64,000 nucleotides of DNA. Source: Olleya namhaensis (lineage in GTDB: Bacteria; Bacteroidota; Bacteroidia; Flavobacteriales; Flavobacteriaceae). Position 1 is the first letter of the stretch. Each line of letters begins with the position of its first letter. This document shows positions 1-64,000 of the stretch, piece by piece. Position numbers and translations under genes: made by a program. Under the pieces are notes generated by a model. It searched no databases and was not told the origin of the DNA. It saw only the letters and a list, made by a program, of their open reading frames with translations. The stretch is from assembly GCF_900114005.1 (NCBI RefSeq), contig NZ_FORM01000006.1:186001-250000 (forward strand), given 5' to 3'.

Positions 1-190
1 CTACAAAATGCATAATTCACGATTCTTTAATTTATAATAGAAGTTAATTAGTATCGCTTGCTATGCAATACAGAGCTTGACTTTGCCACTTTTTTTTTAA
101 AACTAACCTCGTTTAACGACTGATATAAAATATTAAAAACAAATCACATTCGCTAAACGTTAGCAGTAATTCAAACCAATCTTAAACCAA

Positions 191-967
191 ATGAAAAATA
201 CTTTAGTTTTATTAATGTTTCTTTTACTAACGTCTTGTACCTTAATTTTTCCAAAAGTTGCCCTTAAAAGAGCTGGCATATTTGACACAAAAAGCGAACT
301 GATAATTATAGAAAGTAAAAATCAAAGAATAATATTTATCGGAATGCATCATTTTGGTAAAAAAGAATTTTATGATGACGTTGCTAATAAAATTGACTCA
401 TTACAAAAATTAAATTATACTATCTTTTATGAAAACGTAGGAAAGCGTAAAGAAACTGATTCTCTAACAGCAATAAAAAACTTTAAAAAACTAAGAAAGT
501 TAATGGGCTTCTTCCCAATTCAATATATAGATACAACTACAAACAAAATTGAAAACAAAATAAATTATAAAGGAAAACATAAGTTAATAAACCAACCAAG
601 ATATCCTAAATTAGGGGTTGATAGTATAACTGCTGTAAAAGCAGATATAGACATCACTGAATTAATCTTAGAGTTTGAGAAGAAAAACGGAGATATTAAG
701 TTAGATAGTTGTGATTTAAAAACTAAGTTAACCGAGAAAGACTACAAATGTAAAAAAGTAAACAAAGCTGTTTTTAGAGAATTTAGAAATAAATATCTCG
801 GAAATTTTAGAGAAGCGCACTTAGCGGAAGTAATAAATAGAAGTAATAAAAATAAAGTTCTAGTTATTTATGGAGATGCACATTTTTGGGGACTGTATAA
901 AGAAATGAAACATCTAGATAACGATTTTAACATTACAAAACATAAAACTATATTAAAACATGAATAA
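191..967 (+). CDS. Lipoprotein, possible TraB/GumN-like fold
   Basis: A 258-residue protein with a lipoprotein signal peptide: hydrophobic stretch and lipobox LTSC with the acceptor cysteine at residue 16, so it should be anchored in the envelope. The mature part opens with a strand followed by GMHHFG near residue 51 and ends with a GDAHFWGL motif near residue 230. Paired His-containing motifs at both ends of the domain are reminiscent of the TraB/PrgY/GumN (ChaN-like) fold, but that link is inference from motif layout only. The codon and base use is very AT-rich and lysine-rich. It stands alone, flanked by short inverted sequences at 159-170 and 967-978, which suggests a separately acquired gene. 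Function unknown. Confidence 0.7.
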   Translation: MKNTLVLLMFLLLTSCTLIFPKVALKRAGIFDTKSELIIIESKNQRIIFIGMHHFGKKEFYDDVANKIDSLQKLNYTIFYENVGKRKETDSLTAIKNFKKLRKLMGFFPIQYIDTTTNKIENKINYKGKHKLINQPRYPKLGVDSITAVKADIDITELILEFEKKNGDIKLDSCDLKTKLTEKDYKCKKVNKAVFREFRNKYLGNFREAHLAEVINRSNKNKVLVIYGDAHFWGLYKEMKHLDNDFNITKHKTILKHE

Positions 968-995
968 TTAACTGCTAAATTTTTAGTCAATTAAC

Positions 996-1015
996 GAAAG
1001 TCCTTGCAGACTTTC
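996..1015. other. Hairpin downstream of the first lipoprotein gene
   Basis: GAAAGTC at 996-1002 and GACTTTC at 1009-1015 form a perfect 7-bp stem with a 6-nt loop. No clean T-run follows, so it is a weak terminator candidate, or part of a structured gene boundary. Confidence 0.4.
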
Positions 1016-1130
1016 TATCTGTAATTTATTTGCTAACTTAAGTACTTAAAACATGCAATTAATACTATCCAACAATTAAACGAGTATCTTAAAAAAACAA
1101 GTTTTTTGTGTTACCAAAATTAAGCAACCA

Positions 1131-1772
1131 CTAATTCTTATCCTCTAAAAGCGGAACAAATCTAAACTCACCAAATTCTGTTTTTTCAAAATCCTTTTGA
1201 CCTGTTCTTACAAAAAGGGTCATTGTTTGTACATTTTCGCCAACAGGTATAACTAAACGTCCACCAATTTCTAATTGTGCTAATAATGGGTTTGGCACAA
1301 AAGGGGCACCAGCAGTAACTATTATACTTTTAAAAGGGGCTTCTTCCTTCATCCCTTTATAACCATCGCCGAAAATTAAACTTTTAGCTCTGTAACCTAA
1401 TTTTGGTAAAAATCTGCTAGTAATTTTAAACAGTTCTTGTTGCCTTTCAATACTATACACTTTAGCACCAAGCTCGCATAAAACAGCAGTTTGGTAACCA
1501 CTACCTGTTCCTATTTCTAATACTTTATCGCCTCTTTTAACTTGCATTAATTCCGTTTGAAACGCAACAGTATACGGTTGAGAAATGGTTTGATTAGCCG
1601 CAATAGGAAATGCTTTATCTTGATACGCGTGGTCCAAAAAGCTAGAATCCATAAATAAATGTCTAGGTATCTTGCCAATAGCAGCCAATACAGCAGTGTT
1701 TGTAATTCCTTTATTCTTTAAAACAGCAACTAATTGCTGACGTAAGCCTTTATGTTTAAAAGTATCTTTCAA
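1131..1772 (-). CDS. pcm: Protein-L-isoaspartate O-methyltransferase
   Basis: Repairs damaged proteins by methylating L-isoaspartyl residues with S-adenosylmethionine. The 213-residue length is normal for the family. The N-terminal helix block contains IPRHLFM, followed by the substrate-loop sequence QTISQPY and then the SAM-binding motif VLEIGTGSGYQTAVL near residue 85. The conserved GDGYKG and IIVTAGA segments follow, and the protein ends in the family's usual VPLLE. It is divergent from the oxidoreductase gene at 1932, with a 159-bp promoter region between them. An AT-only hairpin at about 1092-1107 may end its transcript. Confidence 0.93.
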   Translation of the reverse strand: MKDTFKHKGLRQQLVAVLKNKGITNTAVLAAIGKIPRHLFMDSSFLDHAYQDKAFPIAANQTISQPYTVAFQTELMQVKRGDKVLEIGTGSGYQTAVLCELGAKVYSIERQQELFKITSRFLPKLGYRAKSLIFGDGYKGMKEEAPFKSIIVTAGAPFVPNPLLAQLEIGGRLVIPVGENVQTMTLFVRTGQKDFEKTEFGEFRFVPLLEDKN

Positions 1773-1905
1773 TGGTAGTCCTTAGTTTAGAGCATAAAAT
1801 TACTTCAAAAATTCAACCCTGAAAAGGATTTCCGTCAATTTATAATTTTGTCTTAAATCCAATATATAATTATTAAATTCATATAAAATACTGTGTAAAA
1901 AAACT

Positions 1906-1913
1906 TATTTTTG
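1906..1913 (+). promoter_or_regulatory. Candidate -7 promoter box
   Basis: TATTTTTG matches the Bacteroidota -7 consensus TAnnTTTG and lies 18 bp before the ATG at 1932. I see no clear -33 TTTG at the usual spacing. Confidence 0.35.
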
Positions 1914-1931
1914 TATAAAACATAACAAACT

Positions 1932-2891
1932 ATGCTAAAAGCTGGTGTATTAGGTGCTGGTCACCTTGGAAAAATTCATCTTAGACTATTAAATCAATCA
2001 GACAAATTTCAATTAGTTGGGTTTTATGATGCAGATGCCGACAACGGTAAAAAAGTTGAAGCTGAATTTGGTTACAAATATTTTAAAACTATTGAAGCGC
2101 TAATTGAAGCTGTTGATGTCGTTGATATAGTAACGCCTACCCTATCTCATTACGATTGTGCCAAGCAAGCTATTGCAAAAGGCAAACATATATTTGTAGA
2201 AAAACCAATAACAAATACCGTACAAGAAGCCGAAAGCTTAAGAGCTTTGGTTGCAGAATATGGCGTTAAGGGTCAAGTTGGACATGTAGAGCGTTTTAAT
2301 CCCGCTTTTATTGCAGTTAAAGACCAATTAGATAGTCCAATGTTTATTGAAGCACATCGTTTAGCCGAGTTTAATCCGCGTGGAACAGATGTACCAGTAG
2401 TTTTAGATTTAATGATCCATGATATTGACGTTATATTAAGCGTTGTAAAATCTAAAGTTAAAAATGTATCTGCCAGCGGAGTTTCTGTTATAAGTGATAC
2501 ACCTGATATTGCTAATGCACGTATCGAGTTTGTTAACGGTTGTGTTGCTAATTTAACAGCAAGTAGAATATCGTTAAAAAACATGCGTAAAACACGTTTT
2601 TTCCAACGTGATGCTTATATCTCTGTTGATTTTTTAGAGAAAAAATGTGAGGTTGTAAAAATGAAAGATGCGCCAGAAACTCCTGGAGATTTTGATATGG
2701 TTTTACAAAATGCAGAAGGTGTTAAAAAGCAAATCTATTTTGATAACCCAGAAATATCTGCTAACAATGCTATTCTAGATGAGCTAGAATCTTTTGCAGA
2801 TGCAATAAATAATAACACAACACCTATTGTAACATTACATGATGGTACAGAAGCGTTACGTGTTGCAACAATGATAATTGATCAATTTTAG
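1932..2891 (+). CDS. Gfo/Idh/MocA family oxidoreductase
   Basis: NAD(P)-dependent dehydrogenase family protein of 319 residues. The N-terminal Rossmann fold shows GVLGAGHLGKIHL (residues 5-17). The family's EKPITNT motif, which carries the lysine near the active site, follows near residue 94. The C-terminal domain has GHVERFNPA and EAHRLAEFNPR, then DLMIHDIDVI, whose histidine fits the usual catalytic position. The sugar or cyclitol substrate cannot be told from sequence. It runs into the 3-hydroxyacyl-CoA dehydrogenase gene 12 bp downstream, so the two are probably cotranscribed; this pairing is common in flavobacteria although the biochemical link is unclear. Confidence 0.9.
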   Translation: MLKAGVLGAGHLGKIHLRLLNQSDKFQLVGFYDADADNGKKVEAEFGYKYFKTIEALIEAVDVVDIVTPTLSHYDCAKQAIAKGKHIFVEKPITNTVQEAESLRALVAEYGVKGQVGHVERFNPAFIAVKDQLDSPMFIEAHRLAEFNPRGTDVPVVLDLMIHDIDVILSVVKSKVKNVSASGVSVISDTPDIANARIEFVNGCVANLTASRISLKNMRKTRFFQRDAYISVDFLEKKCEVVKMKDAPETPGDFDMVLQNAEGVKKQIYFDNPEISANNAILDELESFADAINNNTTPIVTLHDGTEALRVATMIIDQF

Positions 2892-2903
2892 AACAACATA
2901 CAA

Positions 2904-3791
2904 ATGAAAAACATAGCAGTTATAGGTGCAGGAACAATGGGTAATGGTATTGCTCATACGTTTGCACAATCAGGATTTAAAGTACAATTAATAGATATTA
3001 GCGAAGCGTCTCTAAAAAAAGGAATGGATACCATTACCAAAAATTTAGACCGTATGGTTGCTAAAGCTAAAATTACAGAAGCTGACAAAGCGGAAACTTT
3101 AGGTAATATAACAACCTATACAAATATTGAAGCTGGTGTTGAATACGCTGGTTTAGTAGTAGAAGCTGCGACAGAAAATTTAGATTTAAAATTAAAGATT
3201 TTCAAACAATTAGATGCCGCTTGTGGTGAGGACACTATTTTAGCAACTAACACCTCTTCTATCTCCATTACACAAATTGGTGCTGTCACGTCAAGACCAG
3301 AAATGGTTATTGGAATGCATTTTATGAATCCGGTGCCAATCATGAAATTAGTAGAAATTATCCGTGGATATAGTACAAGTGATGCAGTCACTAAAATCAT
3401 CATGGATTTATCTAAGCAACTAGGTAAAACACCAACTGAGGTTAATGATTACCCAGGTTTTGTTGCCAACCGTATATTAATGCCAATGCTTAACGAATCT
3501 ATTGAAACGTTATACAATGGTGTTGCTGGTGTCGAAGAAATTGATACCGTAATGAAACTTGGTATGGCACACCCAATGGGTCCATTACAACTAGCCGACT
3601 TTATTGGATTAGACGTTTGTTTATCTATTTTAAACGTAATGTATGATGGATTTAAAAACCCTAAATACGCACCATGCCCATTATTAGTTAATATGGTAAA
3701 TGCTGGAAAACTTGGTATTAAATCTGGTGAAGGTTTTTACGATTATTCAGAAAGCAGAAAAGCAGAAAAAGTATCTAAACAGTTTATATAA
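2904..3791 (+). CDS. 3-hydroxybutyryl-CoA dehydrogenase
   Basis: NAD-dependent oxidation of 3-hydroxyacyl-CoA to 3-oxoacyl-CoA (or the reverse). The protein is 295 residues, the standard length for the stand-alone enzyme. The N-terminal NAD-binding motif is IGAGTMGNGIAHTFA (residues 6-20). The catalytic layout is present: SSISIT, then GMHFMNPVPIMKLVEI with the active-site histidine, then the conserved VNDYPGFVANRIL helix that opens the C-terminal dimerisation domain, which ends in KSGEGFYDY. It is the second gene of a probable two-gene operon and is followed by a long-loop hairpin with a T-run. Confidence 0.93.
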   Translation: MKNIAVIGAGTMGNGIAHTFAQSGFKVQLIDISEASLKKGMDTITKNLDRMVAKAKITEADKAETLGNITTYTNIEAGVEYAGLVVEAATENLDLKLKIFKQLDAACGEDTILATNTSSISITQIGAVTSRPEMVIGMHFMNPVPIMKLVEIIRGYSTSDAVTKIIMDLSKQLGKTPTEVNDYPGFVANRILMPMLNESIETLYNGVAGVEEIDTVMKLGMAHPMGPLQLADFIGLDVCLSILNVMYDGFKNPKYAPCPLLVNMVNAGKLGIKSGEGFYDYSESRKAEKVSKQFI

Positions 3792-3799
3792 TTAAAAGT

Positions 3800-3853
3800 A
3801 AAAAGGCATAAGTTAGTAGTGTTTATAGCGCTAAAGACGTATGCCTTTTTTTA
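3800..3853 (+). terminator. Terminator after the 3-hydroxybutyryl-CoA dehydrogenase gene
   Basis: AAAAAGGCATA (3800-3810) pairs perfectly with TATGCCTTTTT (3840-3850). The loop is long, 29 nt, and contains a smaller internal palindrome (TAGCGCTA). A run of T follows the stem. Confidence 0.6.
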
Positions 3854-3907
3854 TTAGTACTTTCTTCTTTTGCCTTTTGCCTAAAAAGACTTCTTATTCT
3901 CAAAAAC

Positions 3908-5146
3908 ATGACAAAAATACTCCCCTTTAAAGCTGTAAGACCAACTAGAGATAAAGTTAGCTTAGTGGCGTCACGTTCTTATCAGAGTTATACACAAGCA
4001 GAAAGAGAAGCACGCTTGGATCATAATCCGTTTTCGTTTTTACATATTGTAAATCCAGGATACAAATACGACAAAGAAATCTCTGGAGAAGCACGTTATA
4101 AATTAGTGAAAAACCGTTATTCAGAGTTTAAAGAAGATGCTGTTTTTATGCAAGACCAAAAACCTTGTTTTTACATTTATAAAATAGTAGACAGAGACTT
4201 TCAAGTCTTTAATGGTATTGTTGCAGCAGCAAGTGTGGAAGATTATACCAATAACATTATTAAAAAACATGAAGATACAATCGCTTCTCGCGAAACCGTA
4301 TTTAAAGACTACCTAAAAACAGTAGGTTTTAATGCAGAACCTGTGTTATTAACCTATCCTGATAACGATGCTATTTCTAACATTATAGCAAAAAAACAAA
4401 AAGAACGTGCTGAGTTTGAGTTTACAACAACCTACAGAGACACGCATTATTTATGGCTAATTGAAGAGCCATCAGATATAGATACAATAACAGCCACATT
4501 TAATAACATGCCAACGCTGTATATCGCAGATGGACATCATAGATCGGCCTCGTCTCAATTACTTTGCGAAGACCTAAAAAACGAAAATCAAAAACATACA
4601 GGAGAAGAAACATATAACTTTTTTATGAGTTATTTGATTGCCGAATCGGAATTACGCATACACGAGTTTAACCGATTAGTAAAAGATTTAAACGGATTAA
4701 CTAAAGAAGAGTTTTTAATACAATTAGATACCGTATATCGTATTGAAAACAGAGGATTAACACCATATCAACCATCAAAATCGCATCATTTTAGTATGTA
4801 TTTGGATGGCGAATTTTACTCGTTATACCTTAGAAAAACAGAATATAACTTTGGTACGTCTTTAGACGAATTAGATGCGCAAGTCCTTTTTAAAACAATT
4901 CTAGAACCTATTTTAGGAATTACGGACTTACGTAACGATACTCGCATACATTACATTAGCGGAAAAAAAGACATTGTAAACCTTAAGAGTAAAGTAGATA
5001 GTAAGGAGTTTATCGTAGGTTTTGGCATGGTTCCTGCGACAATTAATCAAATGAAACAAATCGCTGACGACGGACTAACAATGCCTCCAAAAAGCACATA
5101 CATAGAGCCTAAAATTAGAAGTGGTGTTACTATTTATGAGTTTTAA
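3908..5146 (+). CDS. DUF1015 family protein
   Basis: A 412-residue cytosolic protein with the DUF1015 signature ADGHHRSASS near residue 208, preceded by YRDTHYLWLI. The N-terminus begins with the typical PFKAVRPTRDKV. The family is widespread and often lies beside serine or hydroxyacid metabolism genes in Bacteroidota, but its function is not established. The conserved DGHHR suggests a nucleotide- or phosphate-binding pocket, which is inference. Here it follows the dehydrogenase terminator and is probably its own unit. Confidence 0.88.
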   Translation: MTKILPFKAVRPTRDKVSLVASRSYQSYTQAEREARLDHNPFSFLHIVNPGYKYDKEISGEARYKLVKNRYSEFKEDAVFMQDQKPCFYIYKIVDRDFQVFNGIVAAASVEDYTNNIIKKHEDTIASRETVFKDYLKTVGFNAEPVLLTYPDNDAISNIIAKKQKERAEFEFTTTYRDTHYLWLIEEPSDIDTITATFNNMPTLYIADGHHRSASSQLLCEDLKNENQKHTGEETYNFFMSYLIAESELRIHEFNRLVKDLNGLTKEEFLIQLDTVYRIENRGLTPYQPSKSHHFSMYLDGEFYSLYLRKTEYNFGTSLDELDAQVLFKTILEPILGITDLRNDTRIHYISGKKDIVNLKSKVDSKEFIVGFGMVPATINQMKQIADDGLTMPPKSTYIEPKIRSGVTIYEF

Positions 5147-5250
5147 AATAAGACAGTAGTAAAAAGGTATAAGGGATGAGAGATAATTTAGATGCTATAT
5201 TATTTCTTAGTTTGTCATTAAGACTAAAGCGCAGAATTTAAATTAGAGCT

Positions 5251-5742
5251 ATGAAATCGACTAAATTATTACTAATAATATTTTTAATTATATTTTTTAA
5301 TTGTTCAAGCACTAAAAACACAAACTCTGATTCAAATACTACAATTAACATCCAATACATAAAAGAGATAAAGAACTATAGTCATTTTAAAAAATTAATA
5401 AATAAAGACTTTGATTGTAAAAGTGTAGAGCAAAATATTTTAAGAGGAATAACTACAGGCGCCAAACAAACAACCACCAAGTGCCATAATATTAAAAGTA
5501 ATGAGTTGGTTTATGTTTCTTTTACAAGTGAAGGTGATACTTATATTAGTCAGAAATACTTTTATAAAAACAAGGCATTAGTATTTATTAAAACTGAGGC
5601 TATAGATAAAAACAAAGATTCTATATTTAATGAAATTTATGTAAAAAATGATTCAATTTATTACAATCGACAACAATCACATGAGGCTAATCGGTTATTG
5701 ATTAATGGCGTATATTACTTAAATAATTTCAATTACGAATAA
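5251..5742 (+). CDS. Small hypothetical lipoprotein
   Basis: A 163-residue protein with a lipoprotein signal peptide, FFNC with cysteine at residue 18, followed by an Asn/Ser/Thr-rich linker. The rest is predicted soluble and rich in Lys and Asn. It contains two cysteines (in FDCKSVEQ and TTKCHN) that could form a disulfide. I do not recognise a family. It lies alone between DUF1015 and yggS, 52 bp before the latter. Confidence 0.65.
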   Translation: MKSTKLLLIIFLIIFFNCSSTKNTNSDSNTTINIQYIKEIKNYSHFKKLINKDFDCKSVEQNILRGITTGAKQTTTKCHNIKSNELVYVSFTSEGDTYISQKYFYKNKALVFIKTEAIDKNKDSIFNEIYVKNDSIYYNRQQSHEANRLLINGVYYLNNFNYE

Positions 5743-5794
5743 CATAAGTAAGTGAATAACCTCAAAACAAATTCATATTACCATAGGAAACATT

Positions 5795-6448
5795 ATGAGC
5801 ATCAAACAAAATCTAAACATAATAAAACAATCCCTTCCTGATCACGTCACACTAGTTGCTGTTTCAAAAACAAAACCGGTTAGTGATTTAATGGAAGCTT
5901 ATGAGACTGGTCAACGCATTTTTGGAGAAAATAAAATCCAAGAAATGGCAGACAAACACCAAGAAATGCCAAAAGATATTAAATGGCACATGATTGGCCA
6001 CGTACAAACCAACAAAGTCAAATATATGGCTGAGTTTGTAGATTTAATACATGGTGTAGAGAGTTTTAAATTGCTAAAAGAAATTAATAAACAAGCCAAA
6101 AAGCACGATAGAATTATCGATTGTCTGCTTCAAATTAAAATAGCTTCGGAAGATTCTAAATTTGGAATGTCTCCAGAAGATGCTTCAACATTACTTCAGT
6201 CTGAAGACTTTTCATCTTTAAAAAATGTTAGCGTTATTGGTGTCATGGGAATGGCAACTTTTACGGAAGACCAAGATCAAATTAAGCAGGAATTTGGTGT
6301 ACTAAAAACAACATTTGATTCACTTAAAACAGTACATTTAGATTTGGAAACCATATCTATGGGTATGAGTGGAGATTACCAATTAGCAATTGACTGCGGT
6401 AGCACCATGGTTCGCGTCGGAAGTAGTATCTTTGGAAAACGCAACTAA
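5795..6448 (+). CDS. yggS: YggS/PLPBP family pyridoxal phosphate homeostasis protein
   Basis: PLP-binding protein without known enzymatic activity that buffers cellular vitamin B6. At 217 residues it matches the family. The PLP lysine lies in VAVSKTKP (near residue 25), followed by FGENKIQE and WHMIGHVQTNK. The C-terminal phosphate-binding signature is GMSGDYQLAI and then GSTMVRVGSSIFGKR. This is a clear member of the bacterial alanine-racemase-like fold III group. Confidence 0.95.
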   Translation: MSIKQNLNIIKQSLPDHVTLVAVSKTKPVSDLMEAYETGQRIFGENKIQEMADKHQEMPKDIKWHMIGHVQTNKVKYMAEFVDLIHGVESFKLLKEINKQAKKHDRIIDCLLQIKIASEDSKFGMSPEDASTLLQSEDFSSLKNVSVIGVMGMATFTEDQDQIKQEFGVLKTTFDSLKTVHLDLETISMGMSGDYQLAIDCGSTMVRVGSSIFGKRN

Positions 6449-6485
6449 TAGTTAAAAAGTAATAACTAAAAGTTTTAATTAAATA

Positions 6486-6848
6486 ATGAAAGAATCAATT
6501 TTAAAGATTAAAAGTTACAATTTTGCCCTGCAAATTATTAAGTCTTACCAATTGATTGTAAAAAATGATAAGGAATATACACTATCTAGACAACTTCTAA
6601 GAAGTGGAACTTCTGTTGGTGCCAATATAAGAGAAGCCGAGTTTGCTCAATCTAATAAAGATTTTATTAGTAAAATGAGCATCGCTCTTAAAGAAGCTAA
6701 TGAAACAGAATATTGGATTGCCTTACTTCATGATTCTTCATACTTAAAACACGACTTATTTTTGAGTTTAACTTCTCAAAATAAGGAATTAATTAAAATG
6801 TTAGTAGCTACAATAAATACTATGAAATCAAAATCAACTAATTTTTAA
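6486..6848 (+). CDS. Four-helix bundle protein (23S rRNA intervening-sequence type)
   Basis: A 120-residue all-helical protein of the family first seen encoded inside intervening sequences of 23S rRNA genes. The diagnostic core is present: YTLSRQLLRSGTSVGANIRE, then FAQSNKDFISKMSIALKEA and ETEYWI. The function is unknown; the structures form pentameric bundles with a positively charged surface. Here it is not in an rRNA gene but sits between yggS and a nuclease gene, embedded in AT-rich repeats such as those at 6842-6872. It is probably a mobile or selfishly spread gene, which is inference. Confidence 0.9.
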   Translation: MKESILKIKSYNFALQIIKSYQLIVKNDKEYTLSRQLLRSGTSVGANIREAEFAQSNKDFISKMSIALKEANETEYWIALLHDSSYLKHDLFLSLTSQNKELIKMLVATINTMKSKSTNF

Positions 6849-6874
6849 TTTTTAATTTTTCACTTTTAACTGTA

Positions 6875-8239
6875 TTGTACACAATAGTCGACATAGAAAC
6901 CACTGGTGGTAAGTTTAACGAAGAAGGAATAACCGAAATAGCAATCTATAAATACGATGGTCACGAGGTGGTAGACCAGTTTATAAGCTTAGTTAATCCA
7001 GAACGTGAAATTCAGCCTTTTGTGGTTAATCTTACAGGTATAAATAGTAAAATGCTACGTAATGCACCTAAGTTTTACGAAGTAGCAAAGCGTATTGTAG
7101 AAATTACGGAAGACACTATTTTAGTAGCACATAATGCAAAATTTGATTACCGCATTTTAAAAACAGAATTTAAACGTCTTGGATTTGAGTTTGAACGTGA
7201 AACATTATGTACTGTAGAGCTTTCTAAAGATTTAATTCCTGATTTGCCTAGCTATAGCTTAGGAAAATTAGTTAGGTCTCTTGGTATACCAGTTACAGAC
7301 AGGCATCGTGCGTCAGGAGATGCTCTAGCAACGGTCAAATTATTTAAATTACTATTAAATAAAGACACCAATAAAACTATAATTAAAGCATCTATTAGAA
7401 AAGAACCAAAATTCCAAATGGAACCGCGTTTAATAGATATTATAGCAAATCTACCATCAAAAACCGGAGTCTATTATATGCATAAAGCCGACGGTGAGAT
7501 TATTTATATTGGTAAAAGCAAAAACATAAAAAATAGAGTCAATCAGCATTTTACAGGTACAACTGCTAAATCCAAAAAAATCCAAATGCAAGTCGCAACA
7601 GTGACTTACGAAGCTACTGGTAGCGAGCTTGTAGCGCTTTTAAAAGAAAGTGAAGAAATTAAGAGAAACAAACCCATACTTAACAGAGCTTTACGTAGAA
7701 GTATATTTACACACGCCCTGTACAGTTTTATAGATCATAATGGTTACATAAATCTAACTATAGACAAAGCAGATGGCAGAAAGCCTCACGTTACCACCTT
7801 TAGCACCAGACAAAGCGGTAAACATTTTTTAGAAAAAATGGTTGAAAATTTTGAACTATGTCAAAAATTATGCGGGCTTTATAAAACAAAAAGTAGCTGT
7901 TTTCAATACGATGTAAAAAATTGTCAAGGTGCTTGTATAGAAGAAGAAACACCTGAGAGCTACAACAAACGTGTACAGAAACTATTAGACAAGTACAACT
8001 ACAAAAACAAAAACATGGTTATTGTAGACCAAGGTCGTGAAGTTGATGAGCGTAGCGCTATTTTAATACAAAATGGGGTGTTTAAAGGTTTAGGCTTTTA
8101 CAATTTAAATTATCAAATTAATAATCTAGAAATTTTAGAATCTATTATTACTCCAATGGAAAATAATAGAGACCAACAACATATAATACAAAGTTATTTA
8201 AGAAAAAATAAGCGCATAAAAATACTTAATTTAGAATGA
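6875..8239 (+). CDS. DnaQ-like exonuclease fused to GIY-YIG nuclease and UvrC-like region
   Basis: A 454-residue fusion starting at TTG. Residues 1-165 are a DEDDh 3'-5' exonuclease of the DNA polymerase III epsilon type: VDIETTG gives the first Asp/Glu pair, HNAKFDYRI the next Asp, and HRASGDALA the final His/Asp. From about residue 190 a GIY-YIG nuclease follows (GVYYM and IIYIGKSKNIKNRV). Next comes a UvrC-like segment with Cys329, 333, 342, 350 and 354; the pattern SCFQYDVKNCQGAC closely mirrors the UvrC cysteines reported to bind an Fe-S cluster. The domain order resembles Cho-type repair nucleases. The stop overlaps the next start as ATGA. Confidence 0.9.
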   Translation: MYTIVDIETTGGKFNEEGITEIAIYKYDGHEVVDQFISLVNPEREIQPFVVNLTGINSKMLRNAPKFYEVAKRIVEITEDTILVAHNAKFDYRILKTEFKRLGFEFERETLCTVELSKDLIPDLPSYSLGKLVRSLGIPVTDRHRASGDALATVKLFKLLLNKDTNKTIIKASIRKEPKFQMEPRLIDIIANLPSKTGVYYMHKADGEIIYIGKSKNIKNRVNQHFTGTTAKSKKIQMQVATVTYEATGSELVALLKESEEIKRNKPILNRALRRSIFTHALYSFIDHNGYINLTIDKADGRKPHVTTFSTRQSGKHFLEKMVENFELCQKLCGLYKTKSSCFQYDVKNCQGACIEEETPESYNKRVQKLLDKYNYKNKNMVIVDQGREVDERSAILIQNGVFKGLGFYNLNYQINNLEILESIITPMENNRDQQHIIQSYLRKNKRIKILNLE

Positions 8240-10194
8240 GAATATTAGTCGTTATCGCCCTGTTATTTACAAATTTTTTAGTCTCACAAAACCAATTTAA
8301 CACCAAGGATTTAACGACTACAAGAGCAGATTTAGAATTAAATGAATTTAAGCAAGATACCACTGCCAATGCTGTAGTTTTATATGAATATGGAAACGCT
8401 AAAATTGACGAAAAAAGTTTCAATTTAATTTTAAATTATAACAAAAAAATCAAAATTTTAAACCGTAATGGTTTCAATCAAGCCAACGTTAAAATATACT
8501 TATACAACTCTGGAGGCAATAAAGAGAAAATTACAAATTTAATTGCCACTACTACAAATATAGAAGACGGAAAAGTATCTAGAATCAAACTTGATGATTC
8601 TCAAATATTTGAAGAAAAGGCAGACGAGAATCACACAATATTTAAATTTATTCTTCCAAATATTAAAGAAGGCTCCGTTATAACGTATAGTTACACTTTT
8701 GAGAGTCCATTTATCTATAAATTTAATACGTGGCGCTTTCAAGAAGAAATTCCAAAACTTTATAGCGAATACAACACGAGTATTCCTGGTAATTACGACT
8801 ACAATATCAAACTTGTTGGAGAACTTAAATTAGACGCAAACGAAAGCACTATAAAAAAAGGCTGTGTTGAAAGAAACAATGGTGCTAGTGCAGACTGCAC
8901 CGTCGGAAAATATGCAATGCAAGACATCCCTGCTTTTATAGAAGAGGATTATATGACTTCTGCCAAAAATTATTTATCCCGAATTGAGTATGAATTAAAA
9001 GTTGTTAAAGGATTTGATGGTACAGTAAATAACATTACTAAAAATTGGGAAACAACGGATAGCGAATTAAGGACTGATTCTGATTTTGGAAAACAGCTAA
9101 AAAAGGAAAGTCTTGTAAAAAAGCTAATTGACCCTGAATTATTAAATCAAAAAAATGATTTGGATAAAGCCAATTACATCTTTGATTTTGTTAAAAACAA
9201 TTACAATTGGAATAACTATTACCGCATTTTTAAAGATGTATCCATAAAAGAAGTCATTGAACAAAAGTCAGGTAACGTAGCAGAAATTAACTTGCTACTT
9301 TATAACCTATTAATAAAACATGGTATCCAAACCTACCCTGTACTATTATCGACAAGAAACAATGGATTTATAACTAAACTATACCCTGTTATTTCAGAAT
9401 TCAACTATGTGATTTTGAGAGTAGAAATTGATGGCGAATCATACTTTTTAGATGCCACAGATTCTGCATTAAATTTTGGAGAGATCCCGTTTAAATGCTT
9501 AAATCAATATGGACGAGAAATGGACTTTAAAAACGGAAGTCATTGGGTTGATATAAAACCAAAAACAAGCTCAGCAATACAGCATAAAATTATTGTAAAA
9601 CTTAATGATGATGGTACATTTACTGGAACTTTGACAACCGCAAAAACAGGTTATAATGCGTTAAAAGCTAGACAGAATTATACTAGAGACGATCAAGATA
9701 ATTTAAAACAATTCAAAGAAAAATATCCCGATTATACTTTTGGCGATATTGAGGTTGAAATAAATAAAAACAACAAATCGTTGTTTACTGAAACAATGTC
9801 TATATCAGGACCATTAACAACCATAGGAAACAAGATTTATTTAGACCCCTTTATTTTTAAAATTTTCACAAAAAACCCGCTACAATTAAACAAAAGGACC
9901 TATCCTATTGACTTCGGGTATAAAAACAATTTTATCTACAATATAAAAATTGAATCTAGTGACAACTATAAAATTATAGAAACACCACAAGAAAAATCAT
10001 ATAAACTATCTAATAATTCTGGTTTACTTGTTTTTAAACCAATACAAAAAGAAAATATTCTAGAGTTATCTTTTAGAGTTCATTTTTATAACACGATGTA
10101 CACTACAAATTATTATCCTGAATTAAAATCTTTTTATAACGACATTGTTAAAATTCAAAATAACACTGTAATAGTTTTAGAAAAAAATAACTAA
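8236..10194 (+). CDS. Exported DUF3857 / transglutaminase-like protein
   Basis: A 652-residue protein with a short signal peptide (VVIALLFTNFLVSQ). The N-terminal half (residues 30-250) is a DUF3857 domain, seen in ILPNIKEGSVITYSYTFESP. A transglutaminase-like fold follows (KANYIFDFVKNNYNW), but the expected catalytic Cys is replaced in QKSGNVAEINLLLYNLL, so it is probably not a protease or transglutaminase. A C-terminal DUF3858-like beta region completes the protein. Such proteins are common in Bacteroidota and their role is unknown. It is translationally coupled to the upstream nuclease gene by a 4-nt overlap. Confidence 0.85.
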   Translation: MRILVVIALLFTNFLVSQNQFNTKDLTTTRADLELNEFKQDTTANAVVLYEYGNAKIDEKSFNLILNYNKKIKILNRNGFNQANVKIYLYNSGGNKEKITNLIATTTNIEDGKVSRIKLDDSQIFEEKADENHTIFKFILPNIKEGSVITYSYTFESPFIYKFNTWRFQEEIPKLYSEYNTSIPGNYDYNIKLVGELKLDANESTIKKGCVERNNGASADCTVGKYAMQDIPAFIEEDYMTSAKNYLSRIEYELKVVKGFDGTVNNITKNWETTDSELRTDSDFGKQLKKESLVKKLIDPELLNQKNDLDKANYIFDFVKNNYNWNNYYRIFKDVSIKEVIEQKSGNVAEINLLLYNLLIKHGIQTYPVLLSTRNNGFITKLYPVISEFNYVILRVEIDGESYFLDATDSALNFGEIPFKCLNQYGREMDFKNGSHWVDIKPKTSSAIQHKIIVKLNDDGTFTGTLTTAKTGYNALKARQNYTRDDQDNLKQFKEKYPDYTFGDIEVEINKNNKSLFTETMSISGPLTTIGNKIYLDPFIFKIFTKNPLQLNKRTYPIDFGYKNNFIYNIKIESSDNYKIIETPQEKSYKLSNNSGLLVFKPIQKENILELSFRVHFYNTMYTTNYYPELKSFYNDIVKIQNNTVIVLEKNN

Positions 10195-10217
10195 TCTTTA
10201 TTTAGTATTTTTACCAC

Positions 10218-11081
10218 ATGAGTGCAGCAAAACAAAATAAAGGTTGGAAAGACAAACTTCATGAGATTATTTATGAGGCAGACACACCTGCGGGAAAACT
10301 ATTTGATGTCATTCTACTTGTTTTAATTTTAGCAAGTATACTTTTAGTTATGCTAGAAAGTGTCAATCATATTGACGCAAAATACCATGAGCTATTATAC
10401 ATCGGCGAGTGGATTATTACTATATTTTTTAGTATCGAGTATATTTTACGTGTCATAACCGTAAAAAAACCTTTCAAATACATTTTTAGTTTTTATGGTA
10501 TTTTAGATTTATTGTCAACAATACCAATGTATATCTCTTTTGTTTTTGCAGGTTCTCATGCTTTGGTAACCTTAAGAGCATTACGTTTACTTCGTGTTTT
10601 CAGAATTTTAAAACTAGCTAGATACTTAGGTGCTTCTAACCAATTAAAGGATTCTATAATTGCTAGTCGTGTCAAAATATTTGTGTTTTTATTTGCAGTA
10701 TTAATTTCGTCTGTCATTTTCGGAACCATTATGTATTTGGTTGAAGGAGAAGATAATGGATTTACAAACATTCCTAAAAGTGTCTATTGGTGTATTGTAA
10801 CCTTAACTACAGTTGGATTTGGAGATATTGCGCCACAAACTGCATTAGGACAATTTATTACAACCATCATCATGATTTTAGGTTATGGTATTATTGCTGT
10901 ACCTACAGGGATTGTATCTGCAGAGTATTCTAGAAGCATGAAAAAGTCTGATGACGAAAAAACACAACAACCGCCACAAAAAAAACTAAATCTAAACACG
11001 CAACGTTGTTCTAATTGTCATGAAGAGTACCATGATGACGATGCTAGATTCTGTAAAGTCTGCGGAACCAATCTATATTAA
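10218..11081 (+). CDS. Voltage-gated-like potassium channel with zinc-ribbon tail
   Basis: A 287-residue ion transporter. Six membrane segments are visible, including an S4-like helix with regularly spaced arginines (LRALRLLRVFRILKLARYL, residues 117-135) and the potassium selectivity filter TTVGFGD near residue 200, followed by the pore-lining helix GYGIIAVPTGIV. After a charged linker the C-terminus carries a four-cysteine zinc ribbon: CSNC, 13 residues, then CKVC. The channel lies in the inner membrane. The zinc-ribbon tail could sense metal or redox state, or only serve in assembly. It runs 23 bp ahead of miaA. Confidence 0.9.
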   Translation: MSAAKQNKGWKDKLHEIIYEADTPAGKLFDVILLVLILASILLVMLESVNHIDAKYHELLYIGEWIITIFFSIEYILRVITVKKPFKYIFSFYGILDLLSTIPMYISFVFAGSHALVTLRALRLLRVFRILKLARYLGASNQLKDSIIASRVKIFVFLFAVLISSVIFGTIMYLVEGEDNGFTNIPKSVYWCIVTLTTVGFGDIAPQTALGQFITTIIMILGYGIIAVPTGIVSAEYSRSMKKSDDEKTQQPPQKKLNLNTQRCSNCHEEYHDDDARFCKVCGTNLY

Positions 11082-11104
11082 TATTCTTTTAAAGACCTTT
11101 TAAA

Positions 11105-12019
11105 GTGAAACACACTAACAAGTATCTTATATCTATTGTTGGACCAACAGCTATAGGTAAAACAGCGCTTAGTATTAAGTTAGCCAATTACTTTAATACA
11201 GAAATAATATCAGCCGATTCTAGACAGTTTTTTAAAGAAATGAGTATTGGTACTGCTGCGCCAACCACTGAAGAATTAGCACAGGCTAAACATCATTTTA
11301 TACACAACAAATCAATCACAGAAGCTTACAATGTTGGTGCTTTTGAAAAAGAGGCCATAACTTGTTTGAAAAGCTTACACCAAAGCAATGACGTTGTTAT
11401 TATGGTAGGTGGTTCTGGATTATATGTAGATGCTGTTAGTAAAGGTTTGGACTACTTTCCTGAAGTAGATAAAGCCATTAGACCACAATTAAATAAACAA
11501 TTAGAGACAGAAGGTTTAGAAACGCTTCAATTACAACTAAAAACATTAGATCCAACATCTTACAATACGATAGCAATTGACAATCCGCAACGCGTTATTA
11601 GAGCCTTAGAGATTTGTATTGGTAGTGGACAGCCTTATTCTTCATTTTTAAATAAAGATAAAAACAAACGCCCTTTTAAGACCATTACCATTGGTTTAGA
11701 AGCTGATCGTCCAATTATTTACGACAGAATTAATAAGCGCGTCAACATAATGATGGATAATGGATTAGTGGATGAAGTCAAAACACTACTCCCTTTTAAG
11801 GAACTTAACAGCCTAAATACGGTTGGATATAAAGAGATCTTTAATTATTTAGATAATACTTGGACTTTAGACTTTGCTGTAGCAGAAATACAAAAAAATT
11901 CTAGACGATTTGCAAAACGACAATTGACTTGGTTTAAACGCAATCCCGAAACTTTATGGTTTGATTATCTAACACCAAAAGAAACTATCATTTCTAAATT
12001 AGAAACTATTATAAACTAA
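11105..12019 (+). CDS. miaA: tRNA dimethylallyltransferase
   Basis: Transfers an isopentenyl group to N6 of A37 in tRNAs that read UNN codons. The 304-residue protein starts at GTG. The P-loop GPTAIGKTALSI (residues 13-24) is followed by SADSRQFFKEMSIGTA, the substrate-recognition region near residue 40. PQRVIRALEI and the C-terminal FAKRQLTWFKR tRNA-binding motif are intact. A strong hairpin terminator follows directly. Confidence 0.96.
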   Translation: MKHTNKYLISIVGPTAIGKTALSIKLANYFNTEIISADSRQFFKEMSIGTAAPTTEELAQAKHHFIHNKSITEAYNVGAFEKEAITCLKSLHQSNDVVIMVGGSGLYVDAVSKGLDYFPEVDKAIRPQLNKQLETEGLETLQLQLKTLDPTSYNTIAIDNPQRVIRALEICIGSGQPYSSFLNKDKNKRPFKTITIGLEADRPIIYDRINKRVNIMMDNGLVDEVKTLLPFKELNSLNTVGYKEIFNYLDNTWTLDFAVAEIQKNSRRFAKRQLTWFKRNPETLWFDYLTPKETIISKLETIIN

Positions 12020-12048
12020 AAAATCCAGCAATATGCTGGATTTTTTTT
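12020..12048. terminator. Bidirectional terminator between miaA and the response regulator
   Basis: TCCAGCA (12024-12030) and TGCTGGA (12034-12040) form a perfect stem, flanked by A-run on the left and T-run on the right, so it can act for both convergent genes. Confidence 0.85.
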
Positions 12049-12074
12049 ATTCAAAAAGTAGACTTAATTAGTTA

Positions 12075-12782
12075 TTAACTTTGGTTAACGACTAATCTAA
12101 ATCCTTCTCCATGTATGTTTAAAATTTCAACTTTAGGGTCTAATTTTAAATATTTTCTAAGTTTAGCAATATAAACATCCATACTTCTAGACGTAAAATA
12201 ATTATCGTCTCTCCATATTTTAGTTAATGCTAATTCTCTTGGCATTAAATCGTTTTCATGTAGCGCTAACATACGAAGTAATTCGTTTTCCTTTGGAGAT
12301 AATTTTACTTGCTCTCCTCCGTTGTATGTTAAAAATCTAAGCTTAGAGTTTAAATCAAAACCTCCAATTTTAAATTCAAATTGCTTGCTATCTGCAACTG
12401 TATCGTTAGCTTTACGTTGCATGATTGCTTTAATCTTCATTAATAAGACTTCACTATCAAAAGGTTTGTTTAGATAATCATCTGCACCAACTTTATACCC
12501 TTTAAGCACATCTTCTTTCATCGCCTTAGCGGTTAAGAATACTATAGGCACTTCTGCATTTTTCTCTCTAATTTCTTTAGCTAAAGTAAAACCGTCTTTA
12601 TATGGCATCATGACATCTAAAATACATAGGTCAAAATCGCCACGTTTAAACTTTTCAAAGCCTTCCATACCATTTTTAGCATGTGTAACTTCGTAATCGT
12701 TCATTGATAAATAATCTTTTAAAACAGTTCCAAAATTTGGATCGTCTTCGACTAATAATATTCTTTTTAATTGTTCTTCCAT
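12075..12782 (-). CDS. OmpR-family response regulator (RprY-like)
   Basis: DNA-binding response regulator of 235 residues. The receiver domain (residues 1-125) shows the acidic pair VEDD, the phospho-acceptor in DLCILDVMMP, and the conserved lysine in DYLNKPFD. A winged-helix domain (residues 135-232) follows with LSPKENELLRML and the recognition helix region RSMDVYIAKLRKYL. It lies 4 bp downstream of its kinase gene on the minus strand, so the two form one operon. The pair resembles RprX/RprY of Bacteroidota; the stimulus is unknown. Confidence 0.93.
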   Translation of the reverse strand: MEEQLKRILLVEDDPNFGTVLKDYLSMNDYEVTHAKNGMEGFEKFKRGDFDLCILDVMMPYKDGFTLAKEIREKNAEVPIVFLTAKAMKEDVLKGYKVGADDYLNKPFDSEVLLMKIKAIMQRKANDTVADSKQFEFKIGGFDLNSKLRFLTYNGGEQVKLSPKENELLRMLALHENDLMPRELALTKIWRDDNYFTSRSMDVYIAKLRKYLKLDPKVEILNIHGEGFRLVVNQS

Positions 12783-12786
12783 AATA

Positions 12787-14364
12787 TTACGAGATTAAGG
12801 GAAGCTTTATTGTAAAAGTACTTCCTTTTTCTTTTTCACTTTCTACTGATATATGACCATGATGGTCTTCTACTATTCTCTTAACGTAAGCCAATCCTAA
12901 ACCATGACCTTTGACGTTATGTATGTTTCCTGTATGTTCTCTATAAAATTTTTCGAACACACGTTTTTGAGCTACTTTACTCATGCCACTTCCGTGGTCT
13001 TTAATATGTACTAAAATATTATTACCAGCCAATTCTGTTGTAACTATAATTTTAGGTTGTTCTGGAGAATACTTAATGGCATTGTCCAATACGTTTACTA
13101 AAACATTGGTAAAATGTGTTTCGTTAGCTAATACGGAAGACTTTTCAGCATTAAGGTGGGTTTCTATATGACCACCTCTATCTTCTACAATTAACTCTAC
13201 ATGAGTAATAGCGTCTTCTACTAAGTCGTTTAACTCTACACGTTCCTTACTAATGTTTAGCTCATTTTTTTCAAGTTTAGATATTCTTAATACATTTTCT
13301 ACCTGAGCATGCATTCTTTTATTCTCTTCTTTAATCATTCCTAAATAACGTAAAACCTTCTCTTTGTCGTCTATTACCTTAGGATTTCTAATGGAGTCTA
13401 ATGCCAAATTTATTGTTGCGATTGGCGTCTTAAACTCATGTGTCATGTTATTGATAAAATCTGTTTTAATTTCAGAGATCTGTCGTTGTTTTATTAACTG
13501 ATACAATGCACTTGAATAAGCAATTATAATAATTAATGTAAATACAATAGACAAAATTAGCATCGTTAAAACTGATGATAAAATGAATTTTTTACGTTCC
13601 GGAAAATTTACTAATAACCTGTAATTGCTATCGTCGTTTTCATTATAAAAAAAAGGAACACTAAAAGTAGACGCTTTATTTTGATCTAAATGAAAATTTT
13701 CTGTCTTAACCTTGGTGGCTAAACCATTACTATAAATAGCAAACTCATAACCAATATTAATATCGTCTTCTAGCAGTTTTAAAACTAATAATCTGTTTAT
13801 TTTATCTGCGTCAACACGCTTGTGTAATGGTTTTAAATACGCTTTATCTTTATAGACTGTCTCTAAAGCAATATGCGTACTTTCATTAATCTTACTCAAC
13901 TTTGAAAGCATTGCAGATAAATTCTTACTACCATCAACCGAGTTGTTTTCAATAGTTTCGGTTTCTCTTTTTTGTAAAATTCGTTTTACATTTACACTAT
14001 CATAACCTATATCAAAGAGCGATGAGGATACTTTATAATTCTCTTCAAAAATACCGTTTCTGTAAATTACAGTTTGGTTGTTCTCTGGATTATCTTCTTT
14101 AAGATAAATATTTATGATAGCTGTAGTATCATTTACATTAATAGCACCCTGGCTTAATAAATCGTTAAATTTTCTTAAGTAATCCTCCTTCTCTTCATTT
14201 TCTATAGTGTTAGACACGTAACTCAATGCTTTTTTCACATTGAAGTTAAATTGGTTTTCACTATTTTGAATTGAATTGTTAATATAATAAGCTTGTACTA
14301 AAATAATACCTATTAAAGAACAACTCATTAAAACTACTAATACTAGAAATATCCTTTTATTCAC
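12787..14364 (-). CDS. Membrane sensor histidine kinase (RprX-like)
   Basis: A 525-residue kinase starting at GTG. Membrane helices at about residues 6-27 and 260-288 bracket a periplasmic sensor of roughly 230 residues without a recognisable domain. No clear HAMP is seen. The dimerisation box is NNMTHEFKTPIATINLAL with the phospho-accepting histidine, followed by the N box (NVLDNAIKYSPEQP), DHGSGM and GHGLGLAYVK ATP-binding motifs. It phosphorylates the response regulator encoded just downstream. Confidence 0.93.
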   Translation of the reverse strand: MNKRIFLVLVVLMSCSLIGIILVQAYYINNSIQNSENQFNFNVKKALSYVSNTIENEEKEDYLRKFNDLLSQGAINVNDTTAIINIYLKEDNPENNQTVIYRNGIFEENYKVSSSLFDIGYDSVNVKRILQKRETETIENNSVDGSKNLSAMLSKLSKINESTHIALETVYKDKAYLKPLHKRVDADKINRLLVLKLLEDDINIGYEFAIYSNGLATKVKTENFHLDQNKASTFSVPFFYNENDDSNYRLLVNFPERKKFILSSVLTMLILSIVFTLIIIIAYSSALYQLIKQRQISEIKTDFINNMTHEFKTPIATINLALDSIRNPKVIDDKEKVLRYLGMIKEENKRMHAQVENVLRISKLEKNELNISKERVELNDLVEDAITHVELIVEDRGGHIETHLNAEKSSVLANETHFTNVLVNVLDNAIKYSPEQPKIIVTTELAGNNILVHIKDHGSGMSKVAQKRVFEKFYREHTGNIHNVKGHGLGLAYVKRIVEDHHGHISVESEKEKGSTFTIKLPLIS

Positions 14365-14434
14365 ACACCAAAACTAATATTTTAACATTTAGGATTCCTT
14401 GCATTTAACCTTACATTAACAAAAACGTTAAAAT

Positions 14435-15034
14435 TTAATGATTTGTTGCGCTATTTAAGATTTTAGCATGGATTTTTCCTACTTGGTGCCTTGTACCTTC
14501 TAAATTTACATTAGTTATCACAAAATCTGAAAGTTCAGTTTTTTGTTTATCGCTCCATTGGTTTTTCATAATGGCTTTTACCTTTTCAGAAGAAGAGTCG
14601 TCACGTTTAACTACACGCTTAAGTCTAACGTCTTCAGGTGCCACTACTGTTATGATGACATCATATTTTTTGTAGCTACCGTTTTCAAAAATAATAGCAG
14701 CTTCGCTAATAACGTAGTCTGACTCTTGTTTTTTTACCCAGTTAGCAAAGTGTTTTGCAACTTTTGGGTGTACAATAGCATTCATTTGTTGTAATAATGC
14801 TTTGTTGTTAAAAATCTGACTCGCAATAAAAGGTTTGTTTAATGACGCGTCAATATATGCTTGGTCTCCAAAAAGCTGTACTAGTTTTCGTTTTATAATT
14901 TTAGAACGGTTCATTAAAGCCTTAGCTTCTGTATCTGCTATATAAACAGGTACACCTAAGTCTTTAAAAAAATTAGCAACTGTAGTTTTACCACTACCTA
15001 TACCTCCTGTTAATCCTACAATTATTGGTGTCAT
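14435..15034 (-). CDS. coaE: Dephospho-CoA kinase
   Basis: Final step of coenzyme A synthesis, phosphorylating the ribose 3'-hydroxyl of dephospho-CoA. At 199 residues it is typical. The P-loop GLTGGIGSGKTTVA (residues 7-20) is followed by the family's DTEAK near residue 34, IVHPKV and RDDSS. The start overlaps the stop of the upstream YbbR gene by 4 nt (ATGA), indicating coupled translation. Confidence 0.95.
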   Translation of the reverse strand: MTPIIVGLTGGIGSGKTTVANFFKDLGVPVYIADTEAKALMNRSKIIKRKLVQLFGDQAYIDASLNKPFIASQIFNNKALLQQMNAIVHPKVAKHFANWVKKQESDYVISEAAIIFENGSYKKYDVIITVVAPEDVRLKRVVKRDDSSSEKVKAIMKNQWSDKQKTELSDFVITNVNLEGTRHQVGKIHAKILNSATNH

Positions 15035-15990
15035 TCTTTTATAATAAATTCAATTTTTTGCTGTAACAACCTTATGTTTTTAACACTAGCAGGTTGTTTT
15101 ACTAAATTTGGAGTTAAAAACGAATTATCTATGGCGTCTTTATAATTACAAACCACTTTAAAATCTTGTGCTGATATATTCTTAAAGTTTTCTAAACTGG
15201 TAGCATAGCTTAAAGAAATCTGTTTTGGAAAATAATTAAGCGTTATACCTTCTGGAACATTAATAACCTCTATTGGAAGACTAACCACACCTTCTGAAAA
15301 CTTAGAAACCTTAACTTCCAATTGTACTTGCTTTAAGTTTGTCTTTACCTTATTACCTATACTATCCAATTGTAAGGTTAGTATTTTATTAATATTGGCT
15401 TTAACATCTAAGACATCCAAGTTGTCCGTATCTATCTTTTTAATTTTTCTGAGTATAGAACTTGGTCCAATCAACTTTATGCTATCTGGTTTCGTTTTAA
15501 CAACATCCAACGTATTATAACCAGGCGCATATTTAATATTTGCATGCAGCACTATTGGAACATATTTTATACTATTACTATCATACTTAAACGATAAAGT
15601 ATCTGGATTGATGCTAATTATTTTTTTCTCTTTACTAAACTGCTTGTTAATATTTGCAAAGCCACGAGACATACTCCAGATAAGTGATGAGTCTTTTTTT
15701 ACTATATCAGTGTTAAAATCAATGTCTAAAAGCGGACGATTTATTGCATATCTAAGCCAATCAAATCCATAGGTTTCTAATGTTATATTTAACTTAGCAT
15801 TGTCTTGATTTATTAAAACAAATGTATCATCTACATTTATTGGATTTACATCAAAAGTTAGTGTTGCTGTATAAACTTTAGATAATTTAGTTAATACTAA
15901 AATTGAAAACGCTAACAAGAAGAACAGTAAAAAGACATTTATCTTTTTGCTCTTAAACAATCCTAATATTTTAGATTTTATGGTTTGCAT
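15031..15990 (-). CDS. YbbR-domain membrane protein
   Basis: A 319-residue protein with a single N-terminal membrane anchor (about residues 18-36) and an extracytoplasmic part made of YbbR-like beta repeats: the patterns around KPDSIKLIGPSSIL and KQISLSYATSLENF are typical. YbbR proteins in Firmicutes (CdaR) regulate diadenylate cyclase. Whether that applies here is unknown, and no cyclase gene is adjacent. It overlaps the glycosyltransferase stop by 1 nt (TAATG) and the coaE start by 4 nt, giving a tightly packed three-gene operon. Confidence 0.82.
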   Translation of the reverse strand: MQTIKSKILGLFKSKKINVFLLFFLLAFSILVLTKLSKVYTATLTFDVNPINVDDTFVLINQDNAKLNITLETYGFDWLRYAINRPLLDIDFNTDIVKKDSSLIWSMSRGFANINKQFSKEKKIISINPDTLSFKYDSNSIKYVPIVLHANIKYAPGYNTLDVVKTKPDSIKLIGPSSILRKIKKIDTDNLDVLDVKANINKILTLQLDSIGNKVKTNLKQVQLEVKVSKFSEGVVSLPIEVINVPEGITLNYFPKQISLSYATSLENFKNISAQDFKVVCNYKDAIDNSFLTPNLVKQPASVKNIRLLQQKIEFIIKE

Positions 15991-16997
15991 TATTTATTAT
16001 TAAAAAACAGATGAGGAAATAGCACTTCTGCTTTATCTTTTTTTATACTTAATATTAAAGTGGACTTTAAAAACCCATAGCCATATCCAAAAAACTGAAT
16101 ACATATTGCTAACAACGCCTGACATGCAATAATCACATTTTTTGTTGTGATTAAAGCTATAACAAAAACGAGACTAAAATAGAATAACACTAAATATATT
16201 GGTAAGTAAATATTAAAAAGCGCAAATATTATAGCAAAAATAGCACCAAGTGTAAATACTGACGGAAACCAATAAGTCAGCTTTTTAGTTTGCGGATGCC
16301 ATTGGTTTAAAATAGGTCTTACAGAACCAAATTTATAGACTTGTTGATAAAATTTAGACCAAGAAATACGTCTTTTATGATAAACGTAGGCTTCCGGGAT
16401 TAATACTGTATTAAAACCTAAATTCCATAACCGTATAGATAAATCAGGATCCTCTCCTGGATGAATGTTACCAAAGCCTTTTGTAGCTTCAAATGCTTTT
16501 TTAGATAATCCCATATTAAAACTTCTAGGCTGAAACTTGTCTAAACTAGCCTTATTACCTCGGATTCCTCCTGTTGTTATTACAGAAGTCATACTAAAAT
16601 CTATTGCTTTTTGAAGATTAGAAAATGATTTATGTGCTTTATCTGGTCCTCCAAAACAGTCTACGTAATTTTGTTTTAAACTACGGTCAACTTCAATTAA
16701 ATAATTACTAGGCAATAAACAATCACTATCCAAAATAATAAAGTAATTCCCTTTTGCTTTTTGCATTCCGAAGTTTCTTGAATCTCCAGGTCCCGAATTC
16801 GGTTTAAAATAGTAGGTTATATCTAACTGCGTATTATACTTATCTATTACGGACTGAGACGTTATCGTCGACCCATCTTCCACAATTACAATTTCATAAC
16901 TAAACGTACCGCTTAACTTTAAAAAGCTCTCTAAAAGCTCTTCAATCTCTACAGGACGATTATAAACGGGTATGATAAAAGAATAACTTAATTGCAT
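15990..16997 (-). CDS. Glycosyltransferase family 2 membrane protein
   Basis: A GT-A glycosyltransferase of 335 residues with the chosen start. Motifs: SFIIPVYNRPVEIEELL at the N-terminus, IVIVEDGST, the DXD-like DSDCLLP near residue 95, and GEDPDLSIRLW. Two to three membrane helices occupy the C-terminal third. The reading frame is open 12 codons further upstream, to 17033, but that stretch overlaps a strong terminator at 17022-17050, so I chose the ATG at 16997. Substrate unknown. Confidence 0.88.
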   Translation of the reverse strand: MQLSYSFIIPVYNRPVEIEELLESFLKLSGTFSYEIVIVEDGSTITSQSVIDKYNTQLDITYYFKPNSGPGDSRNFGMQKAKGNYFIILDSDCLLPSNYLIEVDRSLKQNYVDCFGGPDKAHKSFSNLQKAIDFSMTSVITTGGIRGNKASLDKFQPRSFNMGLSKKAFEATKGFGNIHPGEDPDLSIRLWNLGFNTVLIPEAYVYHKRRISWSKFYQQVYKFGSVRPILNQWHPQTKKLTYWFPSVFTLGAIFAIIFALFNIYLPIYLVLFYFSLVFVIALITTKNVIIACQALLAICIQFFGYGYGFLKSTLILSIKKDKAEVLFPHLFFNNK

Positions 16998-17021
16998 GTT
17001 ACAAATGTAAGTTAATCGCAT

Positions 17022-17050
17022 AAAAAAAGCCACCTAAAAAGGTGGCTTTT
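17022..17050 (-). terminator. Terminator after the secreted repeat-protein gene
   Basis: Read on the minus strand: GCCACC, a 6-nt loop, GGTGGC and a run of T. It lies 21 bp past the stop of the upstream gene and before the glycosyltransferase ATG. Confidence 0.85.
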
Positions 17051-17070
17051 AATTGTATTAAAGTTTAAGA

Positions 17071-19722
17071 TTACTTCTTAATTACTTTTATTGTTTCTGT
17101 TACATTATCAATAGTTACTTTAACAAAGTAAGCTCCTGCCTGTAAGTTAGACATGTCTACAGAATTGTTAACACTGTTTGGTGCGTTTCTATAAACTTCT
17201 TGTCCAATCATATTATAAACAGATACATTAGAAATCTCTTTTTGAGCTTTTAATGTTAAGTTGTCGCTAACTGGGTTTGGATAGTAAGAAAATAAACTTT
17301 GATTAGTAAAGTCTGAAGTACTTAAAACTGCTTCTGAAACTAATAAAGTAAAAGAACCTGTAACTTGTGATCTTGCAGTTCCATCATCACTAACTCTAAC
17401 ATAATACGTAGTTCCTTCCGTTAAATCACCAACTACAGATACATTGCACTCGCCAACTACAGCACCGGCACAATCACTATAAACAGCATATTGAGCAGCG
17501 GTAGTTGTTACTGTAACCTCTCCTGAAGCAGGAGCTACAAATGAATACCATAAATCTGATATTACACCTGTAAAACAATCTGTTGCTAAAGCAGAATCTG
17601 TTGCACCAGTATTATCTCCTGTGATTTCAACTCCTAAAGTTAAAGCTTCTGAAGTTGTACACTCATCATTTGCTGGTGGCGGTGTAGTACATGTTACACT
17701 TAATTCAAAGTTACCTGTACTAGTTGAACTATATCCTTCGACTGAAATCCAATATTGTGTATCCACTACAGTTGTGAAAGAAGTTGAAGCTTCATAATTT
17801 GAACCACATTCATCATATCCTTCATCTACTAAAGTTAAAGCACCTGAAGTACCTGTAAACACTAATATTTCAGTGTCAAAATCTGTGTTAACGCAAGTAG
17901 ACAACTCTAAAATATCACCTGTTCCCATAAAACTATACCAAATGTTAGGAGAATCAGTATCTGCTCCATTTTCATTTCCATCAGGAGCCGCATCAGGAGC
18001 GTCGTCTTCATCTAAAGATGCAGAAGTTGTGTTACCCGTAACAACGTCACCACAAGCGATAGCTAGTGCATTTGCAAAATCGTCATTTTCTGGTGGTGCT
18101 GGTGCTTGATAAACACAAACATCAAACTCAGTATACGATGTAGTAGAACTGCTTCTAATGCTAATATAATAAGTTGTACCACTAGTTGCTGCTATAGTCA
18201 GTGCTGATGAATTAAAACAACTAGCAGACGACCCAACTGTTGTTAAACCATCACATCCTCCTTCAAAAGCTGCAATATAAGTAGAAACAAAACTAGCCGA
18301 TTCAAATGTTTCAGTAACATTTGCTATATAATTTGCATCTTCTGTAGCTGTAAAAGTATACCAAACATCTTTTCCTCCTGTACATCCTGTTGAACTGGCT
18401 AATGCATTTTCAGTTGTTCCTGACATAGCTTCATTACAAGTCCCATCTTCAGATAAAGTTATAGCAATAGCCCCTGAACAATCATCATTTGCTGGTGGTG
18501 CTGGTGGCGTTCCAACACAAACATCAAAAACTGTAGTTTGACCCGCTGTTGATGTGTAAGTATATACCTGTACAAAGTATGTATTTCCAATTATTAACCC
18601 TGCAGTAGTACTAGTATTACTATCAGAACAAGTTAATGCAGTTGCTGTAGTTAATGCTTCACATCCTGGAGATGCATCGTATACTGTATGATATAAATCT
18701 GTTGCACTACCACTTACATTAGTTAAAGACACAACATGTGCATTGCTAGTTGCTACAAAGCTATACCAAACATCATCATTTGCTGTACCAGAACAATTAT
18801 CAACACCAGAAGCTGATGCTCCAAAAACAGTTCCTGAAATAACTTCAGTACAAGATAAATCTGCATTAACATTTAGTGCTATTGCTTCTAAACAATCATT
18901 ATTTACTGGAGCTGTTACAGTAAAAAAAGATTGTTCAATACAATCTTGAGCACTACCATTATCGTTATAAGGAGTAATTGTTACATAATAAGTTGTTCCA
19001 TCTGCTAAAGCACCCAAATCATAAGAAGTACTATTAAGATTGTCTACGTTATCAGCAATATCGTTTACACCTGATGCAGTACCAGCTGAAATATAATAAC
19101 CTGCAGGTATACCTGTTGCTGCGGACCAAGATATAGATCCATCTGTCAATACATTTTCCGTTTCACTTAAAACAGAATCACAATTTGGCGCATCAGCAGA
19201 AGTTTGAGAAACTAAAATATTATCTAAATAAAAATAACTATCTCCACTTTGCCATTCTCCTCTTATTCTAAATTTAAAATCTGAACCTAAAGGAATATTT
19301 GCTGAAGGAATCACCTCACTATAAGTTGTACAAGCTGTAGTTTCTGTAACCGCAAAAGAAGACACTAAATTCCAATCAGTACCATCATTAGTTGAATATT
19401 CAACAAAAATTATGTAGTCTACAGCATTAGTTAAATAAGGTCTAGCTAACCAATCAAAAGATACAACAGCATCTGTTTCGTTTGATGCTCCTACAAAATT
19501 TGGAGAGGTAAATGTACCATCATTGGAAGCACTACCGTACAGATTATCGGCAATATTACCACTTCCTTCACATACATATGTTGCAGTTGAACTAGCAAAA
19601 TAACTGACTTGAGACCATCCTGTAGGAAAGCCCGAGTCAAGATTTTCTTGAATAAATATTTGTGCATTAGACTGCATATTAAATGCAATAAGCGCAAACA
19701 ATAAAAAAGTAATTTTTCTCAT
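17071..19722 (-). CDS. Secreted multidomain protein with type IX sorting domain
   Basis: An 883-residue protein exported by Sec (signal peptide KITFLLFALIAFNMQSNAQ) and then probably by the type IX system. The order is: N-terminal lectin/MAM-like jelly roll (residues 22-175, SFDWLARPY and YFYLDNILVSQ), a fibronectin III-like segment (180-270), and four related modules each starting near NDDC or NDEC with a central DVWYSF or LWYSF core (about 275-805). It ends in a type A sorting domain with YYPNPVSDNL and QAGAYFVKV near residues 818-883. Many paired cysteines suggest disulfides. Likely a surface adhesin; ligand unknown. It is monocistronic. Confidence 0.9.
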   Translation of the reverse strand: MRKITFLLFALIAFNMQSNAQIFIQENLDSGFPTGWSQVSYFASSTATYVCEGSGNIADNLYGSASNDGTFTSPNFVGASNETDAVVSFDWLARPYLTNAVDYIIFVEYSTNDGTDWNLVSSFAVTETTACTTYSEVIPSANIPLGSDFKFRIRGEWQSGDSYFYLDNILVSQTSADAPNCDSVLSETENVLTDGSISWSAATGIPAGYYISAGTASGVNDIADNVDNLNSTSYDLGALADGTTYYVTITPYNDNGSAQDCIEQSFFTVTAPVNNDCLEAIALNVNADLSCTEVISGTVFGASASGVDNCSGTANDDVWYSFVATSNAHVVSLTNVSGSATDLYHTVYDASPGCEALTTATALTCSDSNTSTTAGLIIGNTYFVQVYTYTSTAGQTTVFDVCVGTPPAPPANDDCSGAIAITLSEDGTCNEAMSGTTENALASSTGCTGGKDVWYTFTATEDANYIANVTETFESASFVSTYIAAFEGGCDGLTTVGSSASCFNSSALTIAATSGTTYYISIRSSSTTSYTEFDVCVYQAPAPPENDDFANALAIACGDVVTGNTTSASLDEDDAPDAAPDGNENGADTDSPNIWYSFMGTGDILELSTCVNTDFDTEILVFTGTSGALTLVDEGYDECGSNYEASTSFTTVVDTQYWISVEGYSSTSTGNFELSVTCTTPPPANDECTTSEALTLGVEITGDNTGATDSALATDCFTGVISDLWYSFVAPASGEVTVTTTAAQYAVYSDCAGAVVGECNVSVVGDLTEGTTYYVRVSDDGTARSQVTGSFTLLVSEAVLSTSDFTNQSLFSYYPNPVSDNLTLKAQKEISNVSVYNMIGQEVYRNAPNSVNNSVDMSNLQAGAYFVKVTIDNVTETIKVIKK

Positions 19723-19911
19723 ATTAAAATTGGTTTTAGTTAGTTATTAAATAATCATTCTTTAAAAATATTGAATAATTACCAACGAATAACAAACAAC
19801 CTTGTCAAATCGACAAAATACATTTTTCGTAGACAAAACGCTTATTTCTTTAACATAAAACTACAACTAATTGATTATCATACTTTTCCTACACACTATG
19901 CTTTAAAGCAT

Positions 19912-19948
19912 AAAAAAAGGCCTTACGTTACACGCAAGACCTTTTTTT
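19912..19948 (-). terminator. Terminator after fabI
   Basis: An A-run followed by AGGCCTT, a 15-nt loop and AAGACCT with T-run. On the minus strand it ends fabI, 24 bp past its stop. A- and T-runs on both sides make it potentially bidirectional. One mismatch in the stem. Confidence 0.65.
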
Positions 19949-19972
19949 AAATATGTTTTATTGACTTCTAAT

Positions 19973-20797
19973 CTATTTATCCATACTCTCTACAAAAGCA
20001 TTCATTACCTCGTCACTAACGCCCATATTGCTAAACCCACCATCATTGTATAAGTTTTGTAATGTTACACGTTTAGTTAAATCACTAAATAAAGACACTG
20101 TGTAATTAGCACAATCTAATGCTGTAGCATTACCTAAAGGCGACATTTTTTCCGCGTAAGCGATAAAACCGTCAAACCCTTTTACACCACTACCTGCTGT
20201 AGTTGGTGTTGGAGATTGTGATATTGTATTAACTCTAACCTTTTTATCTCTTCCAAAAAAGTAACCAAAACTACGTGCAATACTCTCTAAATAAGCTTTA
20301 TTATCTGCCATATCATTATAGTCTGGAAAAACACGTTGTGCAGCCATGTATGTTAACGCTACAATACTTCCCCACTCATTCATTGCATCTTGCTTATATA
20401 ACGTCTGCATTGTTTTATGGAAAGACATCGCAGATACATCTGTACCCTTTTGTGTCCAAGCATAATTTTGATCCGTATAATGTTTTCCTTTTCTAACATT
20501 AATAGACATCCCAATTGAATGTAATACAAAATCAATTTTACCTCCTAAAATCTCCATAGATTTATTGACAAGGTTTAATAAATCTTCTTCACTCGTAGCG
20601 TCTGCAGGTATAATCTGAGATCCTGTTTTTTCTGCTAATTTATCAATTTGTCCCATACGCATTGCAACAGGCGCATTAGTCAAGACAAACGTACCACCTT
20701 CTTCGTGTACACGTTCTGCAGTTTTCCAAGCGATAGAGTTTTCATCTAATGCTCCAAATATAATTCCTCTTTTTCCTTTTAATAAATTGTATGACAT
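19973..20797 (-). CDS. fabI: Enoyl-[acyl-carrier-protein] reductase (NADH)
   Basis: Catalyses the last reduction in each fatty acid elongation cycle. It has 274 residues, typical for FabI. The N-terminal FabI nucleotide motif is GKRGIIFGALDENSIAW (residues 8-24). The active-site Tyr-X6-Lys appears as YNDMADNK near residue 162, after VALTYMAAQRVFPD, with SPTPTTAGSGVKGF after it. The coding sequence contains one copy of the repeated 13-mer (TTCCGCGTAAGCG at 20150-20162). Confidence 0.95.
   Translation of the reverse strand: MSYNLLKGKRGIIFGALDENSIAWKTAERVHEEGGTFVLTNAPVAMRMGQIDKLAEKTGSQIIPADATSEEDLLNLVNKSMEILGGKIDFVLHSIGMSINVRKGKHYTDQNYAWTQKGTDVSAMSFHKTMQTLYKQDAMNEWGSIVALTYMAAQRVFPDYNDMADNKAYLESIARSFGYFFGRDKKVRVNTISQSPTPTTAGSGVKGFDGFIAYAEKMSPLGNATALDCANYTVSLFSDLTKRVTLQNLYNDGGFSNMGVSDEVMNAFVESMDK
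20150..20162 (+). repeat. 13-mer motif copy, TTCCGCGTAAGCG
   Basis: Variant copy (T at position 8) inside fabI; followed by ATAA, as in other copies. Confidence 0.7.
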
Positions 20798-20872
20798 AAC
20801 TTATAGTTTATCAGTTGACTTGTTAGTTTATTGTAATATCCTTCAAAGATAGTATTTATAATTTTTTTATTT

Positions 20873-20885
20873 CGCTTTCGCGGAA
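20873..20885 (-). repeat. 13-mer motif copy, TTCCGCGAAAGCG
   Basis: Exact copy on the minus strand; the only intergenic copy, just after the recN stop codon (recN ends at 20895) in the recN-fabI gap. Confidence 0.75.
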
Positions 20886-20894
20886 ATTATGCCT

Positions 20895-22547
20895 CTAATT
20901 TAATAGTTGCTTTGCATGTGCTATTGCCGAATCCGATAATTGTGTACCACCTAGCATTTGCGCTAATTCCACAACACGCTCATCATAGTTTAATTTAACC
21001 AGATTGGTTGTTGTTACTTCATTAACATCCTTTTTATAGACTTTATAATGTGTGTTTCCTTTGGCTGCAATTTGTGGTAGATGCGTAATACTAAACACCT
21101 GCATTTTTGTACTCATTAATGCCATTATATCTGCCATTTTATTAGAAATTTCTCCAGAAACACCTGTATCAATTTCGTCAAACATAATAGTTGGCAATTT
21201 CACATATTTTGATAAAATAGATTTAATGGCTAACATTATTCTAGATAATTCTCCTCCAGAGGCTGCTTTTTTTAGCACATTAAACTGCCCTCCTTTATTG
21301 GCTGAAAACAAAAAGCTTAAAGTATCTTTTCCATTATATAAAAAAGTATCAGAAACCTCTAAGCTAATATTAAATTGTGCATTTGGCATACCTAACTGAC
21401 TTAAGATAGCTTCTAACTGTTTCTTTAAATCTGGTATAGCCTTATTACGTTTCTCTGTAATTTGTTTTGCTTCTGTATTTAATAATTTTTCGACTGCTTT
21501 TATTTCTTGTTCCTTATCTAAAATGTCTTGATCAGCATTTTCCGTCGCTGCCACTTTTTTAGATAAATCATCACGTATTATAATTAACTCCTCTACTGTT
21601 TTAACTAAATGCTTTTGCGTCAAGTTATTTAAGGTTGCTAATTTGGCATTAACAATTTCCAATCGGTTTGGATCTGCATCAAGGTTACCTTCAAAACGCT
21701 CTATATCTACTAAAACATCATCTAAATCAATCAAACTACTAGTTACCCTATCTAACAAATCTTGATAGGTAGTAGAAATTGTCGCTAACTTTTGCAATGC
21801 TGCTTTCAAGTCTCTTAAAGAAGTTAATACACCTGCCTGCTCTTCACTTAATAATGCATTTGCCTCTTCTAATTTAAGTTGGATAAGTTCAACATTATTT
21901 AATAACTCAAAGTCTTCTTCCAATTCTTGAAGTTCGCCTTCCTTTAAATTAGCCTCAACTAATTCGTTTAACAAAAAAGCGTTATAATCGTGTTCTTTCA
22001 AAGCTTCAGCTTGAAACTGTTGTAATTGCTTTAATTCCTTATTAAGTGTTTTATGACTTTTTAAATGAAGCGTATACGTTTCTAAATCACGTTCCGTTTT
22101 AGCTAAAGCGTCAATTACCTGAAACTGAAACGCATCATCTACCAACTGCATGGTTTCGTGCTGAGAATGTATATCTATTAACTGCGCTCCTAAAGATTGT
22201 AAGCTAGATAGGTTTACAGGCGAGTCATTAACAAATGCTCTTGACTTTCCTGAAGGTAAAATTTCTCGTCTAATTATTGTTTGCGTCTCGTAATCTAAAT
22301 CTTGTTCTTTAAATAGTCCTTTTAGCTTGTATTTTGAAATATCAAAAGTAGCTTCAATTATACATTTATTTTCAGGATTACGTAAGCTTGATAAATCAGC
22401 TCGTTTACCTAAAATTAAAGAAAGACCGCCTAATAATATAGATTTACCTGCTCCTGTTTCTCCTGTAATAATGGTAAACCCATCATTAAAGCTAACTTGA
22501 AGTTGATCTATTAAAGCGTAGTTTTTTATAGTTAATCCTGTAAGCAT
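20895..22547 (-). CDS. recN: DNA repair protein RecN
   Basis: SMC-like ATPase that acts in double-strand break repair. The 550 residues include the Walker A GETGAGKSILLGGL (residues 29-42), long coiled-coil arms (about 150-360) and the C-terminal half with the signature KKAASGGELSRIMLAI, the Walker B FDEIDTGVSGE and the D-loop region ITHLPQIAAKG. It closes the bamD-rpoZ-coaBC-DUF4835 gene line. Its ATG sits inside one arm of a 10-bp inverted repeat (22545-22554 with 22601-22610), which could occlude the initiation site. Confidence 0.95.
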   Translation of the reverse strand: MLTGLTIKNYALIDQLQVSFNDGFTIITGETGAGKSILLGGLSLILGKRADLSSLRNPENKCIIEATFDISKYKLKGLFKEQDLDYETQTIIRREILPSGKSRAFVNDSPVNLSSLQSLGAQLIDIHSQHETMQLVDDAFQFQVIDALAKTERDLETYTLHLKSHKTLNKELKQLQQFQAEALKEHDYNAFLLNELVEANLKEGELQELEEDFELLNNVELIQLKLEEANALLSEEQAGVLTSLRDLKAALQKLATISTTYQDLLDRVTSSLIDLDDVLVDIERFEGNLDADPNRLEIVNAKLATLNNLTQKHLVKTVEELIIIRDDLSKKVAATENADQDILDKEQEIKAVEKLLNTEAKQITEKRNKAIPDLKKQLEAILSQLGMPNAQFNISLEVSDTFLYNGKDTLSFLFSANKGGQFNVLKKAASGGELSRIMLAIKSILSKYVKLPTIMFDEIDTGVSGEISNKMADIMALMSTKMQVFSITHLPQIAAKGNTHYKVYKKDVNEVTTTNLVKLNYDERVVELAQMLGGTQLSDSAIAHAKQLLN

Positions 22548-22610
22548 TCTTAAAGTGAAAAGTTAAAAGTTAAAAAGAGAAAAGTTTTGATTTTTCGCTT
22601 TTTAAGAATG
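22545..22610 (-). repeat. Inverted repeat enclosing AT-rich repeats at the recN start
   Basis: CATTCTTAAA (22545-22554) is repeated inverted as TTTAAGAATG (22601-22610). Next to the arms, near-complementary A/G- and T/C-rich runs extend the stem on the recN transcript. The recN start codon lies in the 3' arm. Between them are tandem AACTTTT units. Confidence 0.55.
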
Positions 22611-22623
22611 AAAATAAATATAT

Positions 22624-23511
22624 CTAGATTTTAATGTTTCTCCATTTAGAAGAATGCATTGGAGCGATTTTATTAAGTGTGTCAATTAAATCTGTAATAT
22701 CTACACTAGGACCGTCTGAGAAAATTTGCTCAATCTCTTCGGCTTTGGCGTCAAAAAACACACGAAGTAAATATGAATTTGGACGGGTTCTGTTCATATC
22801 CCCAAACAAATCTAAAGCCATAGCAATTTCTGTTTTGGCATCCTTTTGATTAGCACTCATAACATCTAAACCACGTCTGTGATAATTATACATTACTGTT
22901 CTAAACGCCTTAAAAGTTGGTGACAATAAATTATCTATCAATGCAAATCTACTCTGTAATCCGTCAGATAATTTCCAACCTGAATAATTTTCTTGTTGAG
23001 AAAAATTGACAATATTTTGTGCTTGCTTAAAATACTCGTCTCCACCTTCTGGTTTAAACGTGTCTGCGTCCATACCTAAAACCATATTGACATGATATGC
23101 TAAAACCGAAATTAAATTAGAAGCATATTGCGTTGGATTGTATATCAAACTTTGAAACTCGATGTATTCAAATGTAAAATCCTTATCGTTAATATTATAG
23201 GTTGGGGTAGTATAACTAGCACCAAAAACAGGTCTTGAAGACTGTACTTGGATTGTCGCTTTATAATTGTTACCTGAGTATTCGCTAATATTAATTACAA
23301 AATTACAGTCTATACGTTCTTGAGGTAAAACCGTTCTATCTGTCCATTTAGTACTAGAAATAAATTCCTTTAATTGTGTCTCTAGTGTTTTAAACTGCTG
23401 TAAGTTTTCGTTACCGGTTTGTTGCGCATTTACAACTACTGTGGCATTTAACTCTTGTGCATGAATTGATACACTAAAACAAAATATAAATAGGAATAAT
23501 AGATTACGCAT
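22624..23511 (-). CDS. DUF4835 family exported protein
   Basis: A 295-residue protein with a signal peptide cleaved after about residue 18 (SVSIHAQ). The family is restricted to Bacteroidota, is conserved next to coaBC and recN, and has been linked to type IX secretion (PorD-type); I give that link from memory and with caution. Visible features are the opening strand ELNATVVVNAQQ, EQRIDCNFVINI-like beta region and the central GMDADTFKPEGG. The start overlaps the coaBC stop by 8 nt, so it is translationally coupled. Confidence 0.85.
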   Translation of the reverse strand: MRNLLFLFIFCFSVSIHAQELNATVVVNAQQTGNENLQQFKTLETQLKEFISSTKWTDRTVLPQERIDCNFVINISEYSGNNYKATIQVQSSRPVFGASYTTPTYNINDKDFTFEYIEFQSLIYNPTQYASNLISVLAYHVNMVLGMDADTFKPEGGDEYFKQAQNIVNFSQQENYSGWKLSDGLQSRFALIDNLLSPTFKAFRTVMYNYHRRGLDVMSANQKDAKTEIAMALDLFGDMNRTRPNSYLLRVFFDAKAEEIEQIFSDGPSVDITDLIDTLNKIAPMHSSKWRNIKI

Positions 23512-24715
23512 GTATTGTATTTATTATGGTGTTAAAAAGGTCCTTAGCAACTTCTGTTTTAGACTTTAGTTGGTATACCGTTGCTTCTTCGTCCTTATTA
23601 ATTAGGGTTACTTTATTAGTATCAGACTTGAAACCTGCACCTTTGTCGTTTAACGAATTTAAAACAATTAAATCTAAATTCTTCTTTTTTAGCTTCAATT
23701 TTGCGTGCTCCAACTCGTTATTAGTCTCTAATGCAAAGCCAACTAAAAATTGCTTTGTTTTTATAGCTCCTAAAGAAGCTAAAATATCTTTAGTCTTCTC
23801 TAGTTCTAATGTTAACGTAGCTGTCTTCTTTTTTATTTTCTGAGTAGCTACATTTTTTGGTCTATAATCTGCGACTGCTGCAGACAATATTGCGATATCA
23901 GAATTATTAAAATGAAGATGAGCTGCATCATACATCTCTTGCGCACTCACTACAGGGATTACCGTAATTAAACTGTGCTTTACCGTTTGGTGGGTTGGTC
24001 CCGTTATTAAAATAACTTCTGCACCAAGATTAGCTGCTGCTTTAGCAATCTCGAAGCCCATTTTTCCTGAAGAATGATTCCCAATAAATCGTACTGGATC
24101 TATAGCCTCATAGGTTGGTCCTGCAGTTATTAAAACGGTTTTGTTTTTTAAGGGTAATCCGCTAATAATATCTTTCTCTATAAAAGAGACAATATCATCG
24201 GGCTCTGCCATACGACCTTGTCCAACCAATCCACTAGCTAGCTCACCTGAAGTAGCCGGTATCATGATATTACCATAATTTTTAAGCGTCTCAAAGGACA
24301 GTACAGAAGAGGGATGGATATACATATCCAAATCCATTGCTGGCGCAAAATACACTTTACATTTTGCAGATAAATAAGTGGCTAATAATAGGTTATCACA
24401 AGTACCATTCGCCATTTTTGACAACGTATTAGCTGTTGCTGGCGCAATTACAAAATAATCAGCCCAAAGCCCTAATTCTACATGGTTATTCCACATAGCA
24501 TTATCATCTTGGTCGTTTGTAAATGTTGAGTGTACTGGATTCTTGGAAAGTGTGGACAATGTAAGCGGTGTTACAAAATCCTTAGAAGCAGGTGTCATAA
24601 CGACTTGTACGTTTGCACCTGCTTTTATAAATGATCTGACTAATGTAGCCGTCTTGTAAGCAGCAATACCACCACTGATGCCCAATAGTACGTTTTTGCC
24701 ACTTAATATTGACAT
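23504..24715 (-). CDS. coaBC: Bifunctional phosphopantothenoylcysteine decarboxylase / phosphopantothenate-cysteine ligase
   Basis: Two consecutive steps of coenzyme A synthesis. With the chosen ATG the protein has 403 residues. The N-terminal CoaC flavoprotein shows GISGGIAAYKTATL, the catalytic-region histidine in WNNHVELG, the substrate-binding PATANTLSKMANG and PAMDLDMY. The CoaB domain starts near residue 190 with VLITAGPTYEAIDPVRFIGN, then AAVADYRP and the KKK loop. The frame is open another 17 codons upstream but would overlap rpoZ, so the start 5 bp after the rpoZ stop is preferred. Confidence 0.95.
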   Translation of the reverse strand: MSILSGKNVLLGISGGIAAYKTATLVRSFIKAGANVQVVMTPASKDFVTPLTLSTLSKNPVHSTFTNDQDDNAMWNNHVELGLWADYFVIAPATANTLSKMANGTCDNLLLATYLSAKCKVYFAPAMDLDMYIHPSSVLSFETLKNYGNIMIPATSGELASGLVGQGRMAEPDDIVSFIEKDIISGLPLKNKTVLITAGPTYEAIDPVRFIGNHSSGKMGFEIAKAAANLGAEVILITGPTHQTVKHSLITVIPVVSAQEMYDAAHLHFNNSDIAILSAAVADYRPKNVATQKIKKKTATLTLELEKTKDILASLGAIKTKQFLVGFALETNNELEHAKLKLKKKNLDLIVLNSLNDKGAGFKSDTNKVTLINKDEEATVYQLKSKTEVAKDLFNTIINTIHA

Positions 24716-24719
24716 ATAA

Positions 24720-25049
24720 TTAGTCTTGGTTATCTTGTTCTGTATTTCTATGGTAAATTTTACCATCTAACCATTCTTGAACAGCTAAAGCATGAGGTTT
24801 AGGAAGTTTTTCGTAAAACTTAGACACTTCAATTTGTTCTTTGTTTTCAAAAATTTCTTCTAAGCTATCATTATATGTAGCAAACTCTTCTAGCTTCTCA
24901 ATTAATTCCTTTTTAATTTCAGAATTAATTTGCTCTGATCTTCTTGCAATAACTGAAATAGCTTCATAGATGTTACCTGTTGGTGCATCAATAATATTTC
25001 TGTTATACGTCGTTGTTGATAACGGAGCGTCGATTTTTTTTAAATCCAT
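24720..25049 (-). CDS. rpoZ: RNA polymerase omega subunit, Bacteroidota type
   Basis: A 109-residue omega-like subunit that helps assemble the beta' subunit. The conserved segment is TGNIYEAISVIARRSEQIN (residues 24-42), equal to the omega core (ALRQIA-type helices) in other bacteria. The Bacteroidota-specific extension LPKPHALAVQEWLDGKIYH follows. It sits between bamD (8 bp upstream) and coaBC (4 bp downstream), the usual order in the phylum. Confidence 0.9.
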   Translation of the reverse strand: MDLKKIDAPLSTTTYNRNIIDAPTGNIYEAISVIARRSEQINSEIKKELIEKLEEFATYNDSLEEIFENKEQIEVSKFYEKLPKPHALAVQEWLDGKIYHRNTEQDNQD

Positions 25050-25057
25050 AATATATA

Positions 25058-25858
25058 TTAGCTTTTGGTACTATATTTTTCTAATTGTTCTTTTAAATCT
25101 TCAACCATTTTATCTGCATCCTTATTAAACTCTGAGTCTGCATTTACTTTCTTAAAACTATTGTAGTAAGATATAGCTGTAGTTAATCTGTCTTGTTTTT
25201 TTGATTCTACACTCTTCATTCCTAAATGGTAAGCTGAATCAAATTTATAAAATAATGCCTTTTCACGCAGAGACGTCCCAGGAAAGTCTCCAATAAAATT
25301 ATCAAAAGCACTTATAGAAGCTTTAAAATCTGAAATGTGATTGTATTGTTTTGCTGTACTGTATGCCTTTAATTCTAACTTATATTGTAATTCTTTAACT
25401 AGCTCATTGATTTTAGGCATGAACTCTGAATTAGGGTATAAGTTTGCGAATACTTGCAATTTTTCTAAAGCATGCTCTGTATCATGTTGTTCTTTAGAAA
25501 ACACAGGAGATAACGCTGCATAACTTAACGCACTTTTATAATACGCTTCTTCAACTTTATCACTTTTAGAGTATGACTTTGCAAAACGTTCAAATCTAAA
25601 TCCAGCTTGAGCATTTAATCCCATATGAAAATAAGAATCCGCATCTAAGAACATTAGTTTTTCAGCTTGAGGCTTACCTCTATAAGCTGGTACTATTTGA
25701 TCAAATAAACGACTTGCCTTGCTGTATTTACCATCCTTATAAAGCTGTTCCCCTAAGGCAAACTTTACAGCAATATCTTCAGACTTAAGCGCCTTTTGAT
25801 ACTCACTACAAGAAGTAAAAAATAAAAATGTGATTAAGATGTAAAATAAATTCTTCAT
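25058..25858 (-). CDS. bamD: Outer membrane assembly lipoprotein BamD
   Basis: Component of the BAM complex that inserts beta-barrel proteins into the outer membrane. The 266 residues begin with a lipoprotein signal (FTSC, cysteine at residue 17). Tetratricopeptide-like repeats run through the protein, for example ALGEQLYKDGKYSKASRLFD, AYYKSALSY and KLQVFANLYPNSEF. First gene of the bamD-rpoZ-coaBC-DUF4835-recN line. Confidence 0.92.
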   Translation of the reverse strand: MKNLFYILITFLFFTSCSEYQKALKSEDIAVKFALGEQLYKDGKYSKASRLFDQIVPAYRGKPQAEKLMFLDADSYFHMGLNAQAGFRFERFAKSYSKSDKVEEAYYKSALSYAALSPVFSKEQHDTEHALEKLQVFANLYPNSEFMPKINELVKELQYKLELKAYSTAKQYNHISDFKASISAFDNFIGDFPGTSLREKALFYKFDSAYHLGMKSVESKKQDRLTTAISYYNSFKKVNADSEFNKDADKMVEDLKEQLEKYSTKS

Positions 25859-25966
25859 AAAATTTTAACGAAGCGCAAAAATACGCTATTTAAATGGATT
25901 TTAAAAATATAATTTGATTGCTAAATTAATTGAAGGAATCAAGTTTAACGTAGGATTAAGTATAAT

Positions 25967-26854
25967 TTAACTTTTATTAAAATTTGTCATAAAATCCGCT
26001 ATACTGTTTTGTAGCATTTCTGTTGCTTCAACTAACGGTAATCTAACCGTTTTATTACAAAGTTCTAGATTGTTTAATACTGCTTTAATTCCTGCTGGAT
26101 TATTTTCTGAGAAAATCAAACTAACAATATCCATCATTTTAAAATGAAGTGCATATGCCTCTTTAGCTTTCCCTTCTAATCCTAATTTTATCATAGTAGA
26201 AAAGGCTTTTGGCAAGGCTTGTCCAATTACAGATATCACTCCTGCTCCACCTGCTAATACAACACCTAAAGCTAAATCGTCATCACCAGAAATTACAGAA
26301 AACCCTTCTGGCTTATCTCTAATTAACTCTAAATATTGTGCCATGTTATTTCCAGCTTCTTTTACTGCTACAACATTTTTAAAATCATTTGCTAAACGTA
26401 ACGTTGTTTCTGGCGACATATTTTTAGCTGTTCTTCCTGGTACGTTATATAAAATAATATCTACCGGACAAACTTCAGCTATAGCTTTAAAATGTTGGTA
26501 CATTCCTTCTTGAGTCGGCTTACTATAATAAGGTGTCACCGATAAAATCCCTGCAAATGCCGATAAATCTGTCGTTTTAATTTCTTCAATAACAGACATC
26601 GTATTATTACCTCCAACACCCAAAACCAAAGGTAAACGTCCTTTATTAAATGTGATTATTGCTTCTACAATATCCTTTTTTTCCTGTTTGGTAATTGTAA
26701 CACTTTCTCCTGTAGTACCGCTTATAACTATATAGTCAGTTCCATTGGCAATATTATATTCTACAATTTTTTCTAACGCTTTGTAATCTACCGTTAAATC
26801 ATTATTAAACGGTGTTACAATTGCTACTCCTGTACCTAAAAAAGGGTTATTCAT
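25967..26854 (-). CDS. dapA: 4-hydroxy-tetrahydrodipicolinate synthase
   Basis: Condenses pyruvate with aspartate semialdehyde, the first committed step to lysine and diaminopimelate. The 295-residue TIM barrel shows GTTGESVT (substrate loop, near residue 46), YNVPGRTAKN with the active-site tyrosine, and the Schiff-base lysine in VAVKEAGNN near residue 163. GDDDLALGVVLAGGAGVISV follows. The start overlaps the upstream DUF6913 stop by 8 nt. dapF lies elsewhere in the window (43.5 kb). Confidence 0.95.
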   Translation of the reverse strand: MNNPFLGTGVAIVTPFNNDLTVDYKALEKIVEYNIANGTDYIVISGTTGESVTITKQEKKDIVEAIITFNKGRLPLVLGVGGNNTMSVIEEIKTTDLSAFAGILSVTPYYSKPTQEGMYQHFKAIAEVCPVDIILYNVPGRTAKNMSPETTLRLANDFKNVVAVKEAGNNMAQYLELIRDKPEGFSVISGDDDLALGVVLAGGAGVISVIGQALPKAFSTMIKLGLEGKAKEAYALHFKMMDIVSLIFSENNPAGIKAVLNNLELCNKTVRLPLVEATEMLQNSIADFMTNFNKS

Positions 26855-27374
26855 TACTTAATTTATTTAAAATGTTTAGATATTTTATTAGTTCGGTTTT
26901 AAAAAGTGCCTTATCGTCTAATTTAGTTTCAATAATTAAATCGTTTAGATCCTGATTAGCATCGTATAGCCCTACTTTAAATTGGGCTTGAGTTGCGGCA
27001 GACACCACTTGAAGTGCTAAAGCATCAGATTGATAAAGGTTAATCAACAAATCAAACTTAGTATCTACAAAGTCTTTTGCTGTTTGAGATTTTAATTGTC
27101 CTTTCCATCCAAGGTCTTTTTCAGAAAAGGTATTTGTATAGACAGAGACTTCTTCTTTTTTTGTATTAAAAAGGGATAAAATCTTAAGGTTATTTAGGTT
27201 AACATTTAAGCTTTCTGCAAGCCGGTTAATCCATTCTAAATCAGAAAATTGTTGACCGTCAACAACTACTCCAATAGTTTTAATAATGGCGTTAGTAGGC
27301 TTTACAACTCTACTAGCGGTACATTTATTAATATACTTTTTATTAGATTTTTCTTTAAATCCTTTTAAAATCAT
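26847..27374 (-). CDS. DUF6913 family protein
   Basis: A 175-residue cytosolic protein of a small Flavobacteriia family recognised from its position upstream of dapA and sequence features such as IGVVVDGQQF, EKDLGWKG, and FDLLINLYQSDALALQVVSA. The alternating strand/helix pattern suggests a Rossmann-like fold without visible nucleotide motif. Function unknown. It is probably cotranscribed with dapA. Confidence 0.75.
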   Translation of the reverse strand: MILKGFKEKSNKKYINKCTASRVVKPTNAIIKTIGVVVDGQQFSDLEWINRLAESLNVNLNNLKILSLFNTKKEEVSVYTNTFSEKDLGWKGQLKSQTAKDFVDTKFDLLINLYQSDALALQVVSAATQAQFKVGLYDANQDLNDLIIETKLDDKALFKTELIKYLNILNKLSNE

Positions 27375-27446
27375 TTATCTTTATTCCTTTATTACAAATG
27401 TAGTAATTGTAACTATATATTAGCTTTAAATTATTCAACTTTAAAT

Positions 27447-28205
27447 ATGAATTATAAACACCTGTTAATCTTACTTTCGATAGTCTTAGTGTCGTCTTGT
27501 AAGAACGAAACTTACTCGTTAACAAAAATAGAAGGAAAAAAGATAACTATAACTGATACATTAGCAATAGATCCTGATGTTGATGCTTATATTAAACCAT
27601 TCCGCGAAAGCTTAAATAAGGATATGAATACGGTCTTATCTTACGCTCCTGAAACCTACACAAAAAATGATGGTGATTTAAATACCGCTATTGGAAATTT
27701 AATGGCAGATGCAGTAATGCAGGAAAGTAATCCTATTTTTAACAAAAGAACAGGTAACAATATTGACATGGTACTTTTAAATCATGGAGGTATACGCTCT
27801 ATCCTTTCTAAAGGAAATATTACGACTAGAACAGGATTTGAAATCATGCCTTTTGAAAACAGTATTGTTGTTGTTGCTTTAAAAGGCCCGCAAATAGATA
27901 GTTTAACCACTTACTTAAGTAGAGCAAAACGCCCACACCCAATTAGTGGATTACAACTAACACTTGACAAAAACTATAGCATTACGCAAGCCTTAGTCAA
28001 TAACAAGCCTATTGATAAAGACAAAACATACTATGTAGCAACCAATGACTACTTATATAATGGTGGTGACGGTATGCGCTTTTTTCAAACTAATGACAGT
28101 TTATACGTTTTAAACTATAAAATTAGAAATGCCATGTTAGACTACTTCAAAAAAGTAGACACCATTAAACCAGTAATTGACAATAGATTTATCCAAACTA
28201 AATAA
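27447..28205 (+). CDS. 5'-nucleotidase C-terminal domain lipoprotein
   Basis: A 252-residue lipoprotein (VSSC, cysteine at residue 18) consisting only of the C-terminal substrate-binding domain of 5'-nucleotidases. Key features: GNLMADAVMQE, VLLNHGGIRSIL, the FEIMPFENSIVVVALKG strand and the YNGGDGMRFF aromatic clamp region. The catalytic metallophosphatase domain is the separate gene 8 bp downstream, so the two together make one enzyme that releases phosphate from periplasmic nucleotides. Confidence 0.9.
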   Translation: MNYKHLLILLSIVLVSSCKNETYSLTKIEGKKITITDTLAIDPDVDAYIKPFRESLNKDMNTVLSYAPETYTKNDGDLNTAIGNLMADAVMQESNPIFNKRTGNNIDMVLLNHGGIRSILSKGNITTRTGFEIMPFENSIVVVALKGPQIDSLTTYLSRAKRPHPISGLQLTLDKNYSITQALVNNKPIDKDKTYYVATNDYLYNGGDGMRFFQTNDSLYVLNYKIRNAMLDYFKKVDTIKPVIDNRFIQTK

Positions 28206-28213
28206 CCAAAACA

Positions 28214-29131
28214 ATGAAACGTAGAGACTTTATACAACAAGCAACAGCTGCTACTGCATTAATTACAGTTGGTGGTTATGGATTACAATCTTTTGCAACA
28301 ACTGCTAAAACAAAAAAAATCACCATTTTACATACTAATGACGTACACAGTCATATAGATGCCTTTGGACCTGAAGATGGTAGAAACGCTAATCAAGGTG
28401 GTGTAGCACGACGTGCAACCTTAATTGAAAACATAAGAACAGAAAACCCAAACACGCTACTTTTAGATGCTGGGGATATTTTTCAAGGAACGCCTTATTT
28501 TAATTATTATGGAGGTGAGTTAGAATTTAAGCTTATGAGTAGGCTTAAATACGACTTAGCAACTATAGGGAACCATGATTTTGATAACGGAATCGACGGT
28601 TTATATGCACAATTACCACATGCTAGTTTTGGTTTTGTATCTGCGAACTACGATTTTACAAATACCGTAATGGATACGCATGTTAAACCGTATCAAATCT
28701 TTAAAAAAGAAGGTATTAAAATTGGTGTTTTTGGATTAGGAATTGAATTGGATGGATTAGTTGACAAAACAATGTCTAAAGAAACTAAATATTTAGATCC
28801 TATTGAAGCTGCTCAAGAAATGACTAGAATCCTAAAAAAGGACGAAAAATGTGATTTAATAATCTGTTTATCTCACTTAGGGTATAACTACAAGAAAAAT
28901 CCTGATAAAATTAGTGACTTAAGTTTAGCTAAAGCAACCAAAGACATTGACCTTATTATTGGAGGACATACACATACTTTTTTACCAAAACCTACAGTTG
29001 CACAAAACTTAGAAGGTAAAAATGTATTAGTAAACCAAGTAGGTTGTTACGGAATAAACTTAGGTAAGATTGATTTTTACTTTGAACCTGACAGTACTAA
29101 GAAAGCAGAAGGAACATCTATTATAGTATAA
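28214..29131 (+). CDS. Exported metallophosphatase (5'-nucleotidase N-terminal domain)
   Basis: A 305-residue calcineurin-like phosphatase, the catalytic half of a 5'-nucleotidase. A twin-arginine-like signal (KRRDFIQQATAATALITVGG) leads export. Metal-binding motifs are intact: ILHTNDVHSHID, DAGDIFQGTPY, ATIGNHDFDNG, LSHLGY and GGHTHTF. It follows the separate C-terminal domain gene, the reverse of the order in single-chain enzymes. Confidence 0.92.
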   Translation: MKRRDFIQQATAATALITVGGYGLQSFATTAKTKKITILHTNDVHSHIDAFGPEDGRNANQGGVARRATLIENIRTENPNTLLLDAGDIFQGTPYFNYYGGELEFKLMSRLKYDLATIGNHDFDNGIDGLYAQLPHASFGFVSANYDFTNTVMDTHVKPYQIFKKEGIKIGVFGLGIELDGLVDKTMSKETKYLDPIEAAQEMTRILKKDEKCDLIICLSHLGYNYKKNPDKISDLSLAKATKDIDLIIGGHTHTFLPKPTVAQNLEGKNVLVNQVGCYGINLGKIDFYFEPDSTKKAEGTSIIV

Positions 29132-29148
29132 CAGTAGCGTTATACTAT
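29123..29148. other. Perfect hairpin across two convergent stop codons
   Basis: ATAGTATAAC (29123-29132) pairs with GTTATACTAT (29139-29148), loop AGTAGC. It covers the ends of both convergent genes. No T-run follows, so it may act as an end-protecting or terminating structure for both transcripts. Confidence 0.5.
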
Positions 29149-29868
29149 GGCTGGGGATTCTGTTTTATAAGAATCAAAATGTCTAATTTTAATATAGACA
29201 TACAAGAAATAGAATCCTAACCCCATTAACATCGAGTAAATAATTTCTAATATTTGTTCTGAAGAAATAAACAAATAAGCAACTTGTACCATTTCTGAAA
29301 ATACAATGCACACACTAGCCAAAAACAAGAGCAAACTCTGCTTAGTTTGATGGTATAAATAGTGTATTAATGCCAATGATAGCACTAATTGAATAAATAC
29401 GTTATAAATTACGTTTGTCACAAACTCTAAAGAGCTTGTTTCAACCTTTGGATCTTCCAAAATCATTTCGTTTAAAGCATAAATTATATACACATTAAAG
29501 ACTACCAAAACAATCATTGGTAGTTTAAAATCCTTAAATATCTTTTTGATTTCTAAATCTTTAACTAAAAATATTATTAAAGATAAATAAGTTGCTATAA
29601 TAAGATAATTAGCGCCATAAACCCCAATCAATTCATTACCACTAAACACTATTTTTAACATTTCTACAATAGAGAATCCTATTAAAAAAAAACCAAAGAA
29701 ATGATTGTGCTCTTTTGTTAAGCCATAGTACAGATATGCAAACAGTGGAAATACAAAAATCCAAGAATAGTCGGACATTATCGGCATATCAAAGATCCTT
29801 CCTGTCATAATAAATAGGACAAGAATAACCAGACACATCGAGACGACATTGAACTTTGTTAACTTCAT
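29140..29868 (-). CDS. Polytopic membrane protein of unknown function
   Basis: A 242-residue protein with about seven to eight hydrophobic helices and very short loops, ending in a charged tail. The two internal segments FFGFFLIGFSIVEML and LFLASVCIVFSEMVQV are similar to each other in layout, and this pattern faintly recalls YhhN/TMEM86 lysoplasmalogenase-like proteins; this is only a guess. It is convergent with the phosphatase gene and stands alone on its strand. Confidence 0.65.
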   Translation of the reverse strand: MKLTKFNVVSMCLVILVLFIMTGRIFDMPIMSDYSWIFVFPLFAYLYYGLTKEHNHFFGFFLIGFSIVEMLKIVFSGNELIGVYGANYLIIATYLSLIIFLVKDLEIKKIFKDFKLPMIVLVVFNVYIIYALNEMILEDPKVETSSLEFVTNVIYNVFIQLVLSLALIHYLYHQTKQSLLLFLASVCIVFSEMVQVAYLFISSEQILEIIYSMLMGLGFYFLYVYIKIRHFDSYKTESPAIV

Positions 29869-29948
29869 TTTAAAGATTTGAGATTACGAAGATACACAAA
29901 AATGTAATTTAACGCAATAAAAAGTAGTTTATCCGATTTTTAATATCC

Positions 29949-31949
<2,001 letters not shown>

Positions 31950-32009
31950 TTACTTCTAAATCTAATAATTACTCTTGTTGCGGACTATTGCTTTTAACCA
32001 AATCTGCAA

Positions 32010-32882
32010 CTACCCTTTAGTCCCTTTTACCATACGGTCTTTTCCAAAAAAATCTTGTTTTAATTGGACATCTTTAAATCCATTATCTTCTAAAAGCTGA
32101 ATCATTTCAGGACCTAAGTATTCGTTAATTTCAAAAAACAATTGACCATTTTGTTTCAAGTGTTGCACTGCAAAACCTGTAATTGCTTTATAAAAAAGCA
32201 ACGGATTATCGTCCGCTACAAACAATGCCAAATGCGGTTCGTTTTCTAATACATTAGCCTGCATTTCTAACTTTTCTAAGTTTCTAACATAGGGCGGATT
32301 AGAAACAATAACATCAAACGTTATGTTTTTGAAAGCAGAATCTCCTTCAGTCATTGTTAATATATCACCTGCAACAAAATCGACCTCCACATTATTTAAT
32401 ACCGCGTTTTGTCTAGCTTGTTCTAACGCTTTCGCGGAAACATCAAGCGCAGAAACAGAACTTGGCACTATATTTTTTGCTAAGCTAATGGCTATACAAC
32501 CACTTCCTGTACCAATATCTAATATCGAAACCTTAGCCTTGCTATTTTGTTTAGGATAAGCATCAACAACCAACTGTACCAACTCCTCTGTTTCTGGTCG
32601 TGGTATTAATGTATTAGCATTAACTTTAAAAGGTAACCCATAAAATTCTGTTTCGCCTAAAATATATTGTATTGGTGTATTTTGTTTTAAGCTTTCTAAT
32701 GCCTTAAATAGTGGTTCTTGCTCTTCCTTTGTTATACTTATTTTAGTGTCTAACGCCACATCCAGTCTAGAAATATTACAATACTGTTCCGTTAACATAA
32801 AGAAAAAGGAAAACACTTCGTCTTTACCATAAATAGCATCTAGTTCCTTATGGAATATTTGTTTTAAATCTTTTACTAACAT
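32010..32882 (-). CDS. prmC: Release factor glutamine methyltransferase
   Basis: Methylates the glutamine of the GGQ motif in peptide chain release factors. The 290-residue protein has an N-terminal helical domain, LIPRPETEELV, the SAM motif ILDIGTGSGCIAISLA (near residue 124) and the catalytic VSNPPYV. One copy of the repeated 13-mer lies within it (32427-32439) and encodes part of DVSAKAL. It is 6 bp downstream of a GNAT gene on the same strand. Confidence 0.95.
   Translation of the reverse strand: MLVKDLKQIFHKELDAIYGKDEVFSFFFMLTEQYCNISRLDVALDTKISITKEEQEPLFKALESLKQNTPIQYILGETEFYGLPFKVNANTLIPRPETEELVQLVVDAYPKQNSKAKVSILDIGTGSGCIAISLAKNIVPSSVSALDVSAKALEQARQNAVLNNVEVDFVAGDILTMTEGDSAFKNITFDVIVSNPPYVRNLEKLEMQANVLENEPHLALFVADDNPLLFYKAITGFAVQHLKQNGQLFFEINEYLGPEMIQLLEDNGFKDVQLKQDFFGKDRMVKGTKG
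32427..32439 (-). repeat. 13-mer motif copy, TTCCGCGAAAGCG
   Basis: Exact copy on the minus strand inside prmC, in frame as S-A-K-A. Confidence 0.75.
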
Positions 32883-32888
32883 CTATAA

Positions 32889-33383
32889 TTATTGTAGTTT
32901 TTTTTCCATCCAAACACCACAACTAAAATGACCAGTATCACCTAATGGTCCTTCTAAATGTGTAAATCCATTAGATTCGTATATATGAATCGCTTCTTTT
33001 AAAGTTGGAATAGTTTCTAAATACGCCTTTTTAAAACCTAGTGATTGCCCTTTATTTAAACACTTTTCAAATAGTTTTTTACCAAAGCCTTTTCCGCGTA
33101 AGCGATTAGAAAAATACATTTTCTGAATTTCAAAAACATCAGACTCCATACCATTCAATGGTTTTAAACCTCCACCACCTTCTACCTTACCGTCCACGAC
33201 AACAACGTAATACACTTCGTTTTTTCCTGCATAAGATTCAAACATTTTTGGCGTTTCTTTATCTGTATACGCTGTACCCACTAATGGCATATCATATTCA
33301 ATAAAAACACCACGTATAACTGCTTCAATTTGCGCATTGTCTTCCGGCTGGATTTCTCTTATTTCAATAGTAGTATTAGTCAC
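32889..33383 (-). CDS. GNAT family N-acetyltransferase
   Basis: Acetyl-CoA-dependent acetyltransferase of about 164 residues with the chosen GTG start at 33383, which puts IEIREIQPEDNAQIEAVI at the N-terminus where the fold begins. The open frame extends to 33449, but that would leave no room for promoters between this gene and the divergent one at 33450. The acetyl-CoA loop is RLRGKGFGKKLFEKCL, and AYLETIPTLKEAIHIYESNGF completes the domain. Substrate unknown. Contains a 13-mer copy encoding the RLRGKG region. Confidence 0.85.
   Translation of the reverse strand: MTNTTIEIREIQPEDNAQIEAVIRGVFIEYDMPLVGTAYTDKETPKMFESYAGKNEVYYVVVVDGKVEGGGGLKPLNGMESDVFEIQKMYFSNRLRGKGFGKKLFEKCLNKGQSLGFKKAYLETIPTLKEAIHIYESNGFTHLEGPLGDTGHFSCGVWMEKKLQ
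33092..33104 (+). repeat. 13-mer motif copy, TTCCGCGTAAGCG
   Basis: Variant copy (T at position 8), inside the GNAT gene and followed by ATTA. Confidence 0.7.
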
Positions 33384-33449
33384 TTTTAAATAGTATTTTT
33401 GTCCGTATATTTTAGAGGATGAAGATACATTAAATCTAAAAAAAGACAC

Positions 33450-33905
33450 ATGAAGAGCACACTAATCTTATTAACAATATTAACCTGTTTTATTAGCTGT
33501 AAAGTCACAGAGAAGCCAGAGTTTATTAAAGTTGAAAATATAAAAGTACTAAAATCGACTTCTAAATTTATTACAATTACAGCCGATGCCTTTTTTTTAA
33601 ACCCTAATAATATTAGTGGTCAATTAAAAACAGACGGGATTAAAGTTATTGTTAATAATAGTGAGTTAGCCTCTGTAACTAGCGAAAGTTTTAAAGTACC
33701 AGCTAAAAAAGAATTTAGTATTCCTTTACAAGCCAAAATACCTACAGACAGCCTTTTAAGTAACAAAAATTTAAGCAGCTTGCTGGGTAGCTTTTTGAAC
33801 AAAAAACTAAAAGTCCAATATATTGGCGAAATAAAATATAAAGTCCTTGGGTTTTCTCACACTTACAAAGTGGACAGAACTGAAAATGTAAAAATCAAAC
33901 TTTAA
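33450..33905 (+). CDS. LEA14-like lipoprotein
   Basis: A 151-residue lipoprotein (FISC, cysteine at residue 17). The mature part is a single beta sandwich with ADAFFLNPNNISGQLKTDGI and the following strand pair VIVNNSELASVTS, the pattern of LEA type 2 / WHy domains that occur in stress-related proteins. In Gram-negatives such lipoproteins are envelope proteins of unknown function. Only 3 bp separate it from ribD, so they share a transcript. Confidence 0.8.
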   Translation: MKSTLILLTILTCFISCKVTEKPEFIKVENIKVLKSTSKFITITADAFFLNPNNISGQLKTDGIKVIVNNSELASVTSESFKVPAKKEFSIPLQAKIPTDSLLSNKNLSSLLGSFLNKKLKVQYIGEIKYKVLGFSHTYKVDRTENVKIKL

Positions 33906-33908
33906 AAT

Positions 33909-34895
33909 TTGACGGATCAATATTACATAAAACGCGCTTTACAAATTGCTAAAAATGGATTAGGACAAACACGTCCAAATCCAATGGTTGGTAGTGTTAT
34001 TGTATTAAATGACCAGATTATAGGCGAAGGTTTTACTAGTAAATATGGTGGTAATCATGCTGAAGTCAACGCTATAAATAGTGTTACAGACAAAGCTTTA
34101 TTAAAAGAAGCTACAATATATGTTACACTAGAACCTTGCAGTCATTATGGAAAAACACCTCCTTGTAGCGACTTAATAATCCATCATCAAATACCAAATA
34201 TTGTTATTGGCTGCGTGGATGATAACCATGAGGTTGCCGGAAAAGGCATCAAAAAACTAATGGAAGCAGGTCGTAATGTTAGAGTTGGTGTTTTAGAAGC
34301 CGAATGCAAAGCACATCACAAACGTTTTTTTACGTTTCATAACAAAAAACGTCCGTATATTATCTTAAAATGGGCCCAATCAATCGATGGGTTTATTGCG
34401 CCAAAAACTAAAGACGAACAAAAACCCGTTTGGATTACTAATACCTATTCTAGACAATTAGTACATAAATGGAGAGCCGAAGAGCAAGCTATTTTAGTGG
34501 GTACAAATACAGTTATTAAAGATAATCCTACATTAAATGTCAGAGATTGGACTGGTCAAAACCCTGTCCGTATTGTTTTAGATCGTAATAATTTATTATC
34601 TGATCAATATGCTATATTTAATACAGACGCAGAAACAATTACCTTCAAAGACCATACGATAAAAGCAATTTGCGACCATCTACACAAAGAAAACATAAAC
34701 TCAATAATTATAGAAGGCGGCTCTAAAACCTTACAACTATTTATTGATGCCAATTTATGGGATGAAGCTAGAGTGTTTTCTGGAAAAATCAAATTTATAG
34801 ACGGTATTAAAGCACCTAAATTTGATGGCCAATTAATAAAAGACACTACTATTTTAGACGATACACTAAATATTTACACTAATAAAAACAGATAA
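33909..34895 (+). CDS. ribD: Bifunctional riboflavin biosynthesis deaminase/reductase
   Basis: Two early steps of riboflavin synthesis: deamination then side-chain reduction of the pyrimidine intermediate. The 328-residue protein begins at TTG. The zinc deaminase is at the N-terminus (NHAEVNAI and EPCSHYGKTPPC), and the NADPH-dependent reductase domain begins near residue 148 with ILKWAQSIDGFIA. No FMN riboswitch is seen upstream. It supplies the flavin route, relevant for the photolyases further on, though it is not linked to them. Confidence 0.95.
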   Translation: MTDQYYIKRALQIAKNGLGQTRPNPMVGSVIVLNDQIIGEGFTSKYGGNHAEVNAINSVTDKALLKEATIYVTLEPCSHYGKTPPCSDLIIHHQIPNIVIGCVDDNHEVAGKGIKKLMEAGRNVRVGVLEAECKAHHKRFFTFHNKKRPYIILKWAQSIDGFIAPKTKDEQKPVWITNTYSRQLVHKWRAEEQAILVGTNTVIKDNPTLNVRDWTGQNPVRIVLDRNNLLSDQYAIFNTDAETITFKDHTIKAICDHLHKENINSIIIEGGSKTLQLFIDANLWDEARVFSGKIKFIDGIKAPKFDGQLIKDTTILDDTLNIYTNKNR

Positions 34896-34972
34896 CACTA
34901 ATACGTTTGAGTAAACAAATTAGAACTGACCAATACAACTATAGCGCAATGCTGTAGCAGAAATAAAAAACT

Positions 34973-35584
34973 ATGATTAAAACTATAATATTCGATTTTG
35001 GAGATGTCTTTATCAATTTAGATAAAGAAGGCGCTATGACTAACGCTTTAGAGTTATTTGAAATTGAAGAATTATCAGAAGAACTGATTGCTTTTAATAG
35101 CTTTTACGAACAAGGTTTGATTGATACAGACGAGTTTATTGATTTTTACATGGACAATTTTCCTAAACTATCAAAAAAAGAGATTACTGAAGCATGGAAT
35201 TATATTATCTGTGACTTTCCGTCTAGTCGTTTAGAGTTTATACAACAACTAGCAAAAGACAAAAAATACAATCTGATACTATTAAGTAACACCAATGCAC
35301 TGCACATAGAATGTATCCAAAAGCATATTTCGTTTTACGACGATTTTAAAAATGCGTTTAACAAGTTTTACTTATCTCACGAAATTCAGTTACGTAAACC
35401 AAACGCGGATATCTTTCAGTTTGTACTAGATCAAAACAAGCTTAAACCTGAAGAATGTCTTTTTATTGATGATACTAAAGAAAACACTGATGCTGCAAGC
35501 ACGCTTGGTATAAATGTTTGGAATAACGATCCAAAAACACAAGATATTATAGATTTATTTACCATTAAAAAAGAATTGTTTTAA
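34973..35584 (+). CDS. HAD family hydrolase
   Basis: A 203-residue haloacid dehalogenase-like phosphatase. Motif I FDFGDVFINLD carries the nucleophile (residue 8) but the usual DxD second aspartate is replaced by Val/Phe in DFGDV. Motif II is LLSNTNALH, motif III the lysine in LRKPNADIF, and motif IV FIDDTKENT. A helical cap (residues 18-90) resembles the YihX/epoxide-hydrolase-like group. Its stop overlaps the start of the next gene by 1 nt. Confidence 0.88.
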   Translation: MIKTIIFDFGDVFINLDKEGAMTNALELFEIEELSEELIAFNSFYEQGLIDTDEFIDFYMDNFPKLSKKEITEAWNYIICDFPSSRLEFIQQLAKDKKYNLILLSNTNALHIECIQKHISFYDDFKNAFNKFYLSHEIQLRKPNADIFQFVLDQNKLKPEECLFIDDTKENTDAASTLGINVWNNDPKTQDIIDLFTIKKELF

Positions 35585-36447
35585 TGTATTTAATTTTTAG
35601 TATTTGTGCTTCTACTTTAATTTTTGTGATTTTTAAAGTTATTGGAAAAAGAAACATTAACACATTACAAACCATTGTATTTAATTATTTTACTGCGTTT
35701 ACTTGTGGTATTTTAAGTTATGATTCTCCAGTTATTATTGAAGACATCATAAGCTCTAAATGGTTTTTTGGTGCTATTGGATTAGGATTTCTATTTATAG
35801 CAATTTTTAATGTCATGGCTCTGACCGCACAACGTATCGGGTTATCTGTAGCATCCGTAGCTAGTAAAATGAGTGTTGTGATACCAATAATTTTTGGACT
35901 TTTTGTCTATAACGAAAGTTTAGGATGGCAAAAAGGTATTGGAATTATATTAGCATTGGTTGCTGTATATCTAGCGTCTCATAAAGAAAAAACTAATGCC
36001 CGGTTTTCAATTAAAAGTTTATGGCTACCGATAATACTATTTTTAGGATCAGGAACTATTGATACTTCTATAAAATATTTAGAGACTACATATGTGGCAG
36101 ATAATGGTATTCCAATATTTTCTGCAACTATCTTTTTTATAGCCGGATTGATTGGTATTGGCCTACTTTCCGCGAAAGCGATACAAAAAACATTCACTTT
36201 TGACCCAAAAAGTGTTGTTGCAGGTGTTATTTTAGGTATTGTTAACTACTACTCTATTTACATGTTGTTAAAAGCTTTAAATGCAGACAATTTTGAAAGC
36301 TCCACTATATTTACTGTTAACAATGTTGCCATAGTCATGTTATCTACATTATTAGGTCTTGCACTTTTTAAAGAACGACTACTTCCAAAAAACTGGATTG
36401 GTATTGGCGTTGCTATACTATCAATACTTTTGGTAACTTTAGCATAA
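35584..36447 (+). CDS. EamA/DMT family transporter
   Basis: A 287-residue inner-membrane protein with ten predicted helices in two five-helix halves, the usual layout of drug/metabolite transporters. The first half ends with GLFVYNESLGWQKGIGIILA and the second with LALFKERLLPKNWIGIGVAI, the paired EamA signatures. Substrate unknown. A 13-mer copy lies in the second half, and yigZ follows after 2 bp. Confidence 0.9.
   Translation: MYLIFSICASTLIFVIFKVIGKRNINTLQTIVFNYFTAFTCGILSYDSPVIIEDIISSKWFFGAIGLGFLFIAIFNVMALTAQRIGLSVASVASKMSVVIPIIFGLFVYNESLGWQKGIGIILALVAVYLASHKEKTNARFSIKSLWLPIILFLGSGTIDTSIKYLETTYVADNGIPIFSATIFFIAGLIGIGLLSAKAIQKTFTFDPKSVVAGVILGIVNYYSIYMLLKALNADNFESSTIFTVNNVAIVMLSTLLGLALFKERLLPKNWIGIGVAILSILLVTLA
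36168..36180 (+). repeat. 13-mer motif copy, TTCCGCGAAAGCG
   Basis: Exact copy inside the EamA gene, encoding L-S-A-K-A-I; followed by ATAC. Confidence 0.75.
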
Positions 36448-36449
36448 TT

Positions 36450-37061
36450 ATGGAAAACGACGCTTACAAAACAATAACAAAACCATCTGAAGAGGTCCTT
36501 TTTAAGGATAAAAATTCTAAATTTTTTGGCTATGCTTTTCCTGTAAAAACAGAAGAAGACATTAAGCAGCATTTAGAAGACTTAAAAAAACAGCACCACC
36601 AAGCCAGACATTGGTGTTATGCTTATCAAATTGGTACTGAAACTATTGCTTATCGTGCCAATGACGACGGAGAACCAAACAATAGTGCAGGAATGCCTAT
36701 TTACGGGCAAATCCAATCGTTTGAAGTCACCAATATACTTATAGTCGTTGTGCGATACTTTGGAGGCGTTAAATTAGGTGTTGGAGGCTTAATAAATGCT
36801 TACAAAACAGGCGCCCAATTAGCTTTAGAAGCATCCAAAATTGTAACACGCACCATTAACAAAACCTTTCTAATCACTTTTGATTATAAAAACATGAATA
36901 AAGTCATGCGGGTTATAAAAGAGAAAAATCTAAAGGTTATTAACCAAAAATTAGAATTAGATTGTCAAATCACAATTTCGGTTAGAAAAAAAGATGCGTC
37001 TACAATTTTTGAAATTTTTGAAAATATTTACGAAGTAAATATAAAATCATTATCCATTTAA
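36450..37061 (+). CDS. yigZ: YigZ/IMPACT family protein
   Basis: A 203-residue protein of the UPF0029 family, related to the ribosome-associated IMPACT protein. The signature AYRANDDGEPNNSAGMPIYG (near residue 69) is followed by VVVRYFGGVKLGVGGL. A C-terminal ferredoxin-like domain completes it. The gene's last 12 bp overlap the end of the convergent thioesterase gene. Confidence 0.92.
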   Translation: MENDAYKTITKPSEEVLFKDKNSKFFGYAFPVKTEEDIKQHLEDLKKQHHQARHWCYAYQIGTETIAYRANDDGEPNNSAGMPIYGQIQSFEVTNILIVVVRYFGGVKLGVGGLINAYKTGAQLALEASKIVTRTINKTFLITFDYKNMNKVMRVIKEKNLKVINQKLELDCQITISVRKKDASTIFEIFENIYEVNIKSLSI

Positions 37062-37454
37062 AGCATCTAAAAAATACTTTGGCGGTCTAGTTGGACGTTT
37101 TGTTTTCATGTCTAAAAAAGCTAAAACCACACTTGCTGTACACATAATTTGACCCAAATCATTTAGTATTTCATAGTCAAATTCAACCATCGCTGTAGGT
37201 GCCTTTTTAAGTTGTGTTTTTACTTTAATAACATCATCATAAAGTATTGGTTTTTTGAAATTTAAAGCCATAGACACAACTGGTAAACCAATCCCTTCTT
37301 CCTCCATTTTTCGGTAAGAAATGTTTAATTTTCGTAGCCATTCAATTCTAGCCATTTCTAGATATAATGCGTAATTCCCATGATGAACCACACCCATCTG
37401 ATCGGTTTCTGCATAACGTACTCTTATTTCAATTTCATCTTGTTTTATACCCAT
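37050..37454 (-). CDS. Acyl-CoA thioesterase, hot-dog fold
   Basis: A YbgC/FadM-type 4-hydroxybenzoyl-CoA thioesterase fold protein of 134 residues from the chosen ATG at 37454. Catalytic region: VRYAETDQMGVVHHGNYALY with the aspartate of the Y-A-x-T-D motif, followed by YLEMARIEWLRKL. The frame is open 22 codons upstream to 37520, but those residues are not family-like. Its 3' end overlaps yigZ by 12 bp in antiparallel orientation. Confidence 0.88.
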   Translation of the reverse strand: MGIKQDEIEIRVRYAETDQMGVVHHGNYALYLEMARIEWLRKLNISYRKMEEEGIGLPVVSMALNFKKPILYDDVIKVKTQLKKAPTAMVEFDYEILNDLGQIMCTASVVLAFLDMKTKRPTRPPKYFLDALNG

Positions 37455-37640
37455 TATCTTAAATATTTTTTGTAGTTTCGAATTGCTAAACAACATGCAC
37501 AAAAAAAACTGAATATTCAATAGTAATTCATTTTTTTTTTACGTTTTTTGTTCACATATTTGCCAAGCTTAAGAACGGAACTGTTCATTGCTATTATCAG
37601 AACAAAAGTAACTAACTTAGAAATACCTTTTAAATTTAAC

Positions 37641-39068
37641 ATGAGTGTAACTGCGCAAACGGTCTGGAATAATTGTCTCCTTTTTATAAAGGATAATATC
37701 CAACCACAAGCTTACAAAACTTGGTTTGAACCTATTGTAGCGGTTAAGCTTGCAGATAATGCGCTTAGTATACAAGTACCAAGTAAGTTTTTTTACGAGT
37801 GGCTTGAAGAGCATTACGTTAAACTTTTAAAAGTATCTTTAACTAAAGAGTTGGGTGAAACTGCCAAATTGGTTTACATTATTAAAATGGAAAACACGTA
37901 TGGTAATAAACAACCTTTTACTGAAAAAATTCCGAGTTCTAATAGAAGCGCTGTAAGGTCTCAAAATGTAGACGTACCGCTTAATAATAAGAACCGCGAA
38001 TTACGTAACCCGTTTATAATTCCTGGAATTAGAAACGTAAAAATCGAATCTCAACTTAATCCAAACTATAACTTTGATAACTTTTTAGAAGGTGATTCAA
38101 ACCGTTTAGCACGTAGTGCAGGTTTAGCAGTCTCTGCAAAGCCAGGTGGAACGTCTTTTAATCCATTATTAATTTTTGGTGGTGTTGGTTTAGGTAAAAC
38201 ACATTTAGCACACGCTATTGGTGTTGATATAAAAGATAAATACCCAGAAAAAACTGTTTTATATATTTCTGCTGAAAAATTTACGCAACAATATATTGAC
38301 TCTGTTAAAAAGAACAACCGTAACGACTTTATACATTTTTATCAATTAATTGATGTATTGGTTATTGACGATGTTCAGTTTTTATCAGGAAAGTCTGGAA
38401 CACAAGATGTATTCTTCCATATATTTAATCATTTGCATCAAAATGGTAAGCAAGTTATTTTAACTAGTGACAAGGCGCCCGTAGATATGCAAGATATTGA
38501 GCAACGCTTACTATCAAGATTTAAATGGGGATTATCTGCTGAATTGCAAACACCTGACTTTGAAACACGTGTCTCTATATTAAAAAACAAATTATACAGA
38601 GATGGTGTTGAAATGCCTGACGATATTATTGAATATGTTGCTAAAAACATAAAATCAAATATTCGAGAGCTAGAAGGTGCTATTATTTCTTTAATTGCTC
38701 AATCCTCTTTTAATAAAAAGGAAATCAATATTGAGTTGGCTAAACAAGTTGTAGAAAAGTTTGTAAAAAATACCAAGAGAGAAGTATCTATAGATTATAT
38801 CCAAAAGATTGTGTCAGATTATTTCCAAATGGATGTGGATACATTACAATCTAAAACTAGAAAGCGTCATATTGTACAAGCTAGACAATTAGCTATGTTT
38901 TTTGCTAAAAAACTAACTAAAGCATCTCTTGCCAGTATTGGTTCTCAAATAGGAAAACGTGATCATGCAACCGTATTACACGCCTGTAAGACCGTAGATA
39001 ATTTATCATCTACAGACAAGCAGTTTAAAAAATACGTTGAGGATTTAACGAAGAAACTTTCGGTTTAA
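37641..39068 (+). CDS. dnaA: Chromosomal replication initiator protein DnaA
   Basis: Binds DnaA boxes and opens the replication origin. With the ATG at 37641, giving MSVTAQTVWNNC, the protein has 475 residues. Domain I (1-90) is followed by the AAA+ module with Walker A GGVGLGKTHLAH, Walker B VLVIDDVQFLSG, and sensor II region SNIRELEGAI. The C-terminal DNA-binding helix-turn-helix has GKRDHATVLHACKTV. The frame is open 31 codons earlier, but that region carries the promoter. No dnaN or recF is adjacent and I see no DnaA-box cluster nearby. Confidence 0.97.
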   Translation: MSVTAQTVWNNCLLFIKDNIQPQAYKTWFEPIVAVKLADNALSIQVPSKFFYEWLEEHYVKLLKVSLTKELGETAKLVYIIKMENTYGNKQPFTEKIPSSNRSAVRSQNVDVPLNNKNRELRNPFIIPGIRNVKIESQLNPNYNFDNFLEGDSNRLARSAGLAVSAKPGGTSFNPLLIFGGVGLGKTHLAHAIGVDIKDKYPEKTVLYISAEKFTQQYIDSVKKNNRNDFIHFYQLIDVLVIDDVQFLSGKSGTQDVFFHIFNHLHQNGKQVILTSDKAPVDMQDIEQRLLSRFKWGLSAELQTPDFETRVSILKNKLYRDGVEMPDDIIEYVAKNIKSNIRELEGAIISLIAQSSFNKKEINIELAKQVVEKFVKNTKREVSIDYIQKIVSDYFQMDVDTLQSKTRKRHIVQARQLAMFFAKKLTKASLASIGSQIGKRDHATVLHACKTVDNLSSTDKQFKKYVEDLTKKLSV

Positions 39069-39081
39069 ATTTCATTTTAAA

Positions 39082-39543
39082 ATGACTAATATTTTAATGG
39101 TATGCTTAGGAAACATTTGTCGTTCTCCTCTAGCTGAAGGTATCTTACAATCAAAATTAAACACTGACTTGTTTACTGTAGATTCTGCCGGAACTAGCAG
39201 CTACCATATTGGAAACAAACCAGATACAAGATCAATAAGCACTGCCAAAAAGCACAATATTGACATTACTAAACAACGTGCTAGACAATTTACTAAACAA
39301 GATTTTATAGATTTTGATATTATCTATGCAATGGATAAGTCAAACTTTGCTAATATTATAGCGTTAGCTGAAAATGAAGCACAACACTCTAAAGTCAAAT
39401 TAATTTTAAACGAAAGTTTTCCCGACAAAAACTTAGATGTGCCAGATCCGTATTACGGTGGTGACAACGGTTTTGAAAAAGTGTACACCCTTTTAGAGGA
39501 TGCTTCCGAAAAAATTAGCACCAAATTAAACAGCCTTACTTAA
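39082..39543 (+). CDS. Low-molecular-weight protein-tyrosine phosphatase
   Basis: A 153-residue phosphatase. The P-loop VCLGNICRSPLAEG (residues 7-20) contains the nucleophilic cysteine and arginine, and the general acid lies in VPDPYYGG near residue 122. The similar fold of arsenate reductases needs extra cysteines that are not present here, so phosphotyrosine phosphatase is the better call. It follows dnaA after 13 bp and precedes an RsmI-like methyltransferase by 20 bp. Confidence 0.93.
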   Translation: MTNILMVCLGNICRSPLAEGILQSKLNTDLFTVDSAGTSSYHIGNKPDTRSISTAKKHNIDITKQRARQFTKQDFIDFDIIYAMDKSNFANIIALAENEAQHSKVKLILNESFPDKNLDVPDPYYGGDNGFEKVYTLLEDASEKISTKLNSLT

Positions 39544-39563
39544 TTTTATACCTTTACAGTACT

Positions 39564-40280
39564 ATGACTAAAGGAAAACTATATTTAATACCATGTACAT
39601 TAGGAGAATCAAATCCTTTTAATGTATTACCTGCTCAAGTAAAAACCATTATTGATAGTTTAGACACCTTTGTTGTCGAAAACTCTAAAGCAGCCCGAAA
39701 ATTTATAAAAACTATTGCTCCAGATAAGGCTCAAGCTAGCTTAAACCTTTTTGAACTTAATAAATTTACAGAAGTTACAGATTTACCTAATTTTATCAAA
39801 CCCTGTTTAGAAGGTAAAAATTTAGGTTTAATATCTGATGCTGGATGCCCAGGAATTGCAGACCCTGGCGCAGATATAGTTAGTTTAGCACATAAAAACA
39901 ATATACAAGTAGTACCGTTAGTTGGTCCTTCTTCTATCCTATTAGCCATGATGGCTTCCGGTATGAATGGACAAAGCTTTGCTTTTAACGGTTACTTACC
40001 GATTGATAAAGGTGAGAAAAAATCAGAATTAAAACGTTTAGAGCGTCTAAGTTTTGAACATAACCAAACACAGTCTTTTATTGAGACACCTTATAGAAAC
40101 AATAAGCTTCTAGAAGACCTTTGTAGCATCTTAAGTGATAGTACAGAGATTTGTGTGGCTTGTGACATTACATTGCCTACAGAGTTTATTAAAACACAAA
40201 CAGTGAGTCAATGGAAAAAAAATAGTGTTGACCTACATAAGAGACCAACACTATTTATTATTCACAAAAGCCAATATTAA
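39564..40280 (+). CDS. RsmI-like SAM-dependent methyltransferase
   Basis: A 238-residue tetrapyrrole-methylase fold protein related to RsmI (16S rRNA 2'-O-methyltransferase). Motifs: LYLIPCTLGE at the N-terminus, FVVENSKAARKF, the GLISDAGCPGIADPG SAM loop and PLVGPSSILLAMMASG. It differs from classic RsmI in the N-terminal PTPIGN-type motif, which reads PCTLGE; this matches a second Bacteroidota subfamily, so the exact substrate is uncertain. Its last 4 bp overlap the convergent lysozyme-fold gene. Confidence 0.85.
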   Translation: MTKGKLYLIPCTLGESNPFNVLPAQVKTIIDSLDTFVVENSKAARKFIKTIAPDKAQASLNLFELNKFTEVTDLPNFIKPCLEGKNLGLISDAGCPGIADPGADIVSLAHKNNIQVVPLVGPSSILLAMMASGMNGQSFAFNGYLPIDKGEKKSELKRLERLSFEHNQTQSFIETPYRNNKLLEDLCSILSDSTEICVACDITLPTEFIKTQTVSQWKKNSVDLHKRPTLFIIHKSQY

Positions 40281-40942
40281 GCGCTTTCGTATTTTACTTT
40301 TACCTTTTTTAAAGGTTTAATTAAAGAGGTATCATAACCTGAAAACTTCTTCATGTAATACTTTATGGTTGCACCATTTGCATCTGCAAATCCTTGCTCT
40401 CCATAACTTCTTAAAAATTTCTTTACGCTTCCTGGTCCTGCTAAATGCGCTGCAGCCAATATACCCGATTCCGTAACTTTAACACCTTTGATATACTTGT
40501 TGTTAAAACGTTTGATATCCTTACGTAATACCCATTTGTTACGTTGTGCATTTGCTATAAATGCTTTTTCCTGCAACTCAGGATTACTCAAAAAGTACTG
40601 AGGATGATGAATACCTAAAACTTTTAATGTACTTTTTCCAAATTGATATTTTCCTAAGTAACCAAATTGGTTTACTCTAAAATAATCATTTTGAGATTCT
40701 TTAAATCCTAAAGCTTCTTTAAAACCTGTAAACGTTTTACCTAATTTAGGTGTAAACGCTGTTCTATTAAATGCTTTTACGTTTGAAGCAATATTTGCAT
40801 ATTGTATATTTTCAAAGTCAACGTTGTTAAACTCAATTTCATCTACTAATGTAGCATCATTTTTAGTGGTAACAAATACAACTAAAAGTAAAATTGATAT
40901 TGTAAACGTTAGGGATAATAACTTTCCAATATTTTTTTTCAT
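40277..40942 (-). CDS. Lysozyme-fold (transglycosylase-like) exported protein
   Basis: A 221-residue protein with one N-terminal membrane helix or signal anchor (residues 8-26). The domain from about residue 75 has FKEALGFKESQNDY with a likely catalytic glutamate, then NQFGYLGKYQFGKSTLKVLG, and ends with ILAAAHLAGPGSVKKFL, the lysozyme/soluble lytic transglycosylase-like pattern. Homologues are sometimes labelled LysM peptidoglycan-binding proteins although no LysM domain is visible. It may cleave peptidoglycan in the periplasm. Confidence 0.78.
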   Translation of the reverse strand: MKKNIGKLLSLTFTISILLLVVFVTTKNDATLVDEIEFNNVDFENIQYANIASNVKAFNRTAFTPKLGKTFTGFKEALGFKESQNDYFRVNQFGYLGKYQFGKSTLKVLGIHHPQYFLSNPELQEKAFIANAQRNKWVLRKDIKRFNNKYIKGVKVTESGILAAAHLAGPGSVKKFLRSYGEQGFADANGATIKYYMKKFSGYDTSLIKPLKKVKVKYESA

Positions 40943-41049
40943 TTGTTTTTGATTTAAAAGTCTGTTTTTTAATATTATAAAGACTTAAATTTCAGCGTGC
41001 AAATATACAACAAATAATTAAATACTGAAAATCAATATGTTAACTTATG

Positions 41050-41958
41050 TTAAAAGTAAATTAAGTGCCCTTTTAGCTTCCCGCTACTATTGATTTCTAG
41101 TGTTGGAAACGGTACTTTTATAACATTAATTATGTTAAAAAGTTGTTTAAAAAATGTAGAATCGGTCTTGATTTTGGTTAAATCCATATCTAGACTTAAA
41201 TAAAATTGTTTGGTTCTGTCTTGATTTGGAAAATTGATATTTTGTAATTGATCAGTACCATATAGTAAACCATCCACCCCATAACCAACAGCTAGATTTA
41301 ACCATTTTGGTAATTTACTGTCTTTAAAAAAAGAATGCAGGTTAGCACTTAACCAATAGGTCTGCCCATTATAATCCTTTATAAATTCCTCAAACACCCC
41401 ATTACCCGGTTTATCTGGATTTTGATTAGCGTAAGGACTTTGGTTAAAAGAATATTTTAGTTGAACACGTTGCTCTTCCCACAACAGCTCTTGTCCAATA
41501 AATAGCCCTGCTCCTGCTGCATTAGCGGTAAAGTCTCCCCAAGAAAAACCCCATTCTTCAGAAAAACCATCTAAAACTTCTACTGCTGTTAAAAAAGAAA
41601 AGCCAAGTGTTGCTCCGTAAATTAGTTGATTTTTTTTACTCACTCCACTCCAATGTAACGCTTGAGATCCAAAACGTCCTAATTGATAAGCTGTAAAGCT
41701 ATGCCCCAACTTATCCATTTTAAACCATTCTGAATTATCATTAGTACTATGAAGGTTAGAACGCTCAAAATCAGAATACCACAAAGCGTTTAAACCTATT
41801 ATAGATAAAGACGCTAAGCTAGCTTCCGTTATAATAACTGCGTTTTTACGTGACACATTAAGTGTATCACTAGGTTTAAAAAACTGAGAGTGATTGTTTT
41901 GTGCAATTGTACTACCTGTAATTAAAAAGGCATATATAATTAGTACTGTTTTAAGCAC
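41050..41958 (-). CDS. DUF2279 family exported protein
   Basis: A protein of about 302 residues of the DUF2279 (YfiM-like) family. The start is uncertain. A GTG at 41958, 5 bp after the mltG stop, gives LKTVLIIYAFLITGSTIAQ as a compact signal peptide, whereas ATG codons at 42000-42018 would overlap mltG by up to 56 bp. Visible motifs: MDKLGHSFTAYQLGRFGSQ, then EVLDGFSEEWGFSWGDFTAN with the conserved Asp/Glu residues, and a C-terminal beta-rich part. Outer-membrane location is inferred. Confidence 0.8.
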   Translation of the reverse strand: MLKTVLIIYAFLITGSTIAQNNHSQFFKPSDTLNVSRKNAVIITEASLASLSIIGLNALWYSDFERSNLHSTNDNSEWFKMDKLGHSFTAYQLGRFGSQALHWSGVSKKNQLIYGATLGFSFLTAVEVLDGFSEEWGFSWGDFTANAAGAGLFIGQELLWEEQRVQLKYSFNQSPYANQNPDKPGNGVFEEFIKDYNGQTYWLSANLHSFFKDSKLPKWLNLAVGYGVDGLLYGTDQLQNINFPNQDRTKQFYLSLDMDLTKIKTDSTFFKQLFNIINVIKVPFPTLEINSSGKLKGHLIYF

Positions 41959-41962
41959 ACCT

Positions 41963-43006
41963 TTATCTGTTAACACCTTTGCTATTAATCCAACGGACAT
42001 ACTCATTTTTATTAGCATTATGTTGACTTAAATTTTTAGCAAATTTGTGATATCCAAAGTTTTTGACATTAGCTACAAAATAATAGTACCCGTGGCTTTC
42101 TGCATTTAAAACAGCATCAATAGCAGATACATCTGGCATTGTGATTGGTCCCGGTGGAATCCCTCGGTATTTATAAGTATTGTAAGGCGAATCTATTTCT
42201 AAATCTTTATATAACACACGTTTTATAACTTGATCAAAATCGTTATCTTTTAATTTCTTAGAATAAATAACTGTTGGATCGGCTTGTAAAGGCATACCAA
42301 CTTTTATTCTATTTAAATACACACCAGCAACTCTTGGCCTTTCGTCTACCTTAGCGGTTTCTTTTTGAACGATAGATGCAATAGTAACAACTTCGTTTAC
42401 AGAAAGATTTAATGCTTTACGCTTTGCTTGACGCGAATCATTCCAAAAACGATAGTATTCTTTTAGCATTTTATCTCTAAAGCCTTCAGCTGATGTATTC
42501 CAGAAAAACTCGTAGCTATTAGGAACATACATATTTAATACTGTTTGGTTTGTAAACTTATGCTTGTCCAAAAATACTTTATCTGTCATGGCTTGCAACA
42601 GTGACAAACTATCCGGTTCTATTTGCTCAGCAATACGCCCTGCTAAATTTTGAATACGTTCTTGATTATTAAAGCTTAATTTTATTGGAATATTTTTACT
42701 TCTAATAGAGTTAATAATATCATTATTACTCATGTTTTTATCAATAGCAAAACGTCCTGCTTTAATATTTGTCGTATATTTTTTACGTTGTGCTAATGCA
42801 TCAAAACTATCTATATCCTTTAATAAAGGTACCAACTGCTCTCTAACCTGATCATAATTAGCATTGGTTGGCACATAAATATAGGCTGTGTCATTATTAA
42901 ATGCAGTGTTTTGTTTAAACATCGCGCCATAAATAAAATAAGCAAAATAAGCAGCAATTACTAGTCCTATTAATGCTATTGCAACTAAGATTTTTTTAAT
43001 ATACAT
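41963..43006 (-). CDS. mltG: Endolytic murein transglycosylase
   Basis: Cleaves nascent glycan strands to set their length. The 347-residue protein has one N-terminal membrane helix (residues 7-28), a LysM-like subdomain and the YceG domain. The catalytic glutamate is in ASIVQKETAKVDERP (near residue 218), followed by VAGVYLNRIKVGMPLQADPT and the YNTYKYRGIPPGPI signature. The start overlaps the upstream GNAT stop by 11 nt. Confidence 0.95.
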   Translation of the reverse strand: MYIKKILVAIALIGLVIAAYFAYFIYGAMFKQNTAFNNDTAYIYVPTNANYDQVREQLVPLLKDIDSFDALAQRKKYTTNIKAGRFAIDKNMSNNDIINSIRSKNIPIKLSFNNQERIQNLAGRIAEQIEPDSLSLLQAMTDKVFLDKHKFTNQTVLNMYVPNSYEFFWNTSAEGFRDKMLKEYYRFWNDSRQAKRKALNLSVNEVVTIASIVQKETAKVDERPRVAGVYLNRIKVGMPLQADPTVIYSKKLKDNDFDQVIKRVLYKDLEIDSPYNTYKYRGIPPGPITMPDVSAIDAVLNAESHGYYYFVANVKNFGYHKFAKNLSQHNANKNEYVRWINSKGVNR

Positions 43007-43529
43007 TGGTATTAATTAATTGAAATAAATATTCGTTTTTGTATTGACCATTTAAATAATTCCAGTCTTTTTTAAGACCAATTTCTTTAAATCCTTGATT
43101 TTTAAATAATGCTAAACTAGCTGTATTATCCTCACTTATATTGCAATATAATTGATGCAAATCTAAATGCTTAAAACAATAACTAGTTAGTAACTGTAAA
43201 GCTTCTTTACCATTACCTTTTTGCCTATCATCAGTTTCTTTTATTAAAATACCAATTCCTGCACGTCTATTTTTAAAATCAAAATCAAAGACATCAATCA
43301 TACCCATAGCCTGATGTTTATAATTACAGATAACTAAACGCAACTGCTTTACTTCAAAAATATCTTTATGTGCTTGATCTAAATATTGCTTGATTAAATA
43401 TTTAGAGTACGGCGTTATGGTATTGCTTATTTCCCAAATAGATTCGTCATTTTCAATGGTATGAATAAATGATAAATCTTCAGGCTCTAAAGCACGTAAA
43501 TAAATATGTTCTCCTTTTAATGTTAACAT
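42996..43529 (-). CDS. GNAT family N-acetyltransferase (RimJ/SpeG-like)
   Basis: A 177-residue acetyltransferase starting with the typical LKGEHIYLRALEPEDLSFI. The acetyl-CoA loop is RQKGNGKEALQLLTSYCF and the domain ends with NTASLALFKNQGFKEIGL. This layout fits the RimJ/RimL/SpeG branch, so the substrate could be a polyamine or an N-terminal amine. It overlaps dapF by 7 nt upstream and mltG by 11 nt downstream, so four genes form one tight operon. Confidence 0.88.
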   Translation of the reverse strand: MLTLKGEHIYLRALEPEDLSFIHTIENDESIWEISNTITPYSKYLIKQYLDQAHKDIFEVKQLRLVICNYKHQAMGMIDVFDFDFKNRRAGIGILIKETDDRQKGNGKEALQLLTSYCFKHLDLHQLYCNISEDNTASLALFKNQGFKEIGLKKDWNYLNGQYKNEYLFQLINTNVY

Positions 43530-44302
43530 GCTATTTCGCCTTTAAAAACTTGCGTCGCAGGTCCTATTAACATGACCTTTTTATAACTATTACCGTCTTT
43601 TACAAAAGACACTTTTAACGCGCCTCCTTGTACATTTAGGTTAATAGTAGTGGCAACACTGTTTCCTGTGTTATGCATTGCAATTGCAACAGCGGTAACG
43701 CCAGTACCACAAGATAAGGTTTCGTCTTCTACACCTCTTTCATAGGTTCTAACCGTGTAAGTATCTTCATTAACCTTTTCTACAAAGTTAACATTTGTAC
43801 CGGCTTGATTATAAGGTTGACCATATCTAATTTTTTTACCTTCATTTTTAACATCAAAATGCGCTAAGTCTGCAACAAACTGCACGTGATGTGGTGAGCC
43901 TGTATCTAAAAACTGATGATTTTTAAAGCTTTTGACCGTGTCCACGTCCTTCATTTGTAAATGGATAATGTTATCCTCAATTTTTGCAAAATGCAAACCG
44001 TCTGTTGCTTCAAACGTTGTCTGATCTGTAATCAACTGCAAAAATTCCGCGAAAGCGACAATACAACGTCCACCATTACCACACATACTACTTTCGTTTC
44101 CGTCTGCATTATAATAGACCATTTTAAAGTCCTCTGTTGGATGGTTTTCTAGTAAAATTAGACCGTCTGCTCCAACGCCAAATTTACGGTCGCATAAAAA
44201 AGCAACTAATTTGGTATTGTTTTTGTCAAACACATTTTGTCTGTTATCGATCATGACAAAGTCATTACCTGTTCCTTGATATTTATAAAAAGTCAACGTC
44301 AT
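43523..44302 (-). CDS. dapF: Diaminopimelate epimerase
   Basis: Interconverts LL- and meso-diaminopimelate for lysine and peptidoglycan. The 259-residue protein has both catalytic cysteines: SSMCGNGGRCIVAFAEF (near residue 75) and ETLSCGTGVTAVA (near residue 200). The N-terminus KYQGTGNDFVMIDNR is typical. Grouping with mltG supports a cell-wall role for this operon. A 13-mer copy encodes part of VAFAEF. Confidence 0.96.
   Translation of the reverse strand: MTLTFYKYQGTGNDFVMIDNRQNVFDKNNTKLVAFLCDRKFGVGADGLILLENHPTEDFKMVYYNADGNESSMCGNGGRCIVAFAEFLQLITDQTTFEATDGLHFAKIEDNIIHLQMKDVDTVKSFKNHQFLDTGSPHHVQFVADLAHFDVKNEGKKIRYGQPYNQAGTNVNFVEKVNEDTYTVRTYERGVEDETLSCGTGVTAVAIAMHNTGNSVATTINLNVQGGALKVSFVKDGNSYKKVMLIGPATQVFKGEIAC
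44045..44057 (+). repeat. 13-mer motif copy, TTCCGCGAAAGCG
   Basis: Exact copy inside dapF, coding strand reads A-F-A-E. Confidence 0.75.
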
Positions 44303-44428
44303 TGGGATGAAAAATTGAATGACAAATATAAGTTTTTTCAGTTGTTAAAACGTCGTTAAAGTTGAAATAGGCATTCAATATTTAATTAATTTTAATCGTT
44401 ATCTAATTAAATCTAAACTAAGTATTTT

Positions 44429-45841
44429 ATGAAGAAGATGTTAACTTTGGTTTTAGTTTCGGTATTAGGAGGCGCAATTACTCTAGGAACATACAAAACC
44501 TTTCTTGAAAAAGATGAACAACAAATTGCCAACACAACAACGCAGGAAACACCAGCGTATTTACCTGCCAATTATAACACAAACACGACTGCTTTAGCTG
44601 CTGCTGAAGGTATTAATTTTACCACTGCCGCAGACAAAACAGTACATGCTGTAGTCCACGTTAAAAACGTTGCTTTAAATACAGCACAACCTACTTTACA
44701 AGACTTATTTTATGGCCGTGTGCCACAAAAAAGGCAGTTAGGAACTGGAAGTGGTGTAATTATATCGCCTGATGGTTATATAATTACTAATAACCATGTT
44801 ATTGAAGACTCTGAAGCGTTAAGTATAACACTTAATGATAATAGAACTTTAAAAGCTAAAATTGTAGGAACTGATCCAAAAACGGATATTGCTTTACTAA
44901 AAGTTGAAACTGAAGACCAACTACCTTACACCACATTTGGGGATAGTGATACGGCTAAAATCGGAGAATGGGTCTTAGCGGTTGGTAATCCGTTTAATTT
45001 AACGTCTACAGTTACTGCGGGGATTATTAGTGCAAAATCTAGAGATTTAAGTGGTAGAAGCACCCAGTCTTTTATACAAACAGATGCTGCGGTAAATCCG
45101 GGTAACTCAGGTGGGGCTTTGGTAAACACTGCGGGTCAGCTAATTGGTATTAATACTGCTATATCGTCTCAAACGGGATCATACATTGGTTACTCTTTTG
45201 CTGTGCCTAGTAATATTGCTAAAAAAGTAGTCCAAGATATTATGGAGTTTGGTAATGTACAAAATGGTATTTTAGGTGTTATTGGAGGTTCTTTAAACAG
45301 TTCTTCTGCAGAAAAACTTGGAGTTGCTGAGACGGAAGGTTTTTATGTCGACGATGTCGAAGAAGACACCGGTGCATCTGAAGCCGGTATTAAAAGTGGC
45401 GATATTATTAAAATGGTTGATAATATTAAGATTAAAAAGTTTAGTGATCTTAGAGGTTTTCTAGATACTAAACGTCCAAATGACATTGTTAATATTACAC
45501 TTTTACGTGATGGTGTAGAAAAAGAGGTTGCTGTAACCTTGCTTAAAAACAACACCTATATATTACCAGTAATTGGTGTTATTAAAAATGCTAAACCTGA
45601 AGACCTAAAAAAGTACAAAACTAAAAATGGTGTAAAAATCACAAAGGTTAATGGTACTTATGGTCAATATTTACAAGCAGAAGGAATTGAAGAAGGTAAT
45701 ATTATAACTGCCATCAATAACATTAAAGTAAATACAATCGAGGATGTAGATACGATATTAAAAAATAGAGATACGTATCAACCATTAAGTATCGAATTAA
45801 TAAACTCTAAAGGAGAAACAAATCGTTACGGTTTAAGATAA
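44429..45841 (+). CDS. HtrA/DegP-type periplasmic serine protease
   Basis: A 470-residue trypsin-fold protease and chaperone for envelope stress. An N-terminal signal or anchor (residues 4-22) precedes the protease: GTGSGVIISPDGYIITNNHV with the histidine, DPKTDIALLKV with the aspartate and NPGNSGGALVN with the serine. Two PDZ domains follow (about 275-370 and 380-470). It is alone, with its own terminator. Confidence 0.95.
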   Translation: MKKMLTLVLVSVLGGAITLGTYKTFLEKDEQQIANTTTQETPAYLPANYNTNTTALAAAEGINFTTAADKTVHAVVHVKNVALNTAQPTLQDLFYGRVPQKRQLGTGSGVIISPDGYIITNNHVIEDSEALSITLNDNRTLKAKIVGTDPKTDIALLKVETEDQLPYTTFGDSDTAKIGEWVLAVGNPFNLTSTVTAGIISAKSRDLSGRSTQSFIQTDAAVNPGNSGGALVNTAGQLIGINTAISSQTGSYIGYSFAVPSNIAKKVVQDIMEFGNVQNGILGVIGGSLNSSSAEKLGVAETEGFYVDDVEEDTGASEAGIKSGDIIKMVDNIKIKKFSDLRGFLDTKRPNDIVNITLLRDGVEKEVAVTLLKNNTYILPVIGVIKNAKPEDLKKYKTKNGVKITKVNGTYGQYLQAEGIEEGNIITAINNIKVNTIEDVDTILKNRDTYQPLSIELINSKGETNRYGLR

Positions 45842-45860
45842 TTACTATTTAAACGTTAAA

Positions 45861-45895
45861 AAAAGCCCTTAATTTTAAAAATTAAGGGCTTTTAA
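45861..45895 (+). terminator. Terminator after the HtrA gene
   Basis: AAAAGCCCTTAAT (45861-45873) pairs perfectly with ATTAAGGGCTTTT (45881-45893), 7-nt loop, T-rich tail. Confidence 0.88.
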
Positions 45896-45935
45896 ATTTT
45901 TACACTTTTTCCTTTACGAAATCGTTTGAAATCAA

Positions 45936-45943
45936 TACTTTTG
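45936..45943 (+). promoter_or_regulatory. Candidate -7 box for gap
   Basis: TACTTTTG fits TAnnTTTG and lies about 48 bp before the gap start codon, after the HtrA terminator. No clear -33 box at normal spacing. Confidence 0.4.
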
Positions 45944-45990
45944 CCGAAAATTTACATAATAAATTAACAACACACACTAAATAATTTAAA

Positions 45991-47439
45991 ATGTCCATTA
46001 ACGAAACTTACGAAAACGAATTAGCGTTTCAAGCAGACAGAAGACGAGCTACAGTCGAATTTATTAAAATTGTTAGCGATTTGTGGTATGACAAATCTAT
46101 CGAATTGGTGCTTTTTAGAAACCAACTAATTGATAGAAATGTGTCTCAAATTTTAAACCTACATGAATATGCAGGTGAGTTTGTAGAAAAACCTATTTCT
46201 ATATTTGATTCTGTAGAGATTGCTCAAGCTATTCAAACGCTAGACGTCCCTCCTGCTAAACTTGATATTGGTAAATTAACTTACGAGTACCATTTAGAAG
46301 AAAAAAAATACAGCAATGCATTAGCATTTGTATCTAATCAACTTAAGGGTGCTAGTAAAACTAAAGACATTACGCCTAAGGACGTAGTACTTTACGGTTT
46401 TGGTCGTATTGGTCGTTTAGTTGCTAGAGAGTTAATGACACGTACTGGAAAAGGTAGTCAATTACGTTTACGTGCTATTGTTACTCGTGGTAAATTAGAT
46501 GCAACCGTATTAGAAAAACGTGCTGCATTATTACGTAACGATTCTGTACACGGTGATTTTTCAGGAACGGTTACTACAGATTTAAAAAATGAGGCTTTAA
46601 TAATTAACGGTACTACTGTTAAAATTATTAATGCTAATCAACCAGAAGATATAGATTATACTAAATATGGTATTAACAATGCATTAATCATTGATAATAC
46701 AGGAGTGTTTAGAGATAAAGAGGCTTTAACAAGATTAAAAAGCTCTCCAGGAGCAGATAAAGTTTTACTTACTGCACCAGGAAAAGGAATTCCTAATATT
46801 GTTTATGGTGTAAACCATTTAGAAAACAATCCTGATAAAATAGATATTTTTTCTGCTGCATCTTGTACTACCAATGCTATTACGCCTATCTTAAAAGCAA
46901 TGGAAGATACGTACGGTGTAAAAAGTGGACACTTAGAAACTATCCATGCGTATACTAACGATCAAAATTTAGTGGATAACTTCCATAGTAAATACCGTCG
47001 TGGACGTGCAGCTGCATTAAACATGGTAATTACAGAAACTGGAGCTGGAAAAGCGGTCTCTAAAGCATTACCTAGTTTTGAAGGTAAATTAACATCAAAC
47101 GCTATTCGTGTACCTGTACCAAACGGATCGTTAGCCATTTTAAATTTAGAATTAGACTCAGAAACTACTGTCGAGCAAATTAATGAAACCATTAAAAAGT
47201 ATGCTTTAGAAGGTGATTTAGTAGAGCAAATTAAATATGAAATGAGTGACGAGTTAGTATCTACGGATATTATTGGTAGCTCTGCGCCTTCAATATTTGA
47301 TAGCAAAGCGACTATAGTTAGAACAGATGGTAAAAATGCAATCTTATATGTTTGGTATGATAACGAGTACGGTTACAGCCATCAAGTTATCAGATTAGCT
47401 AAGTATATTGCTAAAGTAAGACGTTTTACGTATTACTAA
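45991..47439 (+). CDS. gap: Glyceraldehyde-3-phosphate dehydrogenase, long form
   Basis: A 482-residue GAPDH with an N-terminal extension of about 125 residues ahead of the NAD-binding motif VVLYGFGRIGRLVAREL. The catalytic cysteine lies in SAASCTTNAITPILK, with HAYTNDQNLVDN, RGRAAALNM and WYDNEYGYSHQV all conserved. The extension (starting ETYENELAFQADRRRATVEF) is characteristic of a separate GAPDH subfamily in Bacteroidota and some proteobacteria. Many such genomes have a second, short GAPDH; the long form may serve a different flux direction, which is inference. Confidence 0.94.
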   Translation: MSINETYENELAFQADRRRATVEFIKIVSDLWYDKSIELVLFRNQLIDRNVSQILNLHEYAGEFVEKPISIFDSVEIAQAIQTLDVPPAKLDIGKLTYEYHLEEKKYSNALAFVSNQLKGASKTKDITPKDVVLYGFGRIGRLVARELMTRTGKGSQLRLRAIVTRGKLDATVLEKRAALLRNDSVHGDFSGTVTTDLKNEALIINGTTVKIINANQPEDIDYTKYGINNALIIDNTGVFRDKEALTRLKSSPGADKVLLTAPGKGIPNIVYGVNHLENNPDKIDIFSAASCTTNAITPILKAMEDTYGVKSGHLETIHAYTNDQNLVDNFHSKYRRGRAAALNMVITETGAGKAVSKALPSFEGKLTSNAIRVPVPNGSLAILNLELDSETTVEQINETIKKYALEGDLVEQIKYEMSDELVSTDIIGSSAPSIFDSKATIVRTDGKNAILYVWYDNEYGYSHQVIRLAKYIAKVRRFTYY

Positions 47440-47470
47440 CATCTAAAATTTAATTATCAACGTATATATA

Positions 47471-47496
47471 AAAGCCTCGCAATTGTGAGGCTTTTT
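47471..47496 (+). terminator. Terminator after gap
   Basis: AAAGCCTC ... GAGGCTTTTT stem with an 8-nt loop that can close further. It overlaps the open frame upstream of the next gene, which supports the later ATG at 47567. Confidence 0.85.
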
Positions 47497-47566
47497 GTTA
47501 TTTTTAAGCCAAAAAGCAAACCTTTTTTTATATTTTCGCAAAGCGAAAGACAACAAAACAATTACC

Positions 47567-48196
47567 ATGCGTCATACAAACTATTTATTAGTAACTATTT
47601 TTATTTTCTTATTTTCATTTACAGCAGTAGCACAAACTGAAACCACAGAAGAAGACGATAAACTATCTCTAGATTCTGGAACATTAGAAAACCAGTTCGA
47701 ATACCTTACAAAAAGGTCTAATAACTGGAGAGATCAGCGTGGACAATCTTATGAAGTTGTAAGAAACGAATGGATTGCAAAATTAAAATCACACACCTTA
47801 GACTCGCTTAAAGTACTAAAAAAGGAATTACTTGACACACAAAACAAAGTAAGCTCTCAAAGTCAAGAAGTAGAGCAGCTAAAAAGCAGCCTAAGCAACA
47901 CTAAAACTAATTTAGAAGAAACTAACCAAGAAAAAGACAGCATGTCTTTATTTGGTTTACAAATGAGCAAAGGTGGGTATAACACCTTACTTTGGTCAAT
48001 CATAGCAGGATTACTAGCCTTTTTATTCTTTTTTATCTTTAAGTTTAAAAATAGTAATGCAGTTACTAAAGAAGCTAAATTAAAATTAGAAGAAATAGAA
48101 GAAGAATTTGAAGAGCACAGACGTAACGCCCTAGAACGCGAACAAAAAGTAAGACGTCAACTTCAAGACGAATTAAATAAAAGCAGAAATAGCTAA
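47567..48196 (+). CDS. Coiled-coil membrane protein of unknown function
   Basis: A 209-residue protein from the chosen ATG, with a signal peptide (LLVTIFIFLFSFTAVAQ), a soluble region with a coiled coil (LLDTQNKVSSQSQEVEQL), one membrane helix (TLLWSIIAGLLAFLFFFIF, near residue 145) and a second charged coiled coil at the C-terminus (LEEIEEEFEEHRRNALERE). Flavobacterial homologues are often mislabelled as tRNA (guanine-N1) methyltransferases; no methyltransferase motif is present. Probably an inner-membrane protein with a cytoplasmic coil. Confidence 0.8.
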   Translation: MRHTNYLLVTIFIFLFSFTAVAQTETTEEDDKLSLDSGTLENQFEYLTKRSNNWRDQRGQSYEVVRNEWIAKLKSHTLDSLKVLKKELLDTQNKVSSQSQEVEQLKSSLSNTKTNLEETNQEKDSMSLFGLQMSKGGYNTLLWSIIAGLLAFLFFFIFKFKNSNAVTKEAKLKLEEIEEEFEEHRRNALEREQKVRRQLQDELNKSRNS

Positions 48197-48225
48197 GTTT
48201 AAATAAAAAAATATAATATCAATTA

Positions 48226-48257
48226 AAATCTGTAAATTCACGTTTACAGATTTTTTT
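48226..48257 (+). terminator. Hairpin and T-run abutting the next start codon
   Basis: AAAATCTGTAAA (48226-48237), loop TTCACG, TTTACAGATTTT (48244-48255), then TT. The next gene's ATG begins at 48258, directly after the T-run. Confidence 0.75.
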
Positions 48258-48695
48258 ATGACCATAATTCAAGCCAACCTCACACATTTAGATCAAGTAG
48301 CAACATTGTTTAATCAATACCGCATCTTTTATAGACAAACGCCAAATCTAGAAGGTTCCACACGGTTTATAAAAGATAGACTAACCAAGCAAGACTCTAT
48401 TATTTTAATCGCTTTCGCGGAAAAAAAGCCGGTCGGATTCACACAATTGTTTCATAGCTTTTCAAGTGTTAGCATGCAACCTTTATTTATATTAAACGAT
48501 TTATTCGTAAATGAAAACTATCGCAAACAAGGTTATGGTGTCACCCTTTTAAACGAAGCAAAAGCGGTGTGTAAAAAACATAATTACAAAGGCTTAGCCT
48601 TACAAACAGAAAGAACCAATCCAGCGCAAAAGCTTTATGAAAGCTTAGGTTGGAAACAAGATCAAGACCTGCAATATTTTTGGACTAATCAATAA
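48258..48695 (+). CDS. GNAT family N-acetyltransferase
   Basis: A 145-residue acetyltransferase. The N-terminus TIIQANLTHLDQVATLFNQY starts the fold; the acetyl-CoA loop is YRKQGYGVTLLNEAKAVC and it ends with NPAQKLYESLGW. The start codon follows a terminator-like hairpin with no spacer, so translation either uses a leaderless transcript or is controlled by that hairpin. A 13-mer copy encodes IAFAEKK. Substrate unknown. Confidence 0.87.
   Translation: MTIIQANLTHLDQVATLFNQYRIFYRQTPNLEGSTRFIKDRLTKQDSIILIAFAEKKPVGFTQLFHSFSSVSMQPLFILNDLFVNENYRKQGYGVTLLNEAKAVCKKHNYKGLALQTERTNPAQKLYESLGWKQDQDLQYFWTNQ
48410..48422 (-). repeat. 13-mer motif copy, TTCCGCGAAAGCG
   Basis: Exact copy on the minus strand, within the GNAT gene; the coding strand reads I-A-F-A-E. 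Confidence 0.75.
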
Positions 48696-48726
48696 AAAAA
48701 GCGCAATCCAATGGATTGCGCTTTTT
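48694..48726. terminator. Bidirectional terminator between GNAT and DUF2911 genes
   Basis: GCGCAATCCA and TGGATTGCGC (48701-48721) flanked by A-run and T-run; serves both convergent genes. Confidence 0.88.
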
Positions 48727-48771
48727 AATATTTAAACTAGTGGTTAATTACCAAAAGCTAGAAGCCAATAA

Positions 48772-49620
48772 TTACATTGCTCCCCATTCTTTTAAAGAAT
48801 CTTTATTCATCTTAACGTAGTCAGCATTTTTAGCTTTATCAGCATACTCTAAAGATGCTTTAGCAGCTTTGATAGCTCCTTTTTTATCTCCAGCTTTTGC
48901 ATGGATTAACGCTTGTTGACGTAACCACCAAAATTTAGGAGATTCTTTAGTCATATCAATTGCTTTGTCAATCCAAGTTACTGCTTGCTTAATATCTTTT
49001 CCAGATTCTAAGTAGTAACGTGCAGATGCATAATAGTTATCAGCACTTGGCCCATTCATTATTTTAGAAATAGCATCTGTTACTGTTGCATCAGTTGGTA
49101 CACCAATTGTAACATCTACCATTGTATTTTCCCATAGTAAACTTAATACTGCAGAGTCATTAGTTAAATTATCAAATGTAAATGTAAACGTTTCGATAGA
49201 CATTGGTAAAGTTGTTGCTTTTACGCTAACCTTAGCTGCCACTTTAGAATCGTCCCATGTTGCAGGTGTTCCCCAGTTTTCTGTATCAGTATAAAATACA
49301 ACCTCCCAGTTCTCTTTATTAGGTGTTGTAAAAATAGCATAAGATCCAGCTTTTAAAGTCTGCTCTCCAATTGTAACTGCTGTACTAAAAGTAATAATAG
49401 TGTTTTTGTTTGCTCCTGTTCTCCAAAGCTTTCCAAAAGGCACTAAGTTTCCAAAAATTTCACGACCTCTCATTGATGGTCTAGAATAATCTAAAGTAAC
49501 ATCCGTTAAACCAACTGTTTGCTCAATTTTTTGAGAAGGACTTGGTTGTGGCGTTTCTATTTGTGCATTAACAGCAAATGATACTGTCAACACCATAATA
49601 AGTGTAAATAATTTTTTCAT
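48772..49620 (-). CDS. DUF2911 family exported protein
   Basis: A 282-residue protein with a Sec signal peptide (FTLIMVLTVSFAVNAQ). The DUF2911 domain (residues 20-180) shows SPSQKIEQTVGLTDVTLDYS, RPSMRGREIFG, LWRTGANKNTIITFS and GSYAIFTTPN. The C-terminal third is a tetratricopeptide-like region (YYASARYYLESGKDIKQAVT, WIDKAIDM). The family is common in Bacteroidota and its function is unknown. Confidence 0.88.
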   Translation of the reverse strand: MKKLFTLIMVLTVSFAVNAQIETPQPSPSQKIEQTVGLTDVTLDYSRPSMRGREIFGNLVPFGKLWRTGANKNTIITFSTAVTIGEQTLKAGSYAIFTTPNKENWEVVFYTDTENWGTPATWDDSKVAAKVSVKATTLPMSIETFTFTFDNLTNDSAVLSLLWENTMVDVTIGVPTDATVTDAISKIMNGPSADNYYASARYYLESGKDIKQAVTWIDKAIDMTKESPKFWWLRQQALIHAKAGDKKGAIKAAKASLEYADKAKNADYVKMNKDSLKEWGAM

Positions 49621-49730
49621 GGTTGACTTTTTAATAAGTTATTTAAAACGTAAAATTAAGCATTAGAAATACCTTGTTTGTTAATAAAACCTTAAAAAAA
49701 GAGCAATCTGTTTTATCAATCAAACTATTA

Positions 49731-49746
49731 ATCGTAATATTGCGAT
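49731..49746. promoter_or_regulatory. Probable ArsR-type operator
   Basis: ATCGTAATATTGCGAT is a 16-bp near-palindrome (two mismatches) 21 bp before the ArsR start. Size, position and AT-rich centre fit an ArsR-family autoregulatory site. Confidence 0.6.
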
Positions 49747-49767
49747 ATACAAATACACAAACAAAAA

Positions 49768-50097
49768 ATGGGATTAATTAAAACCGAAAAATTTTCAGAA
49801 TCACAAAATCAAATTGCATTATTTGCTAAAGCGTTTGGACACCCTGCTAGAGTAGCCATTATACAACATCTCTTTAAAATTAATGCTTGTGTGTGTGGTG
49901 ATTTAGTAGAAGAGATTGGGTTAGCACAACCCACAATCTCACAACATTTAAAAGAACTGAAAAACTTAGGTTTAATACAAGGTACTATTGAGGGTACTAG
50001 TGTTTGCTATTGTATAAACAAGGACAATTGGACAGCCATGAAAACACTTTTAAATGGCTTTTTTAACAACAATTTAGACAGCAACACGTGTTGCTAA
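49768..50097 (+). CDS. ArsR-family metalloregulator
   Basis: A 109-residue winged-helix repressor. The recognition motif LAQPTISQHLKELKNLGLI is typical. CVCGDL near residue 38 matches the arsenite-sensing CVC site of classic ArsR, and further cysteines occur in SVCYC and in the C-terminal TCC. Metal or arsenite binding should release it from DNA. It leads an operon with DUF6428 and an ArsN-like acetyltransferase. Confidence 0.92.
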   Translation: MGLIKTEKFSESQNQIALFAKAFGHPARVAIIQHLFKINACVCGDLVEEIGLAQPTISQHLKELKNLGLIQGTIEGTSVCYCINKDNWTAMKTLLNGFFNNNLDSNTCC

Positions 50098-50131
50098 CAT
50101 CAAAATATTAATCATAATAACACATTAAATT

Positions 50132-50602
50132 ATGACACTTTCAGAAATTAAAAAACACTTATCACAATTAGAGACTATTTCTTTTACGCTACCTGATGGT
50201 AGTTTAGTCCCAAACCATTTTCATGTTACGGAGGTGGGCAAAGTAACAAAGCATTTTATAGATTGTGGCGGAACTGTAAGGGAAGAGAAAAAAGTAAATT
50301 TTCAATTATGGAATGCAGATGATTATGATCACAGATTACATCCTGAAAAACTGGTTAAAATTATCACCCTTTCTGAAGACATCTTTAATCTTCAAGATTT
50401 AGAGATTGAAGTAGAGTTTCAAGGAGAACAAACCATTCAAAAATTTGGTTTAGAGTTTCAAAACAACTCGTTTCAATTAACCTCTTTACTTACCGATTGT
50501 CTTGCAAAAGATAAATGTGGTATTCCGGAACCTAAACAAAAGCTTAAATTTTCAGACATACAAGCAGGAGGCTCTTGTGCACCAGGTTCTGGATGTTGTT
50601 AG
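50132..50602 (+). CDS. DUF6428 family protein
   Basis: A 156-residue protein that usually accompanies ArsR in flavobacterial arsenic operons. Visible: LPDGSLVPNHFHVTEVGKV, IDCGGTVREEKKVNFQLWNA and a cysteine-rich C-terminus (SCAPGSGCC) plus CLAKDKCG, suggesting thiol-based binding of a metalloid. Biochemical role not established. Confidence 0.82.
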   Translation: MTLSEIKKHLSQLETISFTLPDGSLVPNHFHVTEVGKVTKHFIDCGGTVREEKKVNFQLWNADDYDHRLHPEKLVKIITLSEDIFNLQDLEIEVEFQGEQTIQKFGLEFQNNSFQLTSLLTDCLAKDKCGIPEPKQKLKFSDIQAGGSCAPGSGCC

Positions 50603-50603
50603 A

Positions 50604-51092
50604 ATGAAAATTATTACCATAAATAAAACCAATTTCTCAGAAGTACAATCCATTTATCAAGATGGTATTGCTACTGGAGTTGCAACGTTTGAAACAGTTG
50701 TACCTGATTGGGATTACTGGAATAATAACCACTTACCTATTGGTCGTATTTTAGCAATAAAAGACGACCAATATTTAGGATGGGCCTCGTTAAGCGCTAC
50801 TTCTAAACGCAAGGTCTACTCCGGCGTTGCAGAAGTTAGTGTTTATGTTTCAAAACATTTTAGAGGCCAAAAAGTTGGAGATTTCCTGCTAAAAAAACTA
50901 ATTGAGATTAGCGAGCAGCATAATATATGGACACTACAAGCCGGGATTATGCGGGCCAATACTGCTAGCTTAAAATTACACACCAATAATCAATTTAGAG
51001 TTATTGGATACAAAGAAAAAATAGGGCAATTAAATGGCATTTGGCTAGACAATGTTATACTAGAAAGGCGCAGCAAAACTGTTGGTTGCTAA
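50604..51092 (+). CDS. ArsN-like GNAT acetyltransferase
   Basis: A 162-residue N-acetyltransferase of the phosphinothricin/arsinothricin acetyltransferase group: SIYQDGIATGVATFET, RILAIKDDQYLGWASLS, SVYVSKHFRGQKVGDFLL (acetyl-CoA loop) and NTASLKLHTNNQFRVIGY. Its place behind ArsR favours an ArsN-type role, acetylating the arsenic antibiotic arsinothricin; this is inference. The open frame extends upstream to 50502 across the DUF6428 end, but the ATG at 50604, 1 bp after that stop, is preferred. C-terminal VGC tail is unusual. Confidence 0.85.
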   Translation: MKIITINKTNFSEVQSIYQDGIATGVATFETVVPDWDYWNNNHLPIGRILAIKDDQYLGWASLSATSKRKVYSGVAEVSVYVSKHFRGQKVGDFLLKKLIEISEQHNIWTLQAGIMRANTASLKLHTNNQFRVIGYKEKIGQLNGIWLDNVILERRSKTVGC

Positions 51093-51198
51093 ATTCAACA
51101 TACAAATGAAAGATGTAAACGACATGTATTCATTCTCATCACTTTCAAGCTCGTTTTAAACTAACTATAATAGAACATCAAGCTCACTTATTCTTCAA

Positions 51199-51216
51199 TT
51201 TCAGTGCAAACTGAAA
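51199..51216. other. Hairpin in the ArsN-TetR intergenic region
   Basis: TTTCAGT (51199-51205), loop GCAA, ACTGAAA (51210-51216): perfect 7-bp stem without T-run. The 51093-51244 stretch otherwise shows no gene. Confidence 0.4.
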
Positions 51217-51244
51217 CTAAAAACAGAACATAACACAAACTCGT

Positions 51245-51296
51245 GTTAAATTTTGTTTAACTTTAATCAATCATCGTTAAACATTTTGTATCTTTA
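51245..51296 (+). promoter_or_regulatory. Shared promoter/operator, copy 1 (TetR operon)
   Basis: Inverted repeat GTTAAA-TTTTG-TTTAAC (51245-51261), a 14-nt spacer, then GTTAAACATTTTGTAT (51276-51291) running into a -7-like box TATCTTTA (51289-51296). The same parts with the same spacing occur at 60556-60607. No canonical -33 TTTG is placed at normal distance, which suggests activator- or alternative-sigma-dependent transcription. Confidence 0.75.
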
Positions 51297-51316
51297 TGCT
51301 ATCAAATTTTCACAGG

Positions 51317-51976
51317 ATGGCAAAAAAGAAAAACATAAGCAGTAACGACATTATTTCATTTTACATGGATTTTGTCTTAGAACATAACGAGCAACCTAAA
51401 TCGGTTTATGCATTTGCGAAGCATAATAATTTTGAGGAATCTAAATTTTATGAGCACTTCGCAACATTTGATGCTATAGAAAAAGGAGTCTTCAAAGCCT
51501 TTTTTGACAATACGCATCACGCCTTAGAAGCTAGCGAGGAATACGCACACTTTGAGCCTAGAAATAAATTACTAAGCTTCTACTTTACTTTTTTCGAAAA
51601 TCTTACCGCTAACAGAAGTTATGTGGTATATGCTTTACACAAACATAAAAACAGTCTGAAAGGCTTCGCTGCGTTATCAGAGCTTAAAGCAAGTTTTGCA
51701 CACTATATAAAAGATTTAGGTATCGAGCTTATTGACATTAAACAAGAACAGCTAAACAAAATTCAAGATAGAGGTCTTACAGAGACAGCATGGTTACAAT
51801 TATTATTAACCATGAAATTTTGGATGGATGATACTTCTGCTTCGTTTGAAAAAACAGACATTTTTATAGAAAAATCTGTGAACACTAGTTTTGATGTATT
51901 AAACGTCATGCCTTTAAAAAGCCTAATTGACTTTGGAAAATTCATCTTTAAAGAAAAAATTAAGATGAATAATTAA
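51317..51976 (+). CDS. TetR/AcrR-family transcriptional regulator
   Basis: A 219-residue regulator with the chosen ATG at 51317 (the earlier ATG at 51296 falls inside the promoter -7 box). The N-terminal helix-turn-helix is ISFYMDFVLEHNEQPKSVYA then FAKHNNFEESKFYEHFATFD, and the rest is the helical ligand-binding domain. The ligand is not known. It opens the photoprotection island and is followed by an ABC1-family gene, a pairing seen repeatedly in flavobacteria. Confidence 0.85.
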   Translation: MAKKKNISSNDIISFYMDFVLEHNEQPKSVYAFAKHNNFEESKFYEHFATFDAIEKGVFKAFFDNTHHALEASEEYAHFEPRNKLLSFYFTFFENLTANRSYVVYALHKHKNSLKGFAALSELKASFAHYIKDLGIELIDIKQEQLNKIQDRGLTETAWLQLLLTMKFWMDDTSASFEKTDIFIEKSVNTSFDVLNVMPLKSLIDFGKFIFKEKIKMNN

Positions 51977-52085
51977 AATTACCCTTAGCACAGTACTTAA
52001 AATACAACGACTTCTAATTGTCATTCAGAGCAAAAAGAGGTTTCTAAAACTTCTTGATACTTATTATTACTAAAATCCACAACTA

Positions 52086-53396
52086 TTGAAAACGATAGAC
52101 AAAATACCAACTTCAAAAATTTCTAGAGCAACTAAACTTGTTACTACTGGAGCAAAAGTTGGTGTTAATTACCTAAAATACTATGGTGACAAAATCACCA
52201 AAACTGAAGCCGAAGCTAAAGCTAGACTAAACGAAAATAATGCGGAAGACATTTACGATGGTTTAAAGCAATTAAAAGGAAGTGCGCTTAAAGTAGCACA
52301 AATGTTAAGCATGGAAAAAAGTATTTTGCCACAAGCTTATGTAGAGAAGTTTTCGTTGGCACAATTTTCTGTACCACCACTTTCTGCCCCTTTAGTTAGT
52401 AAAACTTTTAAAAAATATTTTGGTAAATTACCAAGCCAAATTTACGACTCTTTTAATCTAAATTCTGTAAATGCTGCCAGTATTGGACAAGTGCATTTAG
52501 CTGAAAAGGATGGGAAAAAACTTGCTGTGAAAATTCAATATCCAGGAGTCGCAGATAGCATTGCTAGCGATTTGGCTATGGTAAAACCTATTGCTATAAA
52601 AATGTTTAATATTAAAGGTAAGGACTCTGATAAGTACTTTCAAGAAGTAGAAAACAAATTAGTAGAAGAAACCAACTATATTTTAGAAGTTAAGCAAAGT
52701 AAAGCTATTGTTGCAGCGTGTAAGCATATCCCTAATTTAAAGTTTCCAAACTACTATGAAGCATTATCTTCAGAACGTATCATTACTATGGATTGGATGG
52801 AAGGCGAACACCTTTCTGAATTTACTGCTTATAATAAAGACCAAAACAAAGCGGATCAATTAGGACAAGCCCTTTGGGATTTTTATATGTACCAACTGCA
52901 TGTTATAAAAAAAGTACATGCCGATCCGCATCCAGGAAACTTCTTAGTCTCTAAATCTGCCGATTTAATTGCTTTAGATTTTGGATGTATGAAAGAAATA
53001 CCTGAAGATTTTTACGTGCCTTATTTTGAATTAGCAAAACCAGAGGTTATCGATAATAAAATCTTATTTACCGAAAAAATGTACGAATTAGAGATTTTAA
53101 GAGAAGAAGACACTCAAGAAGAGTTAGATTTTTTCTCTGCAATGTTTCATGAGTTATTAAGCTTATTTACAAAACCTTTCCACGAAGATACTTTTGATTT
53201 CTCAGACCCTGAATTTTTTAACGCTATTTCAGAAATGGGACAGCGTTACAGTAAAAGTACAGAGTTAAGAAAAATGAATGGAAACCGAGGTTCTAAGCAT
53301 TTTATTTACATAAACAGAACCTTCTTTGGTTTATATAATTTAATGTTTGATTTAAAAGCAAAGAACGTTCAAATCAACAATTACAAATCCTTATAA
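52086..53396 (+). CDS. ABC1/UbiB-family atypical kinase
   Basis: A 436-residue ABC1 (ADCK-like) protein starting at TTG. Family motifs: LKGSALKVAQMLSMEKSILP (the KxGQ region, here K-V-A-Q with Ala in place of Gly), AASIGQVHLAE, LAVKIQYPGV with the ATP lysine, HADPHPGNFLV and LDFGCMKE. Relatives act in ubiquinone synthesis, and plant members sit in plastoglobules and respond to photo-oxidative stress. Its stop abuts the next ATG. Confidence 0.92.
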   Translation: MKTIDKIPTSKISRATKLVTTGAKVGVNYLKYYGDKITKTEAEAKARLNENNAEDIYDGLKQLKGSALKVAQMLSMEKSILPQAYVEKFSLAQFSVPPLSAPLVSKTFKKYFGKLPSQIYDSFNLNSVNAASIGQVHLAEKDGKKLAVKIQYPGVADSIASDLAMVKPIAIKMFNIKGKDSDKYFQEVENKLVEETNYILEVKQSKAIVAACKHIPNLKFPNYYEALSSERIITMDWMEGEHLSEFTAYNKDQNKADQLGQALWDFYMYQLHVIKKVHADPHPGNFLVSKSADLIALDFGCMKEIPEDFYVPYFELAKPEVIDNKILFTEKMYELEILREEDTQEELDFFSAMFHELLSLFTKPFHEDTFDFSDPEFFNAISEMGQRYSKSTELRKMNGNRGSKHFIYINRTFFGLYNLMFDLKAKNVQINNYKSL

Positions 53397-54014
53397 ATGG
53401 CTTATTTTAATTTAAAACAGATTCAAGAATTAGAGCATTTGTATAAAATTAATTTAATTAATAGTTGCTCTGGTTTTAAAAGTGCTAATTTAATTGGCAC
53501 AAAATCTACAAAAGGACAAGAAAATGTAGCTGTATTTAGTTCGGTAACACATATTGGTAGTAATCCGCCTTTATTGGGCTTTTTTTGCAGACCAACAACG
53601 GTGACCCGTCACACGTATGATAACATAAAAAACACAGGTGTTTATACTATAAATCATATTAATTTGGACAATTTTGAAGACGCACATCATACCTCTGCTA
53701 AATACGACCAGTCGATTTCAGAATTTGATATGACTGGTTTAGAATCAGAATACAAAGACAATTGCAAAGCACCATTTGTTAAAGGGGCTCCAATTCAATT
53801 AGAAATGAAATTTGTTGAAGAATATCTAATCAAAGCTAATAATACGATTTTAGTAATCGGAGAAATACAAGGCTTGCATATTAATGGCGATTTATTGCAA
53901 GACGATGGATTTATAAACTTATCCAAAGCTAATATTGCTGCCATTAATGGTTTAGACGGTTATACAATCCCTAGATTAGAGAAACGTTTAGAATACCAAA
54001 GACCTAGAAAATAA
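53397..54014 (+). CDS. Flavin reductase-like protein
   Basis: A 205-residue FMN-binding split-barrel protein of the flavin reductase/DUF447-like group. Typical features: GFKSANLIGTKS near residue 23, AVFSSVTHIGSNPPLLGFF, TRHTYDNIKNTGVYTINHI and FVEEYLIKANNTILVIGEI. It could supply reduced flavin or bind FMN as a cofactor. Located between the ABC1 kinase and the SDR-DUF2867 gene. Confidence 0.87.
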   Translation: MAYFNLKQIQELEHLYKINLINSCSGFKSANLIGTKSTKGQENVAVFSSVTHIGSNPPLLGFFCRPTTVTRHTYDNIKNTGVYTINHINLDNFEDAHHTSAKYDQSISEFDMTGLESEYKDNCKAPFVKGAPIQLEMKFVEEYLIKANNTILVIGEIQGLHINGDLLQDDGFINLSKANIAAINGLDGYTIPRLEKRLEYQRPRK

Positions 54015-54404
54015 ATAAATTAAAAATATTGATAAACACAACGTCAGTTCGAGTGATTTTTTGAAGAATGAAAAAAATTGTATCGAGAACAACTAACAAC
54101 CAAAACCAAGAGAATATTAATAACTCAAACGTTCTCAAAAAATAATAAAAGTCTAAAGTTAAACTGAGACAAAAACATAACAATTAATAAAAGAAAGTCC
54201 CAAATTTCGACACAGTCGAAATCATCAATTTGGAGAAATAAAGAGTGAAGAAACGTAACTGCGAAGCAAAGCTTCAAGCATGAAGATTCGAGAACGAATG
54301 TTCCGGAGGAATTTCCTCAAATTGATTTGAATTTTTGGTTCGTTTTGTTTCAAGACAAAATGAACAGAAATAAATAAAATTACATAACACTTAAAACCAA
54401 ACCC
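54015..54404. other. Non-coding 390-bp stretch with repeats and hairpins
   Basis: No credible gene. It holds a REP-like repeat (54042-54090) and then a chain of short hairpins: TTTCGAC-ACA-GTCGAAA (54205-54221), GAAGC-AAA-GCTTC (54263-54275), GAGGAA-T-TTCCTC (54306-54318) and TTTTGT...ACAAAA (54343-54360). The longest ATG frame in the hairpin part (54281) codes 16 residues. Either a structured RNA, a repeat element or a decayed gene. Confidence 0.6.
54042..54090 (+). repeat. REP-like repeat, copy A
   Basis: Begins CGTCAGTTCGAGTGATTT and ends AAATTGTATCGAGAAC with a variable middle; TCGAGT near one end and ATCGAG near the other form imperfect inverted ends. Confidence 0.7.
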
Positions 54405-55829
54405 ATGAGAATATTAGTAACAGGAGCAACAGGTTACATTGGTAAGCGCATTATCCCGTTACTATTAGAACAAGGACACACTGTGGTTTGTGCTGTTAGA
54501 GGTAAATTACGTACAGAACGTAAATATTCTGAAGAAGAAAATTTACACGTTATTGAGGCTGACTTTCTAAAGCCTGAAACTTTAAGTAATATCCCAAAAG
54601 ATATTGATGCTGCCTATTATTTGATTCATTCTATGTCAAATTCGGTAGATCAATTTCATCAAATGGAAGAAGACTGCGCGATAAATTTCAAAAATTATAT
54701 TGAAACAACTAACGCCAAGCAAGTCATTTATTTAAGTGGTATTACAAACGATACCAAATTATCTAAGCATTTATTATCTAGAAAAAATGTCGAAACAACT
54801 TTACAATCCAAACACTACGCCTTAACTGTTTTCAAAGCAGGTATAATTGTTGGTTCTGGTAGTGCTAGTTTTGAAATTATAAGAGATTTAGTAGAAAAAC
54901 TTCCTGTAATGGTTGCGCCTAAATGGTTAAATACAAAAACACAACCTATTGGCGTTAGAGATGTCTTAACGTTTTTAATTCGTGGTCTAGGAAACCAAAA
55001 ATTATATAATACTTCACACGATATTTTTGGACCCGAAGTCATGACATATAAGCAAATGTTACTAAAATTTGCTGAAGCCAGAAAATTAAAGCGCTACATA
55101 TTAACGGTACCTGTAATGACACCAAAACTGTCTAGTTATTGGCTATATTTTGTAACATCAACGTCTTATAAATTGGCGGCATCATTAGTAAATAGTATGG
55201 GTATTGAAATTATAGGCGAGAAAAGCAACATCAACCAATTACTAGACGTCACGCCTATGTCTTACAAACAAGCTGTAGCGTTAGCTTTTGTCAAGATTGA
55301 AGGTAACGATATTATTTCAAGCTGGAAAGATGCACTTATTAATAGCCGATTTAAAAAACGAGCATCCACTCAATATTTAAAAGTACCAAAACACGGTTGC
55401 TTTACAGACATAAAAGAACGCAAAGTAAAAGACGAGCAGCGTACACTTGAAAAAATTTGGGCTATTGGTGGCGAAAACGGTTGGTATTACGGGACGTTTT
55501 TATGGAAAATCAGAGGTTTTCTGGATAAACTAGTTGGTGGTATTGGTTTGCGTCGTGGACGTACAAATAAAACAAAAATAAAAACTGGAGATGCCTTAGA
55601 CTTTTGGCGTGTCCTTTTAGCAGATAAAGAAGAACAGCGTCTAATACTCTTTGCAGAAATGAAACTGCCCGGAGAAGCCTGGTTAGAATTTAGAGTGGCC
55701 AAAGGTAAAGTTTACCAACGTGCTACTTTTAGACCTAGAGGATTGGCGGGACGTTTGTATTGGTATAGTGTATTACCATTTCATGGCTTTATTTTTAAAG
55801 GGATGATTAACAAATTAGCCAATGCCTAA
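54405..55829 (+). CDS. SDR-type NAD(P)-binding protein with C-terminal DUF2867
   Basis: A 474-residue two-domain protein. Residues 1-250 are an atypical extended SDR with [20 protein letters not shown] at the N-terminus, YYLIHSM and YLSGIT. The DUF2867 domain (about 320-470) shows [48 protein letters not shown] and [18 protein letters not shown]. Substrate unknown; the gene is commonly found with photolyase genes. It is followed at -8 bp by the DUF2256 mini-gene. Confidence 0.9.
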
Positions 55830-55974
55830 AAACATAAAAAAACAAAATCTACCAACCAAAACATGCCCAACGTGTCAATTGCCATTTACATGGCGTAAAA
55901 AATGGGAAAAGAGTTGGAATGACGTAAAATATTGTAGTGAAAAATGCAGACGCAACAAAACAAAAACAGCCTAG
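55822..55974 (+). CDS. DUF2256 mini-protein
   Basis: A 50-residue protein that I read directly: a zinc-knuckle-like protein with CPTC near residue 15, [20 protein letters not shown] and CRR. The Cys pattern C-x2-C, then C-x3-C, is the DUF2256 signature. The family is nearly always next to cryptochrome/photolyase genes. The gene overlaps the end of the SDR gene by 8 nt and the start of the DASH gene by 31 nt, so translation is coupled on both sides. Role unknown. Confidence 0.88.
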
Positions 55975-57257
55975 TTTGGTTTAAAAACGACCTAAGATCT
56001 CAAGATAATATTGCTCTTAAAAATGCAATAGCAAACAGCAATAATACCATTGCTGTTTATTGTTTTGACCCAAGACAATTTAAAAAATCACCTTTTGGAT
56101 TTAAAAAGACTGAAAATTTTAGAGCGCAGTTTTTAATCGAAACTATAACAGATTTAAAGCAGCAATTAAAACAGCTTAATATTCCGTTGTTCGTTTACAC
56201 GGAAACTCCAGAACACGTTATCCATGATTTAGTTAAGCAACATAATATTTCGACTGTTTATCTTCAAAAAGAATGGACAGATGAAGAGGTTTTGGTTATC
56301 AATCAAGTAAAAGCTAATCTTTCAGATGACATAGAATGTATTGAAACTTACGATCAGTTTTTATACCATCCAGAAGATATTCCGTTTAAAACGGAAGCAT
56401 TGCCAAACGTGTTTACACAATTCAGGAAACAATGCGAAAAACTGAGTACTATCAGACCTTTAAACGTCACTAATTCAGCTACAGCGGAAAACTTCAACAT
56501 AACAAACAACACAACAATTCCTACTTTAGAAACTCTAGGATTGGATACTATAACTCCGCATCCTAATAATGCATTTCCTTTTAAAGGAGGACAAACCGAA
56601 GCTTTAAGACGCTTAAATAATTATTTTTTCGAAACCAAAAAATTAGGCTTTTACAAAAAAACTAGAAACGGATTAATAGGTACAGACTTTAGCTCTAAGT
56701 TTTCGCCATGGTTGGCTAACGGAAGTTTATCTGCTAAACAAATTTATCATGAAGTTATACGTTTTGAAAACGAACATTTAAAAAACGAATCTACTTATTG
56801 GCTAATTTTTGAATTGATTTGGCGAGATTATTTTAAATACGTGTCCTTAAAACACGGTAACCAACTATTTAAAATAGGTGGCATTTTAAACAAGCAATAC
56901 GACTGGTCTACAAATCAAACAAAAATTAAACAATGGATTGATGGTAACACACCAGAACCTTTTGTTAATGCTAACATGCTTGAGCTTAAAAAAACAGGTT
57001 GGATGAGTAATCGTGGACGACAAAATGTTGCCAGCTATTTTGCAAAATCGTTAAAATTAGATTGGCGTATTGGAGCAAGTTATTTTGAAAGTATGCTTAT
57101 AGATTATGATGTGCATAGCAACTACGGAAACTGGATGTATGTTGCAGGCGTTGGAAACGATCCAAGAGACCGAAAATTTAACGTAAAACTACAAGCAGAA
57201 CGCTATGATACTAACGGGAAATATCAGCGATTATGGCTGCAAGACACCCTTTTTTAA
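55944..57257 (+). CDS. Cryptochrome/photolyase, DASH type
   Basis: A 437-residue blue-light flavoprotein that binds FAD and probably a folate antenna. The N-terminal antenna domain starts [20 protein letters not shown]; the C-terminal FAD domain has [35 protein letters not shown] and [15 protein letters not shown], all typical of cry-DASH. Members repair cyclobutane dimers in single-stranded DNA and may signal. It is slightly shorter than usual at the C-terminus but the fold core is complete. Confidence 0.93.
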
Positions 57258-57328
57258 GATACGTCCGTTTAAGCGTTTTATAAGTACAAGCAAAATACAA
57301 AAAGAACTAAACAGAAAACAACCAATCA

Positions 57329-58861
57329 TTGAAAACATTAAGACTAATACTTGGCGATCAATTAAATAGTAAACACAGCTGGTACAAAGACAATCCGGAA
57401 AACACAGTATATTGTTTGTTTGAAATGCGTCAGGAAACCGACTACGTGACACATCATATCCAAAAAATTATTGGATTTTTTGCTGCCATGCGCGATTTTG
57501 GTCAACATTTAAAAGACCAAGGTTTTACTGTCCAATATTTAAAACTAGACGACAATAAAAACACCCAAAACTTAACAGACAACCTTAAGTTACTAATTGA
57601 GGAACATAACATTACTAAATTTGAATATCAATTACCTGACGAATATCGATTAGACGAGCAATTGTCTACTTTTTGTAACTCGGTAGATATTGATACAGAA
57701 GCATTTTCAACAGAACATTTTTATACAGAACGTCACGATTTAAAACAGTTTTTTAAAGGTAAAAAGCAATACCTAATGGAAAATTTTTATCGTGATATGC
57801 GTAAAAAACACGATATCCTAATGGTTGCAGGACAACCTGAAGGTGGTAAATGGAATTACGACAAAAGTAATCGCAATAAATGGAAAGCCGATCATCCTAT
57901 TCCGCCTTACAAATATTTCAAAAATGATATTGAGACTATTGTAACGCTAATTGAAAAAGAAGACATTAAAACACTTGGAACATTAGACACAAAAACCTTC
58001 AGTTATCCTATAAATAGGCAACAAGCACTAGAACAACTTAAATATTTTTGCGAGGTATTGTTGATTCATTTTGGAGATTATCAAGATGCCATGCACACAG
58101 ACCAAGTCTATTTGTTTCATTCTAGGCTGTCTTTTGCTATGAATCTAAAATTGATTTCACCTAAAAACATAGTCGATACTGTACTTAATTATTGGCGCAA
58201 ACATGGCGAGGATATAAATATTAGTCAAGTAGAAGGTTTTATTAGGCAAATTTTAGGTTGGAGAGAATATATGCGTGGCATGTATTGGGCTTTAATGCCA
58301 GAGTATAAAACGCTTAATTATCTTGAAAACAATAATAATCTGCCAGATTTTTATTGGACAGGAAACACAAAAATGAATTGCCTTAAACAATCCATTACCA
58401 ATAGTCTGGACAATGGTTATGCACACCATATCCAGCGTCTTATGGTTACTGGTAATTTTGCATTATTAGCACAAATAGATCCTGATCAGGTGGACGCCTG
58501 GTATTTGGGTATATATGTTGACGCTGTTGAGTGGGTTCAGCTTCCTAACACAAGAGGGATGAGTCAATTTGCAGATGGCGGAAAAATAGCAACAAAACCA
58601 TATGTGTCTAGCGGAAGTTATATTCATAAAATGGGAAATTACTGCGACAGTTGTCACTATAATAAAAAAGAAAAACTAGGCGACAAAGCATGTCCTTTTA
58701 ATAGTTTGTATTGGAATTTTTTGGATGACAAGCGTAAACAATTAGGAGATAATTTCAGAATGAAAATGATGTACAGCCTATTAGATAAAATGGAAGCTAA
58801 ACAACTAAGTAGCCTAAAAGAAAGAGCACAACAAATTATTGAAAATCCTGATAGTTTTTAA
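57329..58861 (+). CDS. Iron-sulfur photolyase (FeS-BCP / PhrB type)
   Basis: A 510-residue photolyase of the prokaryotic (6-4) class, starting at TTG. The N-terminus KTLRLILGDQLNSKHSW is typical of this class (lumazine antenna in the characterised proteins). Four cysteines fit the Fe-S ligands: MNCLKQS (near residue 350), YCDSCHYN and KACPFN. GWREYMRGMYW and NTRGMSQFADGG belong to the FAD domain. 71 bp separate it from the DASH gene, and REP-like repeats follow it. Confidence 0.93.
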   Translation: MKTLRLILGDQLNSKHSWYKDNPENTVYCLFEMRQETDYVTHHIQKIIGFFAAMRDFGQHLKDQGFTVQYLKLDDNKNTQNLTDNLKLLIEEHNITKFEYQLPDEYRLDEQLSTFCNSVDIDTEAFSTEHFYTERHDLKQFFKGKKQYLMENFYRDMRKKHDILMVAGQPEGGKWNYDKSNRNKWKADHPIPPYKYFKNDIETIVTLIEKEDIKTLGTLDTKTFSYPINRQQALEQLKYFCEVLLIHFGDYQDAMHTDQVYLFHSRLSFAMNLKLISPKNIVDTVLNYWRKHGEDINISQVEGFIRQILGWREYMRGMYWALMPEYKTLNYLENNNNLPDFYWTGNTKMNCLKQSITNSLDNGYAHHIQRLMVTGNFALLAQIDPDQVDAWYLGIYVDAVEWVQLPNTRGMSQFADGGKIATKPYVSSGSYIHKMGNYCDSCHYNKKEKLGDKACPFNSLYWNFLDDKRKQLGDNFRMKMMYSLLDKMEAKQLSSLKERAQQIIENPDSF

Positions 58862-58867
58862 AAAACA

Positions 58868-58914
58868 CCTCGATACAATTTTTAGAGAAAAACTAAAAAC
58901 CACGCGATGTGACG
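58868..58914 (-). repeat. REP-like repeat, copy B (inverted)
   Basis: On the minus strand reads CGTCACATCGCGTGG ... AAAAATTGTATCGAGG. Inverted relative to copy C, 55 bp away; together they can form a large stem-loop between two photolyase genes. Confidence 0.65.
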
Positions 58915-58968
58915 ATTACGTAAAACAAGACATAAAACAGAAACTAAATGACAATGCAATCACACAAG

Positions 58969-59015
58969 CGTCACTTCGAGTGATTTGTGAGGCACGAGCA
59001 AATTGTATCGAGAAG
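58969..59015 (+). repeat. REP-like repeat, copy C
   Basis: CGTCACTTCGAGTGATTT ... AAATTGTATCGAGAAG; 11 of the first 12 bases match copy A, and the last 13 agree with it. Confidence 0.7.
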
Positions 59016-59036
59016 CAATAAAGAGTAATCAATAAA

Positions 59037-60521
59037 ATGAAACAAAACCTAAGCATAGTATGGCTAAAACGCGACCTTCGACTACAAGATAACGAAGCCA
59101 TTACTAATGCTTTAAACTCAGGTCAACACACGCTCCTACTCTATACTTTTGAAGATTTTTTATTAAAAGACAAACATTATAGCCAGCGTCATTGGGACTT
59201 TGTAAAACAATCTCTAGAAGATTTAAACGCACAATTAAAACCATACAATTCCAAAGTATTGGTTGTCCAAAATGACATCCAAAAGGTTATAAAAACCATC
59301 AACATAACTTTTAACGTCACCAACGTATTTTCTCATAAAGAAACAGGTCTTTTATCTACGTTTAAACGAGATATCGCTTTCGCGGAATTTTCGGCCAATA
59401 ACACTATTGTTTGGTCAGAAAATGACAATAATGGTGTGCAACGTGGACTAACCAACAGAAATACATGGTATCAGAATTGGGACAATTATATGATGCAAGC
59501 CGAGTTTCTGTTTCAACCGAAACCAAATCAGCTACTACCTATAAATCAGATTGAAAGTCTTGAATCCGAACTAAACACAATTTCCGTGTCAACGGGCATT
59601 TCAAAAACATTTCAAAAAGGAGGCACAACAACAGGATTAAAATATATGCAATCGTTTTACAACGGGCGCTATCACAATTACATGTATCACATCTCTAAAC
59701 CACTAGATGCAAGAACAGGATGTAGTAGATTATCACCTTACATTGCTTGGGGAAACTTATCCATAAAACAGGTTATTAATGGCGCATCAGACGTTGTAAA
59801 GCACACCAAATACAAACGTCATTTAAATGCATTTGTATCTAGACTGCGTTGGCAAGCGCATTTTATCCAAAAGTTTGAAATGGAACATCTAATGGAGTTT
59901 AAAAGTGTTAACAAAGGCTACCATCAACTTAATAAACCTGTAAATTTAAAATATCAAGAAGCTTGGAAAAATGGACAAACCGGATTTCCTTTAGTGGATG
60001 CGTGCATGCGTTGTTTAAAAGAAACTGGCTATCTAAATTTTAGAATGAGAGCTTTAGTCGTTTCATTTTTTACACATAATTTATGGCAACCTTGGCAAGA
60101 TATGAGCGCGCATCTAGCAAGCTTATTTTTAGACTTCGAGCCCGGTATACATTACCCACAAATACAAATGCAAGCTGGCGAAACAGGTATTAATACTTTA
60201 CGTATTTACAACCCTTTAAAAAATAGCATAGAACATGATCCTAAAGGCCAATTTATCAAAAAATGGGTTCCAGAATTGGCATGTTTAGAAGCGCCATTTA
60301 TTCATAACCCTAGTCAAATGTCATATTTTGACCAGCAACTGACAGGATTTCAGTTGGGAACTGATTATCCTTACCCAATAATTGACGAGAAGCAAACCAG
60401 GACATTTGCTAGTGACACACTATGGAACATGAAAGACAATGTTTTGGTGAAAAAAGAAAGTTATCGTATCTTAAAACGACATACTTTAAGTAACAGAGCT
60501 AGAATGATTAACAACCAATAA
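59037..60521 (+). CDS. Deoxyribodipyrimidine photolyase-like protein
   Basis: A 494-residue photolyase/cryptochrome, the third in a row. It begins [23 protein letters not shown]-domain features: [68 protein letters not shown] and [11 protein letters not shown]. It is FAD-binding and most likely a cyclobutane dimer photolyase or a related photoreceptor. Contains a 13-mer copy encoding IAFAEFS. Confidence 0.92.
59375..59387 (-). repeat. 13-mer motif copy, TTCCGCGAAAGCG
   Basis: Exact copy on the minus strand inside the third photolyase gene; preceded by TAT in the genome direction. Confidence 0.75.
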
Positions 60522-60555
60522 AACATAACTACAGTAATAAAATATAATCTAATAT

Positions 60556-60607
60556 GTTAAATTTTGTTTAACATTAATTTTAAAAGGTTAAACATTTTGT
60601 ATATTTG
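60556..60607 (+). promoter_or_regulatory. Shared promoter/operator, copy 2
   Basis: GTTAAA-TTTTG-TTTAAC (60556-60572), 14-nt spacer, GTTAAACATTTTGTAT (60587-60602), then a full -7 box TATATTTG (60600-60607). Same spacing and parts as 51245-51296, while the 14-nt spacer itself differs. It lies about 27 bp before the TTG start of the next gene. Confidence 0.78.
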
Positions 60608-60633
60608 AGTATAATATTACAAAACACATCCAT

Positions 60634-61062
60634 TTGCTACTAAATACAACACACACTAATAACGAAAATAAGGAGCTAATTAATAACACTGTTGGACCTC
60701 CTTTTTCAATATTAGAAATGATTAAAAAAAAGGGCGTTGGATCCAAACGGATGATAGTTGACGAGGTTAGTCCAAATATGGCATCAATTTTGAACACTAT
60801 TAGTGATGTTAATTACGGAAATATAGAATTAAGACCAAAAGGAATACTAATTCATGTTACCAAAGGATTACAAAACTTTACATGGATAATACCATATTAT
60901 AGGTTAGTTGTGTATAAAGTGGATGGTTCTAGTATCCATTCTAACGGAAAGTTTATACATTTTAGAAACAACAAAACCTTTAAAGAAAACAAAAAGTTTT
61001 TTGATAAATTAATGACCGAAAAGATAAATTATGACGCTATATATAATGTGTCGCCAATTTAA
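60634..61062 (+). CDS. Unrecognised 142-residue protein in the photolyase island
   Basis: No family recognised. TTG start at 60634 (Met at residue 29, MIKKKGVGSKRMIVDE, is a possible alternative). It is predicted alpha/beta, with no signal peptide or membrane segment, and contains a strand-rich middle (GNIELRPKGILIHVTKG) with QNFTWIIPYYRLVVYKVD. It directly follows the shared promoter and its stop abuts the ATG of the TIGR03643 gene, so it is the first gene of that operon. Confidence 0.7.
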   Translation: MLLNTTHTNNENKELINNTVGPPFSILEMIKKKGVGSKRMIVDEVSPNMASILNTISDVNYGNIELRPKGILIHVTKGLQNFTWIIPYYRLVVYKVDGSSIHSNGKFIHFRNNKTFKENKKFFDKLMTEKINYDAIYNVSPI

Positions 61063-61341
61063 ATGAAGAAAGAATTTACTATTGAAGAAACGGACAGAAT
61101 AATTGAAATGGCTTGGGAAGATCGTACACCTTTTGACGCAATTACTTTTCAATTTGGAATTAAAGAACAAGAAGTAATTACATTAATGCGTCGCGAAATG
61201 AAACCTAGTAGTTTTAGATTATGGCGCGCAAGAGTACAAGGTAGAAATACCAAGCATAGTAAAAAAAGAGTATTTGAAGATGGACGCTTTAAATGCTCTA
61301 GACAAAAACAAATAACACACAATAAAATATCTAAACGTTAG
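61063..61341 (+). CDS. TIGR03643 family protein
   Basis: A 92-residue basic protein. The N-terminal half EETDRIIEMAWEDRTPFDAI and then FGIKEQEVITLMRREMKPSS looks like a helix-turn-helix, followed by FRLWRARVQGRNTKHSKKR, the family signature. The family is typical of photolyase neighbourhoods. It may bind DNA or a partner; function unknown. Confidence 0.9.
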   Translation: MKKEFTIEETDRIIEMAWEDRTPFDAITFQFGIKEQEVITLMRREMKPSSFRLWRARVQGRNTKHSKKRVFEDGRFKCSRQKQITHNKISKR

Positions 61342-61404
61342 ATATTTACAAAAAACTGCTTTGATTTGGCCTGTCAAACCAGATACAGCAAATAAAAAGA
61401 CATA

Positions 61405-62100
61405 ATGAATAAAGAAGAAGTATTAACAAAACAAACGAGTCAAACTTTACAAGGTTTTGATGACAACGATATTGGAGACGACCACCTATTTACTGGGTTA
61501 GAAACACCTATGAAAGCTGATGCTTTCAAGCTTTCTGATCAAGAAAAAAAAGAAAGAATTGCTATCCTTTTTGAAGAAATTATGGACGTTATGGGCTTAG
61601 ATTTAACAGATGATTCGTTAAAAGGCACACCCAAAAGAGTTGCCAAAATGTACATTGATGAAATATTTTCTGGATTAAACCCTCAAAATAAGCCAAAAAT
61701 TGCGTTATTTGACAACAAATACCAATACAATCAAATGTTGGTGGAGAAAAATATTACTTTCTACTCCAACTGCGAGCATCACTTTGTACCAATTATAGGT
61801 AAAGCTCATGTCGCTTATATTTCTTCAGGAAAAGTAATAGGCTTATCAAAATTAAACAGAATTGTACAGTATTTCGCTAAACGTCCTCAGGTACAAGAAC
61901 GCTTAACAAACCAAATAGCAGAAGAGCTAAAAGCAATATTAAAAACAGATGATGTTGCAGTTATTATTGATGCCAAACACTTATGTGTATCGTCACGAGG
62001 TATTAAAGATGAATCTTCTGCAACAGTGACGACATTTTATGGTGGACAATTTAATACACCAGAAAAAATAGCCGAATTACAAAATTATTTAAAAGATTAG
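61405..62100 (+). CDS. folE: GTP cyclohydrolase I
   Basis: Converts GTP to 7,8-dihydroneopterin triphosphate, entry to folate. The 231-residue protein has the zinc and active-site motifs: KNITFYSNCEHHFVPIIG (Cys and two His), GLSKLNRIVQYFAKRPQVQE and KHLCVSSRGI with the second zinc cysteine, followed by SATVTTFYGG. An N-terminal extension of about 45 residues is acidic. Because it lies in a photolyase island and folate (MTHF) is an antenna of some photolyases, it may be a dedicated paralogue; genome context is needed. Confidence 0.96.
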   Translation: MNKEEVLTKQTSQTLQGFDDNDIGDDHLFTGLETPMKADAFKLSDQEKKERIAILFEEIMDVMGLDLTDDSLKGTPKRVAKMYIDEIFSGLNPQNKPKIALFDNKYQYNQMLVEKNITFYSNCEHHFVPIIGKAHVAYISSGKVIGLSKLNRIVQYFAKRPQVQERLTNQIAEELKAILKTDDVAVIIDAKHLCVSSRGIKDESSATVTTFYGGQFNTPEKIAELQNYLKD

Positions 62101-62104
62101 CATT

Positions 62105-62329
62105 ATGAGCATCGTAGACAAAGCAATAGAGTTTTCAGAGAGAAAACATAAGTTTATTACAACAAGCGATCGTATTCTTGCTTCAAGAGAAGCTAAAGAT
62201 TTAATCCTTGGTGTCAATGAACTTTATAAGGAAAATAAAGATCCAAAATTAATGGATATTATGAAAGCCTTAACTGTTATTAAACAGAAAATTGAAAAAC
62301 GATTAAAAGGAAGACCATCTGCAGCATAA
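62105..62329 (+). CDS. Unrecognised 74-residue basic protein
   Basis: No family recognised. A helical, charged small protein (FSERKHKFITTSDRILASRE and AKDLILGVNELYK), isoelectric point expected high, with a basic tail IEKRLKGRPSAA. It starts 4 bp after the folE stop and is followed by a terminator, so it is the last gene of that operon. Confidence 0.65.
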   Translation: MSIVDKAIEFSERKHKFITTSDRILASREAKDLILGVNELYKENKDPKLMDIMKALTVIKQKIEKRLKGRPSAA

Positions 62330-62358
62330 GTTGTAGATAACGATCTAAATTACATATT

Positions 62359-62405
62359 AAGTGGTATTAATTAATAAGAGCAATCTTGTTGATACCACTT
62401 TTTTT
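62359..62405 (+). terminator. Terminator after the 74-residue gene
   Basis: AAGTGGTAT (62359-62367) pairs with ATACCACTT (62392-62400), 24-nt loop, followed by T-run. Confidence 0.7.
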
Positions 62406-62427
62406 ATACCTAAAACTCAGTAAAATC

Positions 62428-63111
62428 ATGAAAAATCTAATAATAATTGGCGGTAGTAAAGGCATCGGAAAAGCTATTACCGAAACTTTTTTAGAAAACC
62501 ACAATGTTATAAACATCAGTCGCAGTGCACCAGAATTTACACATGCTAATTTAACACACCACACTTGTGACATTTTAACAGACGATTTACCCGAAATAGA
62601 ACAAGTAGACACACTTATTTATTGTCCTGGTAGCATAAACCTAAAACCAATTACTAGGTTAAAATTAGATGATTTTAGAAACGATTTTGAAATAAACGTA
62701 CTTGGAGCAGTAAAAGCCATACAAAAGTATATAGATCCTTTAAAAAAGGGGCAGCAACCTTCCATTGTATTGTTTAGTACGGTGGCTGCTAAATTAGGTA
62801 TGCCCTTTCATGCTAGTGTTGCAGCATCTAAAAGTGCAGTAGAAGGTCTAGTAAAATCTGTAGGTGCAGAATTAGCACCAACGGTTAGAATAAATGCCAT
62901 AGCGCCTACCGTTACAGATACTGAGTTAGCTTCAAAATTATTACGCAACGATAAAATGATTGAAAATATTACAGAGCGTCATCCTTTAAAAAAGTTTTTG
63001 AACCCGCAGGAGGTAGCAGACATGGCACAATTTTTAACCTCATCTAAAGCAGCTTCAATATCAGGACAAATTTTTGAAATGGATTGTGGAATTGTAAGCT
63101 TTAAAATATAA
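62428..63111 (+). CDS. SDR-family protein lacking the catalytic tyrosine
   Basis: A 227-residue short-chain dehydrogenase fold protein; ATG at 62428 is preferred over an earlier in-frame ATG that lies within the terminator. NAD(P) motif IGGSKGIGKAITETF. In the active-site region the sequence is MPFHASVAASKSAVEGL: the expected Y-x3-K has the lysine, but the tyrosine position is valine. The segment IRVNAIAP-like RINAIAPTVTDTEL follows. The fold is intact, so it may bind NAD(P)H without typical catalysis, or use another residue. Confidence 0.88.
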   Translation: MKNLIIIGGSKGIGKAITETFLENHNVINISRSAPEFTHANLTHHTCDILTDDLPEIEQVDTLIYCPGSINLKPITRLKLDDFRNDFEINVLGAVKAIQKYIDPLKKGQQPSIVLFSTVAAKLGMPFHASVAASKSAVEGLVKSVGAELAPTVRINAIAPTVTDTELASKLLRNDKMIENITERHPLKKFLNPQEVADMAQFLTSSKAASISGQIFEMDCGIVSFKI

Positions 63112-63116
63112 TTTAT

Positions 63117-63659
63117 ATGAATCCTTTTAAAGCATTTATTGCAACCTTATTTTCTAAAAGCAGCACAAGTATTGACCGCTCTAAACTGCCCAGTATTTAT
63201 GATATCAAAATCAATAATTTACAAGGCAAACCTATAGATTTTAAAACATTTAAAGGCAAACACATTCTATTTGTAAATGTAGCTTCTAAATGTGGTTTTA
63301 CACCGCAATACAAAGATTTGCAAGAGTTACAAGATAATAACCCAGATACTTTAAAAATAATAGGTGTCCCTTGCAATCAATTTGGTAGTCAAGAACCAGG
63401 AGATGCAAGCGCTATTGAAGAGTTTTGCGAAGTTAATTATGGCGTTTCGTTTTTAATTACTGAAAAGATAAAGGTTAAAGGAACTAATCAACACCCATTG
63501 TATGCTTGGCTAACTAACGTGACTAAAAATGGATCAAGCAGTTCTTCTGTTAAATGGAATTTTCAGAAGTATATGGTTAGTCCTGAAGGTCAATTACTAG
63601 ATTACTACTACTCTACTACAAGTCCTAAAAGTTCAAAAATTACTAAATATTTAAAATGA
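63117..63659 (+). CDS. Glutathione peroxidase-family protein
   Basis: A 180-residue thiol peroxidase. The active-site cysteine lies in NVASKCGFTPQYKDL (no selenocysteine codon), followed by GVPCNQFGSQEPG and the tryptophan of SSVKWNFQKYMVSPEG. There is no clear signal peptide; the first 20 residues are a short leader. Such enzymes usually work with thioredoxin. It is expected to remove peroxides formed by light. Its stop overlaps the next start (ATGA). Confidence 0.94.
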   Translation: MNPFKAFIATLFSKSSTSIDRSKLPSIYDIKINNLQGKPIDFKTFKGKHILFVNVASKCGFTPQYKDLQELQDNNPDTLKIIGVPCNQFGSQEPGDASAIEEFCEVNYGVSFLITEKIKVKGTNQHPLYAWLTNVTKNGSSSSSVKWNFQKYMVSPEGQLLDYYYSTTSPKSSKITKYLK

Positions 63660-64000
63660 AATTATTAAAACCATTACTGCTGTTTTTAATAATCAACTTT
63701 GGAGGCTTAGCCTTAGGAAGTTGGTTAATGGGCAATGGTCCTTTATCGCCTTGGTATACTAATTTAAACCAAGCTCCTTGGACACCCCCGGGCTGGGTTT
63801 TTGGTGTTGCTTGGACCATAATAATGATTTGTTTCTCTGTTTATTTAGCGCAACTATTTAGTAGTTATCGCTCTAAAAAACTGACTGTCATTTTTTGTCT
63901 GCAGTTTGTTTTAAACGTAATTTGGAACTATCTTTTTTTTAATCAACACTTAGTACTATTAGCTTTAGTTTCTATAATAGCATTAACAATTGTTATCTTT
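63656..64000 (+). CDS. tspO: TspO/MBR family protein (truncated by window end)
   Basis: The first 115 codons are visible and run off the window. Translation shows tryptophan-rich membrane helices: LPLLLF-like first helix, then LNQAPWTPPGWVFGVAWT near residue 39 and LQFVLNVIWNYLFF, the typical TspO motifs. TspO proteins bind porphyrins and tetrapyrroles and act in photo-oxidative stress. Coupled to the glutathione peroxidase gene by a 4-nt overlap. Confidence 0.92.
   Translation, partial: MKLLKPLLLFLIINFGGLALGSWLMGNGPLSPWYTNLNQAPWTPPGWVFGVAWTIIMICFSVYLAQLFSSYRSKKLTVIFCLQFVLNVIWNYLFFNQHLVLLALVSIIALTIVIF

Follow-up and report, generated by a model that had tools for sequence, protein, structure and literature searches.

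A 13-bp chromosomal DNA word in Olleya namhaensis and a possibly related palindromic element of the Flavobacteriaceae

Chi, DNA uptake sequences and highly iterated palindromes (HIPs) are chromosome-wide words, each of which pointed to DNA-handling machinery. Chi sites are 5-8 nt long and polar with replication, uptake sequences reach hundreds to thousands of copies per genome and can also be carried by phages, and some signals of the Noc, SlmA, MatP, parS and KOPS type number tens of copies per chromosome. The uptake sequence of the Neisseriaceae reportedly comes in taxon dialects. We know of no Chi as long as 13-16 bp, and of no description of a Chi-type signal in Bacteroidota or of a palindromic Chi. 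The account of uptake sequences in PMC1939737 portrays them as free of orientation bias, derived from existing sequence, placed at tolerated peptides, enriched between genes and evenly spaced. Riemerella columbina favours its own DNA, and the candidate k-mers listed by the authors are A/T-rich (PMC7965970). For HIPs, densities of 1000-2000 copies per Mb are given, and Elhai's model as presented there has a built-in saturation with density (PMC4390886).

In the window (the whole stretch of 64,000 nucleotides analysed here), the 13-mer TTCCGCGWAAGCG occurs eight times, compared with a mean of 0.01 and a maximum of 1 in 100 dinucleotide shuffles. The coordinates and strands of these copies agreed with a preliminary description in every case, its near-match at 27600 (12/13) is real, and seven of the eight copies do lie inside reading frames, with the one at 20873 intergenic. 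Across the 3.52-Mb genome there are 81 exact copies (one per 43 kb, ~23 per Mb) on both strands, as had been claimed (48 forward, 33 reverse), and none of the reversed pattern. Each of nine same-genus genomes searched carries 26-76 copies, and at least one copy is present in 161 of 397 family genomes. The most over-represented 13-mer in a 331-kb sample of the window's genome is TTCCGCGAAAGCG, with 62 copies against 0.16 expected from a fifth-order Markov model, a count inflated by design because the sample was centred on the sites; counts near Markov expectation, which the preliminary description had named as evidence against a signal, were thus not what was found. The flank proposed earlier, TTTCCGCGWAAGCGATWA, was roughly right: the 81 sites give the consensus GGC-N4-T-TTCCGCG(A60/T21)AAGCG-W-W-A, in which GGC mainly accompanies the A form of the motif. 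The sites in the window are as follows, with dnaA given as a landmark only and G-numbers denoting genomes.

20150..20162, + strand: motif copy TTCCGCGTAAGCG in a short-chain dehydrogenase/enoyl-ACP reductase-family gene (19973-20797, - strand), A-Y-A-E on the gene strand; identical in G009, G001, G002 and G004, changed in G005 and G008
20873..20885, - strand: motif copy TTCCGCGAAAGCG, intergenic, upstream of the short-chain dehydrogenase/enoyl-ACP reductase-family gene; identical in G009, G001 and G002, one base off in G004 and G005, not preserved in G008
27600..27612, + strand: degenerate copy TTCCGCGAAAGCT (12/13) in a gene with a 5'-nucleotidase C-terminal domain; exact motif at this place in G002
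32427..32439, - strand: motif copy TTCCGCGAAAGCG in a PrmC-like methyltransferase gene (32010-32882, - strand), S-A-K-A; retained in six relatives of the genus and also, judged by flank similarity (0.67), in a different genus (G200)
33092..33104, + strand: motif copy TTCCGCGTAAGCG in a GNAT acetyltransferase gene (32889-33449, - strand), R-L-R-G-K; kept in six same-genus relatives
36168..36180, + strand: motif copy TTCCGCGAAAGCG in an EamA-family transporter gene (35584-36447, + strand), S-A-K-A; kept in G009, G001, G002 and G004
37548..39068, + strand: dnaA, which places the dnaA region inside the window
44045..44057, + strand: motif copy TTCCGCGAAAGCG in a diaminopimelate epimerase gene (43523-44302, - strand), A-F-A-E; kept in G009, G001, G002, G004 and the Lacinutrix MAG locus L033
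48410..48422, - strand: motif copy TTCCGCGAAAGCG in a GNAT acetyltransferase gene (48258-48695, + strand), A-F-A-E; retained in G002 and altered in G004 and G008, with no alignment elsewhere
59375..59387, - strand: motif copy TTCCGCGAAAGCG in a DNA photolyase gene (59037-60521, + strand), A-F-A-E; retained in G009 and G001 and altered in G004 and G008

The sites at 20873 and 20150 form a pair in inverted orientation.

Conservation at orthologous positions, a check suggested by the preliminary description, was complete in three relatives: seven of seven motif sites were identical in each of the same-genus genomes G009, G001 and G002, compared with 105/760, 77/759 and 21/634, respectively, of control 13-mers with 8 G/C (3-14%). 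Outside the genus the window sites were hardly kept (1 of 22 aligned cases at six named loci, versus 38 of 2,201 control 13-mers). At least nine sites of the genome, a hand-picked subset, have look-alike orthologues in other genera, two of them with an A/T switch at the W position. Changes at window sites align mostly as substitutions, with gaps in a few diverged alignments and no clean block insertion of the motif, and the flanks of different sites are unrelated (mean identity 0.34); a REP-like mobile repeat was rejected on these grounds. Of the tetrapeptides in question, 6 of 6 in the window were motif-coded, compared with about 0.026 expected from codon preference, as were 23 of 32 in relatives, compared with 0.10 expected; reordered control peptides gave 0. 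These tetrapeptides use the rare codons of the motif almost exclusively, and the codon preference of one protein motif, raised earlier as a possible explanation, fails by the same numbers. It is very improbable that the copies have an ordinary origin in a protein motif combined with codon usage, or in a mobile or repeat family, even though a single frame type (A-[FY]-A-E or S-A-K-A) accounts for 50 of the 59 coding sites and a few others encode P-R-K-R or L-R-G-K peptides, some recurring in other genera; 22 of the 81 sites are intergenic, and the codon, substitution and flank data argue in the same direction. The P-R-K-R-type minority may be a coding coincidence. Counts, orthologue identity and the codon test together strongly support the earlier proposal of an over-represented DNA-level signal: selection, or some biased process that imitates it, keeps TTCCGCGWAAGCG in place within the genus, and the motif is gained and lost mostly via point substitution. 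A-F-A-E, S-A-K-A and A-F-A-K-A strings in proteins of the family can be footprints of a DNA signal instead of protein features.

The preliminary description had also seen a mini-hairpin with a GNRA-type loop in the core. Every CGCGNNAGCG word from the window (8 of 8) and from 400 kb of same-genus relatives (33 of 33) has GAAA or GTAA as the would-be loop. Samples from other genera rarely show a different GNRA loop, and a few such loops occur in the own genome, where TTCCGCGGAAGCG appears three times among the 19 one-mismatch places listed of 44. The hairpin claim is not borne out by so narrow a choice of loop, which fits a duplex-reading protein rather than selection for hairpin stability. No structured RNA was detected in the window (0 Rfam hits at gathering threshold), and an intrinsic terminator was rejected since the 3' flank is A/C-rich, not T-rich. 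Sites in the genome are clustered (29 gaps <10 kb versus 16.8 expected, P = 0.0002), with the window a dense patch, while spacing is approximately random in G004 and G008 and shows some surplus of short gaps in G005. In these three single-contig relatives, for which a conserved motif pair served to locate the origin and genome lengths are approximate, neither origin-proximal enrichment nor an ori-ter trend was significant (KS p 0.07, 0.18 and 0.10 in G004, G005 and G008), and both orientations occur on both replichores. Strand bias relative to origin and terminus, which had been proposed as a check, is thus lacking, and a polar segregation or origin/terminus-domain signal is not supported. Among the roles listed in the preliminary description, segregation thus lacks support, and a recombination landmark, an uptake signal or a protein-binding site are compatible with the data.

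Other genera contain a 16-bp palindrome, CGCTTTCGCGAAAGCG, in 495, 579 and 448 copies per genome (g11), 630 (g225) and 153 (g209), with 0 copies of a reversed control; its density is ~150-175 per Mb in g11 and g225, and it is missing from the three own-genus genomes searched (G000, G005 and G008). The core is strict, residual variation falling mainly on the outermost bases. The shared CGCGWAAGCG half and the similar flanks suggest that the 13-mer is the dialect, in this genus, of an element found more widely in the Flavobacteriaceae, with the palindrome as its dense form; no place was found where the 13-mer stands for the 16-mer or the reverse. In G237, G424 and the own-genome sites, GT-rich sequence lies 5' of the core and AC-rich sequence 3' of it, both flanks of the own-genome sites being skewed despite an asymmetric core, and the dense element appears to be bordered on each strand by ~20 bp of such sequence. 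In G237, the best-sampled genome, intergenic flanks have a period of 3 (0 of 4,000 randomisations, 68 half-flanks), and the flank phase looks equal in its three reading frames (23, 40 and 10 sites). Outside G237 the periodic signal is weaker, with P = 0.01 in G424, 0.07 for own intergenic right flanks, 0.06 for viral contigs and 0.69 in G221, and the left flanks of the own genome differ in phase. Such phasing outside coding DNA would be hard to explain without a triplet-reading protein. Spacing of 12-bp cores in G237 is even (118 in 480 kb; CV 0.63 versus 0.99 simulated; 2 gaps <1 kb versus 25.5 expected), with mean gaps of 4.1 kb for the core and 5.4 kb for the 16-mer, as it is in G424 (CV 0.39 versus 0.93, n = 21), while the effect in G221 was not significant (P = 0.12). 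Copies of the 16-mer also lie within the terminase and portal genes of a phage locus (L311).

An abundant dimeric protein that organises the chromosome or its topology, bound every few kb at a nucleoid or preferred gyrase-type site, would suit the two-fold symmetric dense form with its strict core and ~55-bp symmetric footprint, the even spacing in G237, the skew of both own-genome flanks and the lack of a significant ori-ter trend in the three relatives. This explanation is nevertheless unlikely, as a 3-bp flank phase would not be expected of it, a strict 14-bp core would be unusual, and sites in the own genus are clustered or random. Less likely again is a highly iterated palindrome whose upkeep depends on a DNA methyltransferase together with biased mismatch repair, the scheme put forward for cyanobacterial HIP1. 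Such a process would act on phage DNA too, its density would saturate, and it would fit an iterated palindrome that is present in some genera, missing from others and variable mainly at its ends, but the 13-mer lacks the symmetry of a palindrome, type II methyltransferases would not ordinarily have a site as long as 16 bp, and 23 copies per Mb here and ~150-175 per Mb in g11 and g225 compare with the 1000-2000 per Mb of HIPs.

The closest rival to the reading that we prefer is a DNA uptake sequence, whereby motif-bearing DNA would be taken up preferentially and homologous replacement would accumulate copies at tolerated positions. The lack of orientation bias, the origin from existing sequence and the tolerated peptides resemble the profile described in PMC1939737, and even spacing in the dense genera (G237, G424) and an intergenic excess in G237, where only 51 of 86 sites lie in ORFs although 90.8% of the sequence is coding, point the same way. 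ComEC is found in 26 of 26 motif-bearing genomes, but also in 22 of 23 motif-free ones and so does not discriminate, and the type II/IV secretion-type ATPase PF00437 exceeds its cut-off in only 5 of the 26 (including G366, a short 25-bit match) and in 3 of the 23; the pilus-type uptake ATPase and ComEC did not occur together in most carriers. With a very low copy density in the window's genome, a palindromic dense form and copies inside phage structural genes, an uptake role is doubtful.

Our tentative first choice, possible but well short of probable, is that TTCCGCGWAAGCG and CGCTTTCGCGAAAGCG are duplex-DNA landmarks for DNA processing, above all for recombination and repair in the manner of Chi. 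A duplex-reading DNA-processing machine would recognise the core, which might be bound by a putative AddAB-type helicase-nuclease or an accessory dimer, and RecA would be loaded on the strand 5' of the core, where the GT-rich, 3-bp-phased track could favour its filament. RecA is described as preferring TGG repeats (PMC3763553). Because the dense form is palindromic, the landmark would work from either side, and if a few kb between landmarks are enough, an extra copy nearby gains little and spacing evens out; phages of such hosts would profit by carrying copies. An AddB-size frame (904-966 aa) with a PDDEXK_1 domain scored over the PF12705 cut-off in 16 of 16 genomes tested, and in 11 of the 16, counting G221 (below cut-off) and G366 (internal stop), a further frame with a PDDEXK_1 match, 1039-1095 aa long, lies 4-6 kb from it. 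Since five of five motif-free genomes tested encode the AddAB-type enzyme as well, it does not explain the patchy distribution of the motif. The main objection is density, since at one copy per 43 kb the window's own genome has too few sites for a working Chi set, and the clustering of own-genome sites likewise speaks against the Chi-class reading; the thin, asymmetric set of this genus might be a drifted or partly retired dialect. A more specific version, which we regard as speculative and rather unlikely in full, is that the Flavobacteriaceae possess a bidirectional, palindromic Chi-class landmark with triplet-phased, GT-rich RecA tracks on both strands, which recurs every 4-5 kb, is found in phages too and has split into genus dialects, of which TTCCGCGWAAGCG would be a thinned-out, asymmetric one. 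If true, Bacteroidota would possess a Chi-type signal, and its Chi would be palindromic.

The element spans many genera of a marine family, seems dialectal, is even where dense and enters phage genes, and the palindrome with its flanks is a ready bait for bench work. Compared with Noc, SlmA, MatP, parS and KOPS-type signals, the likeness is confined to tens of copies per chromosome, as the motif has no significant ori-ter trend or replichore polarity in the three single-contig relatives. It resembles HIP1 and alternate HIPs as an iterated palindrome found in some genera, absent in related ones and also present in coding DNA, but it is longer and, here, non-palindromic, and its density in g11 and g225 is lower by a factor of ~6-13. 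With the uptake sequences of the Neisseriaceae (DUS) and Pasteurellaceae (USS) it shares a short, strict sequence on both strands, tolerated coding places and intergenic DNA, an origin from existing sequence, even spacing in two dense genera and apparent taxon dialects, yet this genome has 81 copies, the dense form is a 16-bp palindrome and most carriers have no PF00437 hit over the cut-off. Unlike Chi, it is 13-16 bp long, palindromic or unpolarised with respect to the replichores, and sparse in the window's genome (81 in 3.52 Mb); like Chi, it occurs once per few kb in the dense genera, in genomes encoding an AddAB-type enzyme and also in phages, with GT-rich sequence on its 5' side, where RecA would load.

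The 13-mer TTCCGCGWAAGCG, in which W is A or T, occurs in eight exact copies in the window, where dinucleotide shuffles predict 0.01, and a ninth place, at 27600, matches 12 of its 13 positions; the preliminary description had located all nine correctly. It had also proposed counting the word in the whole genome and its relatives, and this gave 81 copies in the source genome (3.52 Mb in 36 contigs; 48 on the forward strand, 33 on the reverse, and 0 of the reversed pattern) and 26-76 in each of nine other same-genus genomes searched. Permitting one mismatch added 44 places in the source genome, against 3 for a control. In a family sample of 397 genomes, which takes in the source genome and two congeners, 161 genomes carried at least one copy. 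They belong to 114 of the 237 genera, the other 123 having none; several genera besides that of the source genome hold 20-63 per genome, and many hold one to a few. The named dnaA loci closest to that of the source genome are from Olleya, Lacinutrix and Bizionia. Strand use is lopsided in one genome of genus g179 (G191), with 15 forward copies and none reverse, while its congener G370 has 7 and 6.

A simple ORF rule places 59 of the 81 copies within reading frames and 22 between genes. A single frame type accounts for 50 of the 59: in 32 the opposite strand encodes A-[FY]-A-E, and in 18 the motif strand itself encodes S-A-K-A. Codon preference of one protein motif, the alternative raised in the preliminary description, was tested and is rejected: every A[FY]AE (four) and SAKA (two) string in the window ORFs is spelled with the letters of the motif (six seen, ~0.026 predicted by codon usage), as are 23 of 32 such tetrapeptides in stretches from relatives (0.10 expected), and none of the reordered or altered control peptides in the same codon test was spelled in this way. 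The DNA word is the reason for the peptides, and the peptides are not the reason for the DNA word. Several genes and copy arrangements are listed here for the window and for stretch L012.

Window 17071-19722, minus strand: 883-aa protein carrying two domains, one galactose-binding-like and T9SS-associated, the other a Por secretion C-terminal sorting domain
Window 20150-20885 and 32427-33104: motif copies in inverted pairs, bracketing or inside single genes
L012 1501-2958: a further pair of this kind, with one copy just beyond each end of the gene at 1531-2931
Window 57329-60521: two adjacent photolyase-family genes (DPRP; FAD_binding_7/DNA_photolyase), the second carrying a motif copy

Five pairs in the source genome are less than 1 kb apart, and all five are inverted.

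Comparison at orthologous positions upheld the earlier proposal of a DNA-level signal. Leaving aside unaligned sites and 27600, the window sites were identical in 7/7, 7/7, 7/7, 5/8, 2/4 and 2/7 cases in the same-genus relatives G009, G001, G002, G004, G005 and G008, compared with 13.8, 10.1, 3.3, 6.6, 6.6 and 3.6%, respectively, of control 13-mers with 8 G/C. The 13-mer is thus maintained at the DNA level within the genus. In six named loci from outside this set of genomes, 1 of 22 aligned motif sites was kept versus 38 of 2,201 control 13-mers, so that retention of the window sites outside the genus does not clearly exceed that of controls. At least nine sites of the source genome, a lower bound drawn from 28 strings chosen by eye, are matched in three other genera by look-alike orthologues with a flank identity of 0.64-0.85 (the 3,240 pairings of source-genome sites with each other reach at most 0.62), and two of them show an A/T switch at the W position. 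For some of the nine, which fall within conserved P-R-K-R or L-R-G-K peptides, the protein may be the reason for the retention. An origin of the copies by REP-like insertion is unsupported, as changes at motif sites align mostly as substitutions, with gaps in some diverged places. The consensus of the 81 sites extends beyond the core, with GGC at -8 to -6, T at -1 (58/81) and A at +15 (69/81); the full GGC accompanies 24 of 60 A-form sites versus 2 of 21 T-form sites.

The mini-hairpin with a GNRA-type loop suggested in the preliminary description fared less well, since loop counts do not support selection for it, with a few exceptions in the source genome among the 19 of 44 one-mismatch places listed. 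A terminator or structured RNA is not supported either, there being no Rfam match within the window and no U-tract. Sampled stretches of the source genome contain further repeated words: the near-palindromic 13-mers CTGAACTAGTTTC and TGAAACTAGTTCA (8 copies, 0.01 expected), possibly a regulatory site or else a coding repeat, and the 10-mers CTCGAACTGA / TCAGTTCGAG and neighbours (6-7 copies where under 0.1 are expected), which may belong to an intergenic repeat element.

The presence of dnaA in the window had prompted the idea of an origin-proximal segregation signal, which was not confirmed in the single-contig relatives G004, G005 and G008 (55, 53 and 26 copies). With approximate origin positions and genome lengths, the ori-ter trend was not significant (KS p 0.07, 0.18 and 0.10) and there was no replichore polarity in these three genomes. 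The 13-mer is placed on both strands, unpolarised. Short gaps exceed chance in the source genome (29 versus 16.8 expected, P = 0.0002), more weakly in G005 (11 versus 6.0, P = 0.025) and not in G004 or G008; the window is one dense patch.

The 13-mer shares its CGCGAAAGCG half with a 16-bp palindrome, CGCTTTCGCGAAAGCG, which numbers 495, 579 and 448 copies in three genomes of genus g11, 630 in g225 and 153 in g209 (reversed control 0 throughout), and 0 in the own-genus genomes G000, G005 and G008. None of 80 named dnaA loci (~21 kb or less each) was palindrome-rich, with 7 CGCGNAAGCG words in 1.62 Mb. A contiguous 480 kb of the palindrome-bearing genome G237 holds 86 copies of the 16-mer and 118 of its 12-bp core, the latter evenly spaced (CV 0.63 versus 0.99; 2 gaps under 1 kb versus 25.5 expected). 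The core is also even in G424 (21 in 100 kb, CV 0.39); evenness was not significant for the 13 full 16-mers of G424 (P = 0.16) or 14 cores of G221 (P = 0.12). The core is strict: compared with 172 exact words, counted over both strands, variants number at most 3 at any one of the 14 inner positions and 20 at each outermost base. In G237, 51 of 86 16-mers lie in ORFs, whereas 90.8% of the sequence is coding. The largest core gap (17.7 kb), inspected for accessory DNA, encodes mostly metabolic, transport and envelope-type genes (10 proteins), with no obvious mobile island. In G200, a genome of another genus, many of the 41 listed 52-mers read CAT...TTTCCGCGAAAGCGGTAATCTTTTAATT and contain an inverted repeat just upstream of apparent opposite-strand start codons; this may be a version of the element that serves as a 5' leader.

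The 16-mer is also present in 41 stretches of viral contigs. If its stretches are non-overlapping, the richest contig (37 kb) has 7 cores in ~28 kb (L311 and L328 together six, L331 one), a density close to that of G237 and the extreme of the set. L311 carries two 16-mers inside genes (one portal-like, one terminase) and L328 three close to a baseplate-hub gene; in L311, L328, L321 and L296 alike, the palindrome is inside or near phage structural genes. The palindrome might aid in assigning hosts to orphan phages. The 14-mer was uninformative in viral contigs, as 118 of the 120 listed among at least 120 stretches had 37% G+C or more and appear to be chance matches.

On each strand, ~20 bp are GT-rich 5' of the core and AC-rich 3' of it, with a G+T fraction of 0.61-0.71 in G237 and 0.57-0.63 in the 5' flanks of the source genome. 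The skew in G237 has a period of three, in a phase shared between intergenic DNA and all three reading frames (23, 40 and 10 sites). In the intergenic DNA, the phase means of 0.676, 0.693 and 0.554 (68 half-flanks without an ORF of 60 codons or more) were reached by 0 of 4,000 randomisations. The period is weaker elsewhere (P = 0.01 in G424 and 0.06 in viral contigs; none in G221). It is significant overall in the right flanks of the source genome (P = 0.07 for intergenic sites), and the left flanks are in another phase. Of all the features, the period-three flank is the most unusual and the one with the least replication.

We infer that the 13-mer and 16-mer are dialects of one element that a DNA-processing machine recognises in duplex form. 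A recombination role has three supports: the GT-rich 5' tracks, at which RecA would load, the triplet phase and an AddAB-type enzyme. RecA favours TGG repeats, according to the abstract of PMC3763553, and the AddAB-type enzyme was found in 16/16 genomes tested, motif-free ones among them. Co-distribution of ComEC, PF00437 and PF12705 failed to discriminate motif carriers in 49, 49 and 16 genomes, respectively, picked by motif count from 427. A role as DNA uptake sequence is suggested by a close match of the motif to the profile of uptake sequences published in PMC1939737 and by the preference of Riemerella columbina for self-DNA (PMC7965970), but is weakened by the 21 of 26 carriers without a PF00437 match over the cut-off. 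Binding for chromosome architecture or topology and a HIP-like methylation process are both possible. None of the dense-function readings fits the thin motif set of the window's genus well, yet the sites of that set are strongly retained within the genus; this tension keeps confidence in any single mechanism low.

Searches of the open-access literature with the letters of the motif and related topics found no paper on it; the 13-mer string occurs once in a CRISPR genotyping methods paper (PMC6481090). Iterated signal words are of a known kind, whereas this element is new in its length and symmetry, its apparent dialects and its phased flanks, as far as the open-access literature searched shows.
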